A stretch of DNA of 64,000 nt, from assembly GCA_903813345.2 (NCBI GenBank), contig CAIIXF020000005.1:28895375-28959374 (forward strand), written 5' to 3'. The translations under genes and the position numbers were made by a program. Shown one piece after another: positions 1 through 64,000 of this stretch. Each line of letters opens with the position of its first letter. Positions within the stretch are counted from its first letter, which is position 1. Under the pieces are notes generated by a model that was given only the letters and a program-made list of their open reading frames with translations, ran no database searches and had not been told where the DNA came from. The stretch comes from Owenia fusiformis (lineage: Eukaryota; Annelida; Polychaeta; Sabellida; Oweniidae).

Positions 1-3000
1 GTAGCGCAGAACTTTGATGGGTTCTGTGAGACCTCGCAGTACTGGCGTATCCTGATACTTAACAATCACGGGGGAACATGTACTGCCTTCCAGGGTGTTA
101 ATTTTTACGGGTTTGACACAAGAGTCTCTCAGTTCCTGGAGCAGCTTAGAATGAGCAGTTATAAAGAGTCATGGATTAAAGAGGTACATCAAATAACTTT
201 TTTACTTTTCCCTTGGGACATTTTGTGGATTTGTAAAACCGTATCTTGTGAGAAATTAATTTTTAAATGCTGCCCCATGACGCCATTAGATTAAATGTAG
301 CATGGATCGTTTTTGGGAAATAACTACTTTTTTGATTGTAAAAACACATACTCTGTCGCAAGTTGCAAATGATATATTCTTTTCTAGGGGTACTACATAT
401 TTATATATTTCTAGGGTATTAACTGTTATGAGAAGCTGATTTCTCTCCCCTTAGAGTCAGTGACGAGCAAAGTAGCTAACCCAATAGAGGCAGACAGGTT
501 AATGCATGCTCTAAAAGACATAAAAATGAAAGGTAAGTAAATGAACTTTACAGTACATCTCATTTAATGCTATGTGTACTTTTTGTGTCCATTTGCACTT
601 TCATTGTGGTATTATTTCACATGGATCTATTCCCTCATATTGATACAAATAATGAAAAGAAATCTATGATATGCTATATCGATTGCTGATGCAGGCTTGT
701 AGCCAGGGTAGGTTCAGGGGGTTCGAGCGAATCCCTCTGACCGAAAATGCTATCAAAATCATGCAGTTTTTATCATTCTTGGCACTTTTCAAGTGATTTT
801 GGTCATTTTAGGCCTAAGGTCCATGTGCAGTATAGCAAGTTATTTTAGACCATCATATCTTTCACCATGAGTATTTTCTTGGTATAAATATAATGGTTTT
901 TATTAGAACTATATGTTTTCTTTAAAGTGAAGTCCCCATGATAAAACTCTCTGAAAAATTATGGATTAGGACCCCACCTTGTCACTTTTTAAAAAATGTA
1001 AGGCTTATTTTCTAAAAAGAGGATATTGTTTTTTTTTTCTCAATTTAAATGTATCAATGTTTCTTATACACTATCTTAATAACTTCTGAAAAGGGGATGG
1101 GTATTGAAATGTGATAAAGTTAAAAACCACATTTCCCATGTTATTTTCCCATAGGGAAAACTCATGCAATCCATTGTTTTCACCATGATTTTGGTCATCG
1201 AAAATTGATATCTTCAAAACTAGACTTTCAATACCATTCTACTTTTGAAGATACTTTAGACCCCTTGTTGAATAATGTTTTCATGCAATAAAAATCAGAA
1301 AAAGAAGATCCTCTTTTGAGCAAATAAGTTCAACATTTTGAAAAAACTGTTGACGTTGACACTTGCCATACTGCACATAGACCTTTAGCAAAAGTGAACT
1401 CCCCTGGAATTTTTCAAAAAGTGAATTTCCCTTGTCAAATCCTGTCTACGGGCCTATGACATGATTTATTACTGGTGATGTATTATATTTTTGCTGATGA
1501 TATATTATTGTTGATATGATATATTATTGCTGATATGATATATTTATTGCTGATATGATATGCTACTGACACTGATACGATATTGATGTGTTATAGATAG
1601 CGATATCAGTGAGTCTTGAATAAACATAATTAGTTTCTTTAATGTTATAACAATTTGGTATGCAACGGAAAGCTACTTAATACTTCTTGACTCAAAAACG
1701 TGACAATATCTTATGCATACGAGTGAAATAACATTTGTCCGCTGCATTTATAACGGTATCTAAGCCTCTCATAGTCTTAATATTCTCATATTATGTATTG
1801 TTAAAGTGATGAAGCCCATGCCTTAAATTGTGTAGTAATTAGGCTAAAATAGTGAATTAGCCTTAAATTGTGTATTCCTTAGTAATAAATGGTATAATAC
1901 TTAGCCTCAAATGGTGTGTTAGCCTTAAATGGTGTAACAATTAACCTTTAATAGTGTATTAGTCTTAAATGGTGGGTCACTTTGTCTGAAATGCTGTTTA
2001 AATCTTAAATAATGTAATACTTAGCCTTAAATGGTGCATTATTTAGTCCTAAATGGTGTATTACGTAGTCTTAAATGGTGTATAATTTAGCCTTAGTGGT
2101 GTATTATACATATAGCCTTAAATGGTGAATAACCTAGTCTTAAATTGTGTATTAGCCTAAAATGGTGTATCATATTGCCTCAGATGGTGTATTACTTGTT
2201 TTAAATGGTGTATTAGCCTAGAGTAGTGTATTATATAGCCTTAAATGTAGAGTCTCAAATATTTAGTATCCTTTTTTCAACCCATTATCACTACATAGTA
2301 TTTATTAATAAATTACCAACTTTGTTTTTTATTCAGCATACCCGTTCCGGCAGCTGAAGTGGCTGGTAATGCCTGGATCGTCATACACTGAAGGGGATGT
2401 CATTGACAAGTTGGTGGTTCAAGCAGATCCTATGGTACATGAGACACTCTCACTGTTTGCTAAAGGTAGGTGCACATGGAGATGATCAGGCTTGTAATTC
2501 TTTCAAAATCATGCAGTTTTCACCATTCTGAGTGCTTTTCAAGTGATTTCAGGTCAAAGTTGTCAGATGTGACCCATCTGGAATATTTTGAAAAGTGAAC
2601 CCCCCTACGAGATATTTTTGTATTTTTGTATTATTTTTCCATGTTTTCTTTATATTTTTAGGTGAGATTGAGGTGATTTTCCATGTTTTCTTTACATTTG
2701 TAGGTGAGATTGAGGTGAATGGCGAGACAAAGATAACGCTGGAGCCACAGGGAGAAAAACAGCCATCTATTGCAACTTTCCACAACATCACTTTAGGAGA
2801 AGGTAGGGAAAATGTTTTATATATATAGTGGTACCAGTTTAAGGTCATTTACTGCACAATTCGAGACCTTATATTATGTTTTAGTTTCCACGAATATAAA
2901 TGCTAAAATATAGAAGTGTAACAAACCTGAACATGAAAATATATTATTAAGAGTTCAGCCAGCCATAAGGAAAAACTGTTTATGGTCTAACGTGTGTAAA

Positions 3001-3736
3001 AGGGCTATGTCTAATACCCCTTCCCCACCATTCAGGTACCATTATCACAACTCAATACCATATTAGTATGTTAGTTGTAAGTTGAAATAATATGAAAAAA
3101 TTCTCTTTTCAGCTGGAACTGGGAAGATAGAGATCAAAAGTGTCAGGTTTCCCAACATCTCTGTTATCTCAGACAAAATTTACGTAGGTGAGTCGATGTC
3201 ATGTTGAAACAGAGACTTATTATTATTGCATAATATAAACCTTTTCCAACCTTTCATGTGCAGGCATGAGTTGTACAGCATGTCCTGGATGAGGGTTTGA
3301 TTTTTTTTTTATTTCCAGTAGAAGCTTTGCTATATGGCTTTGGATCTTGTTTTAATGAGATTGTGGAAGATTTGCATACATCACTGTATATTGAACCATT
3401 ACATTCCTTTTAATTACATTGAATTTCATACTCAATTTTCTAATAGAATTACTTTGAAAAATATTTATTTATTGCATGGCTCCCGAATTCAGCAGCACAA
3501 AAATAAACAATTTTGATTTTAATTTGATCACCAATTTTGTATTTTCAGTTGAAAAGGTGAAGTCAAATTCTGAGGTGGATGCAGCTTTTGATGAAATCAC
3601 GAACATGCTATTAGATCAGACAGACATCAGGAATGATGAGAAGGCTGATGAAATGGTTGCCCCCAATGAAGTGGGTGCTGCATTTGAAGAGCTTGAAGAC
3701 ATGATGAAGGGTCTTCAATCATCACTTGATTTCTAA
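1..3736 (+). CDS. Unrecognised protein, C-terminal part (six 3' exons of a gene starting upstream)
   Basis: Exons read at 1-183, 415-532, 2337-2465, 2704-2802, 3113-3187 and 3549-3736 (stop TAA). Every junction is GT..AG and the frame stays open through all six, giving about 230 residues. The first exon carries LNNHGGTCTAFQGVNFYGF, with a hydrophobic strand before it. This resembles the conserved loop near the end of galactose-binding-like (discoidin/DOC/SUN-type) beta-sandwich domains, but I cannot name the family. The middle exons look beta-rich (KIEIKSVRFPNISVIS). The last 60 residues are acidic and helical, with two similar motifs, EVDAAFDEITNML and EVGAAFEELEDMM, suggesting a repeated short interaction helix. 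The N-terminus lies outside the window. Exon structure is confident; function is not. Confidence 0.8.
691..1456. repeat. Dispersed repeat with imperfect inverted ends inside an intron
   Basis: The left end reads GGCTTGTAGCCAGGGTAGG and the right end CCTGTCTACGGGCC, roughly inverted. Just inside are GTCCATGTGCAGTATAGCAA on the left and TGCCATACTGCACATAGACC on the right, also inverted. Related segments occur at 2500-2600, 25150-25265, 43420-43500 and 63950-63990, so this is a family of degenerate non-autonomous elements. No coding potential seen. Confidence 0.55.
1805..2245. repeat. Minisatellite, unit about 20-24 bp (TTAGCCTTAAATGGTGTA)
   Basis: About 18-20 degenerate copies of TTAGCCTTAAATGGTGTATT lie head to tail in the intron before the exon at 2337. 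Unit length varies, and copies differ by a few bases (agtctt, tgcctc, tgtttt variants). No reading frame spans the array. Confidence 0.8.
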
Positions 3737-3888
3737 GGAATATTCTAGGGAATGAAATATGTACGATGGTCAATATAGGTTTATTGATGAATCCCCATAG
3801 AAACAAGTTGTTAATTCTTTCGGGTAAAATTCAGCAACATTTTTAGCAAATATTGATTTTTGAAGGGAAGCTACTTTTTAATGGAAAT

Positions 3889-3952
3889 AATAAATCAATG
3901 TTCCATTCTTTCTGTAAGAGGGAAGCGGTCATGATAAGAGGGAGGGAATAAA
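3889..3952 (+). terminator. Candidate polyadenylation signals of the first gene
   Basis: AATAAA hexamers lie at 3889-3894 and 3947-3952, about 150 and 210 bases after the TAA at 3734-3736, with another a little further on near 3963. They are the nearest canonical signals to the stop codon. Which one is used cannot be told. Confidence 0.4.
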
Positions 3953-5056
3953 TCTGAAATGGAATAAATCATGTTTAGAGGCTAGATTTGAAATATTGAC
4001 CCTGTCCTGGAAAGTCAAACAGGACTCCTACAGATGAGGAAAATTCATTCAAAGCAACAGACTCAACTCAGGGGATTCTTACAATGTACTTTAAATGGCA
4101 TAAAATGGTCATGGAATTTTCTATCTTTTAAAATTATCAGGGAATTTTACATAAATACTGGTAGCTATCAAATGTAAGTGTATGCTTTCCATGTTCTAAG
4201 CATGTTTTTTTTCTTGTAATGCATGTGCATTATTTATTGGATAATATAATACCCTGAGCCTAAGTGTTTCCATGTTTCTGTGTTTGTCATAGCTAAGATT
4301 AAAGTTTTTGTTAAATTGAATTGGAAGGAACAGAGAGTGTAAAATGACTGATTAATGTTTTGCAAGAATCATGGCAATGTTTTTCCGGCAATACTTTTAC
4401 TTTCTGAAAAAAGAATGTCTGATCTTAAGAAGTTCTTTAAGATTTATGATGGAAAAATGTCCAGATTCATGGGAATTGAAAAAGGTCCTCTCACATTTTT
4501 GGGCCAATGGTCTAATTGAAAGCCCATGGTCTATTAGAAGGATTATCTTTAGTGAGATCAGAACTGTTAGACATTTTAGAAAATAGGCATGACATGGAAT
4601 GAAAGCAAAAAATATTGTAAAATTGTGGTTACTTTTTTGATCGTTGACTCATCTCTAACTCTTTTAGTCTACTTAACCTCTCGTTTTAGTAAAATAAGAC
4701 GACAGAGATCCTAGACATTTTAAAACATTAAACATTTAAAACATTATTCTGTAAATTGGATGAAAACTGTTCAAATAAGAGCAATTTTAGTGAAAAACTT
4801 TGTGACGGATTATCTTGTCACTCTGGGTTTCAAGGTCATTTCTGAGCTGACAAGAAATCTTTTCACTCTGGGTAGTCAAGAGCATTATAATTTAAGCTTC
4901 AATAACTTATAAAGGCTTCGGTTCTACTGGCAATACAAAATCTAAGAATGCAATGCCAGATGAAACAGGTTTTATTCAGGAACGGGAAATGGAAAGGAAA
5001 TGTTTGTAATTTTCTGAAAGTCTGTAGGAATCCTGTGAAATAAATACTGAAATATT

Positions 5057-5172
5057 GCAGTACAGTACAGGGCAGTACAGTACAGTACAGTACAGCTCAG
5101 TACAGTACAGTACAATACAGTACAGTGCAGTAAAGTACAGTACAATACAATACAGTACAGTGCAGTACAGTA
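5057..5172. repeat. Pentanucleotide microsatellite (CAGTA)n
   Basis: About 22 copies of CAGTA/AGTAC occur in tandem, interrupted by variants such as GGCAG, CTCAG, CAATA and TAAAG. This is likely a length-polymorphic site. Confidence 0.9.
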
Positions 5173-6283
5173 CTGTGTCAGTTCAGTTTATTGATTTATG
5201 AATTATTGATGTTATTCGGAGAAGGTAATTAACATGCAGTTTATATGTGATGTATTATGGAGTGGACAGTTCATTGTCAAAATCAATTTTTATGTACAAC
5301 TGTAGTATTATATGTAAGAAAGTGCCATGTTTTATGTATTGAATATCCTATGATTTTGAGTGATATTATTTAACCAATGAAGTGATATTATGAGGATTGT
5401 ACCAATGAATTGATACATTTACCAATACCATATTCCCAAATGAGCTGATCTCATATATACCAATATCAGTGGATAAAAACTACGCCTTCTACTTCATGTA
5501 AAAGTGATTAAATTAAATCATGTAGTAGTGTAATACCAAATATTACTAAAATATTATATGGTTATGGAATAAATATATTTAACAGCAGTGATATAATGAT
5601 ATAAACCTGCGATAAATACAAATATTAATCATTTATTAATTATTATTATTATTTTGAATACAATATTCATTCTTGAAACCTAAGTAAGAATGAAACAGTA
5701 CTATTTGTACATAGAGGGGTCCCCTAGAAGGGGGGGTATGCAACTAAAACCCAGGTGGGAGAAATTTACTAATGAGAATTGAGGCAAAGGTGCAATAAAG
5801 GTGCTGTCTCCTTCAACAGAAATCATTCAGGAGAAACAGTGGAAGATACATGTACATTTATGTAATGTAGTATTGCATGGCTTTACATTTGAACAAATGT
5901 GTGCTTTATACTTACAAAATGGCTAAAATAAGTAAAACTGTATATTTCTACAGAATGTATTTTTAAACTAAGAATGCAATAATATGCAATATCTTTAGTG
6001 CTCAAAGGTATATAATCTGAAATAATATGCATATTAGACTGATGTTTTGAAGGCAAGATCAACATGTAAGTGCAATTGGTTATTTTTATACTTTTAAAGT
6101 ACAAGTACTATTCAAATAAAAAAAACATGAAAAATATTGCTGATAACTGTACCTAAACATATTATTAGATTTTTAAAGACAAATTTATCTATAGATCTGT
6201 CTGTGTTTTTATATTTTTTTGACAAATTTTATTTACATTTTAAACCATTTCAGGCTTGTGTTAATGATGTTATTTTGTGACTC

Positions 6284-6450
6284 AATTAAAATGATTAAAT
6301 GTGGAAATAATTCTATTAAAATGATTCAATTGAAATTATTCTATTAAAATGATTCAATTGAAATGATTCTATCAAATTATTTCAATTGAAATGATTCACA
6401 TAAAATAATGCAAATGAAACTATGCAAGCGAATTGATTCAAGTGAAATAA
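6284..6450. repeat. Degenerate minisatellite, TTCAATTGAAATGATT units
   Basis: The words AAAATGATT, TTCAATTGAAAT and ATTCTATTAAAATG recur in tandem every 25-30 bases. The unit TTCAATTGAA is itself palindromic. No coding potential. Confidence 0.6.
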
Positions 6451-9279
6451 TGATTTAGAGTGGAAAACAAGATAAGGATAATAAGTGAGTACATGTAAGT
6501 TCTTGCCACAGCATCACACTACCCTACCACGTGACCACATTTAAAAATGATACAGGGTACGGTTAGGTTGCAAATGGAGCGGGTATTCTCTATCTTTGTC
6601 AATTGGGCTTTTCTGGTAATAATACGTTGCAAACTGCTCGATGAATCTATACAATGTATAGTAGAACACTTAGAATATGTGTAAAATCTAGTATACATTC
6701 AGAACTATGGAAATAAACAAACGTCCTCCATTTGCAACTTCCCTGTAGCCTGTACTTCTTTTAAAGGAATACAGGATACAGTATGGGGGTATAGTAGTGT
6801 GGGCATGTAAATACAGCCAGGATATATTGAAGTCACATGGGCCTATCAGATTACTAGAAACTATTTGATCAATAAATAAACAGTTGTAAAGTACTGTATT
6901 TAGCTTATTATAAGCACGCAACATTTGTAATAGAAATGCTACTGGTGAAACATAGATGTTATAAGCTTTAAAGAAATGCTGTAGAATTATTCTGGCAAAA
7001 TTTTATTTGTTTTTGGTAACTTTCTGTTAGAATTTTTTATACTTTGTTTGATCAATATGTATTATAGCATACAAGAATTTAGGATACCTACCACAGAAAG
7101 ATAATAATTGGAACCCATTTCTCCTTTGTGTATATTTGCAGTGTTATATAACAAATGTATGCATGCATAATATAAAAACATCTATAAACTTAATATATAC
7201 AAAAATATGTACACAATTTTTCTCAAAAATTGATTGTTAATTTGTCACAAAGTTCGCAAACTGTAACATTTTCAAAGTACAATGAATATTCATTGTATTA
7301 TACTACTATTATGTATGGTCTAAAAAGCCAATCGGTTTTATTTTGAAAATGGTGCCTAAAAATTAGCAGCAAATTGACTACAAGTTTATCATCTTGAAAG
7401 ATGAGCATGAACATTTCTATTTTACTATAAAAACTTTATAATGTGATGCTTTATTTTGTAGAATTAATATATTTTGAATTTTTGTATGCATGTTAGCAAA
7501 GAATGACCAAATAAATATATCTTTGATAAAATATTAGTAGTAGTTTGTGTTTTGAATCCTGTGTTAAGATTATAAGCTTCCATATTTCAATTTTGATTTC
7601 ATTACCTCGTTAAGACCTGTTTTCTAGTGACCAGTATGTCAGTGTCTGTAACAATTGGTCCCGCTTTTGTAATTTGCATAAATTTTACATGTTATGCTCG
7701 GACTTTATCCTGTTAACATGAGATGGCATTTAGTTAACAAATATTTTTGGTAATCTGTTACCATGATTACCATGATTTTAGGCAATATCTTTCCATTATT
7801 CTGCCTGATGGACCCAGCTGATAGCAGTTTAAGGGAGTGCGAAGTTTTGTCACTTAAACTTGATTATAAGTTAGATACATCTTTCAATCCAACTGTAGTT
7901 TTCTTGTTCTATCATCCCTCAAGTTGTTATTTTGAACATGAACTGGACCATGGAGTTGCCATTTCAACCGTAAAGTGGTTCTTTTAACTTTCAAAAAGGC
8001 ATTAACATAAAAAGATGTCATAACCTCTAGCTTTCAGATATGAAACTGTAACCATTTACTACAGATGCTGAAGGCCAAATGCCAAAACTAAATGCTGGTC
8101 ACAATAAATAGTTGCTTTGACCCTGATGACACAAGGGTCACCACTTTTTAGTGATTCATATTGACTATGAAGTTTTATTCTCAAGACTGCATATCTAGGA
8201 AATCCCATCACCAATCGTATATCCAGAGAAGTTAATTTTAAATAAACTCCCATACACTGACATTTTTTGTTTTTCTTCCCCATTTTCCCCATTAGAAATA
8301 AAAATAGAGAAGTGAGCACTAGTAAAACAAAAAAATTCCAATTGGCGTTGTGTTGAATATTGAGACAATGATCTTAAAAATATTTAGAGAACTAATTTCA
8401 ATTTTAATTGAAGTCTCTATCAAGGGGAACAATTTTAAAAGAACTTGTGTGTATGAACATGCAAAATTAAGAATCCCAAGGGATTAGTTATCCCCTATGT
8501 AGTATTTACTTGCCTGATTGAATATAATGTTTGAAGGTGATTATTCAGAAGATCCCTGATCCTGGAAAAATCAAATGAGAGGGGGACAGTTATCCATGGG
8601 GTCATAATATTACACATTCAGGTATATCACTCTACTATACCTTGCATTTGGTGTTCATGAGCAACTCATTTGGCTTATCAGTAATGATTATGTTATTTGT
8701 TTTTATTTGTCTGTTCCCTATGAATGGTTTATCGGATGACTGTTAGATGTTAATAAGGTACTTTCAAAAATATACTAAACAATACAATTAGACTAACAGA
8801 GTATCTTATGCATTTCTAGGGGTTAGGTATAGTAGAGTGTATATGCATCTCAATTTCTTTGAATGTTAGAGATTTCGGCATGTAGACTACACTGTTATTT
8901 TAATAAAATAACTACATGTATTCTATCATGTATATGTTATAAATATTTTTTTCATAATTAATTTGATACAATGTACATTAAAGTCAGAATCAGGAAAGAT
9001 ATGTTTTGGCATTTTATTTCTTTCTTATGGCATAATGTTCATTAAGGTACAACATAATATTTAATCCTCAAATACCACAATCTTAACATGGTAAAAATTT
9101 GCCTAAAACATATTCTTACACAAAGAAACTTATACATTTTAAATAAATAAGCATCTTATATTTTCACCATCCCATTTATAAAAGGAATGATTATACAATT
9201 ACTACAATCATGTTAATGATGTCTTATGATAGATACTGGGCAGAGGTTATGCTTAGGTGTTAGAATAGCAAAGGTAGAA

Positions 9280-10195
9280 AATATCATGGGGCCATTTTTC
9301 CTTTCTGAATAGATTTACATCTAGAAAAAAAACAGCAACTCCACGTAACAGCAAATATCATGGGGCCATTTTTCCTTTCTGAATCGATTTACAATTAGAA
9401 AAACAGCAACTCCACGGAGTAGCAAATTCCATCGAACAGAACATATTTCGTTTGATAATTAGTGGCCACCTTGAAAATTTCTTCTTGAACAGAGCATATC
9501 AGCTTATAAAATTTCAACCAAATCCATCCACTGATATTTAAATTCTCAAAGATTACATTTTTAATGAAAAATGGCAGCCATTTTGAAATTTAACAGCATC
9601 TTGAAAATTCTTTCTTGAACAGAGCTTGTTTGTCTCTAGGCATCAACAAATAAAATTTATAATAATTACGTTTTTTAATCAAAAATGGTGGCCATTTTGA
9701 AATTCAGTGGCCATCTTCAAAAGTCTTCTTTAACATTTAGCCATTTTGAAATTAAGCCACCATCTTGAAAATTCTTTCTTGAACAGAACTTCTGTGTCCA
9801 GCATACAGCATACAAAATTTGAACAAAATCTGTTCACTGGTATTTGAGTTATCAAATATTAAGTCTTTTTACGAAAAATGGTAGCCATCTTGAAAATCTA
9901 TTCTTGAGCAAAGCTTGTTTGCCCCTAGGCATCAGCATATAAAATCTGAACAAAATCCATCCACTAAATATAGTATTTTAGTTATAAAAGATTTTATGAA
10001 AAATGGCAGCCATTTTGAATTCAGCAGCCATATTGAAAATTCCTTCTTAAGCAGAGGTCCAGTGTCTGTGATTAAAATTTTAATCAAATCCGTTAACAGG
10101 TATTTGAGTTATCGCCTGGACATACGAACGGATGGATGAACTGATGGTCGGACGGCTTTCCTATATCCCCCTCTAACTTCATTTAGTGGGATAAT
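9280..10195 (+). repeat. Dispersed transposon-like repeat, copy 1 (ATGGCAGCCATTTTGAA-rich, ACGG tail)
   Basis: The body from about 9404 begins with GCAACTCCACGGAGTAGCAAA and repeats phrases like ATGGCAGCCATTTTGAA and ATCTTGAAAATTCTTTC. It ends with a short ACGG/GACGG-like run, then CTATATCCCCCTCTAACTTC and GTGGGATAATAAA. The same start and end occur at 26470-27690, and the same end at about 30416, so this is one family in one orientation. A 76-bp duplication of TCATGGGGCCATTTTTCC lies at the left edge (9286 and 9357). Confidence 0.65.
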
Positions 10196-10199
10196 AAAA

Positions 10200-12744
10200 A
10201 AGCAATAAAATCAGTATTTCAAATTCAGTTTTAACTTTGACCAATTTGTATGTATTGAACATTTTCCTTTAACATATACATTGTACTTCACTTTTTGCAA
10301 TAACTCACTTGTAATACTTATAGTTTGGCAACATATAGACAACATAAATATTGCACATAACACAATCATTAATAAACTCAACAAAATGATAACAATATAC
10401 ACCTCAGTTGCCTTCATAAAGCCATGCTGATATTTACAAATATGATATGTATATTTACAACTGTTCTTTATATATTACTCTAGTAACATTCAATTTCCCA
10501 AAAGGGCAGAAACATAGCTCTTTGCTGCTTTGCCAATGAGGTAATGGGTAAGAATTTCATAAATCTTGATAATCCCAATCTGTAGGCTTATTCCATTATC
10601 AGGATTACATATACTTATAATTAGTAGCGTATGATTTAAAAAAATAATGAAAACAGCCTTGCTTGAGAATATTTGTGAAACGATAGAGAAGTTGGTTTTA
10701 CTTTATTTAATTCCATTCTGCCTAATCTCAAAATATCTCGATCATTGTTAGCTATTCGAGGAGTATTTTATAAGTCGACAAAGCCAAAATAATGCTTCGC
10801 CTGTGCGTTTTACGATAATCTTACAATAACACCCATTGTATTTCACAACATTATTGTACTACTATTGTATACTTCAAGCTAATACTAACTGACCATGATC
10901 ATTTATATTTACAAAAAAATACACTGAAAATGTTTCAGTTAAGGTTAGAATCAGAAACATAGAGGCCCATATAAAATCTGCTTATCAATTGATGAATTTA
11001 ATGTAAATGTACACATCATGGAGATCTAGTTCACCAGAGCAGGCAGGCGGGTCAACATAATAAATGTGTGCATCTGTATTTCCTTGAATAACGGATGAAA
11101 TTCAGGAATTTTTGCAAAACGATATTGAATAAGACACTGATTGTTGAAGTTGCTCTCTATGCAGCCTGATTCTACTTTAAACATACATCCTCAGAATTAT
11201 CATCTAAGGATAAATTTTCAGATTATTCATCCCGATCAACTGTTTATGCATTAATCCTAAGAATTCAGGGGTCCTGGGAATCCCCCAAATTTCTTAGATT
11301 TATTTGGAAAATAAGATTGGCTTAATATAAAATATTATCAAAGTTTTAAGTATTAAATATTCATGACTGTGATCAGAAATTTCTGAATTAATTGTACATT
11401 ACATCTTATAATTAGCTATGGAGAAATATCGAGAGAACTTTGTGGCTCTCTTATGAAACCACACCCCCTGATATTCCTACGATTATGATAATTATCAAAC
11501 ATGATTAACACCATATTCAGTATTACTTACATAAGCCTACACAAAAGTAACCTAAACACAATATTCCACAGGATCTACTGTTCAGGCTACTGCTTGTACC
11601 AACACTCATTTTGACTGGTTAAATAGTACCCCGGACAATCTCTTGAAAATTATGTTATCTCTCAGGCTTTCCTTTCTCAAATTTTGATACTGATCTGAAA
11701 TGACTGTCCAGGGTACTATATACTGGACTATTATGCCACATAAATATAAGCACCATTAATAAGCATGTTCTATTTTGTATATATCATCTTTCTCAGGTAT
11801 CCATTCCTGAAATTCAGTAATAACATCTCCAATAAATCCTGACCTCTTTTGGGGAACCAAAGAAACCAATGTATGTTTGCTACATTTATGACATCATTCA
11901 TTGTTTGCAAACAAAGTCAACAGAAGTTTTTGAAAATTAGCGACACATTTATCCTTTTATTCTACCCTGAAACTGGGAGAATGTTATCATGACCAAAAGA
12001 TGGCATGATTTACCGGTACTGGGTATTGAATGGATCAATTTTTCAACCCTTGAAACTGTATAATGTAAAAGTAGTTTCCAAGTATTATAGGCCTTTGCTA
12101 TAACAATCATATTGCGTGCAATATTACCAGAATTTGACACACATAAGGGTAACACACACTTAAGACCTTAAGATTGTAAAAATCATCATCATACTATGTG
12201 GCCTTAATTACACACTTTAGACACTTTAGACCCTCATTGAAGTCATCATACTATATGGCATTAATTATTAGGATCCAACACTGGAATTGTGTACATCATG
12301 TAAATGCACATGACTGTAAAAACATTGACAGATTGACACAATTTCTGGCCAATCTGTATGATGTACATACACTGTCATACAGCACTATAGCACATGTTGT
12401 GTTTTACACATTTACAGAATACTTTGATTGATGATGCCACCGTCTTCTGGACCATAAAAATATACAGTAAAACCTGTATATATATATAACAATGTTCTTC
12501 ATAGATAAGTGTGCACCTCAGACAGGCATTCCTTTTAACAATATTTACTGAGTACAGTGTACATGCACAGGATTTGTCTCTGATCAGCTGAAGGCCATTT
12601 GCCTTTTTGCACTTTGTAGTTTAACCACTGGTTTTCAACCTGAGCTGCTATGTTGGAATGGATATGTCGAAACATGGGAACTGGATGCCCTCTCCTGATG
12701 AAGACCCAGGGGTTTGTGGGACCTCTAGTACCCAGGAGGAGAGA
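10200..12744. other. Non-coding stretch and likely 3' UTR of the minus-strand gene
   Basis: No exon, RNA gene or clear repeat was recognised. The part nearest 12744 must contain the 3' UTR of the minus-strand GRIPAP1 gene. I found no polyadenylation signal close to its stop codon that I would commit to. Confidence 0.4.
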
Positions 12745-15700
12745 TCAGCGAGCCATCTCAGTAACGTCAACTTCCACGTTCATTTTGCTGAGTCTAACTA
12801 CTTCTTGGGACATGTCCTCCAGATTCTGAAACAACAAACACCATTATGTAGCTTTCATGGCCTACCTGTAGGCAGGAAATCCAACATGATTTTAGAATGG
12901 ATATTGACTCGATCACATAATAAATACAAATATTATCTAATTTAAAGAGTAGATGGAAGCGAGGTCTGGCAGAGGGTAACACGATTTATAATGCAATGAA
13001 CACAATTGCAATGAAAATGAAAAATATCAAAAGTTATTTTAAAATGATTAACTTAAAAAAAGAGATTCAGCTTAAACGGAAATTACATGAATAAAATAAT
13101 TACATTTGGTAATTTGTAAAATTTATAAAATTACATTTATAAAATCGAGGTACGATAAAAAGATCAACTAGAACAGTACTGTAGTAAAAACTTGTAAAAA
13201 CCTAAAAATTGGCATATTAAAAAAACAATTGGCATATTAAAAACAACAATGCTAATCAATACAATCTAAGATATAATATTTGATCATATCTTATAAAATA
13301 GTCATTACGATTGAAAATACCTTTTCTAAGTGCATGTTTTTAGTGAGTGTTTCTTCTAACATTCTCTGTAGTTTTCTATTGAGATCTCTCTGGCTTTCTT
13401 CCCCCTTGTCTTTAACAAAGTCTAATACACGCTTTATGGACATCTTCTCAGTCTGAGGTGAGGCAATGTGATCTGAAAGTAATGTACTATAAGTTATTGA
13501 ATGATTTGAAGTGCAATAAAGGATATATTCTGTTCGAGAAATTTTGTATTTTAACGAGACGAAGTCGAGTGCCAATACAGAATATCGAGACATATCGTGT
13601 GATCCTCTGTATTGCTACTGAGATTGTCCCCTCCGTACCAATATTTTCTGTATTGCGACGGAGATGATTAACGGGGACAAACTCAGTAGCAATACGGATT
13701 GGTACAGCACAAGAACTGACCAATCAGAGGGCTTCATTTTACATATCATATGATAAATAAATGAACTGAGGATCCCCCGCCCATAAGTCAAAGGTTGAAT
13801 GACACAACCAGTATGAATACAGTGAAACCTGTATATCCAAACACATTTCTACTCAGATGTCACTACTCAATGTTGTGAACAACATAAACATTTCACACAT
13901 AAATACTGATATATCACTTTCACCACATTTGAGAATTGAATTGAATTAAATCAATCAAACATTTATAACAAGTTTATTACATTATCAGATTATCATAAGG
14001 CAGGTCAGTACTAATGGGCAGTATGGTCGAGTTTTGTGGGTCAAGTGAATATGGTAGAAAGTATCACCCATGCCATCTTTAATTCAGTGTGCTATTTTAC
14101 CTGTTCTGGTTTCCATGGCGTAATGTTGCATCAGAGCCTGTTTTTTCAGTAATTCATCTGCCATTCCTGCAGAGCTCTCCTCAAGGTGATTTATCTGGAA
14201 AGTATAATAAATAGTATTAAATGATAAAGATAAAAAAGTATTAAATACTAAATAAACAAATAGTATATATTAAACTATGAATAGAGATAGAACTGCACAA
14301 GAGTCAACATTGTAAGAGTACATATTAAATAAAGTATCTCATTGCAGATATGGATTGCATCAATCATGCAAAACATGGATTTTAAGTGGACCAACCCTGT
14401 CAGTTGAATACAACTTCAAGTCAAACAGTTGAGACAGTCCTGTGACCTATTGACTTTATGTTAAATAAACCTCAGTGGAACATCTCCCATATGTTTCAGA
14501 GGTACCAAAGATTTTCCATATAATACACAAATCTTAATGTATTTGATTTATGACCTACCCTTTCTTCTAGCTCCCATTTCTCCTGCTGCATCTGGGTCAA
14601 TCTGTTCAATAGGTCTGTGTTCTCCTGGACAAGAGACATAGATGGCGCTCCAGGATCAGACTGAAAGAATAGACATGTGTAATATGTATTGAGTATAATT
14701 AGTATGAATAAAAAAATTAAAAAAACAAGGCATTAAAATGTAAAATATTACCACCTGCCATTTGTTGCAGATACTGACCGCTGAACACTGTCCACAAAAA
14801 AGTATCAATATCTCAGCACTTGTGGTGGTGAGATAATGATCTAATAGTTTACATTCTGTGAGTTAATCAAAGATTGGTGGAGGAAAATGACTTAAAAAAT
14901 GAGCCAATGGACACTATTTTTAATCAGACCACAGATCTTACTGACTGGTTCGTTATTTTCCGACGATCTTAGAAATGCAAATAAACAAATCAAATATTGT
15001 CAGTATGCTTTATTTCGATAAATATAGCAACATACCATCGGAGAGTTGATGGCTTCTCCTGTGTCCCGCCCCGTTCCACTCAATGACATGCTAAATGATG
15101 ACAGAGAGCTACCATCACCATGGAAACGCTCAATAGAGTCTGATGGATGGAGCAATTCTTCTACAGCTGAAATATAATCAAAAAGTGGGATTTAGAAATA
15201 TAACAACTCTGTGATGCATTACATGATATACTCTTTTTAGTGTGAATTTCATATATTAATTTATTTCTCCTTGGACACCCATAATCTACAATATGGTATA
15301 CAACATGTGTATTTTGGCTATCATGCAACTCTCAAAATTGAAATGAGACCTGACTGAATGAAGTCAATGCATCTCAAAAGAGAGATGCTTATTACACCAA
15401 GTTAATATGGGCATACATCATTTTCAGCAAAGCTGAGATTACATCAAATCGCATCAAAAATCTTCAAAGAAAACATGTTGACATGCCTTTGAACCTACAG
15501 TATCTGATAAACCTTGGCCTCTTATTCAAAGGAGACACACCTTTCCAAAATATAGCACTACACCCAAGTATACACACGCAGAGTAATAGTAGTCTTACAT
15601 TATCTCCCGTACAAAACACACCTTTCCTGAAAATAGCACAACACCTATGTATACAATAATAGTCTTACATTGTCTTGACTTGGAGTCTACTGACAGGGCC

Positions 15701-18700
15701 TCTTGGAGTCTTTCCTGAAGCTTGTCTGCCCTCTTTCTTTCACTCTGAATCTGTCTCTTCAGGTCCTTGGTCTAAACACAAACAATACATGTGAAATATT
15801 TAGAATTAGGTCATGTAATATACATGACTTCTGACTGATATCGGCTGACTGCTGAAAGACCCATATTTGGACAAGAGAGCATATGATTGTGTATCTCATA
15901 CTTGAGTGGGTTTGGGGTAGATATCACCCGGGAATATATATCGTATCTGAGGAGCGGGCAGGATATATTGTATATGTCCCGCTCCAGGCCAAATGCGGGC
16001 AGATATAATATATCCATCCCGCTCCCGGGAATTTTTCAAAAGTTTAAAAAAGTTTAAATATCAAAAGTTTTAATTTTTTAATTTTAAAATTTAATTTTTT
16101 TAAGTTTAAATGTTACAATTTCATTGTATTGAACAAAAAGAATATTACGAAAATGTTAAATATAAATATCTTGTCATTTGAAAAAGGTGGAAAATGTTAT
16201 ATCTACCCTAAACCCACTCAAGTATGAGATACACCAGTTATGCACGGTCGGTTTGGATACATGGAATATCCCTTGGGATATACAATACATCTTCCCTCGG
16301 TCCCTTCGGTCCCTCGGGAAGATATATTGTATATCCCTCGGGATATTCCCTGTATCCAAAACCTCCCAGTGCATAACCCCTATGTATTACATACCTTTAT
16401 TCCCATGATAATTTGATTTATGATGTCACATGAGTGATTTAAAGTTGGTACAGATAATACACGATGTAATAAATTTGATCAGGTAATAAGTCATTACTTC
16501 AGTGATAAATGAATGCAGGCTATATTTTATGGACACACATGTATGTAACACACAATAAATACAATAAATACAATAAACACAATAAGAAAAGTATTCCTGA
16601 AGTAATGAGAAAATCAAGGAATGCAAAATGAAAAAATGGTAATGGCAATTTATAACAATCAGTATCAATTCATCAGGATTATCTAAAATTGCAGAATTAC
16701 ACCGTACCAGTCAACAACAATACAATTCAAAAAATGTTTTTTGAAAACTTACAATATATTATTTCCTTTGAGAACACTATCAGAACCCGAATTCAAGTAT
16801 TTTTGACACCGTGTACCAGAGAAGCAGTAGCAGAGTAGGATTTTGAACTTACCATGGAAGCCCCTTTCTTTTCATGTATCTTTTTATCATCTATTTGATC
16901 TTTAATTTCCTGTTTCAGTTGAGTTATTGTATCTTCCAGCTCAGTACACTTGACATCCTTTCCTTCTAGGTTCTCCTTTAGTTCCTGCAGACAAAGAATT
17001 CAGACTCAAAAATTTGTAATATTTTCATAGTTGATATCCTCACTCATCTCCTGTCATATCCTTTAGTATAAGTACAGCAAAATATATTGAAAAAATTGGA
17101 TTCGAGAAGAAGGCCATTTAAGTTTCACTCTAAAAAAATTGGATGTGTAGCTGATTTGATTACACACTTATCATGTGATTCAAAGAGAGCGAAGAGGAGG
17201 TCTATTGGATTTGGTGTATGTACCTATGTATCCCATACAATGTACGTAAATATACCTGGATTTGTTTGCTGTGCTCTCTAGTGTTTGTGTCTAATTCCTC
17301 CTGGTGTTTTGTCCTAATCTCTTCCAGTTTAATACTGTGTTCTTCCCTAGCTTCTGAAAGCTCAGTCTGCAATCATACAATTGAACGTGAGACCTCATGG
17401 CCATAGCCAAACATGAGGAAGGTGAGGTAACTCACTAATCACTAAAATTTTGCCTCAATTTGCCCAACCTTGATTAACTTTTAGCCTCGCTAAGTTTAGA
17501 TCTTGGCTTATGCCCATGAACCTATTCTGATATGGTAAATAAAGGATGTCACAAAAAATAGAAACTTAAAATGTACATGTACATTCCTTGGACGTAACCA
17601 CTAACCAAAACTACAGAAGGCTTCTCTATATCTATCCCAAACTGTGTTCAGTGTGATAATTAAAATTTCAATATTTTTCACCAATAAATAACAATCAAAT
17701 AGTCATAAAAAAAATTAACTTCCACAATTATTGAGACAATAGGGAGGTTAAGATTAGCGTAAAATGTACATATACTTATCCCTATCCGTATGTTTGTAAG
17801 GGAGGCCAGTTGCAAACATAGGGATAGGGATATAGGTATACGTACAATTTTACGCTAATCTTAACCTCCCTATTGACACTACCCTCACCTTAGTCTCTTC
17901 AAGACTCCTCTCCAGCCAGCCTTTAGCTTCCTCTGTTGACCTCAGTTGACTTTCAGTAGTCTCCAACTTCTCTTGAACAGACTCTAATTGACAGCCCTTG
18001 GTCTTCAACTCACTGGATAGACTCTCATTTCGTTTCTATAAAGTGATGAATCTTGAATATTTAGTGTTGGTATTTTCCTAGCACATGTAAATCAAATTTT
18101 TAGTGTTGTGTTTTTCTAGAGAAAACTCATGTTTAGTTTGCTGTGTTTAACTTTTTAATGCTTCTCAATATTATTACCTTGTACACATACAGTAAAACAC
18201 TTTTCAAAGCTTACACTTTCTCTGTCCCAATTTGGTATTTTCTCGTTAACATCCATGTTAAAAAACTTGAAAAGTGAACACTTGCTAAACTAAACACTTT
18301 TGACCAGTCCCAGTTGCATTCAGAATACCATGGTTTTCCTGTATCCAAAAATGTATTTTACTCACTTGTTCAATGTCCAATTTATCTTCCATTTCCCTAA
18401 CTGCATCAAAGTGCTTCTTGTCCACATCCCTGGTTTGTTCTCTGTATTTTTCACTGTCTTTCTGATACTTGATGGCTAGTTCATCCAACAGGCCCTTCCT
18501 TTTCTCAGCAAGCTGCAATTTTACATAGCCAGTGATATAGACTGAGAATCATAGCAAATTCTCGAAATCGTTGTTCCCTCTTCAAAAGAGAAGACGCGAA
18601 AATCTTTCCTTATAAGGGCAAAATATTTCCCATGATGCAGTTTGCGGAGGAACAAATTTATACTTCCTTATTTTCCCTCATAGGTTTAACATGGGGATTT

Positions 18701-21700
18701 TCACACCTATTTTTCAAACGATATAATCGTTCATATTCCCGTATGAGAGTACAGAAAAAATTATTAGAAACGATTGATCTCTCATTAATCTTAATATAAC
18801 AGCTATTTTTTTCATTGTATTAATTCATAGCGTGGTGAAAACGATGATTGAAAAGTGAGAAAATATTCCGGAAGAGAAGGTCACGTGATCAGTAGACTAG
18901 TCGCCATATTGGAAAAAACAATTCCATTCGACTTTCAATACTTGCATGCCAATCTTACCGCACTACAAACTGCGACATCGATGCAACAACTGAATAAAAG
19001 TATTCATCTTCAAATTACATTATAGAGTTACGTTGAAAACCCACAAACAACTGAGCAGTAGACCAAAGAAAATGCGTCGCTATTATCTAGGTCAATCTGT
19101 TCAGTGGTCCGAAAGCAAATCTATAGTACTCGTTTCCGAATTTTGTTGTTCATTGTACAATCTTTTATTGATTAAACTCAGTACACTGACTATTAAAGCA
19201 ATGACAAAGAAGAATACCTACGATGGTGTCATTGTTTTATTTAGCGTGCGGGTGTAAAAACAAAATTGAGTAATTAGTTTGATTTAGAACTTTCGTGTCA
19301 CGCAAATAGCTACGCGAAATGCATAGTGGGAAAACATTGACCAATCAAATTTTGTCCTTTTTGAGTGCTTTTTCAGTGCATATTTGCGAACATTCTGATT
19401 CAAAGAGCGAACCGCGAAAAGGAGAATTGAAGGGAGGAAGTTAACATCAGGTAAAAAGCTGTGCTGAACAGTCACAACAACAAGTCAACTTTTGACCAAA
19501 AATCATCTCTATCATTTCTTAAGTCAAGATAAATAGTATTAGGATGACTGAACAATACATTCAAATTTGCATGGGATATTTAGAATTTATAGACCTCATT
19601 TTAAAAATATTAGACTTCAATGTTGAAATTTTTTTCAGTATTTACCATCTATCTACATAAAGGACTACCTCTTGATTAGAAATAAAACACATGTTTACCT
19701 AATTCTTTCAGTATTTACCTTATAATTACCTTATTTGATTAAAAATAAGACATATGTTTACCCAATTCTTTCAGTATTTACTATTTATCTACATAAAGGA
19801 TTACCTTATTTGATTCCTGAAATGCTTCAACCTGTTTGTCTCTGTCCAATTGTGCCTCTTGAAGACGCTGTAAAGTATTGTTCAACTTCTCTTGCGTTTC
19901 CTAAAAAAATTCAGGTTACACCTGTTAATAGAAATTGGCAGAGAGATATGAAATAGCTCCCCAGATTTTTCGCAAACTAGGAAAACTTTTTTCTTCATCC
20001 TAAAATCGCTCAAATCGCTTTGAATGCATTGAAAAAATAAGGCAGGTGATTCATAAGTGAGGATGAGAGAGGAAAAAGCAGACAAAGTGAATAATCTCTC
20101 TCACATAATAGTTAAAGATGAACCTTATATACAATAATTCACTTAACTCCAGGACTTAAACAGACAAATGTGACAAATCTAGTTGGTTCTGGGAATACTA
20201 AACAATTGAAATTGCAACTCATGTCTCCTATGGTTCCATGTCTTATTGTAAATGTGCATATAACTTGCAAATGTACCTGTACAAGTAACTTGTAATATAC
20301 CTGTAACAGTAGCTTGAAAATGTACCTTTACAATTCAATTGTAAATATTCCTATGCATGTAACTTGTAAATGTACCTGTACAGTGTACACATAATTTGTA
20401 AATCTACCTCTAACTTGTAAATGTACCTGTACATGTAAATGTACTTGTGCATGTAACTTGTAAATGTGCCTGTACAGTGTGCACATAATTTGTAAATCTA
20501 CCTCTAACTTGAAAATGTACCTGTACACGTAACATGTAAATGTATTTGTGCATGTAACTTGTAAATGTACTTGTACATGAAACTTGTAAATTTACCTGCA
20601 ACTGTGTCTTCACATCATCTCTCTGCTTCTCTATAGTTGATATAGTTGCACTTAATTGGCTGATCTGTTGAGAGTATTGTTGTTCTAACTGCCCTAGTTC
20701 TGATGCCTTCTCAGCATGACTGGCACTCATCTAGTAAATATATGATTTAAGATTGGAAAGTACTATATTGTTCCATATCTCTATATACAGTAAAAGAGGC
20801 AAACAAGGAACGCTCTCCCATTGACCAAAACTGTTCTTTGTAGACAACAAGTGTTCCCTTCAGAGGTTTCGGGAACCAAAATTCATTGAAGATTAGTTAC
20901 TGTAATATGACCAAAGATGTTGCTTAGAACTGATTCAAATTTTTTCAACCTCATTTTATAGCATTCATTTTGGATCTTTTAAAGAAATTTAGCTAAACAT
21001 GTCACAAATACAATATCTGTTATCTCCAAAAAAAGTTGTGTCAAGTCTCTAGATGGGAACAACTAGTCAGATGAAATCAAGCTTTGTTGAAAGATTCGAA
21101 TTGTGTCATGGCAATAAGGATACCATGAGTGCTTGATTGCTCGAGCAATGGGCATCCAATACGAGCTGTATCAGTAGACAAGATGAATATCAGTCGTATC
21201 ACTTTTCAAAATGAAAGTACATAAATTCAAGTTTTTGAAGCATCATTCAGGTCAAAAACCAACAAATGACCAAATGTTTGATCTGAAGTTGTAATAACTT
21301 ACTTGTTAGTATATATCTGAACACAATATCAGTTGTATGGAAGGGGGATTCAATCAAATAAACGAGAGAAAATCTCAGGCATTGTTTGTGTTCTCTTGGT
21401 GTGTTAAACTATGCTTTAAAATTAAAGAACTATGGCTCATTTGACCTTGAAAAAAAACTGTTCTGTAAGTAAAAATTTGAATAAAATTAAGGGTATAATG
21501 AGTCAACCTGTGTTGTATCGTTTGTATCGTATTGTGAGGTCAATATCGTAGATACGTTTTGATATTCAATTTCTCATATTGTAGTGCCCCTAATGGCAAT
21601 AAATAACAAACAGATCAAAACATATATTGAAAAGTATAAAGGTAATTAACAGTGGGTGGGATGCCAAATCACTTTCACAGACAGCTTATCTTAATCTCAT

Positions 21701-24700
21701 TCATTTTAATCTAAGCTCCTTAGAAACAGATGTTGGCTTAATATAAAGACATTAACACCTTTGAAAAACAATAGGATGAGTCATGATGTACAGTGTCACC
21801 AATTTTCTATGTTCCTTGTGAACAGGTGTATTTTCAAAATTTGCTCTTGAACACTGTGCCTTGTTCTCAGTTGACAGGTGTTCCTCTTACATAGAGCGTC
21901 CTTTAAGGCATAATTCAATGGAAAAATGCTTGTTTCATTTAAAAACTGTTCCTTGTTGAGCGTTCCTTATACAGAAAGGTGTTCAATCAGACAGGTTTTA
22001 CTGTAGTCTGGAGTATGTGTTCATTATCAAGAAAAACATGTCTATAAGTATACTGATACATCGTATCAACTAGACTAAACAGCTGAAAAAACAGCATTAC
22101 AGCTTGCGATGATTGTCTCTAAAGGAGGCAATTATACCTGAATGATTGATACACATATACAGGAGTTTGATGAGCTGTAGCTTTGATTCAGATAAATAAA
22201 TAACTGTGACCAAAATTGAAATACTTTCAAAATAGATGACACAACATCAGATTAAAAACAACTTCATACCTGTGCCCGAACTTGGTCTAAAGTTTGTTCA
22301 AGCTGAGCTATCCTTGCATCAGCCTGAGTTCTCGCCTTGGTGACCTCATCATTTCCTCGCGATAGATCAGCTTCTAGTTGAGCTGATATGGCCATCATGT
22401 TCTGAATTTCATTGTCCTTGGATTCACGCAAGTCTGAGATATTTTTACTGAAATTTTATTATTAAGAATATTTTATTCGTCTATATATTACATTACATAC
22501 ATTATATTGATACAGTTTAACTAAACAGATTGGACAAAAGGCTATTCTGAAATTGACGTCATCGATTTAGTTCCTCATTATTTAGCTTTATTGCATGCAC
22601 AGAGAGAACATTTGTTATATCTGGCTATTGTTATCCAGTTGAAATCATTCTATATTGAACTACAATAAATCTCTTATATTGATAGATGAAAATATTTAAT
22701 TATACTCACTTGTATTCTTTGTACATGTTTTCTTTTTCATCCTGTAATTGCACTAAACTGAAAAGTAAAAAAATTAAATATTTAGATATTCAAAAAAAAC
22801 TCACATATTTTTATTCTTTGAAATTCTATGAATGACACACAGTTTTCAACTACAAGGTATATTCAAATTTATCATAATCACCATTTATAAAATTCATAAA
22901 TACCTTTCTTGTTTCTTTTTTAATTTCTCTTGCAGCTTATCAATCTCTTCCATTGTAGATTTTGATTTATCTTCTAATGTTTTCTAAAAATACAAAACAT
23001 TTAAACTTTCAAACTTGCATGTTTATGACATTTTCATTTTTATTCATTGTAATAAAGTCAAAGATATTTGGAATAATTTTGATTTTACAGATGAACAATT
23101 TTTAGGTTTTCAAGTATGTTCAAATTATAAGGATGTTCTCATAGCCAGAAAAACAATCCAAATTTTTAATTATCACAACTGTACAGGTAAAATAACAAGA
23201 AAGATCCGTAAACAAAAGATATTGAGAAATTTATAGACATGAATGTTTGTTTTATATTAAAATGTACCATTGTAAGTTTATTTCAAAGGAAAATAAATGT
23301 TATTCTAAAAAAAATAAAAAAGCTTATGACATCTACATATAATTTCATAATATTCCACTACTTGTTCAAGAAATTAGAAGAGATTGAGTGTGTAAAATGT
23401 TGGAAGCAATGCTTGCCAATGTTACCTTTAAAAACCTCATTCATTTACTGAAAAAATTATTCTGATCAATTACAGAAGCTATTGAAGACTTAAGATTCCA
23501 AAGATGTCCAAATTCATTAGAATTTAAGAAATGAGACATCCTCCTTTTCAAAACCCTTCTATTTCCTCTATTAAGTAAATAGGAATTAAAAAAACATGGA
23601 GTTTTAATAAGACAATATGCCATTAATAAGAAAGATCTGTCTTAATTATAATATATCAGTACAGATATTCATGAAGATTCCATCAAAATTGAGAGAACGA
23701 TTCCAAAATTAGAGGTTGCACTTTTGTGTCACCCTATACTGCGCATTTACCTGACTAGTAAGGAGTTGTTCTTTTAACAGTTTACTTTCCTCTCTTTCAA
23801 TATCAAGTTGTAATTGCAAATCTGGAAATTAAAATGAAGACTGGTATTACTAGAGTAGATGGGTTTAGATCAGGGTTTTTTTCATTGGAAAAGCACAAGT
23901 TTTGGATTTAGAGGTCAATGAAGGTCAACCACCAACAAACCTGAACATTCAAGCTTACTCCTGATCTCCTGAAAATAGTGCTATTTGGTGCAACCATTTT
24001 GGGCCAGTCTGAAGATGCCAGATCAAGGCCTGCCTGTCCTCCCACCCCCCCCCCCTCCCCTCCTCCCCGACTTGATAAGAGAGAAGGAAAGGTACAATGT
24101 ACTAACTAGTAAAAGGAAAGAAAGAAGTTTGGAAACACTGTAACATTTATGATTCATTCAGGTTTGGCCTATGAATTCATTTAGTTTTTACAGTGTAGCT
24201 ATTGAATATTTTTCATTATAAAATAATATCTCAAAAGATATAAGAAACATGAGCAATGTTACATCCTTGTAACTCACCATTAAGCTGTTTAGTTATGTCT
24301 TCTTTATCTTCTTTAGGTTCTGTTATAATAGAGGTTTCTTCTTTTGAATCTTCTACAAAAGAACAAAAATTAAGTACATCTTTCAGTAACTTGTTTTTTA
24401 CTTTAAATGTAATTTACATGAAATATCCATAAATCAATTTACATTAAAAACATTTACATTTTACATGTACAGTGACTAACCATGAATATTTGCAACAAAA
24501 AGTGATAGCATATATGCATATTTAAAACATTTATCTTGCATGACATCTGTACAGTGCACAACTTTAACAATTCAACACTCGGTTATAAAGCTCCCTATAT
24601 CACCCTTGGTATACACTGCGATTGATGATGGATAAACTCCCCAAATTTTTATATATTTTTTCCTTTTTTACTTTGTCTAAAATTTATCAAAATTAAGAAA

Positions 24701-27700
24701 ATTTGAAAAATAGATATAAGCTAGTTATGAGTAATCTAAATAAAAATACTGTTAAACCACACCAGTGACACTGATGTTCCTGACTGTTATTATTTTCGCT
24801 GTTTTTACCAAGTGTGTATATTTACCTTGTGTGACATCATGACTGTTGCTTGGTAACACACTATCAGTTATGTCTAGCCCCTCCTCTTCATCTTGACCAT
24901 CTCCTCTTCTATCTGGACTGTAAATTATTAACAATGATTAGGAAAATATATTTTCACGGTTTCTAGACAACTCATCCCAAGATATTTCATCCTGAAGACA
25001 AACTATCAAATGATTACATATCCCAAGACAACTCATCCCAACTTGAAATTGAGATGTCTCCAGGATGAGTTGTCTTGGGATGAGTTGTCCTGTTATCTTT
25101 TCACCAACATTCATCCTGTTCTAAATGAAGATTCTGAATCATCATGAGGAGAGACTAAACAGGCCCATCGCTCAACCCCCCTGGCCAAATATTAATTCAA
25201 AATCATGCAGTTTTTCACCATTCTGAGCACCCCCCTTGAACCCCCTTGACCAATCCTGGCTACAGGCCTGCTAAATTGATTGAAATTGACACTAAAAATT
25301 TGAATGATTAACTTCTACTTCACGTCTATTCTTCAACAAATATAAAATGGTAATGCCAGAGCATAGCAAATCCAATCAAAAATGGAGAAGTGAAGTCATC
25401 TGCACTGAAGAAAGCATGCCCTGCAAAAAAGGCCTGGACTAATTTCAAATCAAAAACCAGACTTTTGAACTGCCATTTTGTTCCTGTTAGCAAAGTGAAC
25501 AACTGATATCTTTCAACCACGACAATGGCATGATGTACGTAAGGCATTCACCAATAAAATAAAGGTTAGCTCTACATAAAGATAGAATCTTGGTGGGCTG
25601 GGGGGTTATTTCCAGCATTTGCAGAAAACATAATCTGCACATATAGTTTTCAAAATTATCAAAATTGTGACAACATGCTTTCAAATAAATATATGATTTT
25701 TTTACACTAGAATTTTACACTAAACTATATTACAAGTATTTATGAGTAACAATTATAGCAATTTACCTAAGCTCAGCCCCTGCAGGGTCTTGCCTTTGAC
25801 CCGAAAGACGTTCACATCTCAGCTCAAGTTGCCCTATAGTCTCCTGAAGCTGCCGATTCTCTATGTTATGTTTTTCTTGGAGAGCTACACAAAATAAACA
25901 AAATCATAGAATAAATAAACAAAATTCAAAAATAATTTCATGAAATTATAAATGAAACCCGGGACTTGCAGCAATTTAAACCAGCAATAACTTACCACTT
26001 AACCTTCACTATGAGACTGACCATTTCATTTGGGAGATCTTAACTGTTTACCAGGATGTTAACCAGGGGGCCATTAACAGAAACTTCATATAGTTAAGAA
26101 CTGCACATACAGACATACCTGTCAGGTTCTTTTGCAATGCTGTATTCTGGGCTTGACTGTGCCTAAGTTGATCTTGTAACTGAGCCTCTTTTTCAGAGTC
26201 CTTCTGGCCAGTAGCATCTCCTGTGTTTTCTAGCTGTTTCAATCGTTCAACTTCTTTCTCTAAGTTTTCATTGGCTGCTACAAGCTGTGTAATATAAACA
26301 TCATTAATGTATGTCTTATGTCTTGAGATAGAGGTATAGTGGAATGTTTTTTAAACTGGTTATCGATTAGGAAAACTGTAACATATCTTCCAGATGAACA
26401 ATAGGGACCAGACTAAAACATTGAAATTAAAATGGTGAATAATGTTACATTAATCTAAAAATAACTAGATGATGGCAACTCCGCGGAGTAGCAAATCCCA
26501 ACGAACAAAATATCAATTACCGAATTCCAATCAATCATACTCATTACTTTGGTTATAATTGAAAAATTTAGATTTTAGAATTGCGAATTCCTGCAAAGCA
26601 GCCATTTTGAATTTTCTGAGGTACAAATCTGAAAAATAATACCATAATTGTGATCTACTCCAAAATTCCTTCAATTTGTGTATTATATAGCCATACGTTG
26701 AAGGGATCGAAAAATTATTGCGAAATTGTACATTAGACGGCCATTTTGAATTTTACGAGGCTCGAATCAGAAAAAAGATAAAATATTTGCAATCTACTCT
26801 TAATTGCCTTTGATTTGAGTATAATAAAGCTATACTTCAGAAAAATTTAAAAATTAGCGAAAATTTCTGTTTTCCTGACCCCCCCCATACACGGCCCCTG
26901 GGGGTCAGGATGAAAAGATAGATGTTGCGAATATACTTCCAAAATTTCAAACAATAATATTAATTACTCTGGTTTAGAATGAAAAATTTATGATTTTTGC
27001 GAAAAAGTCCCGCCATTTTTAAAGCGGCGGCCATCTTGAAAAAATCCATTTTGAATTTTCTGAGGTACAAATCTGAAAAATATTACCATAATTGTGATCT
27101 ACTCCAAAATTCCTTCAATTTGAGTATTATATAGCCATACTTTGAAGGGATCGAAAAATTATTGCGAAATCGTACATTAGACGGCCATTTTGAATTTTCA
27201 GGGCTCGAATCAGAAAAAAGATACAATATTTGCAATCTACTCTTAATTGCCTTTCATTTGAGTATAATAAAGCCATACTTCAGAAAGATCTAAAAATTAG
27301 CGAAAATTTCTGTTTTTCTGACCCCCCATACACGGCCCCTGGGGGTCAGGATGAAAAACACGGAATATATGTGAAATAGATAGATGTTGCGAATATACTT
27401 CCAAAATTTCAAACAATAATATTAATTGCTTTGGTTTAGAATGAAAAAGTTATGATTTTTCCGAAAAAGTCCCGTCATTTTTAAAGCGGCGGCCATCTTG
27501 ACAAAAAAATTTTTTGCGTAAAACTATTCATCAATATACATCTTTCCACCAAATATGAAGAAAATCCATCAACTAATATTTGAGTTATCTTCCGGACGGA
27601 CAGACGGACGGACAGACGGACTGACGGACTGACGGACGGATGGAGGGCTTCACTATATCCCTACCGAACTTCGTTCGTTGGGATAATTACTGTTCAAAAA

Positions 27701-30700
27701 AGATACTTGACCCTGAATTCCAGTATTAAAATCTACATGTCACAACTTCAGACAGAATCATATTACATGTAAATACAGCAAGCAAAAGGACAAACAAACA
27801 TTTTTTCTCTTGTCTATCATTTTTCTCCTCCGCATTAAACATTATAATCTGACAGATACACCCTATGCAGACAGAGCCTGTGGGAAATATTGGGTGCGGC
27901 GCAAATGAGCGGAGGGTGCAGAGCTAACGGTCATTTTTGAATTTAAAATTGGGATATTTCTGAAACTAAGCCGTTTTCGGACTTCAAATATACCAAGATA
28001 TGTGTATCATATCTGAAAAACATTTCCGAATTTATATAAAATCACACAGATATTGCCTGGCTTCCAAGATGCAAAAATAATTTGTATAGATAGTGTACCT
28101 TGAACACCATTTTTTATGAATGCTGCGGACTCAGTATTAAAAGGATAATTTCAAAATATATAGGTCTGGGAAAGGTTTAAGGCACATTGCGCTACTATTT
28201 TCACAATTGTATTGATATTTGGTGTCAAATACACATATCTTGGTATATTTGAAGTCCCAAAACGGCTTAGTTTCAGAAATATCCCAAATTTAAATTCAAA
28301 AATGACCATTAGCTCCGCACCCTCCGCTCATTTGCTCCGCACCCAATATTTCCCACAGGCTCTGTCTGCATAGGGTGAGATAAAGAGAACCATTAGATTT
28401 GCATGTTCTTATTAGAAAAATTTAACGTATTATTGATTTTCTTTAGATACATATTTAATAGGAAAAGCAAAGGACATATTACTATAAAAAACCACCAATG
28501 TTGATTGTAATTTTGTCACCTCATATGCTGTACTATAATAGGATGATGTAAAATTAAAGCAATTCCAGTGATAACACGATACAAAGCGCTTACTGTTCCA
28601 AGCTCAGTCATCAAAGTCTGATTCTGCAAGCGGAATTCTTCCTCTTGACTGATAAGTTTTCTCTGCAATCCGTCATTCTCATTTATTAACATCTCAAACT
28701 CTCGCGCTTTCTTGCTTTTTTGCACTGCCTAAAATGTAACAAAATATACTATAATTGAACATGCATAATTCGCAACAATAAACCTGTGTAAGTGAACAAA
28801 CATCCCCTTTCTAGTAACACCCTTCTGTGAGAACACCCCTCTCAAGTAACACCCCTCTCTAGTGAACACCCCTTTCTAGTGAACACCCCTCTCTACTAGT
28901 GAACACCCCTCTCTAGTGAACACCCCTTTCTAGTGAACACCCCTCTCTACTAGTGAACACCCCTTTCTAGTGAACACCCCTCTCTACTAGTGAACACCCC
29001 TCTCTAGTGAACACCACTCTCTAGTGAACACCCCTCTAGTGAATACCCCATCTCTAGTGAACACCCCTCTTTAGAGAATACCCCTATCTAGTAAACACCT
29101 CCCTTCAGTTAACAATTTTAATCATCAAAAAATGATTATAATGAAAACCTACTACTGTAAGCAATGCACATTACACAAAGGCCAATTCATTAGAACTAAC
29201 CTGTCTATAGTGAACAAGGTAGTAGCAATTAATGATTGGTTTCCTGCAAAAATTCTGAAAATACCTTCTCAGGATTTGTATGTACCCTAAGTGTCACTCA
29301 TGCATCACTAAAGATTTCTTTTATAAGGATAGCCTCAAGACAAAACCTTCAGTAATACATAGAATATATGGTTATCCTAAGTTGGGGTGGAACTGAGTGG
29401 GAATTTTCAATATTGTTATCCTTTTGATTGTAAGCACATTTATACATGTAGATGTCACTTAGGAAAAAGTGACTTGGGAAAAAGTGACTTGGCAAAGATT
29501 ATCAACTCGTCAGTTGTTTTCTTAATTCAAATATCCTGATTCTATTTAATAGGCATATAAAACATAAACATACAAAACATTGCCACTGAATATAATTCTT
29601 TATATGCTTTGTTTATATAAGACAGGACACCTAGTCTGCGAGACTGTTCATTGATTCTATAGTTCTCTATCTGGTGTGACCCAACATGAATGAAAGATTC
29701 ATTCTCTTGAGGTGAATATCTGTGTATCTTTCACAAGGAACATTCAAGATGTCCTTATCAGTGAAGAACATATTTTGTGGCAAACAATATTCACAATATA
29801 TATAGATTTTATTGTAGACACAGAGCTCCTGTATCCCTATGCATAAAACTTTTAAATCAAATCTGTTCACTGATGGTATTTGAGTTATCAAAGATTACAT
29901 AATGAAAAATGGCAGCCATTTTGAAAGTCAGTTGTCATCTTGAAAATTTCTTCTTGAGCAGAGCTCTTTTGACCCTAGATGTCAGCATATAAAATTTGAA
30001 CCAAATCCATCCACTGGTATTTGAGTTATCAATGATGCATTTTTTACGAAAAATGGAGCCCATTTTGAGAATAAGTGGCCATCTTGAAAATAAATCCTTG
30101 AGTAGAACTCCTTTGTCTCTAGGCATCAACATTTAGACTTTGAGCCAAAGTTTGGTATGAAAAATGGCGGCCTTTTTAAAGTTCAGTGCCTATATTGAAA
30201 ATCTGGTCTAAGCACAGCTCCTTTGTCCCTGTGCATCAGAATATAAATATTTACAAAAAATTGGGACCAATTTGAATTAAGGATTATCATAATAAGGTAC
30301 AAAATTTGAATTAAATCTGTTGTCAAACTAGTAATTGAGTTATAGCCTGAACAGACAGACAAATCGGATGGACGGTTTCTCTATATCCCTCTCCAATTTC
30401 ATTCGGTGGGATAATAAAACTGAAACATTGTGACAATATTTTTTTAAACATCAAACAGCATACCCGATTAGCTTTTTCTAAATCTCTATCAAGTCGCTCA
30501 ACATCTGCCAAGAGCCTGTCTATTTCTAGAAAAGATAAATCACCAGCATTATTCATCTAATCCAAGTGTTTTTTATTACAATTTACTAGTAGAACATGTT
30601 GAATATTAGATGTATATCTGATGGGTACGACATTAAGGATTGAATTTATGAATTCTTATACCTAATAATATAAAACAAAATTCATAAACATAGCCTATAC

Positions 30701-32304
30701 TAGGTTATTAGACTGTAAATCAACACCTCATTTCTGTAGAAGGCTGATGTATCCAGCTTACCTCGTTTTGCTTTGGAATTTTCATCAGATAGATTGTAGT
30801 TTGTGGTCCGTAACTCCAACAGCTGAGTCTGAAAAACAGGGGAAATTGAAAAATTTGAGCCATGACAGAAACCAAACAGGGCACTAACATCACTACCTGC
30901 CATTTGTTATAGATGCCAAATGCAAACCACCAATTGTCAAATGCTGAACACCATCCAGAAAAAAGTTGGAGACTATTACAATGAGTCAAGCTGTTTTGGA
31001 AACAAATTACATGTACTCTTATCACCTAGAAGTAAAAAGGTCAGGGACCGTGAATTCGTACAATCCCCAATCCAATCCAGATAAATTTTATCTTTTGGGA
31101 TAAATCTTGGACTACTAATCTGATAAATATTTGGTGCATTCGTACGATCCGAGGATTATGAGGGGGAATCCCTAAGATTTATCCAATTTGCATTGGAATT
31201 CGGATAAAATTTATCCAAAAAGTAATCCACCTCAAGAGGTGGATTGATATTTATCCTGAGATTAATCCCAGGATCGTATCAATGACTGCCACTTGGAACA
31301 TTAAATGCGCATGATGACAGCTCCTGAACCAGCTGATTGGTTGTATTGAAACTATCAGATTGTTTTATGTTCTTTGCATCCTAGTGTAATTTTTAGGTCA
31401 CTTCCTGCAACATTTCCCATGATGCATTATCATCTCTTATAAAACAAGTCACTTAATAAATGTGGCACTGACATGTGATTGACATATTTTAGACATTGAT
31501 ATTCTGCACAGTCACTTCCAGAGGCCTAATTCATGAAAGCTCCTCAAGCTTGCATGTTCGTAGTGTATTTGCGGACCCATTACGTGTCCGCATTTTATTG
31601 CGTTGCGTGGTATTCACAAAGCTATCCGCATATCCGTGGAGTTTCCGCATGTAATCTCCGTGTCTTCAATCCGTGTCCTTGACGACTGTGTCACCAGTTA
31701 GGACACCAGTCACGTTATATTACCGAACAAATGTGAAAATGAAATGTTTGTTCGATGCTCGGATGATCACATTTTATTTAGCTCTCCTAAAATGAACGAA
31801 CAAACATTTCATTTTGCCACATGTTCGGTAATATAACGTATCATAACTTCCGGAAATGACAAGGCAGTTGTAAAATTTTTGGAAATTTTTTCAGTTCGTT
31901 TACATTTCTTGTAGATCTATAACTGTACTTATTGTTGATCAGACGGAAAGATAAGCTGATGTAGTTACATTGGAGTTCGTTTACTACCATTTGGAAGGCA
32001 CGTGAGGGACCCATTCATCAGGTAACACTTATATGTCGAAGTAAAGTTCTTGCTATTTTTAACATGAAATGAGGAGTAGTCTAAATATTATTTCAGATAG
32101 ACTATTGGAAATTCATAAAACCGGAAGTACGATTCTACAGCTTATTTTGATAGTTGAATGATGTTATATCTGTTTCAACACGTTCAGTATATGTACTTTA
32201 TACTTGTATTTTGCAGAAACATCGATATACATGTTTAAAACCTGAAATAAATGCGTATTTACCTGAATTCTAATGAATTCTTCTTCAGAAAGTGACGACG
32301 CCAT
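12745..32304 (-). CDS. GRIPAP1: GRIP1-associated protein 1 (GRASP-1) orthologue, complete, 24 coding exons
   Basis: Long coiled-coil Rab4 effector; in vertebrates it links Rab4 and Rab11 endosome recycling and binds GRIP1. Exons from start to stop: 32263-32304, 30762-30828, 30464-30525, 28594-28728, 26119-26284, 25767-25884, 24826-24917, 24278-24352, 23751-23821, 22904-22983, 22710-22757, 22270-22447, 20596-20730, 19805-19900, 18366-18512, 17889-18035, 17256-17366, 16853-16984, 15669-15771, 15036-15166, 14559-14660, 14101-14194, 13321-13472, 12745-12825. Together they give 2565 bases, 854 codons plus stop, in one frame, against about 840 aa in mammals. Diagnostic matches to the family are the N-terminus [14 protein letters not shown], the block [58 protein letters not shown] and the C-terminal LTKNMHLEK followed by [10 protein letters not shown]. 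Almost the whole protein is heptad-rich, with an acidic low-complexity insert at exon 7 and a serine-rich loop at exon 20. No signal peptide or membrane segment. Confidence 0.95.
13494..13745. mobile_element. Hairpin MITE with CAATAC repeats, copy 1 (GRIPAP1 intron)
   Basis: Starts TTATTGAATGATTTGAAGTG and ends TACAGCACAAGAACTGACCAA. Inside, TGTATTGCTACTGAGATTGT is answered by ACAAACTCAGTAGCAATACG as an inverted pair around TTCTGTATTGCGACGGAGAT. A second copy lies at 56312-56613 in the opposite orientation. No coding sequence; a non-autonomous DNA element. Confidence 0.75.
15879..16379. mobile_element. Compound palindromic MITE cluster (GRIPAP1 intron)
   Basis: An outer inverted repeat starts GTATCTCATACTTGAGTGGG near 15891 and is answered by CCCACTCAAGTATGAGATAC ending near 16233. 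Between them are GC-rich blocks containing CCCGCTCC and GGATATATTGTATATG. Directly adjoining is a second hairpin, 16236-16379: TTATGCACGGTCGGTTTGGA on the left, TCCAAAACCTCCCAGTGCAT on the right, and a CCCTCGG-rich loop. The short open frames here are translations of the hairpin and not genes. Confidence 0.65.
17735..17873. mobile_element. Small hairpin MITE (GRIPAP1 intron)
   Basis: CAATAGGGAGGTTAAGATTA at the left is matched by TAATCTTAACCTCCCTATTG at the right. An inner inverted pair follows: TTATCCCTATCCGTATGTTT and AAACATAGGGATAGGGATA. Total about 140 bp; no open frame. Confidence 0.75.
20268..20592. repeat. Minisatellite, AACTTGTAAATGTACCTGTA units (GRIPAP1 intron)
   Basis: About a dozen copies of the phrase AACTTGTAAATGTACCTGTA, with spacing of about 20-30 bases, run up to the exon at 20596. 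Two longer copies containing CAGTGTACACATAATTTGTA form a higher-order duplication of about 115 bp. The array inflates apparent open frames at the exon edge. Confidence 0.8.
26470..27690 (+). mobile_element. Transposon-like repeat, copy 2, with internal ~435-bp duplication (GRIPAP1 intron)
   Basis: Left end AACTCCGCGGAGTAGCAAAT then CCCAACGAAC; right end GAACTTCGTTCGTTGGGATA. So CCCAACGAAC/GTTCGTTGGG form short terminal inverted repeats. Inside, a segment beginning TTTTGAATTTTCTGAGGTAC is present twice (about 26610 and 27050) and the phrase GATGTTGCGAATATACTTCC twice (about 26921 and 27385). A GACGGACGGACAGACGG microsatellite lies just before the right end. No transposase; non-autonomous. Confidence 0.7.
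27859..28377. mobile_element. 519-bp palindromic MITE with 5-bp target duplication (GRIPAP1 intron)
   Basis: The element starts CACCCTATGCAGACAGAGCC and ends GGCTCTGTCTGCATAGGGTG. The inverted arms continue inward for about 150 bp with few differences, including the phrase ACTTCAAATATACCAAGATA on both strands. The bases AGATA occur immediately outside both ends (27854-27858 and 28378-28382), a clear target-site duplication. No open frame. Confidence 0.9.
28795..29105. repeat. Minisatellite, CTCTCTAGTGAACACCCC units (GRIPAP1 intron)
   Basis: About 17 copies of TAGTGAACACCCCTCTC, in two length classes (plain and with an extra TACTAG insert), are arranged in tandem between exons 4 and 3 of the gene. 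Central copies are nearly identical, edge copies degenerate. Confidence 0.9.
29830..30416 (+). repeat. Transposon-like repeat, copy 3 (GRIPAP1 intron)
   Basis: Contains AATGGCAGCCATTTTGAAAG, GCATATAAAATTTGAACCAA and the family's right end: CTATATCCCTCTCCAATTTC followed by ATTCGGTGGGATAATAAA. It lies only 47 bp from the exon at 30464-30525. The left boundary is eroded. Confidence 0.65.
31034..31280. repeat. Degenerate palindromic repeat rich in GGATAAAT/ATTTATCC
   Basis: CCAGATAAATTTTATC, GGATAAAATTTATCC, CCTAAGATTTATCC and TGATATTTATCCTGAG occur in both orientations. The blocks CGTACAATCCCC and CGTACGATCCGAGG appear internally and GGATCGTA at the right end. The arrangement fits an old nested hairpin element; boundaries are uncertain. 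Confidence 0.4.
31711..31840. repeat. Hairpin element (GRIPAP1 intron 1)
   Basis: CGTTATATTACCGAACAAAT at the left is answered by TGTTCGGTAATATAACG at the right. GAAATGTTTGTTCG is answered by CGAACAAACATTTC. The stem is about 40 bp and the loop about 45 bp. Confidence 0.7.
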
Positions 32305-32316
32305 ATTTACTTTATG

Positions 32317-32346
32317 TGACCTCTGACCTCATAACCTTGACCTTGA
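32317..32346 (-). promoter_or_regulatory. Cluster of nuclear-receptor half-sites just upstream of the GRIPAP1 start codon
   Basis: On the minus strand 32329-32317 reads AGGTCAGAGGTCA, two AGGTCA half-sites with one spacer base (DR1). 32346-32338 reads TCAAGGTCA, an extended half-site of the ERR/SF-1 type. They lie 13-42 bases before the ATG, in the 5' UTR or core promoter. Binding is an inference from motif shape only. Confidence 0.4.
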
Positions 32347-33525
32347 AACATTACTTCTGCTCTTCTGGCAAAACCCGACGGACCTCTGCCAGATAAGCTC
32401 CTCTGTGTCTAAGCTCAATAAATATACTCAAGGTTGACATATATCCCTCGACCTCGAGCCTACTACCAATAGGGGCTGAATCTGGCTCCGGATCCGTGGG
32501 CAAAACAGCCCTTATTCACGTCAATGGGCAAAAGCGCAAACGCCTGATTTTTTATCTCGAGTTATGGATTTATGTGGCCCCACTCATTCTCAAAATTCAT
32601 TTCGTTCGTTCACTGGCCTATCTGAAGTTCAAAAGCAATGTCTATTGTCTATGCTACATTTTGACACGAAACACAATAGGGGTCAAAAATCTACTTTGAC
32701 CCCCCGGGTTTGACCCCCTCTCACACGCCCGGTGATCGTACAAATGGGATGAAGGGGGATTAGGCGATTTCTGCAAGAAAACTCAACAAATTTGGAAGAT
32801 TTATTTTTTCAAGAGATTTACAACTGAATTGCCAAATGAATAGGCGCAGTGCATGGCAAAATATGTAAGTCATCTAGTTTTTTTTTAACTGATACCCTTC
32901 TAAGATATGAGATCTATTTAGAAAGGCGCATCATCACCAACGTGCAAAAGTCTATGTTTTTGCTATAAATAGGGCAACAATGGTCTAGACGACCTGTAAT
33001 AGGTATAAGGGACGTTATTATCGCAATACTAATGGCATTAATTTTGCTCACTTTTTAAAATTAGTTTCCATGCGTTATACAAAAAATAATCGTTAATATC
33101 GGAATGGGGATTTTCCAAAATTCTAACGCCAATATCTTTGGAACTAGACAAAAGAAAAAAATCTTCTTATTTTGAAGATAATCATGTTATTGTAAGATAC
33201 TAGAAATATGGACTTTATTACTCTAGAACGGTTCTGCAGGGTGTCTTTTGAAGATTGATAAATTAACATGGGGCTCAATATAGGTTTTTTATACAACTTC
33301 ACGGCCAAATATATTAAAATTAAGAGCGTTTAAGAAATGTGCCTGTTTGATTTCAATATATTAAAAAGCATTCCGAGATTACTAGGCCTAATCACTTCCT
33401 GTGAAAATGTGAATTTTTTATCAGTCTCAGAAAATGTCTCCAGAATGTAAAAGCCCAACTTGGCAGATGTCCCATTGTTTGATTGTGTCACTCTATACAC
33501 TCATTGGATTAATATTTTGTACATA
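32347..33525. other. Intergenic region upstream of GRIPAP1
   Basis: No exon recognised. It includes a GC-richer patch with CCCCCGGGTTTGACCCCC near 32700. The segment GGGGATTTTCCAAAATTCTAA near 33109 is similar to one near 36291, so a dispersed repeat is present at both places. Confidence 0.4.
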
Positions 33526-34152
33526 CAGGGTGGGCCAAAAAACGCCACTTTTGTTTCAAGACACTACAACTTTTTTATTTTCCAACCTACATACCCCAAA
33601 TTTTGCAGTTATATAGCCTAGTGCCAGGGGTTCTAGGTAATAATATAATCATAGTCCTTCAACTTGGATTATATTTGATTTAAAAGAGGAATTCAATTGG
33701 TCCGCCACCCTATTTGATGATATATTTTAGTTTTAGTTGCCTTGCTGATAGGGCCTATAGCAGTATCAATGAAATGTTAGATAAGTTTTTTCAACCTGTC
33801 TTTATTGCCAGCTTTAGTTAAGTAATTTTTTGGGGTGCCTTCATACAATCTCCTGGATACTAGTACCCATACCCTTTACTCACTGGGGTTTGCATCAAGG
33901 CTATAAGCTTGGCGATCATCAGGCCATATCAGTTCAGGAACATTTTGCAAATTATGCTTATTTCTTATGGCACACCACATGTTTAAGCCTAAGTGAGACG
34001 CTAGTGACATATTTTATTCAAGTAAAAGGGTTCAATTCATGATCCATGGCTAGATAACAACCTCAAGTTTCATTTGGTATGCTTATCATGATTTTGTATG
34101 AAAAATTAAAAATAGCATTTTGAAAAAAGTGGCGTTTTTGGGCCCACCCTGT
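33526..34152. mobile_element. Mariner-like MITE, about 627 bp
   Basis: Left end ACAGGGTGGGCCAAAAAACG followed by CCACTTTT; right end AAAAGTGGCGTTTTTGGGCC followed by CACCCTGT. These form terminal inverted repeats of about 28 bp with one or two differences. TA flanks both ends, as expected for Tc1/mariner insertions. The interior holds no transposase. A lone end with the same GGGCCCACCCTGT lies at 45446-45460. Confidence 0.8.
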
Positions 34153-34878
34153 ATAAATAGTCATACTAGTTATTCAATAGTCATTGAGTAGGGATAAGTT
34201 GTGTTTGAAATTATGTTGATCTACTTATTTCTAGAGAGAGGAAGGTCATGGTAAACTCTTGCTTTGTTCATATAACGCCTGGTTCTTACCTAGAAAGTTA
34301 TATGTAGTAAGGGTGTACTTCTAAGGTACTTCTTGAGATATGTAAAATCTAGGTAAGGACCAGGCGTTGTGAAAAAATAGAACTTTTCTTTTTTTTATAT
34401 TATCACAGTTCACTGGCTGATCATAGCAATGTTCATTTTTAGAAATCCAGCTCAACTTTATTGTGCAGAAGAAATATACTGTCACAATAAGTAGGCGGGA
34501 AAACGGCATTTGCTAATAAAATGTCCAAAGCAAAGGGAACTGTACGAGTGAACCGCAATCTCCCAGTACCCCCTGTATGGAGACAGAGGGTTACATCTAA
34601 ATCGTAGTGGACTCTCTTATGATCAAGCCAACCAATCTAAATGATACACGAATGACCATCTTCGAGTAGATGGGAAATATACCATCATTGTTAAAAAAAA
34701 GAAACATATGGCATAATTTCTGTAAAAGCCCAGTAATCGGTTTGTGTCCTCTAAATCGTATTATACATGGGTGGAGTAGTAACCTTTTAGAAATTGTTAT
34801 ATTTTATGTGTTTTCAAATGTTGCTCTTTGTGCTTCCTCACTGTGATGTGAAATAATAAATTCAGTATTTTACTGCCA

Positions 34879-35647
34879 CTTTAAGGTCTCATGGAAGTTA
34901 ACAGGAAGTGACAAAACAAAAAATGACAAAGCCATGCTGGATTTTGAAAATTTTTTGAACCAAGATAACAGAGTTCTGTTTGGACCTCCAGTCAGTTTAA
35001 CTAGTTCCACATATCATTTACATGACCAGGAACACAGTTGAAATGGTCAGAATGACCATAAACATGATAGAATAACCTTTTCAGCCCTCTGAAAATGTGA
35101 CTAAAAAATAGCTAAGAGTAGGTGCTCAGGAAAGGTCACTGAACAGAATATTTTGACTTTTTCAGAAAATGTGCCCAATATATTGCTCTAAATGATACAA
35201 TTCAAAAAAATTTGATATCATTCTTAGAAAAAGAAAAAATTGAAAAAAACTGAATTGAAAATCGATCTATTTTCCTTTTTACTACAGCCATTATTGTTTC
35301 AGACGATTTTTTAAAATTTCAAAGATTGTGTCATTTAGAGCAATATATTGGACACATATTCTGAAAAAATCAAAAGATTCTGTTCATTGACCTTTCCTGA
35401 GCACCTACTTTTAGCTATTTTTCAGTCACATTTTCAGAGGGCTAAAAAGGTTATTTTATCATGTTTATGGTCATTCTGACCATTTCAATTGTGTTCCTGG
35501 TCATGTAAATGATATTTGGAACTAGTTAAACTGACTGGAGGTCCAAACAGAACTCTGTTATCTTGGTTCAAAAAATTTTCAAAATCCAGCATGGCTTTGT
35601 CATTTTTTGTTTTGTCATTTCCTGTTAACTTCCATGAGACCTTAAAG
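34879..35647. mobile_element. 770-bp near-perfect palindrome (foldback-type MITE)
   Basis: The left arm begins CTTTAAGGTCTCATGGAAGT and the right arm ends ACTTCCATGAGACCTTAAAG. The inverted match runs inward almost to the centre near 35265, with phrases such as TGACCAGGAACACAGTT/AATTGTGTTCCTGGTCA and GCTCTAAATGATAC/GTGTCATTTAGAGC. Open frames on the two arms encode mirror copies of the same short peptide and are not genes. Confidence 0.85.
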
Positions 35648-36674
35648 CAAACTGTATATGAGCAATTGATCTTGAAGCAGATCAATATGATTGATATGCA
35701 TTTTTGACTTGTTAATTACTTCATGTGTTTTTTAATGTTGTCCCTTTTAATGTTGTCCCTGTTTTTTCTCGTTGTGATGTAAATTAAAGAATATATATAT
35801 ATTCTTTTCTGACATAGTTTTGCAACTTTTTTTGTTGACAATTGATCTCAATGAAGTAAAAAGAAGAAGGGACAACATTATATTTCATATGTTTTTTCTA
35901 ATGTTGCCCATTATGCTTTGTCACTATATGTAAGATAATACCAAGATGATCAATTAAAAAAGTCTTAAATGACTGAAAATAATGACTATTTTAATAATAA
36001 ATAGAAACAGTGGCAATAATGATGTGAAAAAAGTGATTTTTCCTTGAAAAGGTCATTTTATACATGTTAATAGAATGACCTATAGCTTTGAAATATAAAG
36101 GTCAGAATGACCTAATTTTTGGATCTGGTTATCAAACAAAGTCTCTTCTTTGATATCCTGTACAATATTTTCTAAATATCTTGGGGGCTAATATAGGGTC
36201 TTAAAGGCACTCGTCCTTTCATAGTAGACCTTTTGAGAAAAGGACACTTTGATAAAGCCATATTGATAGCGCTTTATAATGGCAGCCAATGGGGATTTTC
36301 CACAATTCAAACGTTAATATCTTTGGAACTAGGCAAAAGAAAAAACAACCCTTCTTACGATTTTCGAGGCCTGCTATCATCTACTGGGAGGACTTTTCCA
36401 CACAACTTTGTTAGATACCAAAAATATATGTACCAAAGACACTTTGGTCAAAAATGGTGCTTTATAAATGTGCAATTCTATGGTTTTATTGACCTAACTG
36501 ACTGCACTAGTACCCTGAAATCATGCGCCTGTGCGTTTGGCCTAGTTGCACGGACTGACGGATGACTAAACAGTTGTTTTGCCGAAAAATATGATATTTA
36601 TGAGATTAATGAGACATAACTATTCAATAAATGTGTTTCCATTTGCTTTTATCTCCGGCAATTAATACAACTCA
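35648..36674. other. Intergenic, degenerate repeats only
   Basis: Contains repeated phrases TTTAATGTTGTCCC and TTTTTCTAATGTTGCCC, and a segment like that at 33109-33180 (TCTTTGGAACTAG). No exon recognised. The 110-codon frame at 36233-36565 crosses this repeat and has no supporting signal. Confidence 0.4.
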
Positions 36675-36680
36675 TTTATT
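36675..36680 (-). terminator. Candidate polyadenylation signal of the minus AprA-like gene
   Basis: AATAAA on the minus strand, about 50 bases past the TAG at 36732-36734. It is the first canonical hexamer downstream. Confidence 0.5.
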
Positions 36681-36731
36681 CCAAATAACGAAAGAGAAGA
36701 CGTATATTCCATGTTATACAGGCTATGCCAA

Positions 36732-39700
36732 CTATACCAATGTACCAGTACATTCCTCGAACTGGCAGCCGGGATATGGAAATGTTGGGGGAATAGTAAT
36801 GGCCTCTGTAGTTAAGATGATTGTCTCGAGGTTCTGCGTCAGATACTCTAACTAAAACATGAAAGCACAACCGAGATTTATTTCTATGACTGGAGCCTTA
36901 ATATATAGCAGTTGTTCGTCCATTGCGTTATTACTAAAATTCTAGATATAGTCAAGGAGCAAGCACTGAACTAATATGTTTCGAGAGGGCTGTCCAAATT
37001 CTGTCATGAAGAAGGTATATATTGTGCTTAGGAGAAATTTTTTTTTTTTTACTTAAATGACAAAGTGCATATCCATGAACGAAATTGCAGTAGAAAATCT
37101 AGAAATAAACGTATGTTACCTCGATATAGAAGGCCATATAACCAGCCCCTGGTGGTGGATAAGGATATCTTGCTAACAGAACACCTTCACCCTAAAATCA
37201 TCAAAAATGGGACAAAAATGTTCGAGACCAAAACTAAGAGGTTTATATTTGCATTCAAACTAATACAATGATAAAGCAATTTGATATTTACCAGATCTAA
37301 AGCAATGTCTTCATACCACGTAGCGGGATTGTCTATTACTGATGAACCATTTAGTATCCTTTGTCTGAAGTCACGTCTTGGTCTGCAAATTGACTACGTG
37401 AAAGAAATCATAGTCTTCGGCAATAATTGTCTCGTTTATATAGAGACTTGAAACATTCTCAACGTGTGTAAATGTACTAGTATATGAAAATAATTGTTTT
37501 CATGTCACGGGTAACGACCATAAAAAACATCAGACTAAAACGTACACTTCATAATAGCATAAGCACTATAATTGTTTAAATCACAATACTAGCCAAGTGA
37601 CATTATAAGGCTCAAGTAGAAACTCCTGTTAATCGGAAGACAATATGGTATAATCAGAATAAAATATGGTCAATTGGTATAATTATATGAATGATGAATT
37701 GAAAAAAGTAAAAAAAGTAAAAAGCAACATTAAAATTACTCATGGCACATTACAAAATTATTCGAGCCACAAGATCAAAGTTACTCACGCCACAAGATCT
37801 GTAGTATTTGTCCACCTGACCCTGGTACTCACCGGGGCGTCTACTGTTGTTACAGTTATGCTCCCAACTCTGGATACTGAGTTCTATAATTTATTAATAC
37901 CTATCCTAGATTAATACCAATATAATGCCATCTAACAAGGTCAGGGTCAAATCTATAGGTCAATTCTAGTAGAATTGTCTGCTTTTTATTTCTATCCTTT
38001 CATCATATTTTGTAATTCCATTCAAAGGTATTGAAATACTTTCTCTGCCAAGTAATGAGAAAGCTTTTGACTACCATGATAGTTTTTGCCACCAAACTTG
38101 CTTTCTGTTTAAACATAGCACCCACAACCACTAATGACCTTCCAAGTGATGATTTTCATTAAGGTGAAACAGAAAGAACAATGCTTTTAGATATTGCTGC
38201 TGCGTTTGACAGCCTTCCACGTAACGTACTAAATGCATACGCATTACATATGGCTTCTGGTATGTGGTGTTCATGTCAGTATTAACTTTTTTTTAACATT
38301 TTCTGATTTCATCCCCATAATTGTGTAAATATATCTGTGTTGAATTTCATATATGCGTCTCGCTTTATATAATACGCAGTGCCTCAAGGTTCTATGTTAA
38401 GGCATTTTCTTTTTATTCTCTTCGTTAAAGGTCTCCCCGATTATCTAAATGGGCATTGCTATATTCATTACTTAGTCTCATTAAACATTTTCCTCTTCAA
38501 AATACTCACAAATTCATAAGTATATGTAAATTCAGGAAATGGTATGTTATCAGTTATACAATGGTAGAAGGCGACGAGATTCCAAAATATCATTTTTTCA
38601 AGACCCCCAGCGAACTTCCGCCCAGAGTGCAATTTTACACTGAACGAATGTTGATCCCGGGGATATTTCATACCTCTCTTACATTAAAATTAATTTATAA
38701 TATAAATATACAAATAATTAACAAACATATGCGCAAGACTTCCTGGGGAGGAGTCAGATAGTCGAGGCATATAAAATTAAGGGTGTATAATAAGTTATAG
38801 GTTCATTGGAGTCAAATTTCAAATTTGTTATGATTGTATGTCTTGATAAATATTTTTCTGTAAAATTCTACTACACTACTATATTAATTGAAGCATTTTA
38901 TTGTTTTATTTTATTGCAGCATAAGATTTATGAATTTATGAACATGATGCCATTTCTATTCAACATGACAGAGAATTCATGCCTCTAGACATAAACAAGA
39001 ACTTTTGGAATGGACTAATTTATCGTATAATAGCTCTATTCCATATATAATTACGTATATATGGTATTTAATTCTATACAGATAACCCATATCCAAGAAT
39101 CATTCGAAAAAAAGCAATTCCAAACCATATATAAAGTGTGATTCTATTAGGATAGGAGTTAGAACTTACGTGACCATTTTTGGATTCTTCAGTTCATCCC
39201 AAAAGAGGTTTGTGTCGTCTGGGGGGAAGAATTCATCACCCCCGGCTGCCATGTAGAAAATAGGCATATTGAGACGGTCCCGATAACCTGGGTAAAAAAG
39301 TGAATCACTTGACTTATCAGTTAATTTGGAACATTCGTCCAGAGTTTTTAATAATGGCGGTTGGCATTAGGGGAGAAGAGTCCCACTGAATCAAATGGGA
39401 CTTTGATCCACTTCGGAGATCCTTTGAAATCAGATTTGGCTGACGCACCAAGTACCACGATGTTCCATGAAAAGCTAGCTTACTAATGTTTAATGCAATA
39501 TTTGCTCTCTTAAGTTGGTTTTAAATCCTATCCTTCCGATCCTTCGGTGTCGGTGTTGGTGTAATGTTCTGACTTACTATATGGGTCGATGTGATCAGCC
39601 ATTCGATCCATTAGAGGAGCCCCGATTTGTGTAGTTAGACCCTCTCTCCAGTAGCTGTTGAAAGCAAACGTCCACCCGCCCAATGATCTCCAATATTTCT

Positions 39701-42700
39701 GTAACATCTGACAACAAGGGATCGAGACATATGAGTTACCCTAATAATTCACAACAACCAGAGTATCCGACTTAAACCTACTCTAAGAGCGAGGAGGAAA
39801 ATTCTTAATAAATGGAGTATAGTTGGTTTGGCAGCATTTTCAGTTAGAGGGAAGTCTTGGATGAAAATTCAACCTAGGTGATAGCTTCACAGAGTGGTAC
39901 ATAATTCTTTTTTTTCAGGGGTTAGTCCCCCACCCCCCAAAAACACCCCACCCCCGGAAAATAATTTTTTCATTCTCAATTATTTTAGATATCTTGATGT
40001 TTGTAAGTTACATACATAGACATTATATATATGAATCATTTGCAAAATAAATAATGCCAATCACTCCTACAGAATTTGGAAAATACTACAAAGTATGTAC
40101 CCCAGGGGGCAAATTCGTGACCCATTTTCTTACTATTTAGAGACACACTTTTCAATCAGACACTGGAAGACATTGAAAAATTTCATGTGAAGTGCCCAGT
40201 AGCAGGGCTATAAGCCCTGAAAGGTTCAAACTAATTGAATTAGTAGGAGCCGAGAAAAAAATTGTTGATTTTTTGAAAATTTTGACATTTTTGAGAGGGT
40301 TGATTTTGTGTATGACTATAGCTGATGCCTATGGTTTCCAGATCTATCCCTCTTTGATGATAAATATGGTTTTGAAGTATGGAACTAAGATGTAAAAAAT
40401 AATTAAAATGGGTTTAAAGGAAGTTTCATGTTTTAAACAAGTTCAAAATTCCAAGAATTGTACAATATCAGGTCTGAATTTACAAATTTTACGTAAGACC
40501 TTGGACGAGCCTTAGATTTTTTACATCTGTCCCCCTTTGATGATATTTATGGCTTTGTAGTATGGAACTAAGATGTACAAAATAATTTAGATGGGTTTAA
40601 AGAAGGTTTAAGAATTTTAACAAGTTCAAAATTTGAAGAATTGTACAATATCAGGTCTGAATTTACGAATTTCAGGTAAGACCTTGGATGAGCCTTATAT
40701 TTTTTACATTCGTCCCTCTTTGATGATATGTATGGTTTTGTAGTGTGAAACTAATTAGTAAAAAATAATTAAGATGGATTTGAAGAAAGTTTAAGGATTT
40801 TAAATGAGTCCAAAATTTGAAGAATTGTACAATATCAGGTCTGAATTTATGAATTTCAGGTATGACCTTGGATGACCCTTATGTCTTTTAAATCCTTCCC
40901 TCTTTGATGGTATTTATGGTTTTATAGTGTGGAACTAAGATGTAAAATATAATTTAGATGAATTCTAAGAAGGTTTAAGGATTTTTAACAAGTTCAAAAT
41001 TTGAAGAATTGTACAATATCAGGTCTGAATTTACGAATTTCAGGTAAGACCTTGGATGGCTTTTATGTTTTTACATCTGTCACTCTTTGATGATATGTAT
41101 TGTTTTGTAGTGTGGAACTAAGATGTAAAAAATGGTTTAGATGGTTTTGAAGAGTGTTTAGGGATTGTAATGAGTCCAAAATTTGAAGAATTGTACAATA
41201 TCAGGTCTGAATTCTCGAATTTCAGGTATGACCTTGGACGACTCTTTTGTTTTTTACATCTGTTCCTCTTTGATGATATTTATGGTTTTATAGTGTGAAA
41301 CTAAGATGTAAAATATAATTTAGATGAATTTTAAGAGATTTAAGGATTTTAACAACTTCCAAATTTGAAAAATTGTACAATATCAGGTCTGAATTTACGA
41401 ATTTCAGGTAAGACCTTGGATGGCTCTTATGTTTTACATCTGTCACTCTTTGATGATATGTATTGTTTTGTAATGTGGAACTAAGATGTTAAAAATGATT
41501 AAGATAGTTTTGAAGAGTGTTAAGGGATTTTAATGAGTCCAAAATTTAAAGAATTGTACAATATCAGGTCTGAATTTTCGAATTATAGGTATGACCTTGG
41601 ACGACTCTTTTATTTTTTACATCTGTCCCTCTTTAATGACAGTTATAGTTTTATGGTATGGAACTAAGATGTAAAATATAGTTTAGATGAATTTTAAGAA
41701 GGTTTAAGGATTCTAACAAGTTCAAAATTTGAAGAATTGTACAATATCAGGTCTGAATTTGCAAATTTTAGGTAAGATCTTGGATGAGCCTTATATTTTT
41801 TTTACACCTATCACTCTTTGATGATATGTATGGTTTTGTAGTGTGGAACTAAGATGTAGAAAATAATTTAGATGCATTTTAAGAAGGTTTAAGGATTTTA
41901 ATTTGAAGAATTGTTCAATATCAGGTCTGCAATAAATGAATTTCAGGTATACCCTTGTTTAGCCCATATGATTTTAACACCTATCCCCTTTCCATGATTT
42001 GGTTTAGTTGTGTGGAAATATGTATAATTTACATCGATTTTAAAGAAGCTTGACATTTTAAACAAGTTCAAAATCTTGGCGTATTGTATAATATCAGATC
42101 TGAAATTAAAGAATTTCAAGTATAATCTTGGTTAGCCCATATGATTTTAACACCTATCCCCTTTTCATGATATATTTGGTTTAGTTGTGGAAATATGTAT
42201 AACATAATTTACATCGATTTTAAAGAAGCTTAAAATTTTAAACAAGTTCAAAATCTTAGCGTATTGTACAATATCAGATCTAAAATTAATGAATTTAAAG
42301 TATAACCTTGCTTCGCCCTTATATTTTTAACATCTATCCTTTTTTGATGATATATATGATTAAAACATAATCAAGATGGGTTTTAAAGAAGTTTAAGGTT
42401 TTAAATAAGTTCAAATTTTCACAAATTGTACAATATCAGAGCTGATATTAATGAATATTGGGTATTTAGGTGAGCCTTATGTTTTTTACATCTATCCCTT
42501 TTTGATGACATATATGCTTTAGTAGTGTTGAACTAAGATGTTAAACAAAATTTAGACAGGTTTTAAAGAAGCTTAAGGTTTAAACAATATAAAAAATTGA
42601 AGAATTGTATAATAACAGGTCTGGAATTTATATATTTTAGGTATAACTGTGAATGGCCCTTATTCACTTTTTACATATATCTCTCTATGATAACATATAT

Positions 42701-45700
42701 GGTTTTGTAGTATGAAACTAAGATGTAAAACATAATTTAGATGGGTTTTAAGGAGGTTTAAGGTTTAAACCTGTTCAAAACTTGACAAATTGTACAATAT
42801 CATATCTTCTGACATTAACGAATTTCAGGTATGTATCTCTCTATGATGATATATATGGTTTAGTAGTATGGAAGTTTTAAGGAAGTTTAAAGGCAGAATC
42901 AGATCTATGGGTGTGACAAAATTACAAGCAACATGTACAGTTCATGTACCAATCTTTTCCTTACAATCTCAAATACAATATCTCCAAAAAGATTCACGAT
43001 GTGTTAAGTTTAAAGGCAGAATCAGATCCAACATGTACAATTCATGTACCAATCTATTCCTTACAATCTCAAATACAATATCTCCAAAAAGATTCACGAT
43101 GTGTTAAGTTTAAAGGCAGAATCAGATCCAACATGTACAATTCATGTACCAATCTATTCCTTACAATCTCAAATACAATATCTCCAAAAAGATTCACAAT
43201 GTGTTAAAAATTGATGAAGTAATAATGGATTCAAAAAGCAAAAATGGGTGAAAAATGTTTAAATTCTCCCAAAATAATAAGAATGGTAACCATTCTTATA
43301 GAAAAATAATACATTATTGTAGAAATCTTTAGTTTTCCTGAAATAAAGTGTGCACTTTGGGGATTATTAGCAAATAGACATGAAAAGGAATTACATAAGC
43401 CAGAAATATTCAAAAAGGTCAATGTGCAGTATGGCAAGTGATTTTAGACGGTCATATATTTCACCATGAGTACTTTCTGGGCATAAATACAGTGGTTTAA
43501 ATACATGTCAACATTTTTTTCTAAATGTTTAGAGCCAACCAAGGTTATACTTGAAATGTAGTGTTAATTGCCGAATTAATATTGTACAATGCGCCAAGAT
43601 TTTGAACATGTGAAAATCCTTAAACCTTCTTAAAATCCATCTTAATTGTTTTTTTACATCTTTTTTACATCTTAGTTCTATCCTACAAAACCATACATAT
43701 CTTCAAAGAGGGACAAATGTAAACAATATATGGCTCACCAAAGGTCTTACCTGAAATTCGTAAATTCAGACCGGATATTATACAATTTTTCAAATTTTGA
43801 ACATGTGAAAATCCTTAAACCTTCTTAAAATCCATCTTAATTGTTTTTTTACATCTTAGTTCCACACTACAATACCATACATATCTTCAAAGAGGGACAA
43901 ATGTAAACAATATATGGCTCACCAAAGGTCTTACCTGAAATTCGTAAATTCAGACCGGATATTATACAATTTTTCAAATTTTGAACTTGTTAAAATCCTT
44001 AAAATCCTTAAACATTCTTAAAATTCATCTAAATTATATTTTACATTTTAGTTTGTTACTATAAAAGCATAAATATCATTAAAGAGGGACAGATATTAAA
44101 AACATAAGAGTCATCCAAGGTCATACCTTAAATTCGTAAATTCAGACCTGATATTGTACAATTCTTCAAATTTTGGACTCATTAAATTCATTAAACCTTC
44201 TTCAACACCATCTAGGTTATTTCTTACATATTAGTTTCACACTACAAAACCATAAATAGCATCAAAGAGGGACAGATGTGAAAAATATATGGCTCACCAA
44301 AGGTCTTACCTGAAATTCGTAAATTCAGACCTGATATTGTACAATTCTTCAAATTTTGAACTTGTTAAAATCCTCAAACCTTCTTAAAAACTATCTAAAT
44401 TATTTTGTACATTTTAGTTCCACACTACAAAGCCATAAATATCATCAAAGGGGGACAGATGTAAAAAATCTAAGGCTCATCCAAGGTCTTACGTAAAATT
44501 TGTAAATTCAGACCTGATATTGTACAATTCTTGGAATTTGGAACTTGTTTAAAACATGAAACTTCCTTAAAACCCATTTTAATTATTTTTTACATCTTAG
44601 TTCCATACTTCAAAACCATATTTATCATCAAAGATTGATAGATCTGGAAACCATAGGCATCAGCTATAGTCATACACAAAATCACCCCTCTCAAAAATGT
44701 CAAATTTTTCAAAAAATCAACAATTTTTTTCTCGGCTCCTACTAATTCAATTAGTTTGAACCTTTCAGGGCTTATAGCCCTGCTACTGGGCACTTCACAT
44801 GAAATTTTTCAATGTCTTCCAGTGTCTGATTGAAAAGTGAGTCTCTAAATAGTAAGAAAATGGGTCACGAATTTGCCCCCTGGGGTACATACTTTGTAGT
44901 ATTTTCCAAATTCTGTAGGAGTGATTGGCATTATTTATTTTGCAAATGATTCATATATATAATGTCTATGTATGTAACTTACATACATCAAGATATCTAA
45001 AATTATTGAGAATGAAAAAATTATTTTCCGGGGGTGGGGTGTTTTTGGGGGGTGGGGGGCTAACCCCTGAAAAAAAAGAATTATGTACCACTCTGTGAAG
45101 CTATCACCTAGGTAGAATTTTCATCCAAGACTTCCCTCTAACTGAAAATGCTGCCAAACCAACTATACTCCATTTATTAAGAATTTTCCTCCTCGCTCTT
45201 AGAGTAACCCCCTAAATCTTTGTTGACAAGTGACATATTATTTCTTTTCTTCATTCGAGGCTTTCAAAAAATTTAACTTTCACATACGAATACCCTTGAT
45301 TAATTAATCTACTCACAGGTTTAAAGTTCATGAATGATAGAACCATTGGTGCAATTCCTACGACTCGCCTGTCTACAGCGCCAACCATCCATGTTGTCCA
45401 ACCACGCTGAAACAAATGATAGTGGACACGTGTGTATTGTTTTTTGGGCCCACCCTGTTGTATATACAGCTTTAGATAAAGGCGAGACTCTGATAAATCA
45501 GAATGGATTAAATACGATTTGCTTGTTCTTACCTTGGATTCACCAGCGGGAATGAACTTGTCAATGTTGAAGCGGTTGTCCTGCTGATTGGTAAATGAAG
45601 CAACTGTGTCAAAGGCACGTACGACAGCCTGATTAAAATAAATATTAAAGACACAACTGAATGTACAACTTACAATGTTTTATAACAAACGTAGGAATCA

Positions 45701-48700
45701 AAGATGCAAACTATGGACAAAGGATAAGAGAATGATATGAGTGATATGAGAATGACAGCGATGAAACGCATCGGAATAATTTTGAGGAGCAGGGAATAAC
45801 AGTGATGACTTATATGGACATTTTTCAGCTGTAATGAAAGTTGTGTTATGAAAATCTTGCTAACCTTAATCATCGGCATTCTGAGAAGTATTTCTGGATC
45901 TGTACCATTTTCTTCCATGACAAATCTTCGCCAAGTCCAGCCAATTATTCTGTCTTCCCATCGTCTTGTTTGAGTCTCATCAGCCTTATGATTATAATGA
46001 TATCATTAAGATTTAGCACTTTGGAATTAAAAAAGTCACATATATCACACTTTAATAACATTGGGTAAGACATATAAGACAAAGTGGTTTAAACTTTATA
46101 TGGGGCTTAAACATTAAAGGTAGGAATCAGATCAGATCAGACACAATGGCTTACAGCTGTAGATCCTCCCAAATAATACAGATGGTAACCATGAATGATA
46201 ATTATAGAAAAATAATTACATTTTTGTAAAAAATTAGTTTTCCTAAAGTAAAGTATTTACTTTTGGGATTTTGAGAAAAGAGGAGGGTAAAAACGATATG
46301 TGATGCAACGTACTGTAAAGACTATTGGTTGGTTGGGAATCTGTTTCAAGTATGCAGCCACTCCACGCATCTCTGATGCAAAAGCTGCAGAGGCGTTCAC
46401 TCTCCAGTCAGTCTCTGGTGGAGGACTGCAAGGGAGAATGAATAACGGGTATATATTGGTACATGTTATTTTAGAAGGACTTGCTGTCTTTTACAATATA
46501 AAAAAGATATTATGTCGATTTTAGATTTTCAAAGGTCTAAAGTTTATGAATTGAAGGTGTAACAACCGGGGGTCACACTCGCCTAGCCTGACGTTACATA
46601 AAATAAGAGATGTTACAAATATACTTGAAATTTCTGTGGTAGCGTATATGTGGCCTTGACTAGGGAGTGTGTTGGTTGTTATGAATTTTAATCTGCTCTA
46701 CTGACAACTAACTGTCACACTGATCTCAATAATAACATAAAATATGATTTGAATTAAAATATATATATTACGTAATCAACTATAAGTATGAAATATGTAC
46801 AATGAGTTTTGACAATGAAACTAAGGTCTTTCAGATGGTATATCAAACAAGATACTGTAAATACCTAACAAAACAGTTTTCAATCTTATTACCAATCTGA
46901 CCTTATATAATACACACAACTACTACATGTAGATGCTCCACAACACTAGTGCCACCTTTTGGCAAATGTTCAAACTGATAAAAGTACACACATGGCTATG
47001 AATATCTATCTTCAACTAAAACCTTGCAAAATTAGTATGCTACCCTAAGCTCGTAATATTCACAGAACAAAATGAGACATAATTCTGAATATATCTGATT
47101 GGAATAACGATAGCAACTAAAAGAAATGATGTAGAATCTCAAAGTTTGCGAAATTAGGTCACTTGACTTAGCCGTCTATCTCTGTTCAATACTAACTTCC
47201 TTACCCTATTTAACTTGATCTATCTTATCCTAGGCCATTTACTGTTAACATAATCATATCCTATCCTATCTTAGGACCTTAAGTCCTACATTTAAGACGA
47301 TTTTAATCCACACGATATGAAAAAGACAATCTCCTAAATTCTCCACGTGCGCCTCCTAATGCTTTTATAAGACGTGCTCTGATTGGCTAATCTAAACTAG
47401 GCTTAAGTTTTTGGCACCAAATTCAAAAGTTATAAAAGTTTAAAAGTCCTTGCTAACCTTACAATAAATTGAAATACAAATATTTACATTAACAGATATA
47501 TGAAATAATTAAACTGGGCATGAAATATAAAAAAGTAACAACCCAGGGTTGTTACACTGCCCCCTTATTTGAAAAATAAATCGTCCTCGATTTACGCTTG
47601 AACAAAAGTATAAAATGGCTACATAGAGGACTTAATACATATATCATGTGGCACAATACTTATATATGAGTCACAAGCTCAGTGAAAATTACATAAGACA
47701 CAATGTCTCAAAACAAAGTAGTAGTATAAAATGCTTTACACAAATGCTGTGTGACATACCATTAATCAACATACCATCAGATTATATTAAAGTAGCAACT
47801 GTACATGTTAAACCTGTACTTTATGTTTATAGGGACAAAATATACATGTTAATACAATACAAAAATATATGCAAAATACTGGATCACTACATTGTCAAAG
47901 ATTAACAGTCTCTGAGCTCAGTCTCTGGCTGAATTGTCACTGATGTAGATGTCCTCTTCATAATGTTAATATATGGTACAGCGACAGTTATTAAAGTAAG
48001 TTTCATCCCAATGATGGAAGGCGTGCACTCCTTCCAATATCAGACCAGCTGATAGATCATCGGTCAAAAATGCAATACTGTCTAAGTGTAGATGTCACAT
48101 ACAGGTACAGTATATACACTATGATGATTGATGACATGAGCTGAGAACGAAGATGATGCACAGATTGATGATCCATATTGTTGAAATTATTCAGCTACAT
48201 ATATTTATATGGGCAGTGTAATCAACATACACTTGCCTTCACATGTTATCACTAATGGTTACGCAATCCAATGGCGAGATACAGCACATTTTCGGGATTT
48301 TTCAGCATAATCCATGATGACTTCGATTTAGTAGTTATGTCAGGATGCTTTTAACGGACAGTTCCTATATATATGTGTAGCAGAAGCACAGTTGTAGCAT
48401 AAGTGTTTCTTACGTTTATATGAATGGGACCTATCTTTACAGTTCACGTTATAGTCAGGTACATGTAATATACAGTTATCATCAATATTTGATTGTTCAT
48501 TCTTAGCAGAAGGGGTCCTTTCAATGGCTTTGTTTAAAGCTGGCGGATTCCTCTTTGAATCAACTCTCCCTCTTGTAACATGCTGCATTTGGTCATTGTC
48601 ATTTTTCATGTGTTTGTAGCTTACTGCAGCATTACATTGCGTAGAATGTTCAGTTTCGATCCCATTGTCAGATATAACAGGCAATTGTTCCATGGTTTCT

Positions 48701-51488
48701 TTAATTTTGAAGTGACTTTCATATTGTAGTCCAGTTGTTAGGGCTTCCTCAATATTCTCAGGGTTTTTAGAGCAGATACTCCAGCTTAAGTCAATATCAT
48801 CAATTGCGTCAATAAATGTTTGCACAGCAATAATATCTCTGTATTGATTGTCCCCAAATGCTCCTCGGGATAAGCGTTTGATATCATGTGCCAGTTCAGT
48901 GAGCGTTTCACCTGGCAAACGTACCCGGTTTTGCAGCTTCTTAAGGTAGAATTCAAATGTACGCTGTAGAGAATTGTCACAATAGATGGAGATGTTGCGA
49001 ACTATTTTAGAATAATCCTGTCTATCTGCAGAGTTCATAGCACAAAGTACCGAAAGTGCTCTGTCCCTTAAACATGATACGAGATATGCAACTTTTGTAT
49101 CGTTGTCCCATTTGAGGAATGATGATATGATGTCAAACTGGGTAATATAGTCCTCAAACGAATCAGTGCCATCATATGTGTTTAGTTTAATTGCTGGTTG
49201 AATAAGTCCACTTTCACTATTAGAGGCATTTGGAGAAAGATTTATACCCATGATTGTGCTTTTGATTAAATCGTCTCAAATGTGTACAATAATTGCTAAC
49301 TGACCTAACGGATTATGAAAATACCTGACTTGAAATGTAACTTACTACAAAATTGGAGAAAAATATGACCTTTGCTAAAAATACAAAAATGTGGGTTTTG
49401 AAAAATACAAAAATGTGGGTCTTGATAGGGCAGAACCTAACAAAATCCCGACGCTGCCAACCAGTGTAACAACCGGGGGTCACACTCGCCTAGCCTGACG
49501 TTACATAAAATAAGAGATGTTACAAATATACTTGAAATTTCTGTGGTAGCGTATATGTGGCCTTGACTAGGGAGTGTGTTGGTTGTTATGAATTTTAATC
49601 TGCTCTACTGACAACTAACTGTCACACTGATCTCAATAATAACATAAAATATGATTTGAATTAAAATATATATATTACGTAATCAACTATAAGTATGAAA
49701 TATGTACAATGAGTTTTGACAATGAAACTAAGGTCTTTCAGATGGTATATCAAACAAGATACTGTAAATACCTAACAAAACAGTTTTCAATCTTATTACC
49801 AATCTGACCTTATATAATACACACAACTACTACATGTAGATGCTCCACAACACTAGTGCCACCTTTTGGCAAATGTTCAAACTGATAAAAGTACACACAT
49901 GGCTATGAATATCTATCTTCAACTAAAACCTTGCAAAATTAGTATGCTACCCTAAGCTCGTAATATTCACAGAACAAAATGAGACATAATTCTGAATATA
50001 TCTGATTGGAATAACGATAGCAACTAAAAGAAATGATGTAGAATCTCAAAGTTTGCGAAATTAGGTCACTTGACTTAGCCGTCTATCTCTGTTCAATACT
50101 AACTTCCTTACCCTATTTAACTTGATCTATCTTATCCTAGGCCATTTACTGTTAACATAATCATATCCTATCCTATCTTAGGACCTTAAGTCCTACATTT
50201 AAGACGATTTTAATCCACACGATATGAAAAAGACAATCTCCTAAATTCTCCACGTGCGCCTCCTAATGCTTTTATAAGACGTGCTCTGATTGGCTAATCT
50301 AAACTAGGCTTAAGTTTTTGGCACCAAATTCAAAAGTTATAAAAGTTTAAAAGTCCTTGCTAACCTTACAATAAATTGAAATACAAATATTTACATTAAC
50401 AGATATATGAAATAATTAAACTGGGCATGAAATATAAAAAAGTAACAACCCAGGGTTGTTACAAAGGTGTACCCTTAACGGACCCTTATTTAACCATGGT
50501 TACACTCATATTGACACCAAATTTGATTTCATCGGTTTCAGATCAAACAAATAGACAGAATATTTCATCCCTGGCACGGCCTTACTCTGTATCAGTGTTA
50601 CTGCCAGTGCTGATGTAGACGAGGGCAGAGTCAAAGTACTGAACGTTGTCGGGGATAGCAACAATCAATTGATGCCACCATAGAGGCTGCGAGTGTACAC
50701 TAGCTGGAATATACACTCCACTACATAAGTTTGGATATCTAGTTGGATTACATGTTATTTAGGCTGTTTTAAACCTAGAATGATACAGTGTGACCCAAAA
50801 TTGGACCCTTTAATTTGGAATTAATATTTTAAAGATGTAATTACAATCTTTCCACATTTGTGATGTCATGTTGATGCAGTACACTGTCGCCCTCTCTCGG
50901 CGGTATTCTGCTACCTGGTTCCAAGCATAGTTGGGATCAGTCCTGTTCACGTAGTCGTCAAGTGCTGTCCAGGATGACCACTAAAAGATAGGGAAACGAA
51001 GTAAATGCAAAGGATGGTATACGGCTGAGAGGCTTCTCCTCCGGGCGTCTCCTTTGGGAGACAATGGGATATAACCGATATGGCTGCTTAAAACCGTGAT
51101 ATCACAGTCATGGTCTCACCTAAACCAACCAACTAACATGTTAGAGTTACAGCACTAACTGGTAGAATATTAATTCGCAGTCATCCTGTCAAAGTAACTA
51201 TCATCAAATATCTGAGATGTTTGTCTGAGCTCCGACCAATCCTCTTGGTAACGTAATTCATCTCAAAATAAAAGCCCATGGGTGTTATTTAAAAGATTCT
51301 TTCATATATATTGGCATTATAACCTATTATCCTACTATTATTTCACAAGATTGCCTGCTTGAAAGTATGTAGCAGTCATTTTATAAAAACAAATATAACT
51401 TTGCACTTACCGGATGATTGGCTTGAGCTACAACGAAATCCAAACATGGAAGTAAAAACAAACATACAATTGTATATTTAATACCCAT
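36732..51488 (-). CDS. PhoPQ-activated pathogenicity-related (AprA-like) secreted protein, minus copy
   Basis: Exons in order: 51411-51488, 50845-50980, 50586-50703, 46314-46425, 45865-45984, 45533-45628, 45317-45406, 39578-39707, 39170-39287, 38510-38639, 37789-37883, 37292-37382, 37120-37191, 36732-36851. The frame is continuous: 501 aa plus stop. An N-terminal hydrophobic signal peptide is followed by ANHP and the family hallmark LDDYV. The alpha/beta-hydrolase core has AGESKRGWTTW with presumed nucleophile Ser219 and AAGGDEFF with presumed acid Asp311. Where the plus copy has TGH, this protein has SGR, so the expected catalytic His seems absent. N-glycosylation sequons include NMTS, NRT, NGT and NTT. 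The C-terminus keeps a CX4C pair. Relatives include Salmonella PqaA and Dictyostelium AprA, a secreted proliferation repressor; the animal role is unknown. The introns hold a foldback element, an LTR element and an RT remnant. Confidence 0.9.
38181..38450 (+). pseudogene. Reverse-transcriptase remnant of a non-LTR retrotransposon
   Basis: Two separated fragments in different frames match conserved RT blocks: LLDIAAAFDSLPRNVL (38184-38231), like the LDL..AFD.V block, and VPQGSMLRHFLFILF (38380-38424), like the VPQGS.LGP.LF block. They are out of frame and the rest is lost, so this is a dead copy. It lies in an intron of the minus AprA-like gene, on the opposite strand. Confidence 0.7.
40440..42870 (+). 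repeat. Left tandem array, ~182-bp unit, about 14 copies
   Basis: The marker AATTGTACAATATCAGGTCT recurs near 40456, 40638, 40822, 41007, 41188, 41370, 41552, 41735 and 41905. More diverged forms (ATATCAGATCT and others) continue to about 42790. Each unit also contains CTTTGATGATAT, GGAACTAAGATGTAAAA and TTTAAGGATTTTAA. Divergence rises toward the centre of the element. Confidence 0.9.
42886..43206 (+). repeat. Central 100-bp tandem repeat, about 3 copies
   Basis: The unit, running from AGTTTAAAGGCAGAATCAGA to GATTCACGATGTGTTA, is present in two nearly identical 100-bp copies plus a diverged first copy. Since 100 is not a multiple of three, neighbouring copies open different frames. The two overlapping frames here are artefacts of the repeat. 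Confidence 0.85.
43540..44560 (-). repeat. Right tandem array, inverted, about 6 copies of the ~182-bp unit
   Basis: Reverse-complement marker AGACCTGATATTGTACAATT, with the variant AGACCGGATATTATACAATT, recurs every 180-190 bases up to about 44530. Two adjacent units (about 43610-43980) are nearly identical to each other, indicating recent unit duplication. It is shorter than the left array. Confidence 0.85.
45446..45462. repeat. Solo end of the mariner-like MITE family
   Basis: TTTTGGGCCCACCCTGTT matches the right end of the element at 33526-34152 and lies just outside exon 7 of the minus AprA-like gene. No partner end seen nearby. Confidence 0.5.
46558..47556 (-). repeat. 3' LTR (999 bp)
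   Basis: By eye it agrees with the copy at 49465-50463 over its full length, from TGTAACAACCGGGGGTCACA to ACAACCCAGGGTTGTTACA. I saw no difference. It lies downstream of the gag frame on the minus strand. Confidence 0.93.
48340..49251 (-). CDS. Retrotransposon Gag polyprotein with CCHC zinc knuckle
   Basis: 303 codons, uninterrupted. Residues about 25-180 resemble the Ty3/gypsy Gag capsid region (YDGTDSFEDYITQFD, then WDNDTKVAYLVSCLRDRAL, then LPGETLTELAHDIKRLSRGA). The C-terminus has a perfect CX2CX4HX4C knuckle, CYNCASATHIYRNC, at residues 285-298. The stop comes five residues later with no pol frame following. The role would be particle assembly and RNA packaging. The intact frame fits a recently active element. 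Confidence 0.92.
   Translation of the reverse strand: MGINLSPNASNSESGLIQPAIKLNTYDGTDSFEDYITQFDIISSFLKWDNDTKVAYLVSCLRDRALSVLCAMNSADRQDYSKIVRNISIYCDNSLQRTFEFYLKKLQNRVRLPGETLTELAHDIKRLSRGAFGDNQYRDIIAVQTFIDAIDDIDLSWSICSKNPENIEEALTTGLQYESHFKIKETMEQLPVISDNGIETEHSTQCNAAVSYKHMKNDNDQMQHVTRGRVDSKRNPPALNKAIERTPSAKNEQSNIDDNCILHVPDYNVNCKDRSHSYKRKKHLCYNCASATHIYRNCPLKAS
49465..50463 (-). repeat. 5' LTR (999 bp)
   Basis: Upstream of gag on the minus strand; it should contain the element's promoter. Same length and ends as the other LTR. The primer-binding-site-like TGG begins two bases past its inner edge. Confidence 0.93.
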
Positions 51489-52055
51489 TGCAACCGTCGT
51501 GTACACAACTACAACATTGGACAAATCATAACTCAAAAGAATGTCAATTTTTGTGGGAATATTTTTTTCATTTTACAGATGTTTGGTTTTGATTTAATGA
51601 TATTGTAGTTATAGCACATGAATGTATATTTGCACCCTTTAAATTTCTTAGTAATTTTGATATCTTGCATATGAAATGGATCATGAGTTCTAAAAAGCTA
51701 TCACGATATGTCACAATACTACAGTATAAGGGTTCTCGGACAAAATATGACAAATTATTCTTCTGAATTTGGATATTTCCACATCTAAATCTTCAATACT
51801 TCTATATTATATCAAATATCTCATTTCGTTTTTCAAAAATTAAATTTTGATTATAAGGGACACATGGGCATGTATCCCCTTTATTAATATAATGTAACAA
51901 GGCCTCATTATAGACCTACGCTGATGATTTGATAAACGCTGTGAAATTATTTGTACAATACACATGATTTTTTGTCATCTAAAATACTGGTTAATGTTTA
52001 AAAACGAATTCTCATTTATCTCAAGTTATTAACAATCTAAATCATACATTCAACA
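51489..52055. promoter_or_regulatory. Shared intergenic region of the divergent AprA-like genes
   Basis: 567 bp between the two start codons, AT-rich, with no other gene. It must hold both 5' UTRs and promoters unless untranslated exons lie elsewhere. No convincing TATA box, initiator or paired site was recognised, so co-regulation is inferred from geometry only. Confidence 0.5.
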
Positions 52056-55000
52056 ATGTTTCATGTGCTGGTATTGGGACTCTGCATCGTGGGGTGTACA
52101 GCAGTTGCAAATCACCCGGTGAGTAACGTTCTCTTGTTCTGCATATCGCGCAATCTTGAGAAAACCCTTCATCCATCCTTTGTCTTCACCCATTGAGTCA
52201 ATGACATAACTAATCATCGTTCATGGGGGGCTGTGTCGACCTAGTGACGCTCACTTTAGTTTTAATATGCTTTCCTGCTTTTCCAACCTGTAGAGAAGTG
52301 TTTCTGTAATCCCTTTTTAAGTCACCACCAAAAAACTGGTAACATATTGTTGTGGCCTCCGTTTTTGTGACGTTTGTGGTTGGCGATCAGCGGTTGGCGT
52401 CTATAACAAATGGTGGTGACATTTTGCATGTAAATGCCTTTTATATGTTTTTGTAGTGGTCATCATGGACTCCGCTGGATGACTATGTTCACAGACCTGA
52501 CTCCAGTTATTCTTGGAGAGAGGTGGCATCATACAGTAAACCAGGGGCACAAGTCTATGTTGTCAACATGACGTCTCAAATCTGGAAGGATGGTAACAAG
52601 CATATTCCTCGAACTGACTTTTAAATACTCTCGTAAAAAATGTCAGCGATCTGATCGAATTGTCCCGTTGAGTTCATCATTTAATACATCAAGGCTGATC
52701 TCTTGCTTGACTTCAAACGAGACGTGCCTTGGAACTTCAAAATTTAGAATAGCATTTTTGCATTCCTTTTCTGTATACGTACACCTGTTTCAGATTTATT
52801 TCTGAAATATCTCTTCTACAGCTACAGTTACAACACGATCTCTCTGGTGGCATTTTCTGGTGATTGCTCTCCCAACAAATGTAGAGCACTGGGATGCGTC
52901 GTTCGTCTACATCAGCAATGGAAATAACGAAGATATTAAGTAGGTCAAACCAAAACAACTCATTTATAGTAATAAAACAAAACCGGTTAAAACGAATTGG
53001 TCTGAATTTCCTACAACCAAACGCTAGTCGTTTTATATGTTTAAAAACAATATTTTATAGTGACAAAACCATTTCAAACAAATCCTGACTATCTTAGTTT
53101 GTATTCGCGAATGCAACTAACGCCTGTCGGCTACCGGATTAACTTAATATTTCATGACCTACTCATTTAAATATAAATGAAATAGTGGCAGGTACTATTC
53201 ATATTTAAAAGAGTTGGCCATAAAATATCAAGTAAATCCGGTAGCCGACAGGCGTTAGTTGCATTTGCGAATACAAGCCTAGATCCTAACGTTGGTCCGT
53301 TCAAGCCTTCAATCAACCTATCCTAGCACGGGACTGATGCGCAAGTTTTTCACTAGATTATGAGTTAATCAACGAAATATTGCGATCACATGCAAAATTC
53401 CTTCCAATTCAATTTCCGTATCTTTCTTCTACTGTTGCACTTGTTACATTTATCCCATTGCCATAGCCCACCACATGAGAACCAATACAGGGTGAACGCG
53501 TCTTCCATGTATGCAGCTGCTATGGGGGCTCCTGTTGCATATCTCATGCATATTCCGAACCAACATATGTATTTTGTGGTACGTGATTCTTAATGCTATA
53601 TATTAACTTAGAGTTCCACTATTCTTATATAACATTTGTAATATTCCTTACCGGCAGCTCCACCATTCACATATACTATTTGCATTATTCCAAACCGGCG
53701 GCTCCACCACTCGCAAATAATAATTGTAATATTCCTAACCGGCAGCTCTACCACTCGCATATAATGATTGTAATATTCGTAACCGGCAGCTCCACCATTC
53801 ACATATAATGATTGTAATATTCCTAACCGGCAGCTCCACCATTCACATATAATATTTTTGGTATTATTTCAAACCGATGGTTCTACCACTCGCATATAAC
53901 GATTGTAATATTCCTAAGCAGCAGCTCCGCCATTCACATATACTTTTTTTGGTATTATTTCAAACGGGCGGCTCCACCACTCGCATATAATGATTGTAAT
54001 ATTCCTAACCGGCAGCTCCACCACTTTCATATAATGATTGTAATATCCCTAACCGGCAGCGCCACCATTTACATAATATTTGAAATATTCATTACCAGGA
54101 GTTCCGCCGTTCACATATAACATTTGTAATGTTTCTAACCGGCAGCTCCACCTTTCACATAGTTTATTTTTAACATTTCTGCAGCTCCGCAGTTTGCATA
54201 TTAGATTTGACAGAGTTTCAGAAATATACCTTTCCAAATTACAGCATCATTCTCATAAAATACGCAACCGTTTATTAAAGCGCTATTCCATCACCCACTC
54301 CTAAACATCTCATTTCTATTCTATTTTTATATCTATATTTTTATAACAATACAATATAGGATGACCCGGACCAGATACGTCGGCGTGAAGATGGTATCAC
54401 TGCTTGGACGTGGATGCAATGGCTGACTGTAAATAATGCCACAGATCCAGATCTTCTCATTAGGCTACCTATGATAAAGGTAACCCTTAACATTAGCTAT
54501 TAGTCATCAAACCCAGGATGTCTTTCAATACATTTCCAATCTTCTGTTAAGAATCAGCATCCTCCGAAAGCAGGCGTCCAGAGTCCAAAGCCTCTATCTT
54601 CCAAGGAGGAAAAGACGTAATGAATGATGTCTAGAGCCCTGCGTCTGGAGGATGAAAATCAGGAACCCTGCATAAACCTAAATGGACGGATAATTTCTAA
54701 TAGTGTAATGCTAATTACTAATCCCGATATAATCATGCTTTACAAAAAGGTTACTTGAATTCATCATAAGATGATATGATTGTTTCGGTGACGTGTTACA
54801 GGCAACGGTTCGGGCTTTCGACACAGTTGCGGCGTTCGCCAAGGAGAAAGACAGTCGCTACAACATTGATAAGTTCATGCCAGCTGGAGAATCTAAGGTA
54901 CCTTTGTTACAAATAACATTATCAGGTCTCCTAGACTTAACCGGGGACTTAACGCTAGGTGGAAGTCGAGGAGAACACGGCCGGATCATTCGAATTAAGA

Positions 55001-58000
55001 AACAAAAATCTAAACAACCCAGATTTCGCAATTTTGAGACAATGTAGAAAACACGAACAGCATGAACTTCATGCATGAACTTACTGTTAACTCCTCCAAA
55101 GAATCACGGATTCTAGTTGTTAGTCTACGTTGTAAGAAAGAAGATGCGATCATTTCGATGAGTATCAGAATGGATGCTATGATATATCTGGATATGATTT
55201 AAGCGTGGTTGGACGACGTGGATGGTAGGAGCGGTAGACAGGAGGGTGTTTGCCATGACGCCTATGGTGCTCTCTATTCTTAATTTCAAACAGGTATCCT
55301 ACAATGTAATGTATTCGACATGTTTTGTATCTATAGAGGTCTTTTCCACTATCAATGGGCAAATCAAACTTCATTTTGAAAATATAGTCAATATAAAGGG
55401 TAACCAAAATGGACCTTAAATATACCTTGTAGATAACTAGAATATACCTTCTAAACTATAAAGATCATCAATTGAATTGGGTCCAAAGTTTTGGGGACTT
55501 TTTACAAAGGATCAGAATAAGAAGTTATCACTACACGTGTAACATTTTACCAAAATATTAAATGAGGGATCCCCCACACACACAAACCGATTTGTCCATT
55601 TAGGTCCTAATGAAACACTGGCAATCACTTGGGGGATGGACTTTTGCATTCGGAGATTTCTACACCGAAGGTGTAACTGCTCACTTCGATAACCCGAATC
55701 TTCAACTCATGGCAGATGTAGTGGACCCCTTCAGTAAGCGGACGCTCTCATGCTAATACAAATATTCCGTGGATGTCATAAGCTTTTGCATTTTGGGCAT
55801 ATTTTCATGTGGCTCATTTTGTTTATACACGTTACTCACAGGCCCAGCTCACAGTGTCCCGAAGGTATACTATACATGTATCACATTGATGTCAAAACCA
55901 ACCAGAAGAATATCATTCTTCTGTAGCTTCTATTAAAATTATGCCAGAAGTGTGATATACCATTTTAAAGATAATCTCTCGATTAAAGGTTACAGGCACA
56001 GATTGGATATGCCAAAGATGTACATACAAGGTGCTAGTGATGAATTCTTCCAATGCGATGACTCCTCATACTTCTACCCTGAGATGAAACAACCATTCTT
56101 CCTTGTGTAAGGATTATCTATTACTTCATATGTTATCTGCTGCTAAAATTGAGCAACCGTTTTTGTGTTTTTGGGAGAACAAGCAGAACTGGTGTTCGGG
56201 ATGAATTTTAATTTGTTTCATGAAGTGATGTAATATTATTTAGAGTCAATCAATACTGATTTTGACTATGTTCAATACACGTCGATTGTCGATACATCGT
56301 TTTATCACACGATCTGTAAAATGTAGCCTTTTGATTGGTCAGTTCTTGTGCTGTACCAATCTGTATTGCTACTGAGATTGTCCCCATTGATCATCTCCGT
56401 CGCAATACAGAAAATATTGGTACGGAGGGGGCATTCTCAGTAGCAATACAGCGGATTACACGATAAAAACGTTACAGAATGATTTGAAGTGCAATACAGG
56501 ATATATTCTGCTCTCGATATTGTGTATTGGCGACTCGACTTCATCTCGTTCCAATACGGAATTTCTCGAGCAGAATATATCCTGTATTGCACTTCAAATC
56601 ATTCAATAACTTATACATGTTATAACCGCGCTGATATAACGTTTAAATAAAGATGGCTATGAATTTATGCGTTAGGTACTTGAATCAAGGGCGTTACAAT
56701 ACCCGGGAATTTATCGGTTCGTCCAGTACTTGTTTGTGATAGCGCCCTCTGTAGGTCACTGTGCTTATAGCCTACAGTAATACGGGGTAGGATATCGGGA
56801 ATTCGGTCAGTTTCTATCCGTCGATTTCGCTATGAATTGAAGCAAGTGTGACCACTTTATCCACTTAAACAATTTGATAATTCATTAAATCTTTAAACAA
56901 AATCGATAAACATGTTATACACTTCCTATCTCCTTAGAAATTAGCATGTATTTATGGATTGTGTTTTCGAACAAGGCTCGACCCACCCCAATAGGGAAAT
57001 CCTTATGCTAATTAGTATGACGTCATATTTTCCTGGGGAATCCTAGATTTCAAAGCCTCAGTCTGTTATTGTGTCAAATGTAAACGCTCTTGGGACGCTC
57101 TTTTGCAGACAGAAAATTGACAGATTAGCTTTTAACTTTCAGCTTTGATGTTAAAATATTCTGTATTTCTACCGGACTTCTTGCTGAATATCATATAATG
57201 TTATAACTTGATTTGGACCATTGCTTGATTGATCATTCTGAAATTTTGATTGTGATTCATGATTGATTGGCAAGAAAAAAGAATTCCTATTGTTTTCCAG
57301 CGAAGTCAAAATGTTACAGCATGAGTTATAATGTCGAGTTTGCATCATGTTAAATTCTGCTAGTGATTAGAAGTCCATGCACAAGCATACACATAAGAGA
57401 CAAACACACCCAGGCTCCAGGCCGTGGATGGAAATATAAAACTATTTAAGGCACAAACTGGTATTAATAGACCGATATGTAGTGTCTGCCATGTATTGAA
57501 GGTAAACCAATCTGTATTATTAATGTTTCTTCTATCAATACATGGATTGTGCAATAGAAAAGCAATGGCACAATCAAAAATGTGCATATCAATCGTGAAT
57601 ATCTCTCGGTTCAAAGCATAGGCTAAGGGTTAAGTAATAGTAAGCTGTATATAAAAGAGACAGGTAAACAATTAGGATTGAAATTTTTTTCAAAAACTTG
57701 CCGTCTTGGTACGAGTTCTCCTTACTGGTATCGAGTCGTACCACCAAATCTCCCAAGAATCCTCTCCAAAGTGTTTTCGAAACGTATATTGTTGAATATT
57801 TCAAATCTATATCCTAACTCTTCGATAAGACTGCATAAAAAACACCAACTGTACGAACCTGCAATTGCCCGGCAAGTTGAAACTTCCGGATACATTGAAA
57901 GATTGGATCTTGTAACGATTGATTTGATTGGTTGTAAGTTTACAATTCCAATAAAAATGTTAATTTCACCATTTAAATTGGGTTTAATAAGATATTATAT

Positions 58001-61000
58001 GAAACAGATGTTTTGATAAATAATTATTAAGTACACCTTTTATAGTTTTGTACACTTTAATTGATTGTTATTTCTAGAATATGAATTACATTTTAGAGAA
58101 CCAGATAGGTGTCACTGGCGGCGGTTAGCAGGAACCAATCAAATTCCTTGTTTCAAACTTCCATTTAACACGGAAATCCGGGTAACTTGCCAGGCAATTG
58201 TAGGTTTTCAGAATATCTCGCCTCAAGACAGCTTTATTCACTCTATATCACTTGAATGGGGTTGATTCATAGGTAAGAATTGCGAACTATCAATTTTGGA
58301 TCAACTCTGCATTGTTTTTTGAAAATTATACACAAATAATGTTAAAATCGCCATGTTAACAAGTGGCCTAAATCCTAGTTGTTCACCTGTCTCTTCTATA
58401 TACGGCTTACTATTACTTAACCCTTAGCCTATGGTTCAAAGCTTATTTCCAACAGAATCGTGTCAAAATATGTGTCTGAGTAACAGTTATACATTATAAG
58501 ATCGCAAACTCTTACCAATTATCAGCCGAATGGCTCATTTTCAACGAAATGTCCTTAAGACAACAGCCCTGGGTCGCGCCTGAGACCAAAAACTACTTCA
58601 AATAGCCCTCCCCTAATTATATTCGATAATCACATTTATGCGTGCGCGCGCAGCTCATCCAATGAACGAAACGCCACTTCCCGCTGAAATCACCGGGTAT
58701 TGATCTTTCCCTTGCTTGAATCGCCATTTCAGGGAAATGTTTTGCAAGGATATTTTAGAGAGAGCAATTCATGGGCGGAATAACAGTAATGTTATCCAAG
58801 ATAATAGGATAAGTAAAAGGATCTATGTGTGTTCTGCCATCATTTAAATGAATAATGCATCTAAAACCTTTGGATTTGAAACGGTTGCTTTACAATAATT
58901 TTGCTTATTTATTGTTTTTTGTAGGAATTTGGAAAACACAGGACACAACTTAAGGGGTCACGATGCAAGGATCTTCTCCAACAATGTTGCCTTCTTCCAC
59001 AATGCCCTTGCTGTATGTTAAAACACTATGGATGGGGGCATTAGTTTTGGGAACATTATATAGGCCTATAACCAACGAGCACCATCCTGGTTCATCAGAC
59101 ACTGAATGAATTGACCCTGTATTGTTTGGGGGTCTATCAAAATGCTTAAAATTTTTATTCAAATCGATAAACGCCAATGACTCAAAAATCTAGATATAGA
59201 CATTTTGACCCTCGTTAATATTTTCTTTGATAACATACATGGTGCTATTATTTCTTCCAGGGGCGGCCCTGGCCGAGCATCGAATGGGAAATTCAAAATG
59301 TAAGACATATCCTTCTTTCGCATCACAAATCGCTGATAAATATAAATAAAAGCAAAATGGTAACTGTGTCTTCGCGAATCACATCACATCACATGGCGTA
59401 TCTATTTCTGTGATTTTCAAAGATTAGATAAATTCGTAAATTTTGTTCAAGGATGATGAATTGAGGTTGGGTTCCATAACAGTTCGAACCTTGGAGGTTC
59501 CATCGAGTATTCGTGTCTGGTATTCTATAACAACACAACATGTTCAGTAAGAATTTTTTCAGTCACATTTTTATGTCTCGTTTATGTGTCACATATTTTT
59601 AATGTATATATTTTTATTATTCTATTATATTGGAATTTATGATGATGAGATAATAATAGTAATCTTTTGGAGGTCAGACTATTACTCGTTCACATACAAG
59701 AATTATAACCTTCTTAATAGGGAGGTTGTTACACGTTTTAAGAGAACCTGTGCGTGAGTGTGTAATATTTCGACCCCCGGGGATTACTGTCCCGCTTTCA
59801 ATTCATTTTCTCAGGGATCTAATTACATATATTTTCCGTATACTTTTATACTTTAATGATTTTTCTTAGGGGTAGGCGGGACTTCAGACAGCGAATCCTA
59901 TCATATGAAGGAGAGACACCTCAAGTGGTGAACAATGAAGGACAAATGTGGATTCAGGACATACCAGATGATATCGTAATACTAATTAAGATTTTAGAAA
60001 TTTAAAGTGGAAATAGGACCATGTTTTTAAGGTCTGGATCAGTCTAGTTTACTTATTTCTTTCGGCCTAAAAGTTCGTCCAGTTTTACATTATCCATACA
60101 CCATTTTATGTAGTTGTTTTTGTTTCAGGGTGGTGGTGAGTATAGGGCCAGATACAGCTATCCTGAAACGGGATTCCTTGCATTCTTCATCGAGGTAAAG
60201 ATATTTCATCATGGGAACCTAAGGGTAGGGGACACGCGGCAAGACCGAGCCAGTGGATCCATTTTGTTTCACATGCACTCGTGTTATCTATTTTGTTCGC
60301 GCATACTCATACATCATATTGTCACCAAGTCAGAAAGTGCCATAACCCTTTACCAGTTTGACTTTCAATATGAAAACTTCATACACTCCCCTCCATAAGT
60401 TTGGCAACCTGAGCTCCCCCATTGAACTACGTGTTAAAGCCTCTTTACGTTTGAATTTTTATTTGCCCTGCGATCGAAATTACTTATAATATTGATGGAA
60501 ACGTAAATTGATTTTAATTCCAATACCTCCAAATTTTCCCATTTTTTTCCCTCAATAGGTTGAAATTGATGATAACACGAGTGCGTGGGAAACAAAATGG
60601 ATCCACTGGCTCCGTCTTTAACACGTAGTTCAATGTGGGAGCTAAGGTTGCCAAACTTATGGTGGGGAGTGTAACTTGGTAATTCAAGATGAGATAGTGC
60701 CGCGCATATAGGGATTTCCAATAATTTTAAGATCAGAGAAATTTTATACGATACCTAATGTATCAGACAGATATACAATTGTGATGATGGAAACATTTTT
60801 AAAATTCCCCATCCCAGGATCCTTGTGTTAACATTTTATTTTGTTCACAAGTATTTGTTTATTTTTCAAGTATGATTTTAGTCATAAAAAATAACGAAAG
60901 ACTCACAGCCCCATGCACTAAGATTAATCCATTCACTTGTTTTTCTTTTTCAGGTAAATTTTCTCCTGCAAAATCTTGAGGAGATTCGATTTGATACCGA

Positions 61001-61073
61001 GGCTGATATTGTGCCACCTATCTTTCCCTTTGCGAAATGTTCTGGTAGTGGGTGTATTGGACTACCTTTATAA
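52056..61073 (+). CDS. PhoPQ-activated pathogenicity-related (AprA-like) secreted protein, plus copy
   Basis: Exons: 52056-52118, 52457-52592, 52822-52939, 53467-53578, 54360-54479, 54802-54897, 55204-55293, 55604-55733, 55989-56106, 58925-59012, 59261-59299, 59452-59546, 59870-59975, 60129-60194, 60954-61073. This gives 498 aa plus stop in one frame. A short signal peptide (MFHVLVLGLCIVGCTAVA) is followed by NHP and PLDDYVHRPDSSYSW. The presumed catalytic triad was located on the model before exon 4 was extended by 8 residues: Ser in GESKRGW (about 222), Asp in GASDEFF (about 314) and His in TGHNLRG (about 343). Sequons include NMTS and NATD. The C-terminus has KCSGSGC, a CX4C pair. Exons 2-9 have the same lengths as in the minus copy (136, 118, 112, 120, 96, 90, 130, 118), proving common origin. 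The protein should be secreted; substrate unknown. Confidence 0.92.
53099..53276. mobile_element. 178-bp hairpin MITE (AprA-like intron 3)
   Basis: TTGTATTCGCGAATGCAACT at the left is answered by AGTTGCATTTGCGAATACAA at the right. The arms continue through CGCCTGTCGGCTACCGGATT/AATCCGGTAGCCGACAGGCG. The stem is about 58 bp with few mismatches; no coding capacity. Confidence 0.85.
53610..54200. repeat. Minisatellite, ~43-bp unit, about 13 copies (AprA-like intron 4)
   Basis: ACCGGCAGCTCCACCATTCA recurs every 42-44 bases, alternating with AATAATGATTGTAATATTCC. Copies vary by point changes such as CGGCGG, CGATGG and CAGCAG. The open frames on both strands here are translations of the array. Confidence 0.92.
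56312..56613. mobile_element. Hairpin MITE with CAATAC repeats, copy 2 (AprA-like intron 9)
   Basis: Opposite orientation to the copy at 13494-13745. It contains a very long hairpin, 56483-56606, with AATGATTTGAAGTGCAATAC on the left and GTATTGCACTTCAAATCATT on the right. A second inverted pair uses TGTATTGCTACTGAGA and TCTCAGTAGCAATACA. Non-coding. Confidence 0.85.
57616..58437. mobile_element. Element with 66-bp inverted ends enclosing an open frame (AprA-like intron 9)
   Basis: ATAGGCTAAGGGTTAAGTAA at the left end is answered by TTACTTAACCCTTAGCCTAT at the right. The match runs about 66 bp on each side with about seven differences. The interior is about 690 bp and carries the coding-like region listed separately. 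It could be a non-autonomous DNA transposon or a captured gene fragment. Confidence 0.6.
57678..58265 (+). CDS. Hypothetical protein inside an inverted-repeat element
   Basis: A 112-codon frame at 57678-58016 and a 66-codon frame at 58065-58265 may be two exons. The junction G|GTTGTAAG near 57931 to TTTCTAG near 58077 would join ...VTIDLIG to EYELHFREPDRCHWRR in frame. The donor is weak; the better GTAAGT donor three bases on creates a stop. The product would be basic, with no signal peptide, ending in PFNTEIRVTCQAIVGFQNIS. Not recognised. It lies inside the 66-bp inverted repeats, so it may belong to the element or be a captured fragment. Confidence 0.3.
60240..60675. mobile_element. Palindromic element with two nested inverted pairs (AprA-like intron 14)
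   Basis: GAGCCAGTGGATCCATTTTG at 60247 is answered by CAAAATGGATCCACTGGCTC at 60595. CACTCCCCTCCATAAGTTTG at 60375 is answered by CAAACTTATGGTGGGGAGTG at 60653. A similar end, ACACTCCACTACATAAGTTT, occurs at 50714 in the minus gene. The interleaved order suggests two elements, or one rearranged copy. Confidence 0.6.
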
Positions 61074-61164
61074 GATAGCCATATAAACAATGGACGCTTT
61101 TGCACTTGTATGAACGAAAACTAAATCAAAATCAATTGTTATCTATAAATGAATTAAATGTATT

Positions 61165-61170
61165 AATAAA
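61165..61170 (+). terminator. Candidate polyadenylation signal of the plus AprA-like gene
   Basis: AATAAA about 92 bases after the TAA at 61071-61073; the first canonical hexamer downstream. Confidence 0.55.
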
Positions 61171-61360
61171 ATGGGTTCTGACGTTGGACGTGGACTAATA
61201 CACATGATTCTTTGTACTAGTGAAATTAAATCATGTATGATGAAAAAAAGGAAACGTGGTCGCCTTTATTTCATCGTTATTTCATAGCTTTGTAACATGA
61301 ACGTGATGATATATATGGAATAAAGGCAACCATTAACTCGAACAATCATATTAAAGAAAT

Positions 61361-61461
61361 ATAGACCGAAAAGCAGGGGTTATATCGTCGAATACACCCC
61401 GCAGGGCTAGGCACAAACGTTTTCTGTACCCCGAACGACCCCTGCTCTGAGGTCTATATTA
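61361..61461. repeat. Hairpin repeat with ATATAGACC ends
   Basis: ATATAGACCGAAAAGCAGGG is answered by CCCCTGCTCTGAGGTCTATAT across a loop of about 60 bases. The neighbouring ATTACGATTCGAACATGA (61459) and TCATGTTCGAATGTGTAAT (61637) form a second, wider inverted pair. Confidence 0.6.
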
Positions 61462-61659
61462 CGATTCGAACATGAAAACTCACCAAATTGTTTCGAATAT
61501 TCATCATGGATCGCCATTACTACGACCCACCGTTATGACGTCACACATTACACGTATTAATTGGGTTATTGATCTCGAATATAACCCAGCTGAAGTATTG
61601 GCTTTGTTTACAGTTTATAGAAGGCGTGAATACAGTCATGTTCGAATGTGTAATATAAA

Positions 61660-61895
61660 CTCAGGGGAGGATCTGGGAACAAACAGGGGGGACCCAAATT
61701 TCAGGTCAGAAAAAATTGGGCCCCTAAAACCGAAAAGTGGGCCCAAATTTTGAAACTTTGAAGCCCATTTTCTTCAAAATTTGGCCCAAAATTGAAATAA
61801 TAAGGCCCAGTAATGACCCAAAAGGACCACTTTTTGGGGCCTTTATTTGCCCCAATATTTTTTGGGCCCACCCAAGGGGGGGAGGGCCCCCCCAA
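61660..61895. repeat. Imperfect palindrome rich in GGGCCC/TTGGGCC
   Basis: Blocks such as AATTGGGCCCCTAAAACCG, GTGGGCCCAAATTTTGAA, AATTTGGCCCAAAATTG and TTTTTTGGGCCCACCCAAGG occur in both orientations, and the right end is G/C-run rich. The open frames on both strands are reflections of this palindrome. Confidence 0.5.
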
Positions 61896-62386
61896 GTCCG
61901 CCAGTGAAACCAATACCATACTCAAATCGTGAAATAGATGAACTATAACAGCTAAATACAATTTTCTGTTTTCTTACTCAACTTTAGTCAGAAAACGGAC
62001 GTTCATATGTATATAAGATCGCCTACAGTACATAACAGGTATATGACAGTTGTTCAAATTATCCTAAAAAATTCTAATACTAATCCAGAAAATGTATGCA
62101 TGTATGTATAAGTTCCTGTTTTATTGCATATGCTGCATTCTAATGATTTCTTTACAATTCAAGAAATTCTTCACTGTATAAACAGACTCTTTAAAAGTTG
62201 AAAACTTTTAAAAGAACTCAAAGTTACCGCCAAAAAGTTGAAAGTCACGTGACGTTACCATAGTGGCTCCTTCAGTGGTCACATGATAAACAAAATTGGT
62301 AGTAGTAGTAAACGAAACGAGGTAAAGAAAACAATGAATTCCAATACATTTTAACGCAGATAGAGGACTCAAATACACCAGTAACC

Positions 62387-62472
62387 ATGGACAATAGACA
62401 CAGGAGACCGAACTCTACAGTTCGAGAGATGTTGAAGGAGTATTGGCCCGAAAATGATACAGAAAACCAAGA
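62387..62472 (+). CDS. First coding exon of an unrecognised gene continuing beyond the window (partial)
   Basis: ATG at 62387 after an in-context leader (CCAGTAACC), then 28 codons (MDNRHRRPNSTVREM, LKEYWPENDTENQE). It ends AAGA|GTAAGT, a strong donor, with phase 2. It is basic, then acidic, and hydrophilic. No following exon could be assigned in the remaining 1.5 kb, so function is unknown. Short open frames downstream (62612-62890) have no splice support. Confidence 0.5.
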
Positions 62473-62954
62473 GTAAGTTTTAAAAAATTTTCAAGTTGTA
62501 GATTTCTATTTTTTGAAAATTCCTTCTTGTCTTGTATTCTTTTTGGCTGTTTACAAAAGCCTAACTCATGTTAGATATTTACTATTTTGAATTTGAAATC
62601 AACCACGATCATTGTCATTTCTCTCCTTACCCTCTTGTATTGTCGAATGCGATATGTCAAACTTGCCCGATTGCAAGGCGGGATTGCAATTTGTGTCTCA
62701 GGGGTTCATTTTTTGTATGATCGCAACATATGATTCAAAGAAGAACATCATTGTCCATTTTATGACGAATAATGACTTGCGACTAAATCGTAAATTACGA
62801 CAGTTACAAAAACGGACCCCAGGTTCCTTATTTCATCTTTGGGTTGTGTCTCAGGGATTTGTCAAAGTCCCAGGGTCAAAGTCAAGCTAAATATAGATCC
62901 TGCTGCCAAGGCTGTGGTGAGATGAACTGTCAGAGTTTGACTGTTACAGTACTG

Positions 62955-63295
62955 TCAACCCCTAAAGATTTTCTCGCGGGACAGATTTTTTAGACCCAGT
63001 ACCCAAAATTCGCGGGATTTTGCGGGACATCTACTAAATTCGCGGGATTTCGCGGGACATTTAAGGGATTTGCGTGATTGCGCTAATAGGCCAATTTTTT
63101 TTTATCAAATTCGCGGTATTTCGCGGGACCATTCGAGGGATAAACACCCTAATTGCGCTATAGTTAACAGGTTTACCACCAAAAACCTGATAGAGGGACA
63201 GATTTTTTAGACAAAGTGCCCTAAATTTGCGGGATTTCGCGGGACATTCACCTAAATTTGCAGGATGTCCCGGGACATTCAAGGATTTGCGTGAT
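62955..63295. repeat. Tandem/dispersed CGCGGGATTTCGCGGGACAT repeats
   Basis: The phrase TTCGCGGGATTTCGCGGGAC occurs several times with variants (TTTGCGGGATTTCGCGGGAC, TTTGCAGGATGTCCCGGGAC). A longer unit of about 230 bp repeats GACAGATTTTTTAGAC at 62981 and 63198. It is unusually CpG-rich for this window. Confidence 0.75.
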
Positions 63296-63694
63296 TGGGA
63301 CTAATGTAAAAGCGTGTAAAAGTACTTAAATCAAACTTCCAGATACTGATTAATCAAATACAATGCACCGTTGCATTGTAACTTAAATAAACGTCAACAC
63401 AATTTCACAAAATACGTATAGGAATATTATTAAACTTTATTGTAATTTTTCAAAAGCAAAAACCATGCTTCAGGTGTGAGTACCGTAATCTAACACGAAA
63501 TTCAAAAATTCGGAACAATACTTTGCACTTCTGGATTCGTGAACAACTATGAAACGCTTACCCCCATAATGTTATATATTAAAATGTACCTATTCATGGC
63601 ATTTTCATTCAATTGAAAGCCCATGATATAGGGGTTCGATTAATCTACATCAAATTATAGGGAATGGGGTTACTTTTCTAGATAGGGTTTGTAG

Positions 63695-63778
63695 AAAAAA
63701 CGGGTACCGGGTAGTAAATCCTCCATGCTGGGTTCAAACTTGGTACCCGGTCGAAAAAACCGGGTACCCAAAAAACGA
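63695..63778. repeat. Short palindrome with ACCGGGTACC motifs
   Basis: AAAAAACGGGTACCGGGTAG faces TTGGTACCCGGTCGAAAAAA, followed by CCGGGTACCCAAAAAACG. This makes a hairpin with nested GGTACC cores. Confidence 0.6.
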
Positions 63779-63929
63779 AATATACGAATATACATCATAA
63801 TTAGATCATGAGAAAACGTGTAAGATTTGTTTTGAATTTACAAAAATGTATGTAACTTCCTTCAAAATTGAGCTAGAAGCTTCAAATAAAAAGCATTTTA
63901 AGGCTCTTTTCGTCCTCTATCATCATATT

Positions 63930-64000
63930 TCCATTGGTAATGAAAGGGGGAGGGGGGATGCGTTCGCACCCCCTCCTGGCTACGCCAATGACATTGTAAG
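63930..64000. repeat. End of a dispersed repeat (AGCCAGGAGGGGGTGCG family)
   Basis: GCACCCCCTCCTGGCTACGCC at 63966 is the inverse of the GTAGCCAGG start seen near 700 and is related to the right side of the repeat at 25145-25265. It continues beyond the window. Confidence 0.45.

Follow-up and report, generated by a model that had tools for sequence, protein, structure and literature searches.

Dictyostelium AprA is reported to act as a secreted signal by which growth is halted and cells are repelled, and the members of its family, MEROPS S82, which equals the Pfam family PF10142, are described as barely characterised (PMC11878206). A stretch of 64,000 nucleotides (64 kb) from the intron-rich genome of the annelid Owenia fusiformis, referred to here as the window, harbours two genes of this family placed head to head, gene A and gene B, and raises the question of what such a pair does in an animal. 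With intact predicted catalytic residues and a short shared upstream region, this clean pair would be convenient for asking whether animal AprA-like proteins act as enzymes, as signals or as both, and if the two genes are co-regulated. The sequence itself offers specialists little surprise; the pair adds ordinary, well-preserved members to a family that has been studied little and is already known in marine invertebrates.

Gene A is encoded on the minus strand, with a whole coding span at 36732..51488, and comprises 14 exons for a protein of 513 amino acids (51411-51488, 50845-50980, 50586-50703, 46314-46425, 45865-45984, 45533-45628, 45317-45406, 39578-39707, 39170-39287, 38510-38675, 37789-37883, 37292-37382, 37120-37191, and 36732-36851). 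Gene B is encoded on the plus strand at 52056..61073, and its 15 exons correspond to a protein of 498 amino acids (52056-52118, 52457-52592, 52822-52939, 53467-53578, 54360-54479, 54802-54897, 55204-55293, 55604-55733, 55989-56106, 58925-59012, 59261-59299, 59452-59546, 59870-59975, 60129-60194, and 60954-61073). The joining of exons was based on splice sites, reading frame, and the homology between A and B. All introns are of the GT-AG type (13/13 in gene A, 14/14 in gene B), and both frames are open, without internal stop; the two complete divergent genes of the preliminary description could be rebuilt from the sequence. The nearest in-frame stop upstream of the start codon lies 18 bases away in gene B and 87 bases away in gene A, with no in-frame ATG between; barring an exon further upstream, the ATGs used here are therefore the first start codons. 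A recent LTR element lies in intron 3 of gene A (4160 nt), and intron 7 (5609 nt) harbours a long inverted repeat.

The eight consecutive internal exons that had been described as identical in length and phase are exons 2-9, which measure 136, 118, 112, 120, 96, 90, 130, and 118 nt in both genes, with equal phases. Comparison of the exon chains showed that exon 10 of gene A (38510..38675, minus strand, 166 nt) is a single exon where gene B has two, exons 10 (58925-59012) and 11 (59261-59299) of 88 and 39 nt (58925..59299, plus strand), so gene B possesses one intron more than gene A. In the alignment, about 13 residues directly after the conserved His are missing in B relative to A. A candidate exon near 38955-38990, similar to the His loop of A, was rejected by eye, because its frame is closed by a stop shortly upstream and it offers no entry in the required phase. 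The exon following this region (A 11, B 12) measures 95 nt in both genes, the next two are unequal (91 nt in A exon 12 versus 106 nt in B exon 13, 72 nt in A exon 13 versus 66 nt in B exon 14), and the last exon, stop included, has 120 nt in both. The two proteins share 48.7% identity over a BLASTP alignment of 507 columns. In the 64-kb window, tblastn detected no further copies of the family (three rows outside both genes, E 1.4 to 8.9), and no tRNA genes were found. Seven window ORFs were compared with Pfam; three gave below-cut-off matches only and four gave none.

The two start codons are separated by 567 bp with 28% G+C (51489..52055), the distance given in the preliminary description. 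This spacing makes a shared promoter for A and B possible. In the titles obtained by one general literature search, no head-to-head pairs of the AprA/S82 family were named. Candidate poly(A) signals (AATAAA) were found 52 bases past the stop of gene A (36675..36680, minus strand) and 92 bases past the stop of gene B (61165..61170, plus strand). A second AATAAA is present downstream of gene A at 36490, and on the 3' side of gene B there is an earlier ATTAAA at 61153, with three more signals after the AATAAA.

Both proteins match PF10142 (PhoPQ_related) along the entire profile (1-367 of 367), protein A at residues 33-426 with 303.1 bits (E 2.8e-90) and protein B at residues 28-408 with 309.4 bits (E 3.4e-92), where the curated cut-off is 20.3 bits. 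Membership in the AprA/PqaA kind had been proposed with the absence of a PF10142 match as the named contrary outcome; that outcome did not occur, and we consider the assignment of A and B to PF10142 (MEROPS S82, AprA/PqaA) practically certain. PF10142 is the sole Pfam family in A and B at E<=0.001, and at the same threshold neither a Peptidase_S9 domain (PF00326), a propeller, nor carbohydrate esterase family 7 was matched in either protein. NCBIfam gave no match above cut-off for A, B or the protein of the Bryobacter homologue L001 (one match of B had E 0.12), the best PDB match of protein B with phmmer was meaningless (E 0.39), and the viral contigs searched with protein B contained no relative. 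The motifs LDDYV, GESKRGWTTW, and DEFF and the C-terminal CX4C (C503/C508 in A, C488/C493 in B), all pointed out earlier, are each present in both proteins. The idea that the first three are AprA-specific signalling motifs was dropped; all of them lie inside the PF10142 match, and the last two include residues found in 45/45 aligned bacterial proteins.

Regarding the age of the pair, the base agrees at 30/104 fourfold-degenerate sites in codons for a shared amino acid, versus 28.5 expected from base composition. The NG86 estimates for exons 2-9 are a dN of 0.34 and a saturated dS of 3.5. A blastn comparison between the window halves recovered three exon stretches and nothing intergenic. Saturated synonymous sites and nucleotide similarity limited to exon stretches indicate that the split of A and B is old, and the two genes are old copies under purifying selection. 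A recent inverted duplication was rejected, as the fourfold sites are at chance level and there is no nucleotide match outside exons. The common descent of A and B contained in the earlier claim of an inverted duplication stands; the orientation may date from the split or from a later rearrangement, and the head-to-head order may stem from either inverted duplication or a later inversion.

To place the pair among bacterial proteins, we used five bacterial relatives obtained in one search of genome contigs, from Bryobacter (L001), Planctomycetota (L002 and L003), and Armatimonadota (L004 and L005). The PF10142 profile was then run on draws of genomes belonging to the same phyla as three of the five relatives, and matches at E<=0.001, some of them marginal, were present in 40/149 (G002), 7/99 (G001), and 45/61 genomes (G004). 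Only the best-scoring places were taken as loci, which biases the alignment towards good members. Of the 55 loci, 51 yielded an ORF resembling A or B (about 24-35% identity, blastp). After removal of five duplicates and one fragment, 45 bacterial rows were aligned with A and B, including near-copies (five pairs more than 80% identical, one pair 100% after rounding). A maximum-likelihood tree of these 47 rows places A and B as sisters (100/100); the branch of A (0.57) is longer than that of B (0.37).

In this tree the pair is joined by 12 bacterial rows (14-row set, 96/85) and then by 13 (15-row set, 100/100), all from the Acidobacteriota and Planctomycetota draws and apart from the other 32 rows. 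Such a grouping would fit an acquisition of the animal family from bacteria of these two kinds by horizontal transfer, with introns gained later, which we consider possible at about one chance in a few. Nonetheless, the tree is rooted at the midpoint, A and B are its sole eukaryotic rows, the stem leading to the pair is long (1.42), and the letter composition of A was flagged as unlike the alignment, so the position of the pair is compatible with both transfer and vertical descent. The family is also reported as annotated in Dictyostelium and other protists, which argues against transfer.

The N-terminus is hydrophobic in both proteins, and this hydropathy, together with its position, supports the signal peptides described before and suggests that A and B are secreted. 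Protein A has six N-glycosylation sequons and protein B has three, and three of these positions are common to both (A63/B58, A121/B116, and A174/B169); at those three columns a sequon occurs in 1, 1, and 0 of the 45 bacterial rows. The earlier mention of a glycosylated pair is plausible in view of these common sequons, rare in bacteria, and both proteins are probably N-glycosylated.

Three residues stand out as candidates for the active site, namely the Ser of G-x-SKRGWT, the first Asp of DEFF, and a His approximately 30 residues further on, each present in 45/45 bacterial rows and in both copies, the criterion being conservation in this sample and not a published definition of the family. The predicted nucleophile is Ser219 in A (exon 6, 45536..45538, minus strand) and Ser214 in B (exon 6, 54892..54894, plus strand), both in GESKRG, with the codon checked for A. 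The predicted catalytic Asp is Asp311 in A (exon 9, 39235..39237, minus strand, codon checked) and Asp306 in B (exon 9, 56039..56041, plus strand), and the predicted catalytic His is His342 in A, within PRDQH (exon 10, 38648..38650, minus strand, codon checked), and His335 in B, within ENTGH (exon 10, 58944..58946, plus strand). By conservation, GESKRG and DEFF are thus predicted active-site motifs, a useful addition to the preliminary description, in which both had been named.

The fold was approached with an AlphaFold2 model of the bacterial homologue L001, not of A or B, built with five sequences (pLDDT 72.6, pTM 0.78). In this model the Ser follows strand E204-211, the Asp follows E296-298, and the His follows E324-326; the order of strands and helices is that of an alpha/beta hydrolase, and a C-terminal beta region then follows. 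The pLDDT falls below 50 at 238-245, 302-315, and 329-337, around the Asp after strand 6, the catalytic Asp, and the His. Foldseek matched the L001 model to 743 PDB chains at E<=0.001, belonging to the alpha/beta-hydrolase superfamily. Among the best 50 of these 743, the first 21 rows are acetyl(xylan) esterases (rank 1 with E 1.3e-10), after which other esterases are mixed with S9 peptidases, including FAP-alpha at rank 41. The TM-scores of the acetyl(xylan) esterase rows are 0.36-0.43 on the query and 0.50-0.60 on the target, so low that the closest fold says little on the substrate.

Several relatives of A and B have been measured in marine invertebrates, under assignments that are annotation names and not functional tests. 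In Mytilus haemocytes a relative is reported to increase 11.64-fold with LPS (PMC7773633), in Mercenaria a relative is higher in haemolymph than in extrapallial fluid (PMC8902148), and in Gigantidas a relative increases in bacteriocytes under starvation (PMC11299980). A relative in Apostichopus is reported to increase 3.57-fold with heat (PMC4783884), and in slow-growing Apostichopus a relative is reduced (PMC5513535), a poor fit to a simple growth repressor. Among the literature matches listed, a coverage with subscription papers mostly outside it, no animal member of the family was the subject of a functional study. The gene pair, the family and, by hydropathy, secretion were correctly read in the preliminary description, whereas two of its points hold in part only: the mode of duplication, and the statement that such animal proteins are little described, which agrees with the lack of functional animal studies among those matches and not with the naming and measurement of AprA-like proteins in several invertebrates.

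On balance, we lean towards the reading of A and B as old S82 paralogues that encode secreted, probably glycosylated, catalytically competent alpha/beta hydrolases, likely involved in extracellular growth, stress or immune control. The statement as a whole is held well below the family assignment because of its part on function. A signal peptide would lead each protein, probably N-glycosylated, out of the cell, and the protein would combine an alpha/beta-hydrolase fold with a beta domain at its C-terminal end. The Ser of GESKRG would attack the substrate, assisted by the first Asp of DEFF and by the His in the loop that follows; given this intact Ser/Asp/His set, A and B are both expected to be active serine hydrolases, either peptidases or esterases. 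By analogy with AprA in Dictyostelium, they would most likely act outside the cell, and are perhaps AprA-like regulators. The reported increases of animal relatives with LPS, starvation, and heat (PMC7773633, PMC11299980, PMC4783884) agree with this reading.

Some residues nearly fixed in bacteria are altered in the pair. The Asp after strand 6 (44/45 bacterial rows) is Ser in both A and B, a Trp (44/45) is Asp in both, and a Gly (45/45) has given way to Thr in A and to Asn in B, these three positions being conserved in this bacterial sample, not part of a published definition, and not used to deny membership. Close to the His, the Asn three residues before it (45/45) is Arg in A, and the Pro next to that Asn position (44/45) is Glu in B. 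Any of these replacements could weaken or alter the activity of A and B, and together they speak against a simple carry-over of the bacterial activity. One or both copies might then be secreted ligands without catalysis that bind a cell-surface receptor, with the hydrolase fold as a scaffold, in line with these changes around the active site in both copies and with the report that AprA uses the GPCR GrlH (PMC5821085). We regard this as rather unlikely. Loss of catalysis usually lets at least one catalytic residue drift, but neither A nor B has lost the Ser, the Asp, or the His. Besides, AprA itself is reported with protease activity (PMC8326840).

Similarly improbable, to about the same degree, is that A and B are feeding or defence enzymes acting on microbial or dietary material, like carbohydrate esterases, and not regulators. 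The acetyl(xylan) esterases that lead the best 50 Foldseek rows of the L001 model point in this direction, as do the LPS response of the mussel relative (PMC7773633) and the report that a second Dictyostelium member sits on secreted multilamellar bodies, which are made when the amoebae digest bacteria (PMC4920372). However, the low TM-scores mean that the substrate is barely informed by the closest fold, and MEROPS is reported to place S82 among peptidases (PMC11878206).

A more elaborate version of the preferred reading, in which A and B are regulatory hydrolases, would make them a two-part extracellular control unit. Both would be co-made from one 567-bp promoter, and their differing active-site changes (Arg in A and Glu in B near the His, beside the shared Asp-to-Ser and Trp-to-Asp) would give complementary or opposed specificities, so that a secreted hydrolase and its partner jointly restrain growth or movement of invertebrate immune cells; this is speculative, and we give it little credence. 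Also remote is an artefact of the gene model or a pseudogene, with A having ceased to yield a full-length protein, as the two large element-filled introns of A (LTR element in intron 3, long inverted repeat in intron 7) and its longer branch could suggest, because A has no stop or frame break, 13/13 of its introns are GT-AG, its dN is well below dS, and its catalytic residues are kept.

Compared with known systems, A and B share the Ser, Asp, and His with the bacterial PF10142 proteins of the PqaA kind, including L001-L005, in which several nearly fixed residues differ from those of the pair. The bacterial proteins are single open frames, whereas A and B are split by introns and have shared sequons and a terminal CX4C. 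The closest solved folds to the L001 model among the matches listed are acetyl xylan esterases of carbohydrate esterase family 7 (for example PDB 3fcy, 1vlq, and 7xmj), with 14-20% identity in the rows listed. Dipeptidyl peptidase IV (DPPIV) and other S9 peptidases probably have the superfamily in common with the family of A and B, and possess in addition an N-terminal propeller; S9 rows rank behind the acetyl esterases, and DPPIV is not among the best 50 of the 743 Foldseek rows. According to a review, AprA is a chemorepellent that is secreted and shows protease activity like that of DPPIV, to which its predicted structure is also said to be similar (PMC8326840). With esterases ranking before S9 peptidases, this resemblance may reflect a shared core and not a special kinship. 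Dictyostelium AprA is secreted and belongs by report to the same Pfam family as A and B (PMC11878206), a comparison made at the level of the reported family; the window, by contrast, carries a divergent gene pair. AprA is reported to repress growth, to repel cells, and to use a receptor, roles that are putative for A and B. Relatives from mussel, clam, and sea cucumber have been named 'AprA-like'.

Intron 3 of gene A, the minus-strand gene for a PF10142 protein predicted to be a secreted hydrolase, harbours an LTR retroelement, with direct repeats at positions 46557-47556 and 49464-50463 that are identical at 1000 of 1000 bases. The approximately 1.9-kb interior between the repeats encodes one 311-aa ORF (48340-49275, minus strand), and the listing of ORFs longer than 100 aa revealed no other in this interior. 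By eye, the ORF product is gag-like, with a CCHC-like knuckle at its end; the Pfam search returned only a sub-cut-off match (E 0.06). Visual inspection also revealed a 4-base duplication, AAGG, on both sides of the element, which looks recent and non-autonomous.

Gene B, the head-to-head paralogue of gene A, carries a 44/91-bp tandem array in intron 4 (53615-54161). Past gene B, an ATG-led open stretch on the plus strand, ending in a GTAAGT donor (62387-62472), is possibly the first exon of an additional gene. The region 61690-61910 contains many GGGCCC/CCCAA words, as noted by eye, and reads like a dispersed repeat.

Scattered ORFs of coiled-coil appearance, as judged by eye, are present on the minus strand at 13291-13614, 20410-20730, and 26048-26350, and are perhaps exons of a single neighbouring gene. 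The Pfam search found no match for the first ORF, and only sub-cut-off matches for the other two, the best being KIF21A_4th (E 2e-4). An array of approximately 17 copies of the 17-bp unit AACACCCCTCTCTAGTG occupies 28799-29099.

Intron 7 of gene A contains a 5.4-kb element (39779-45206). A separate 100-bp tandem repeat is located in its middle (42929-43207; 2.8 copies, 98% matches). The element possesses inverted arms of 1025 nt, which are 96% complementary, and 183-bp tandem repeats are present both within the arms and in the space between them. This unit is a mobile element, of the foldback type or satellite-carrying.
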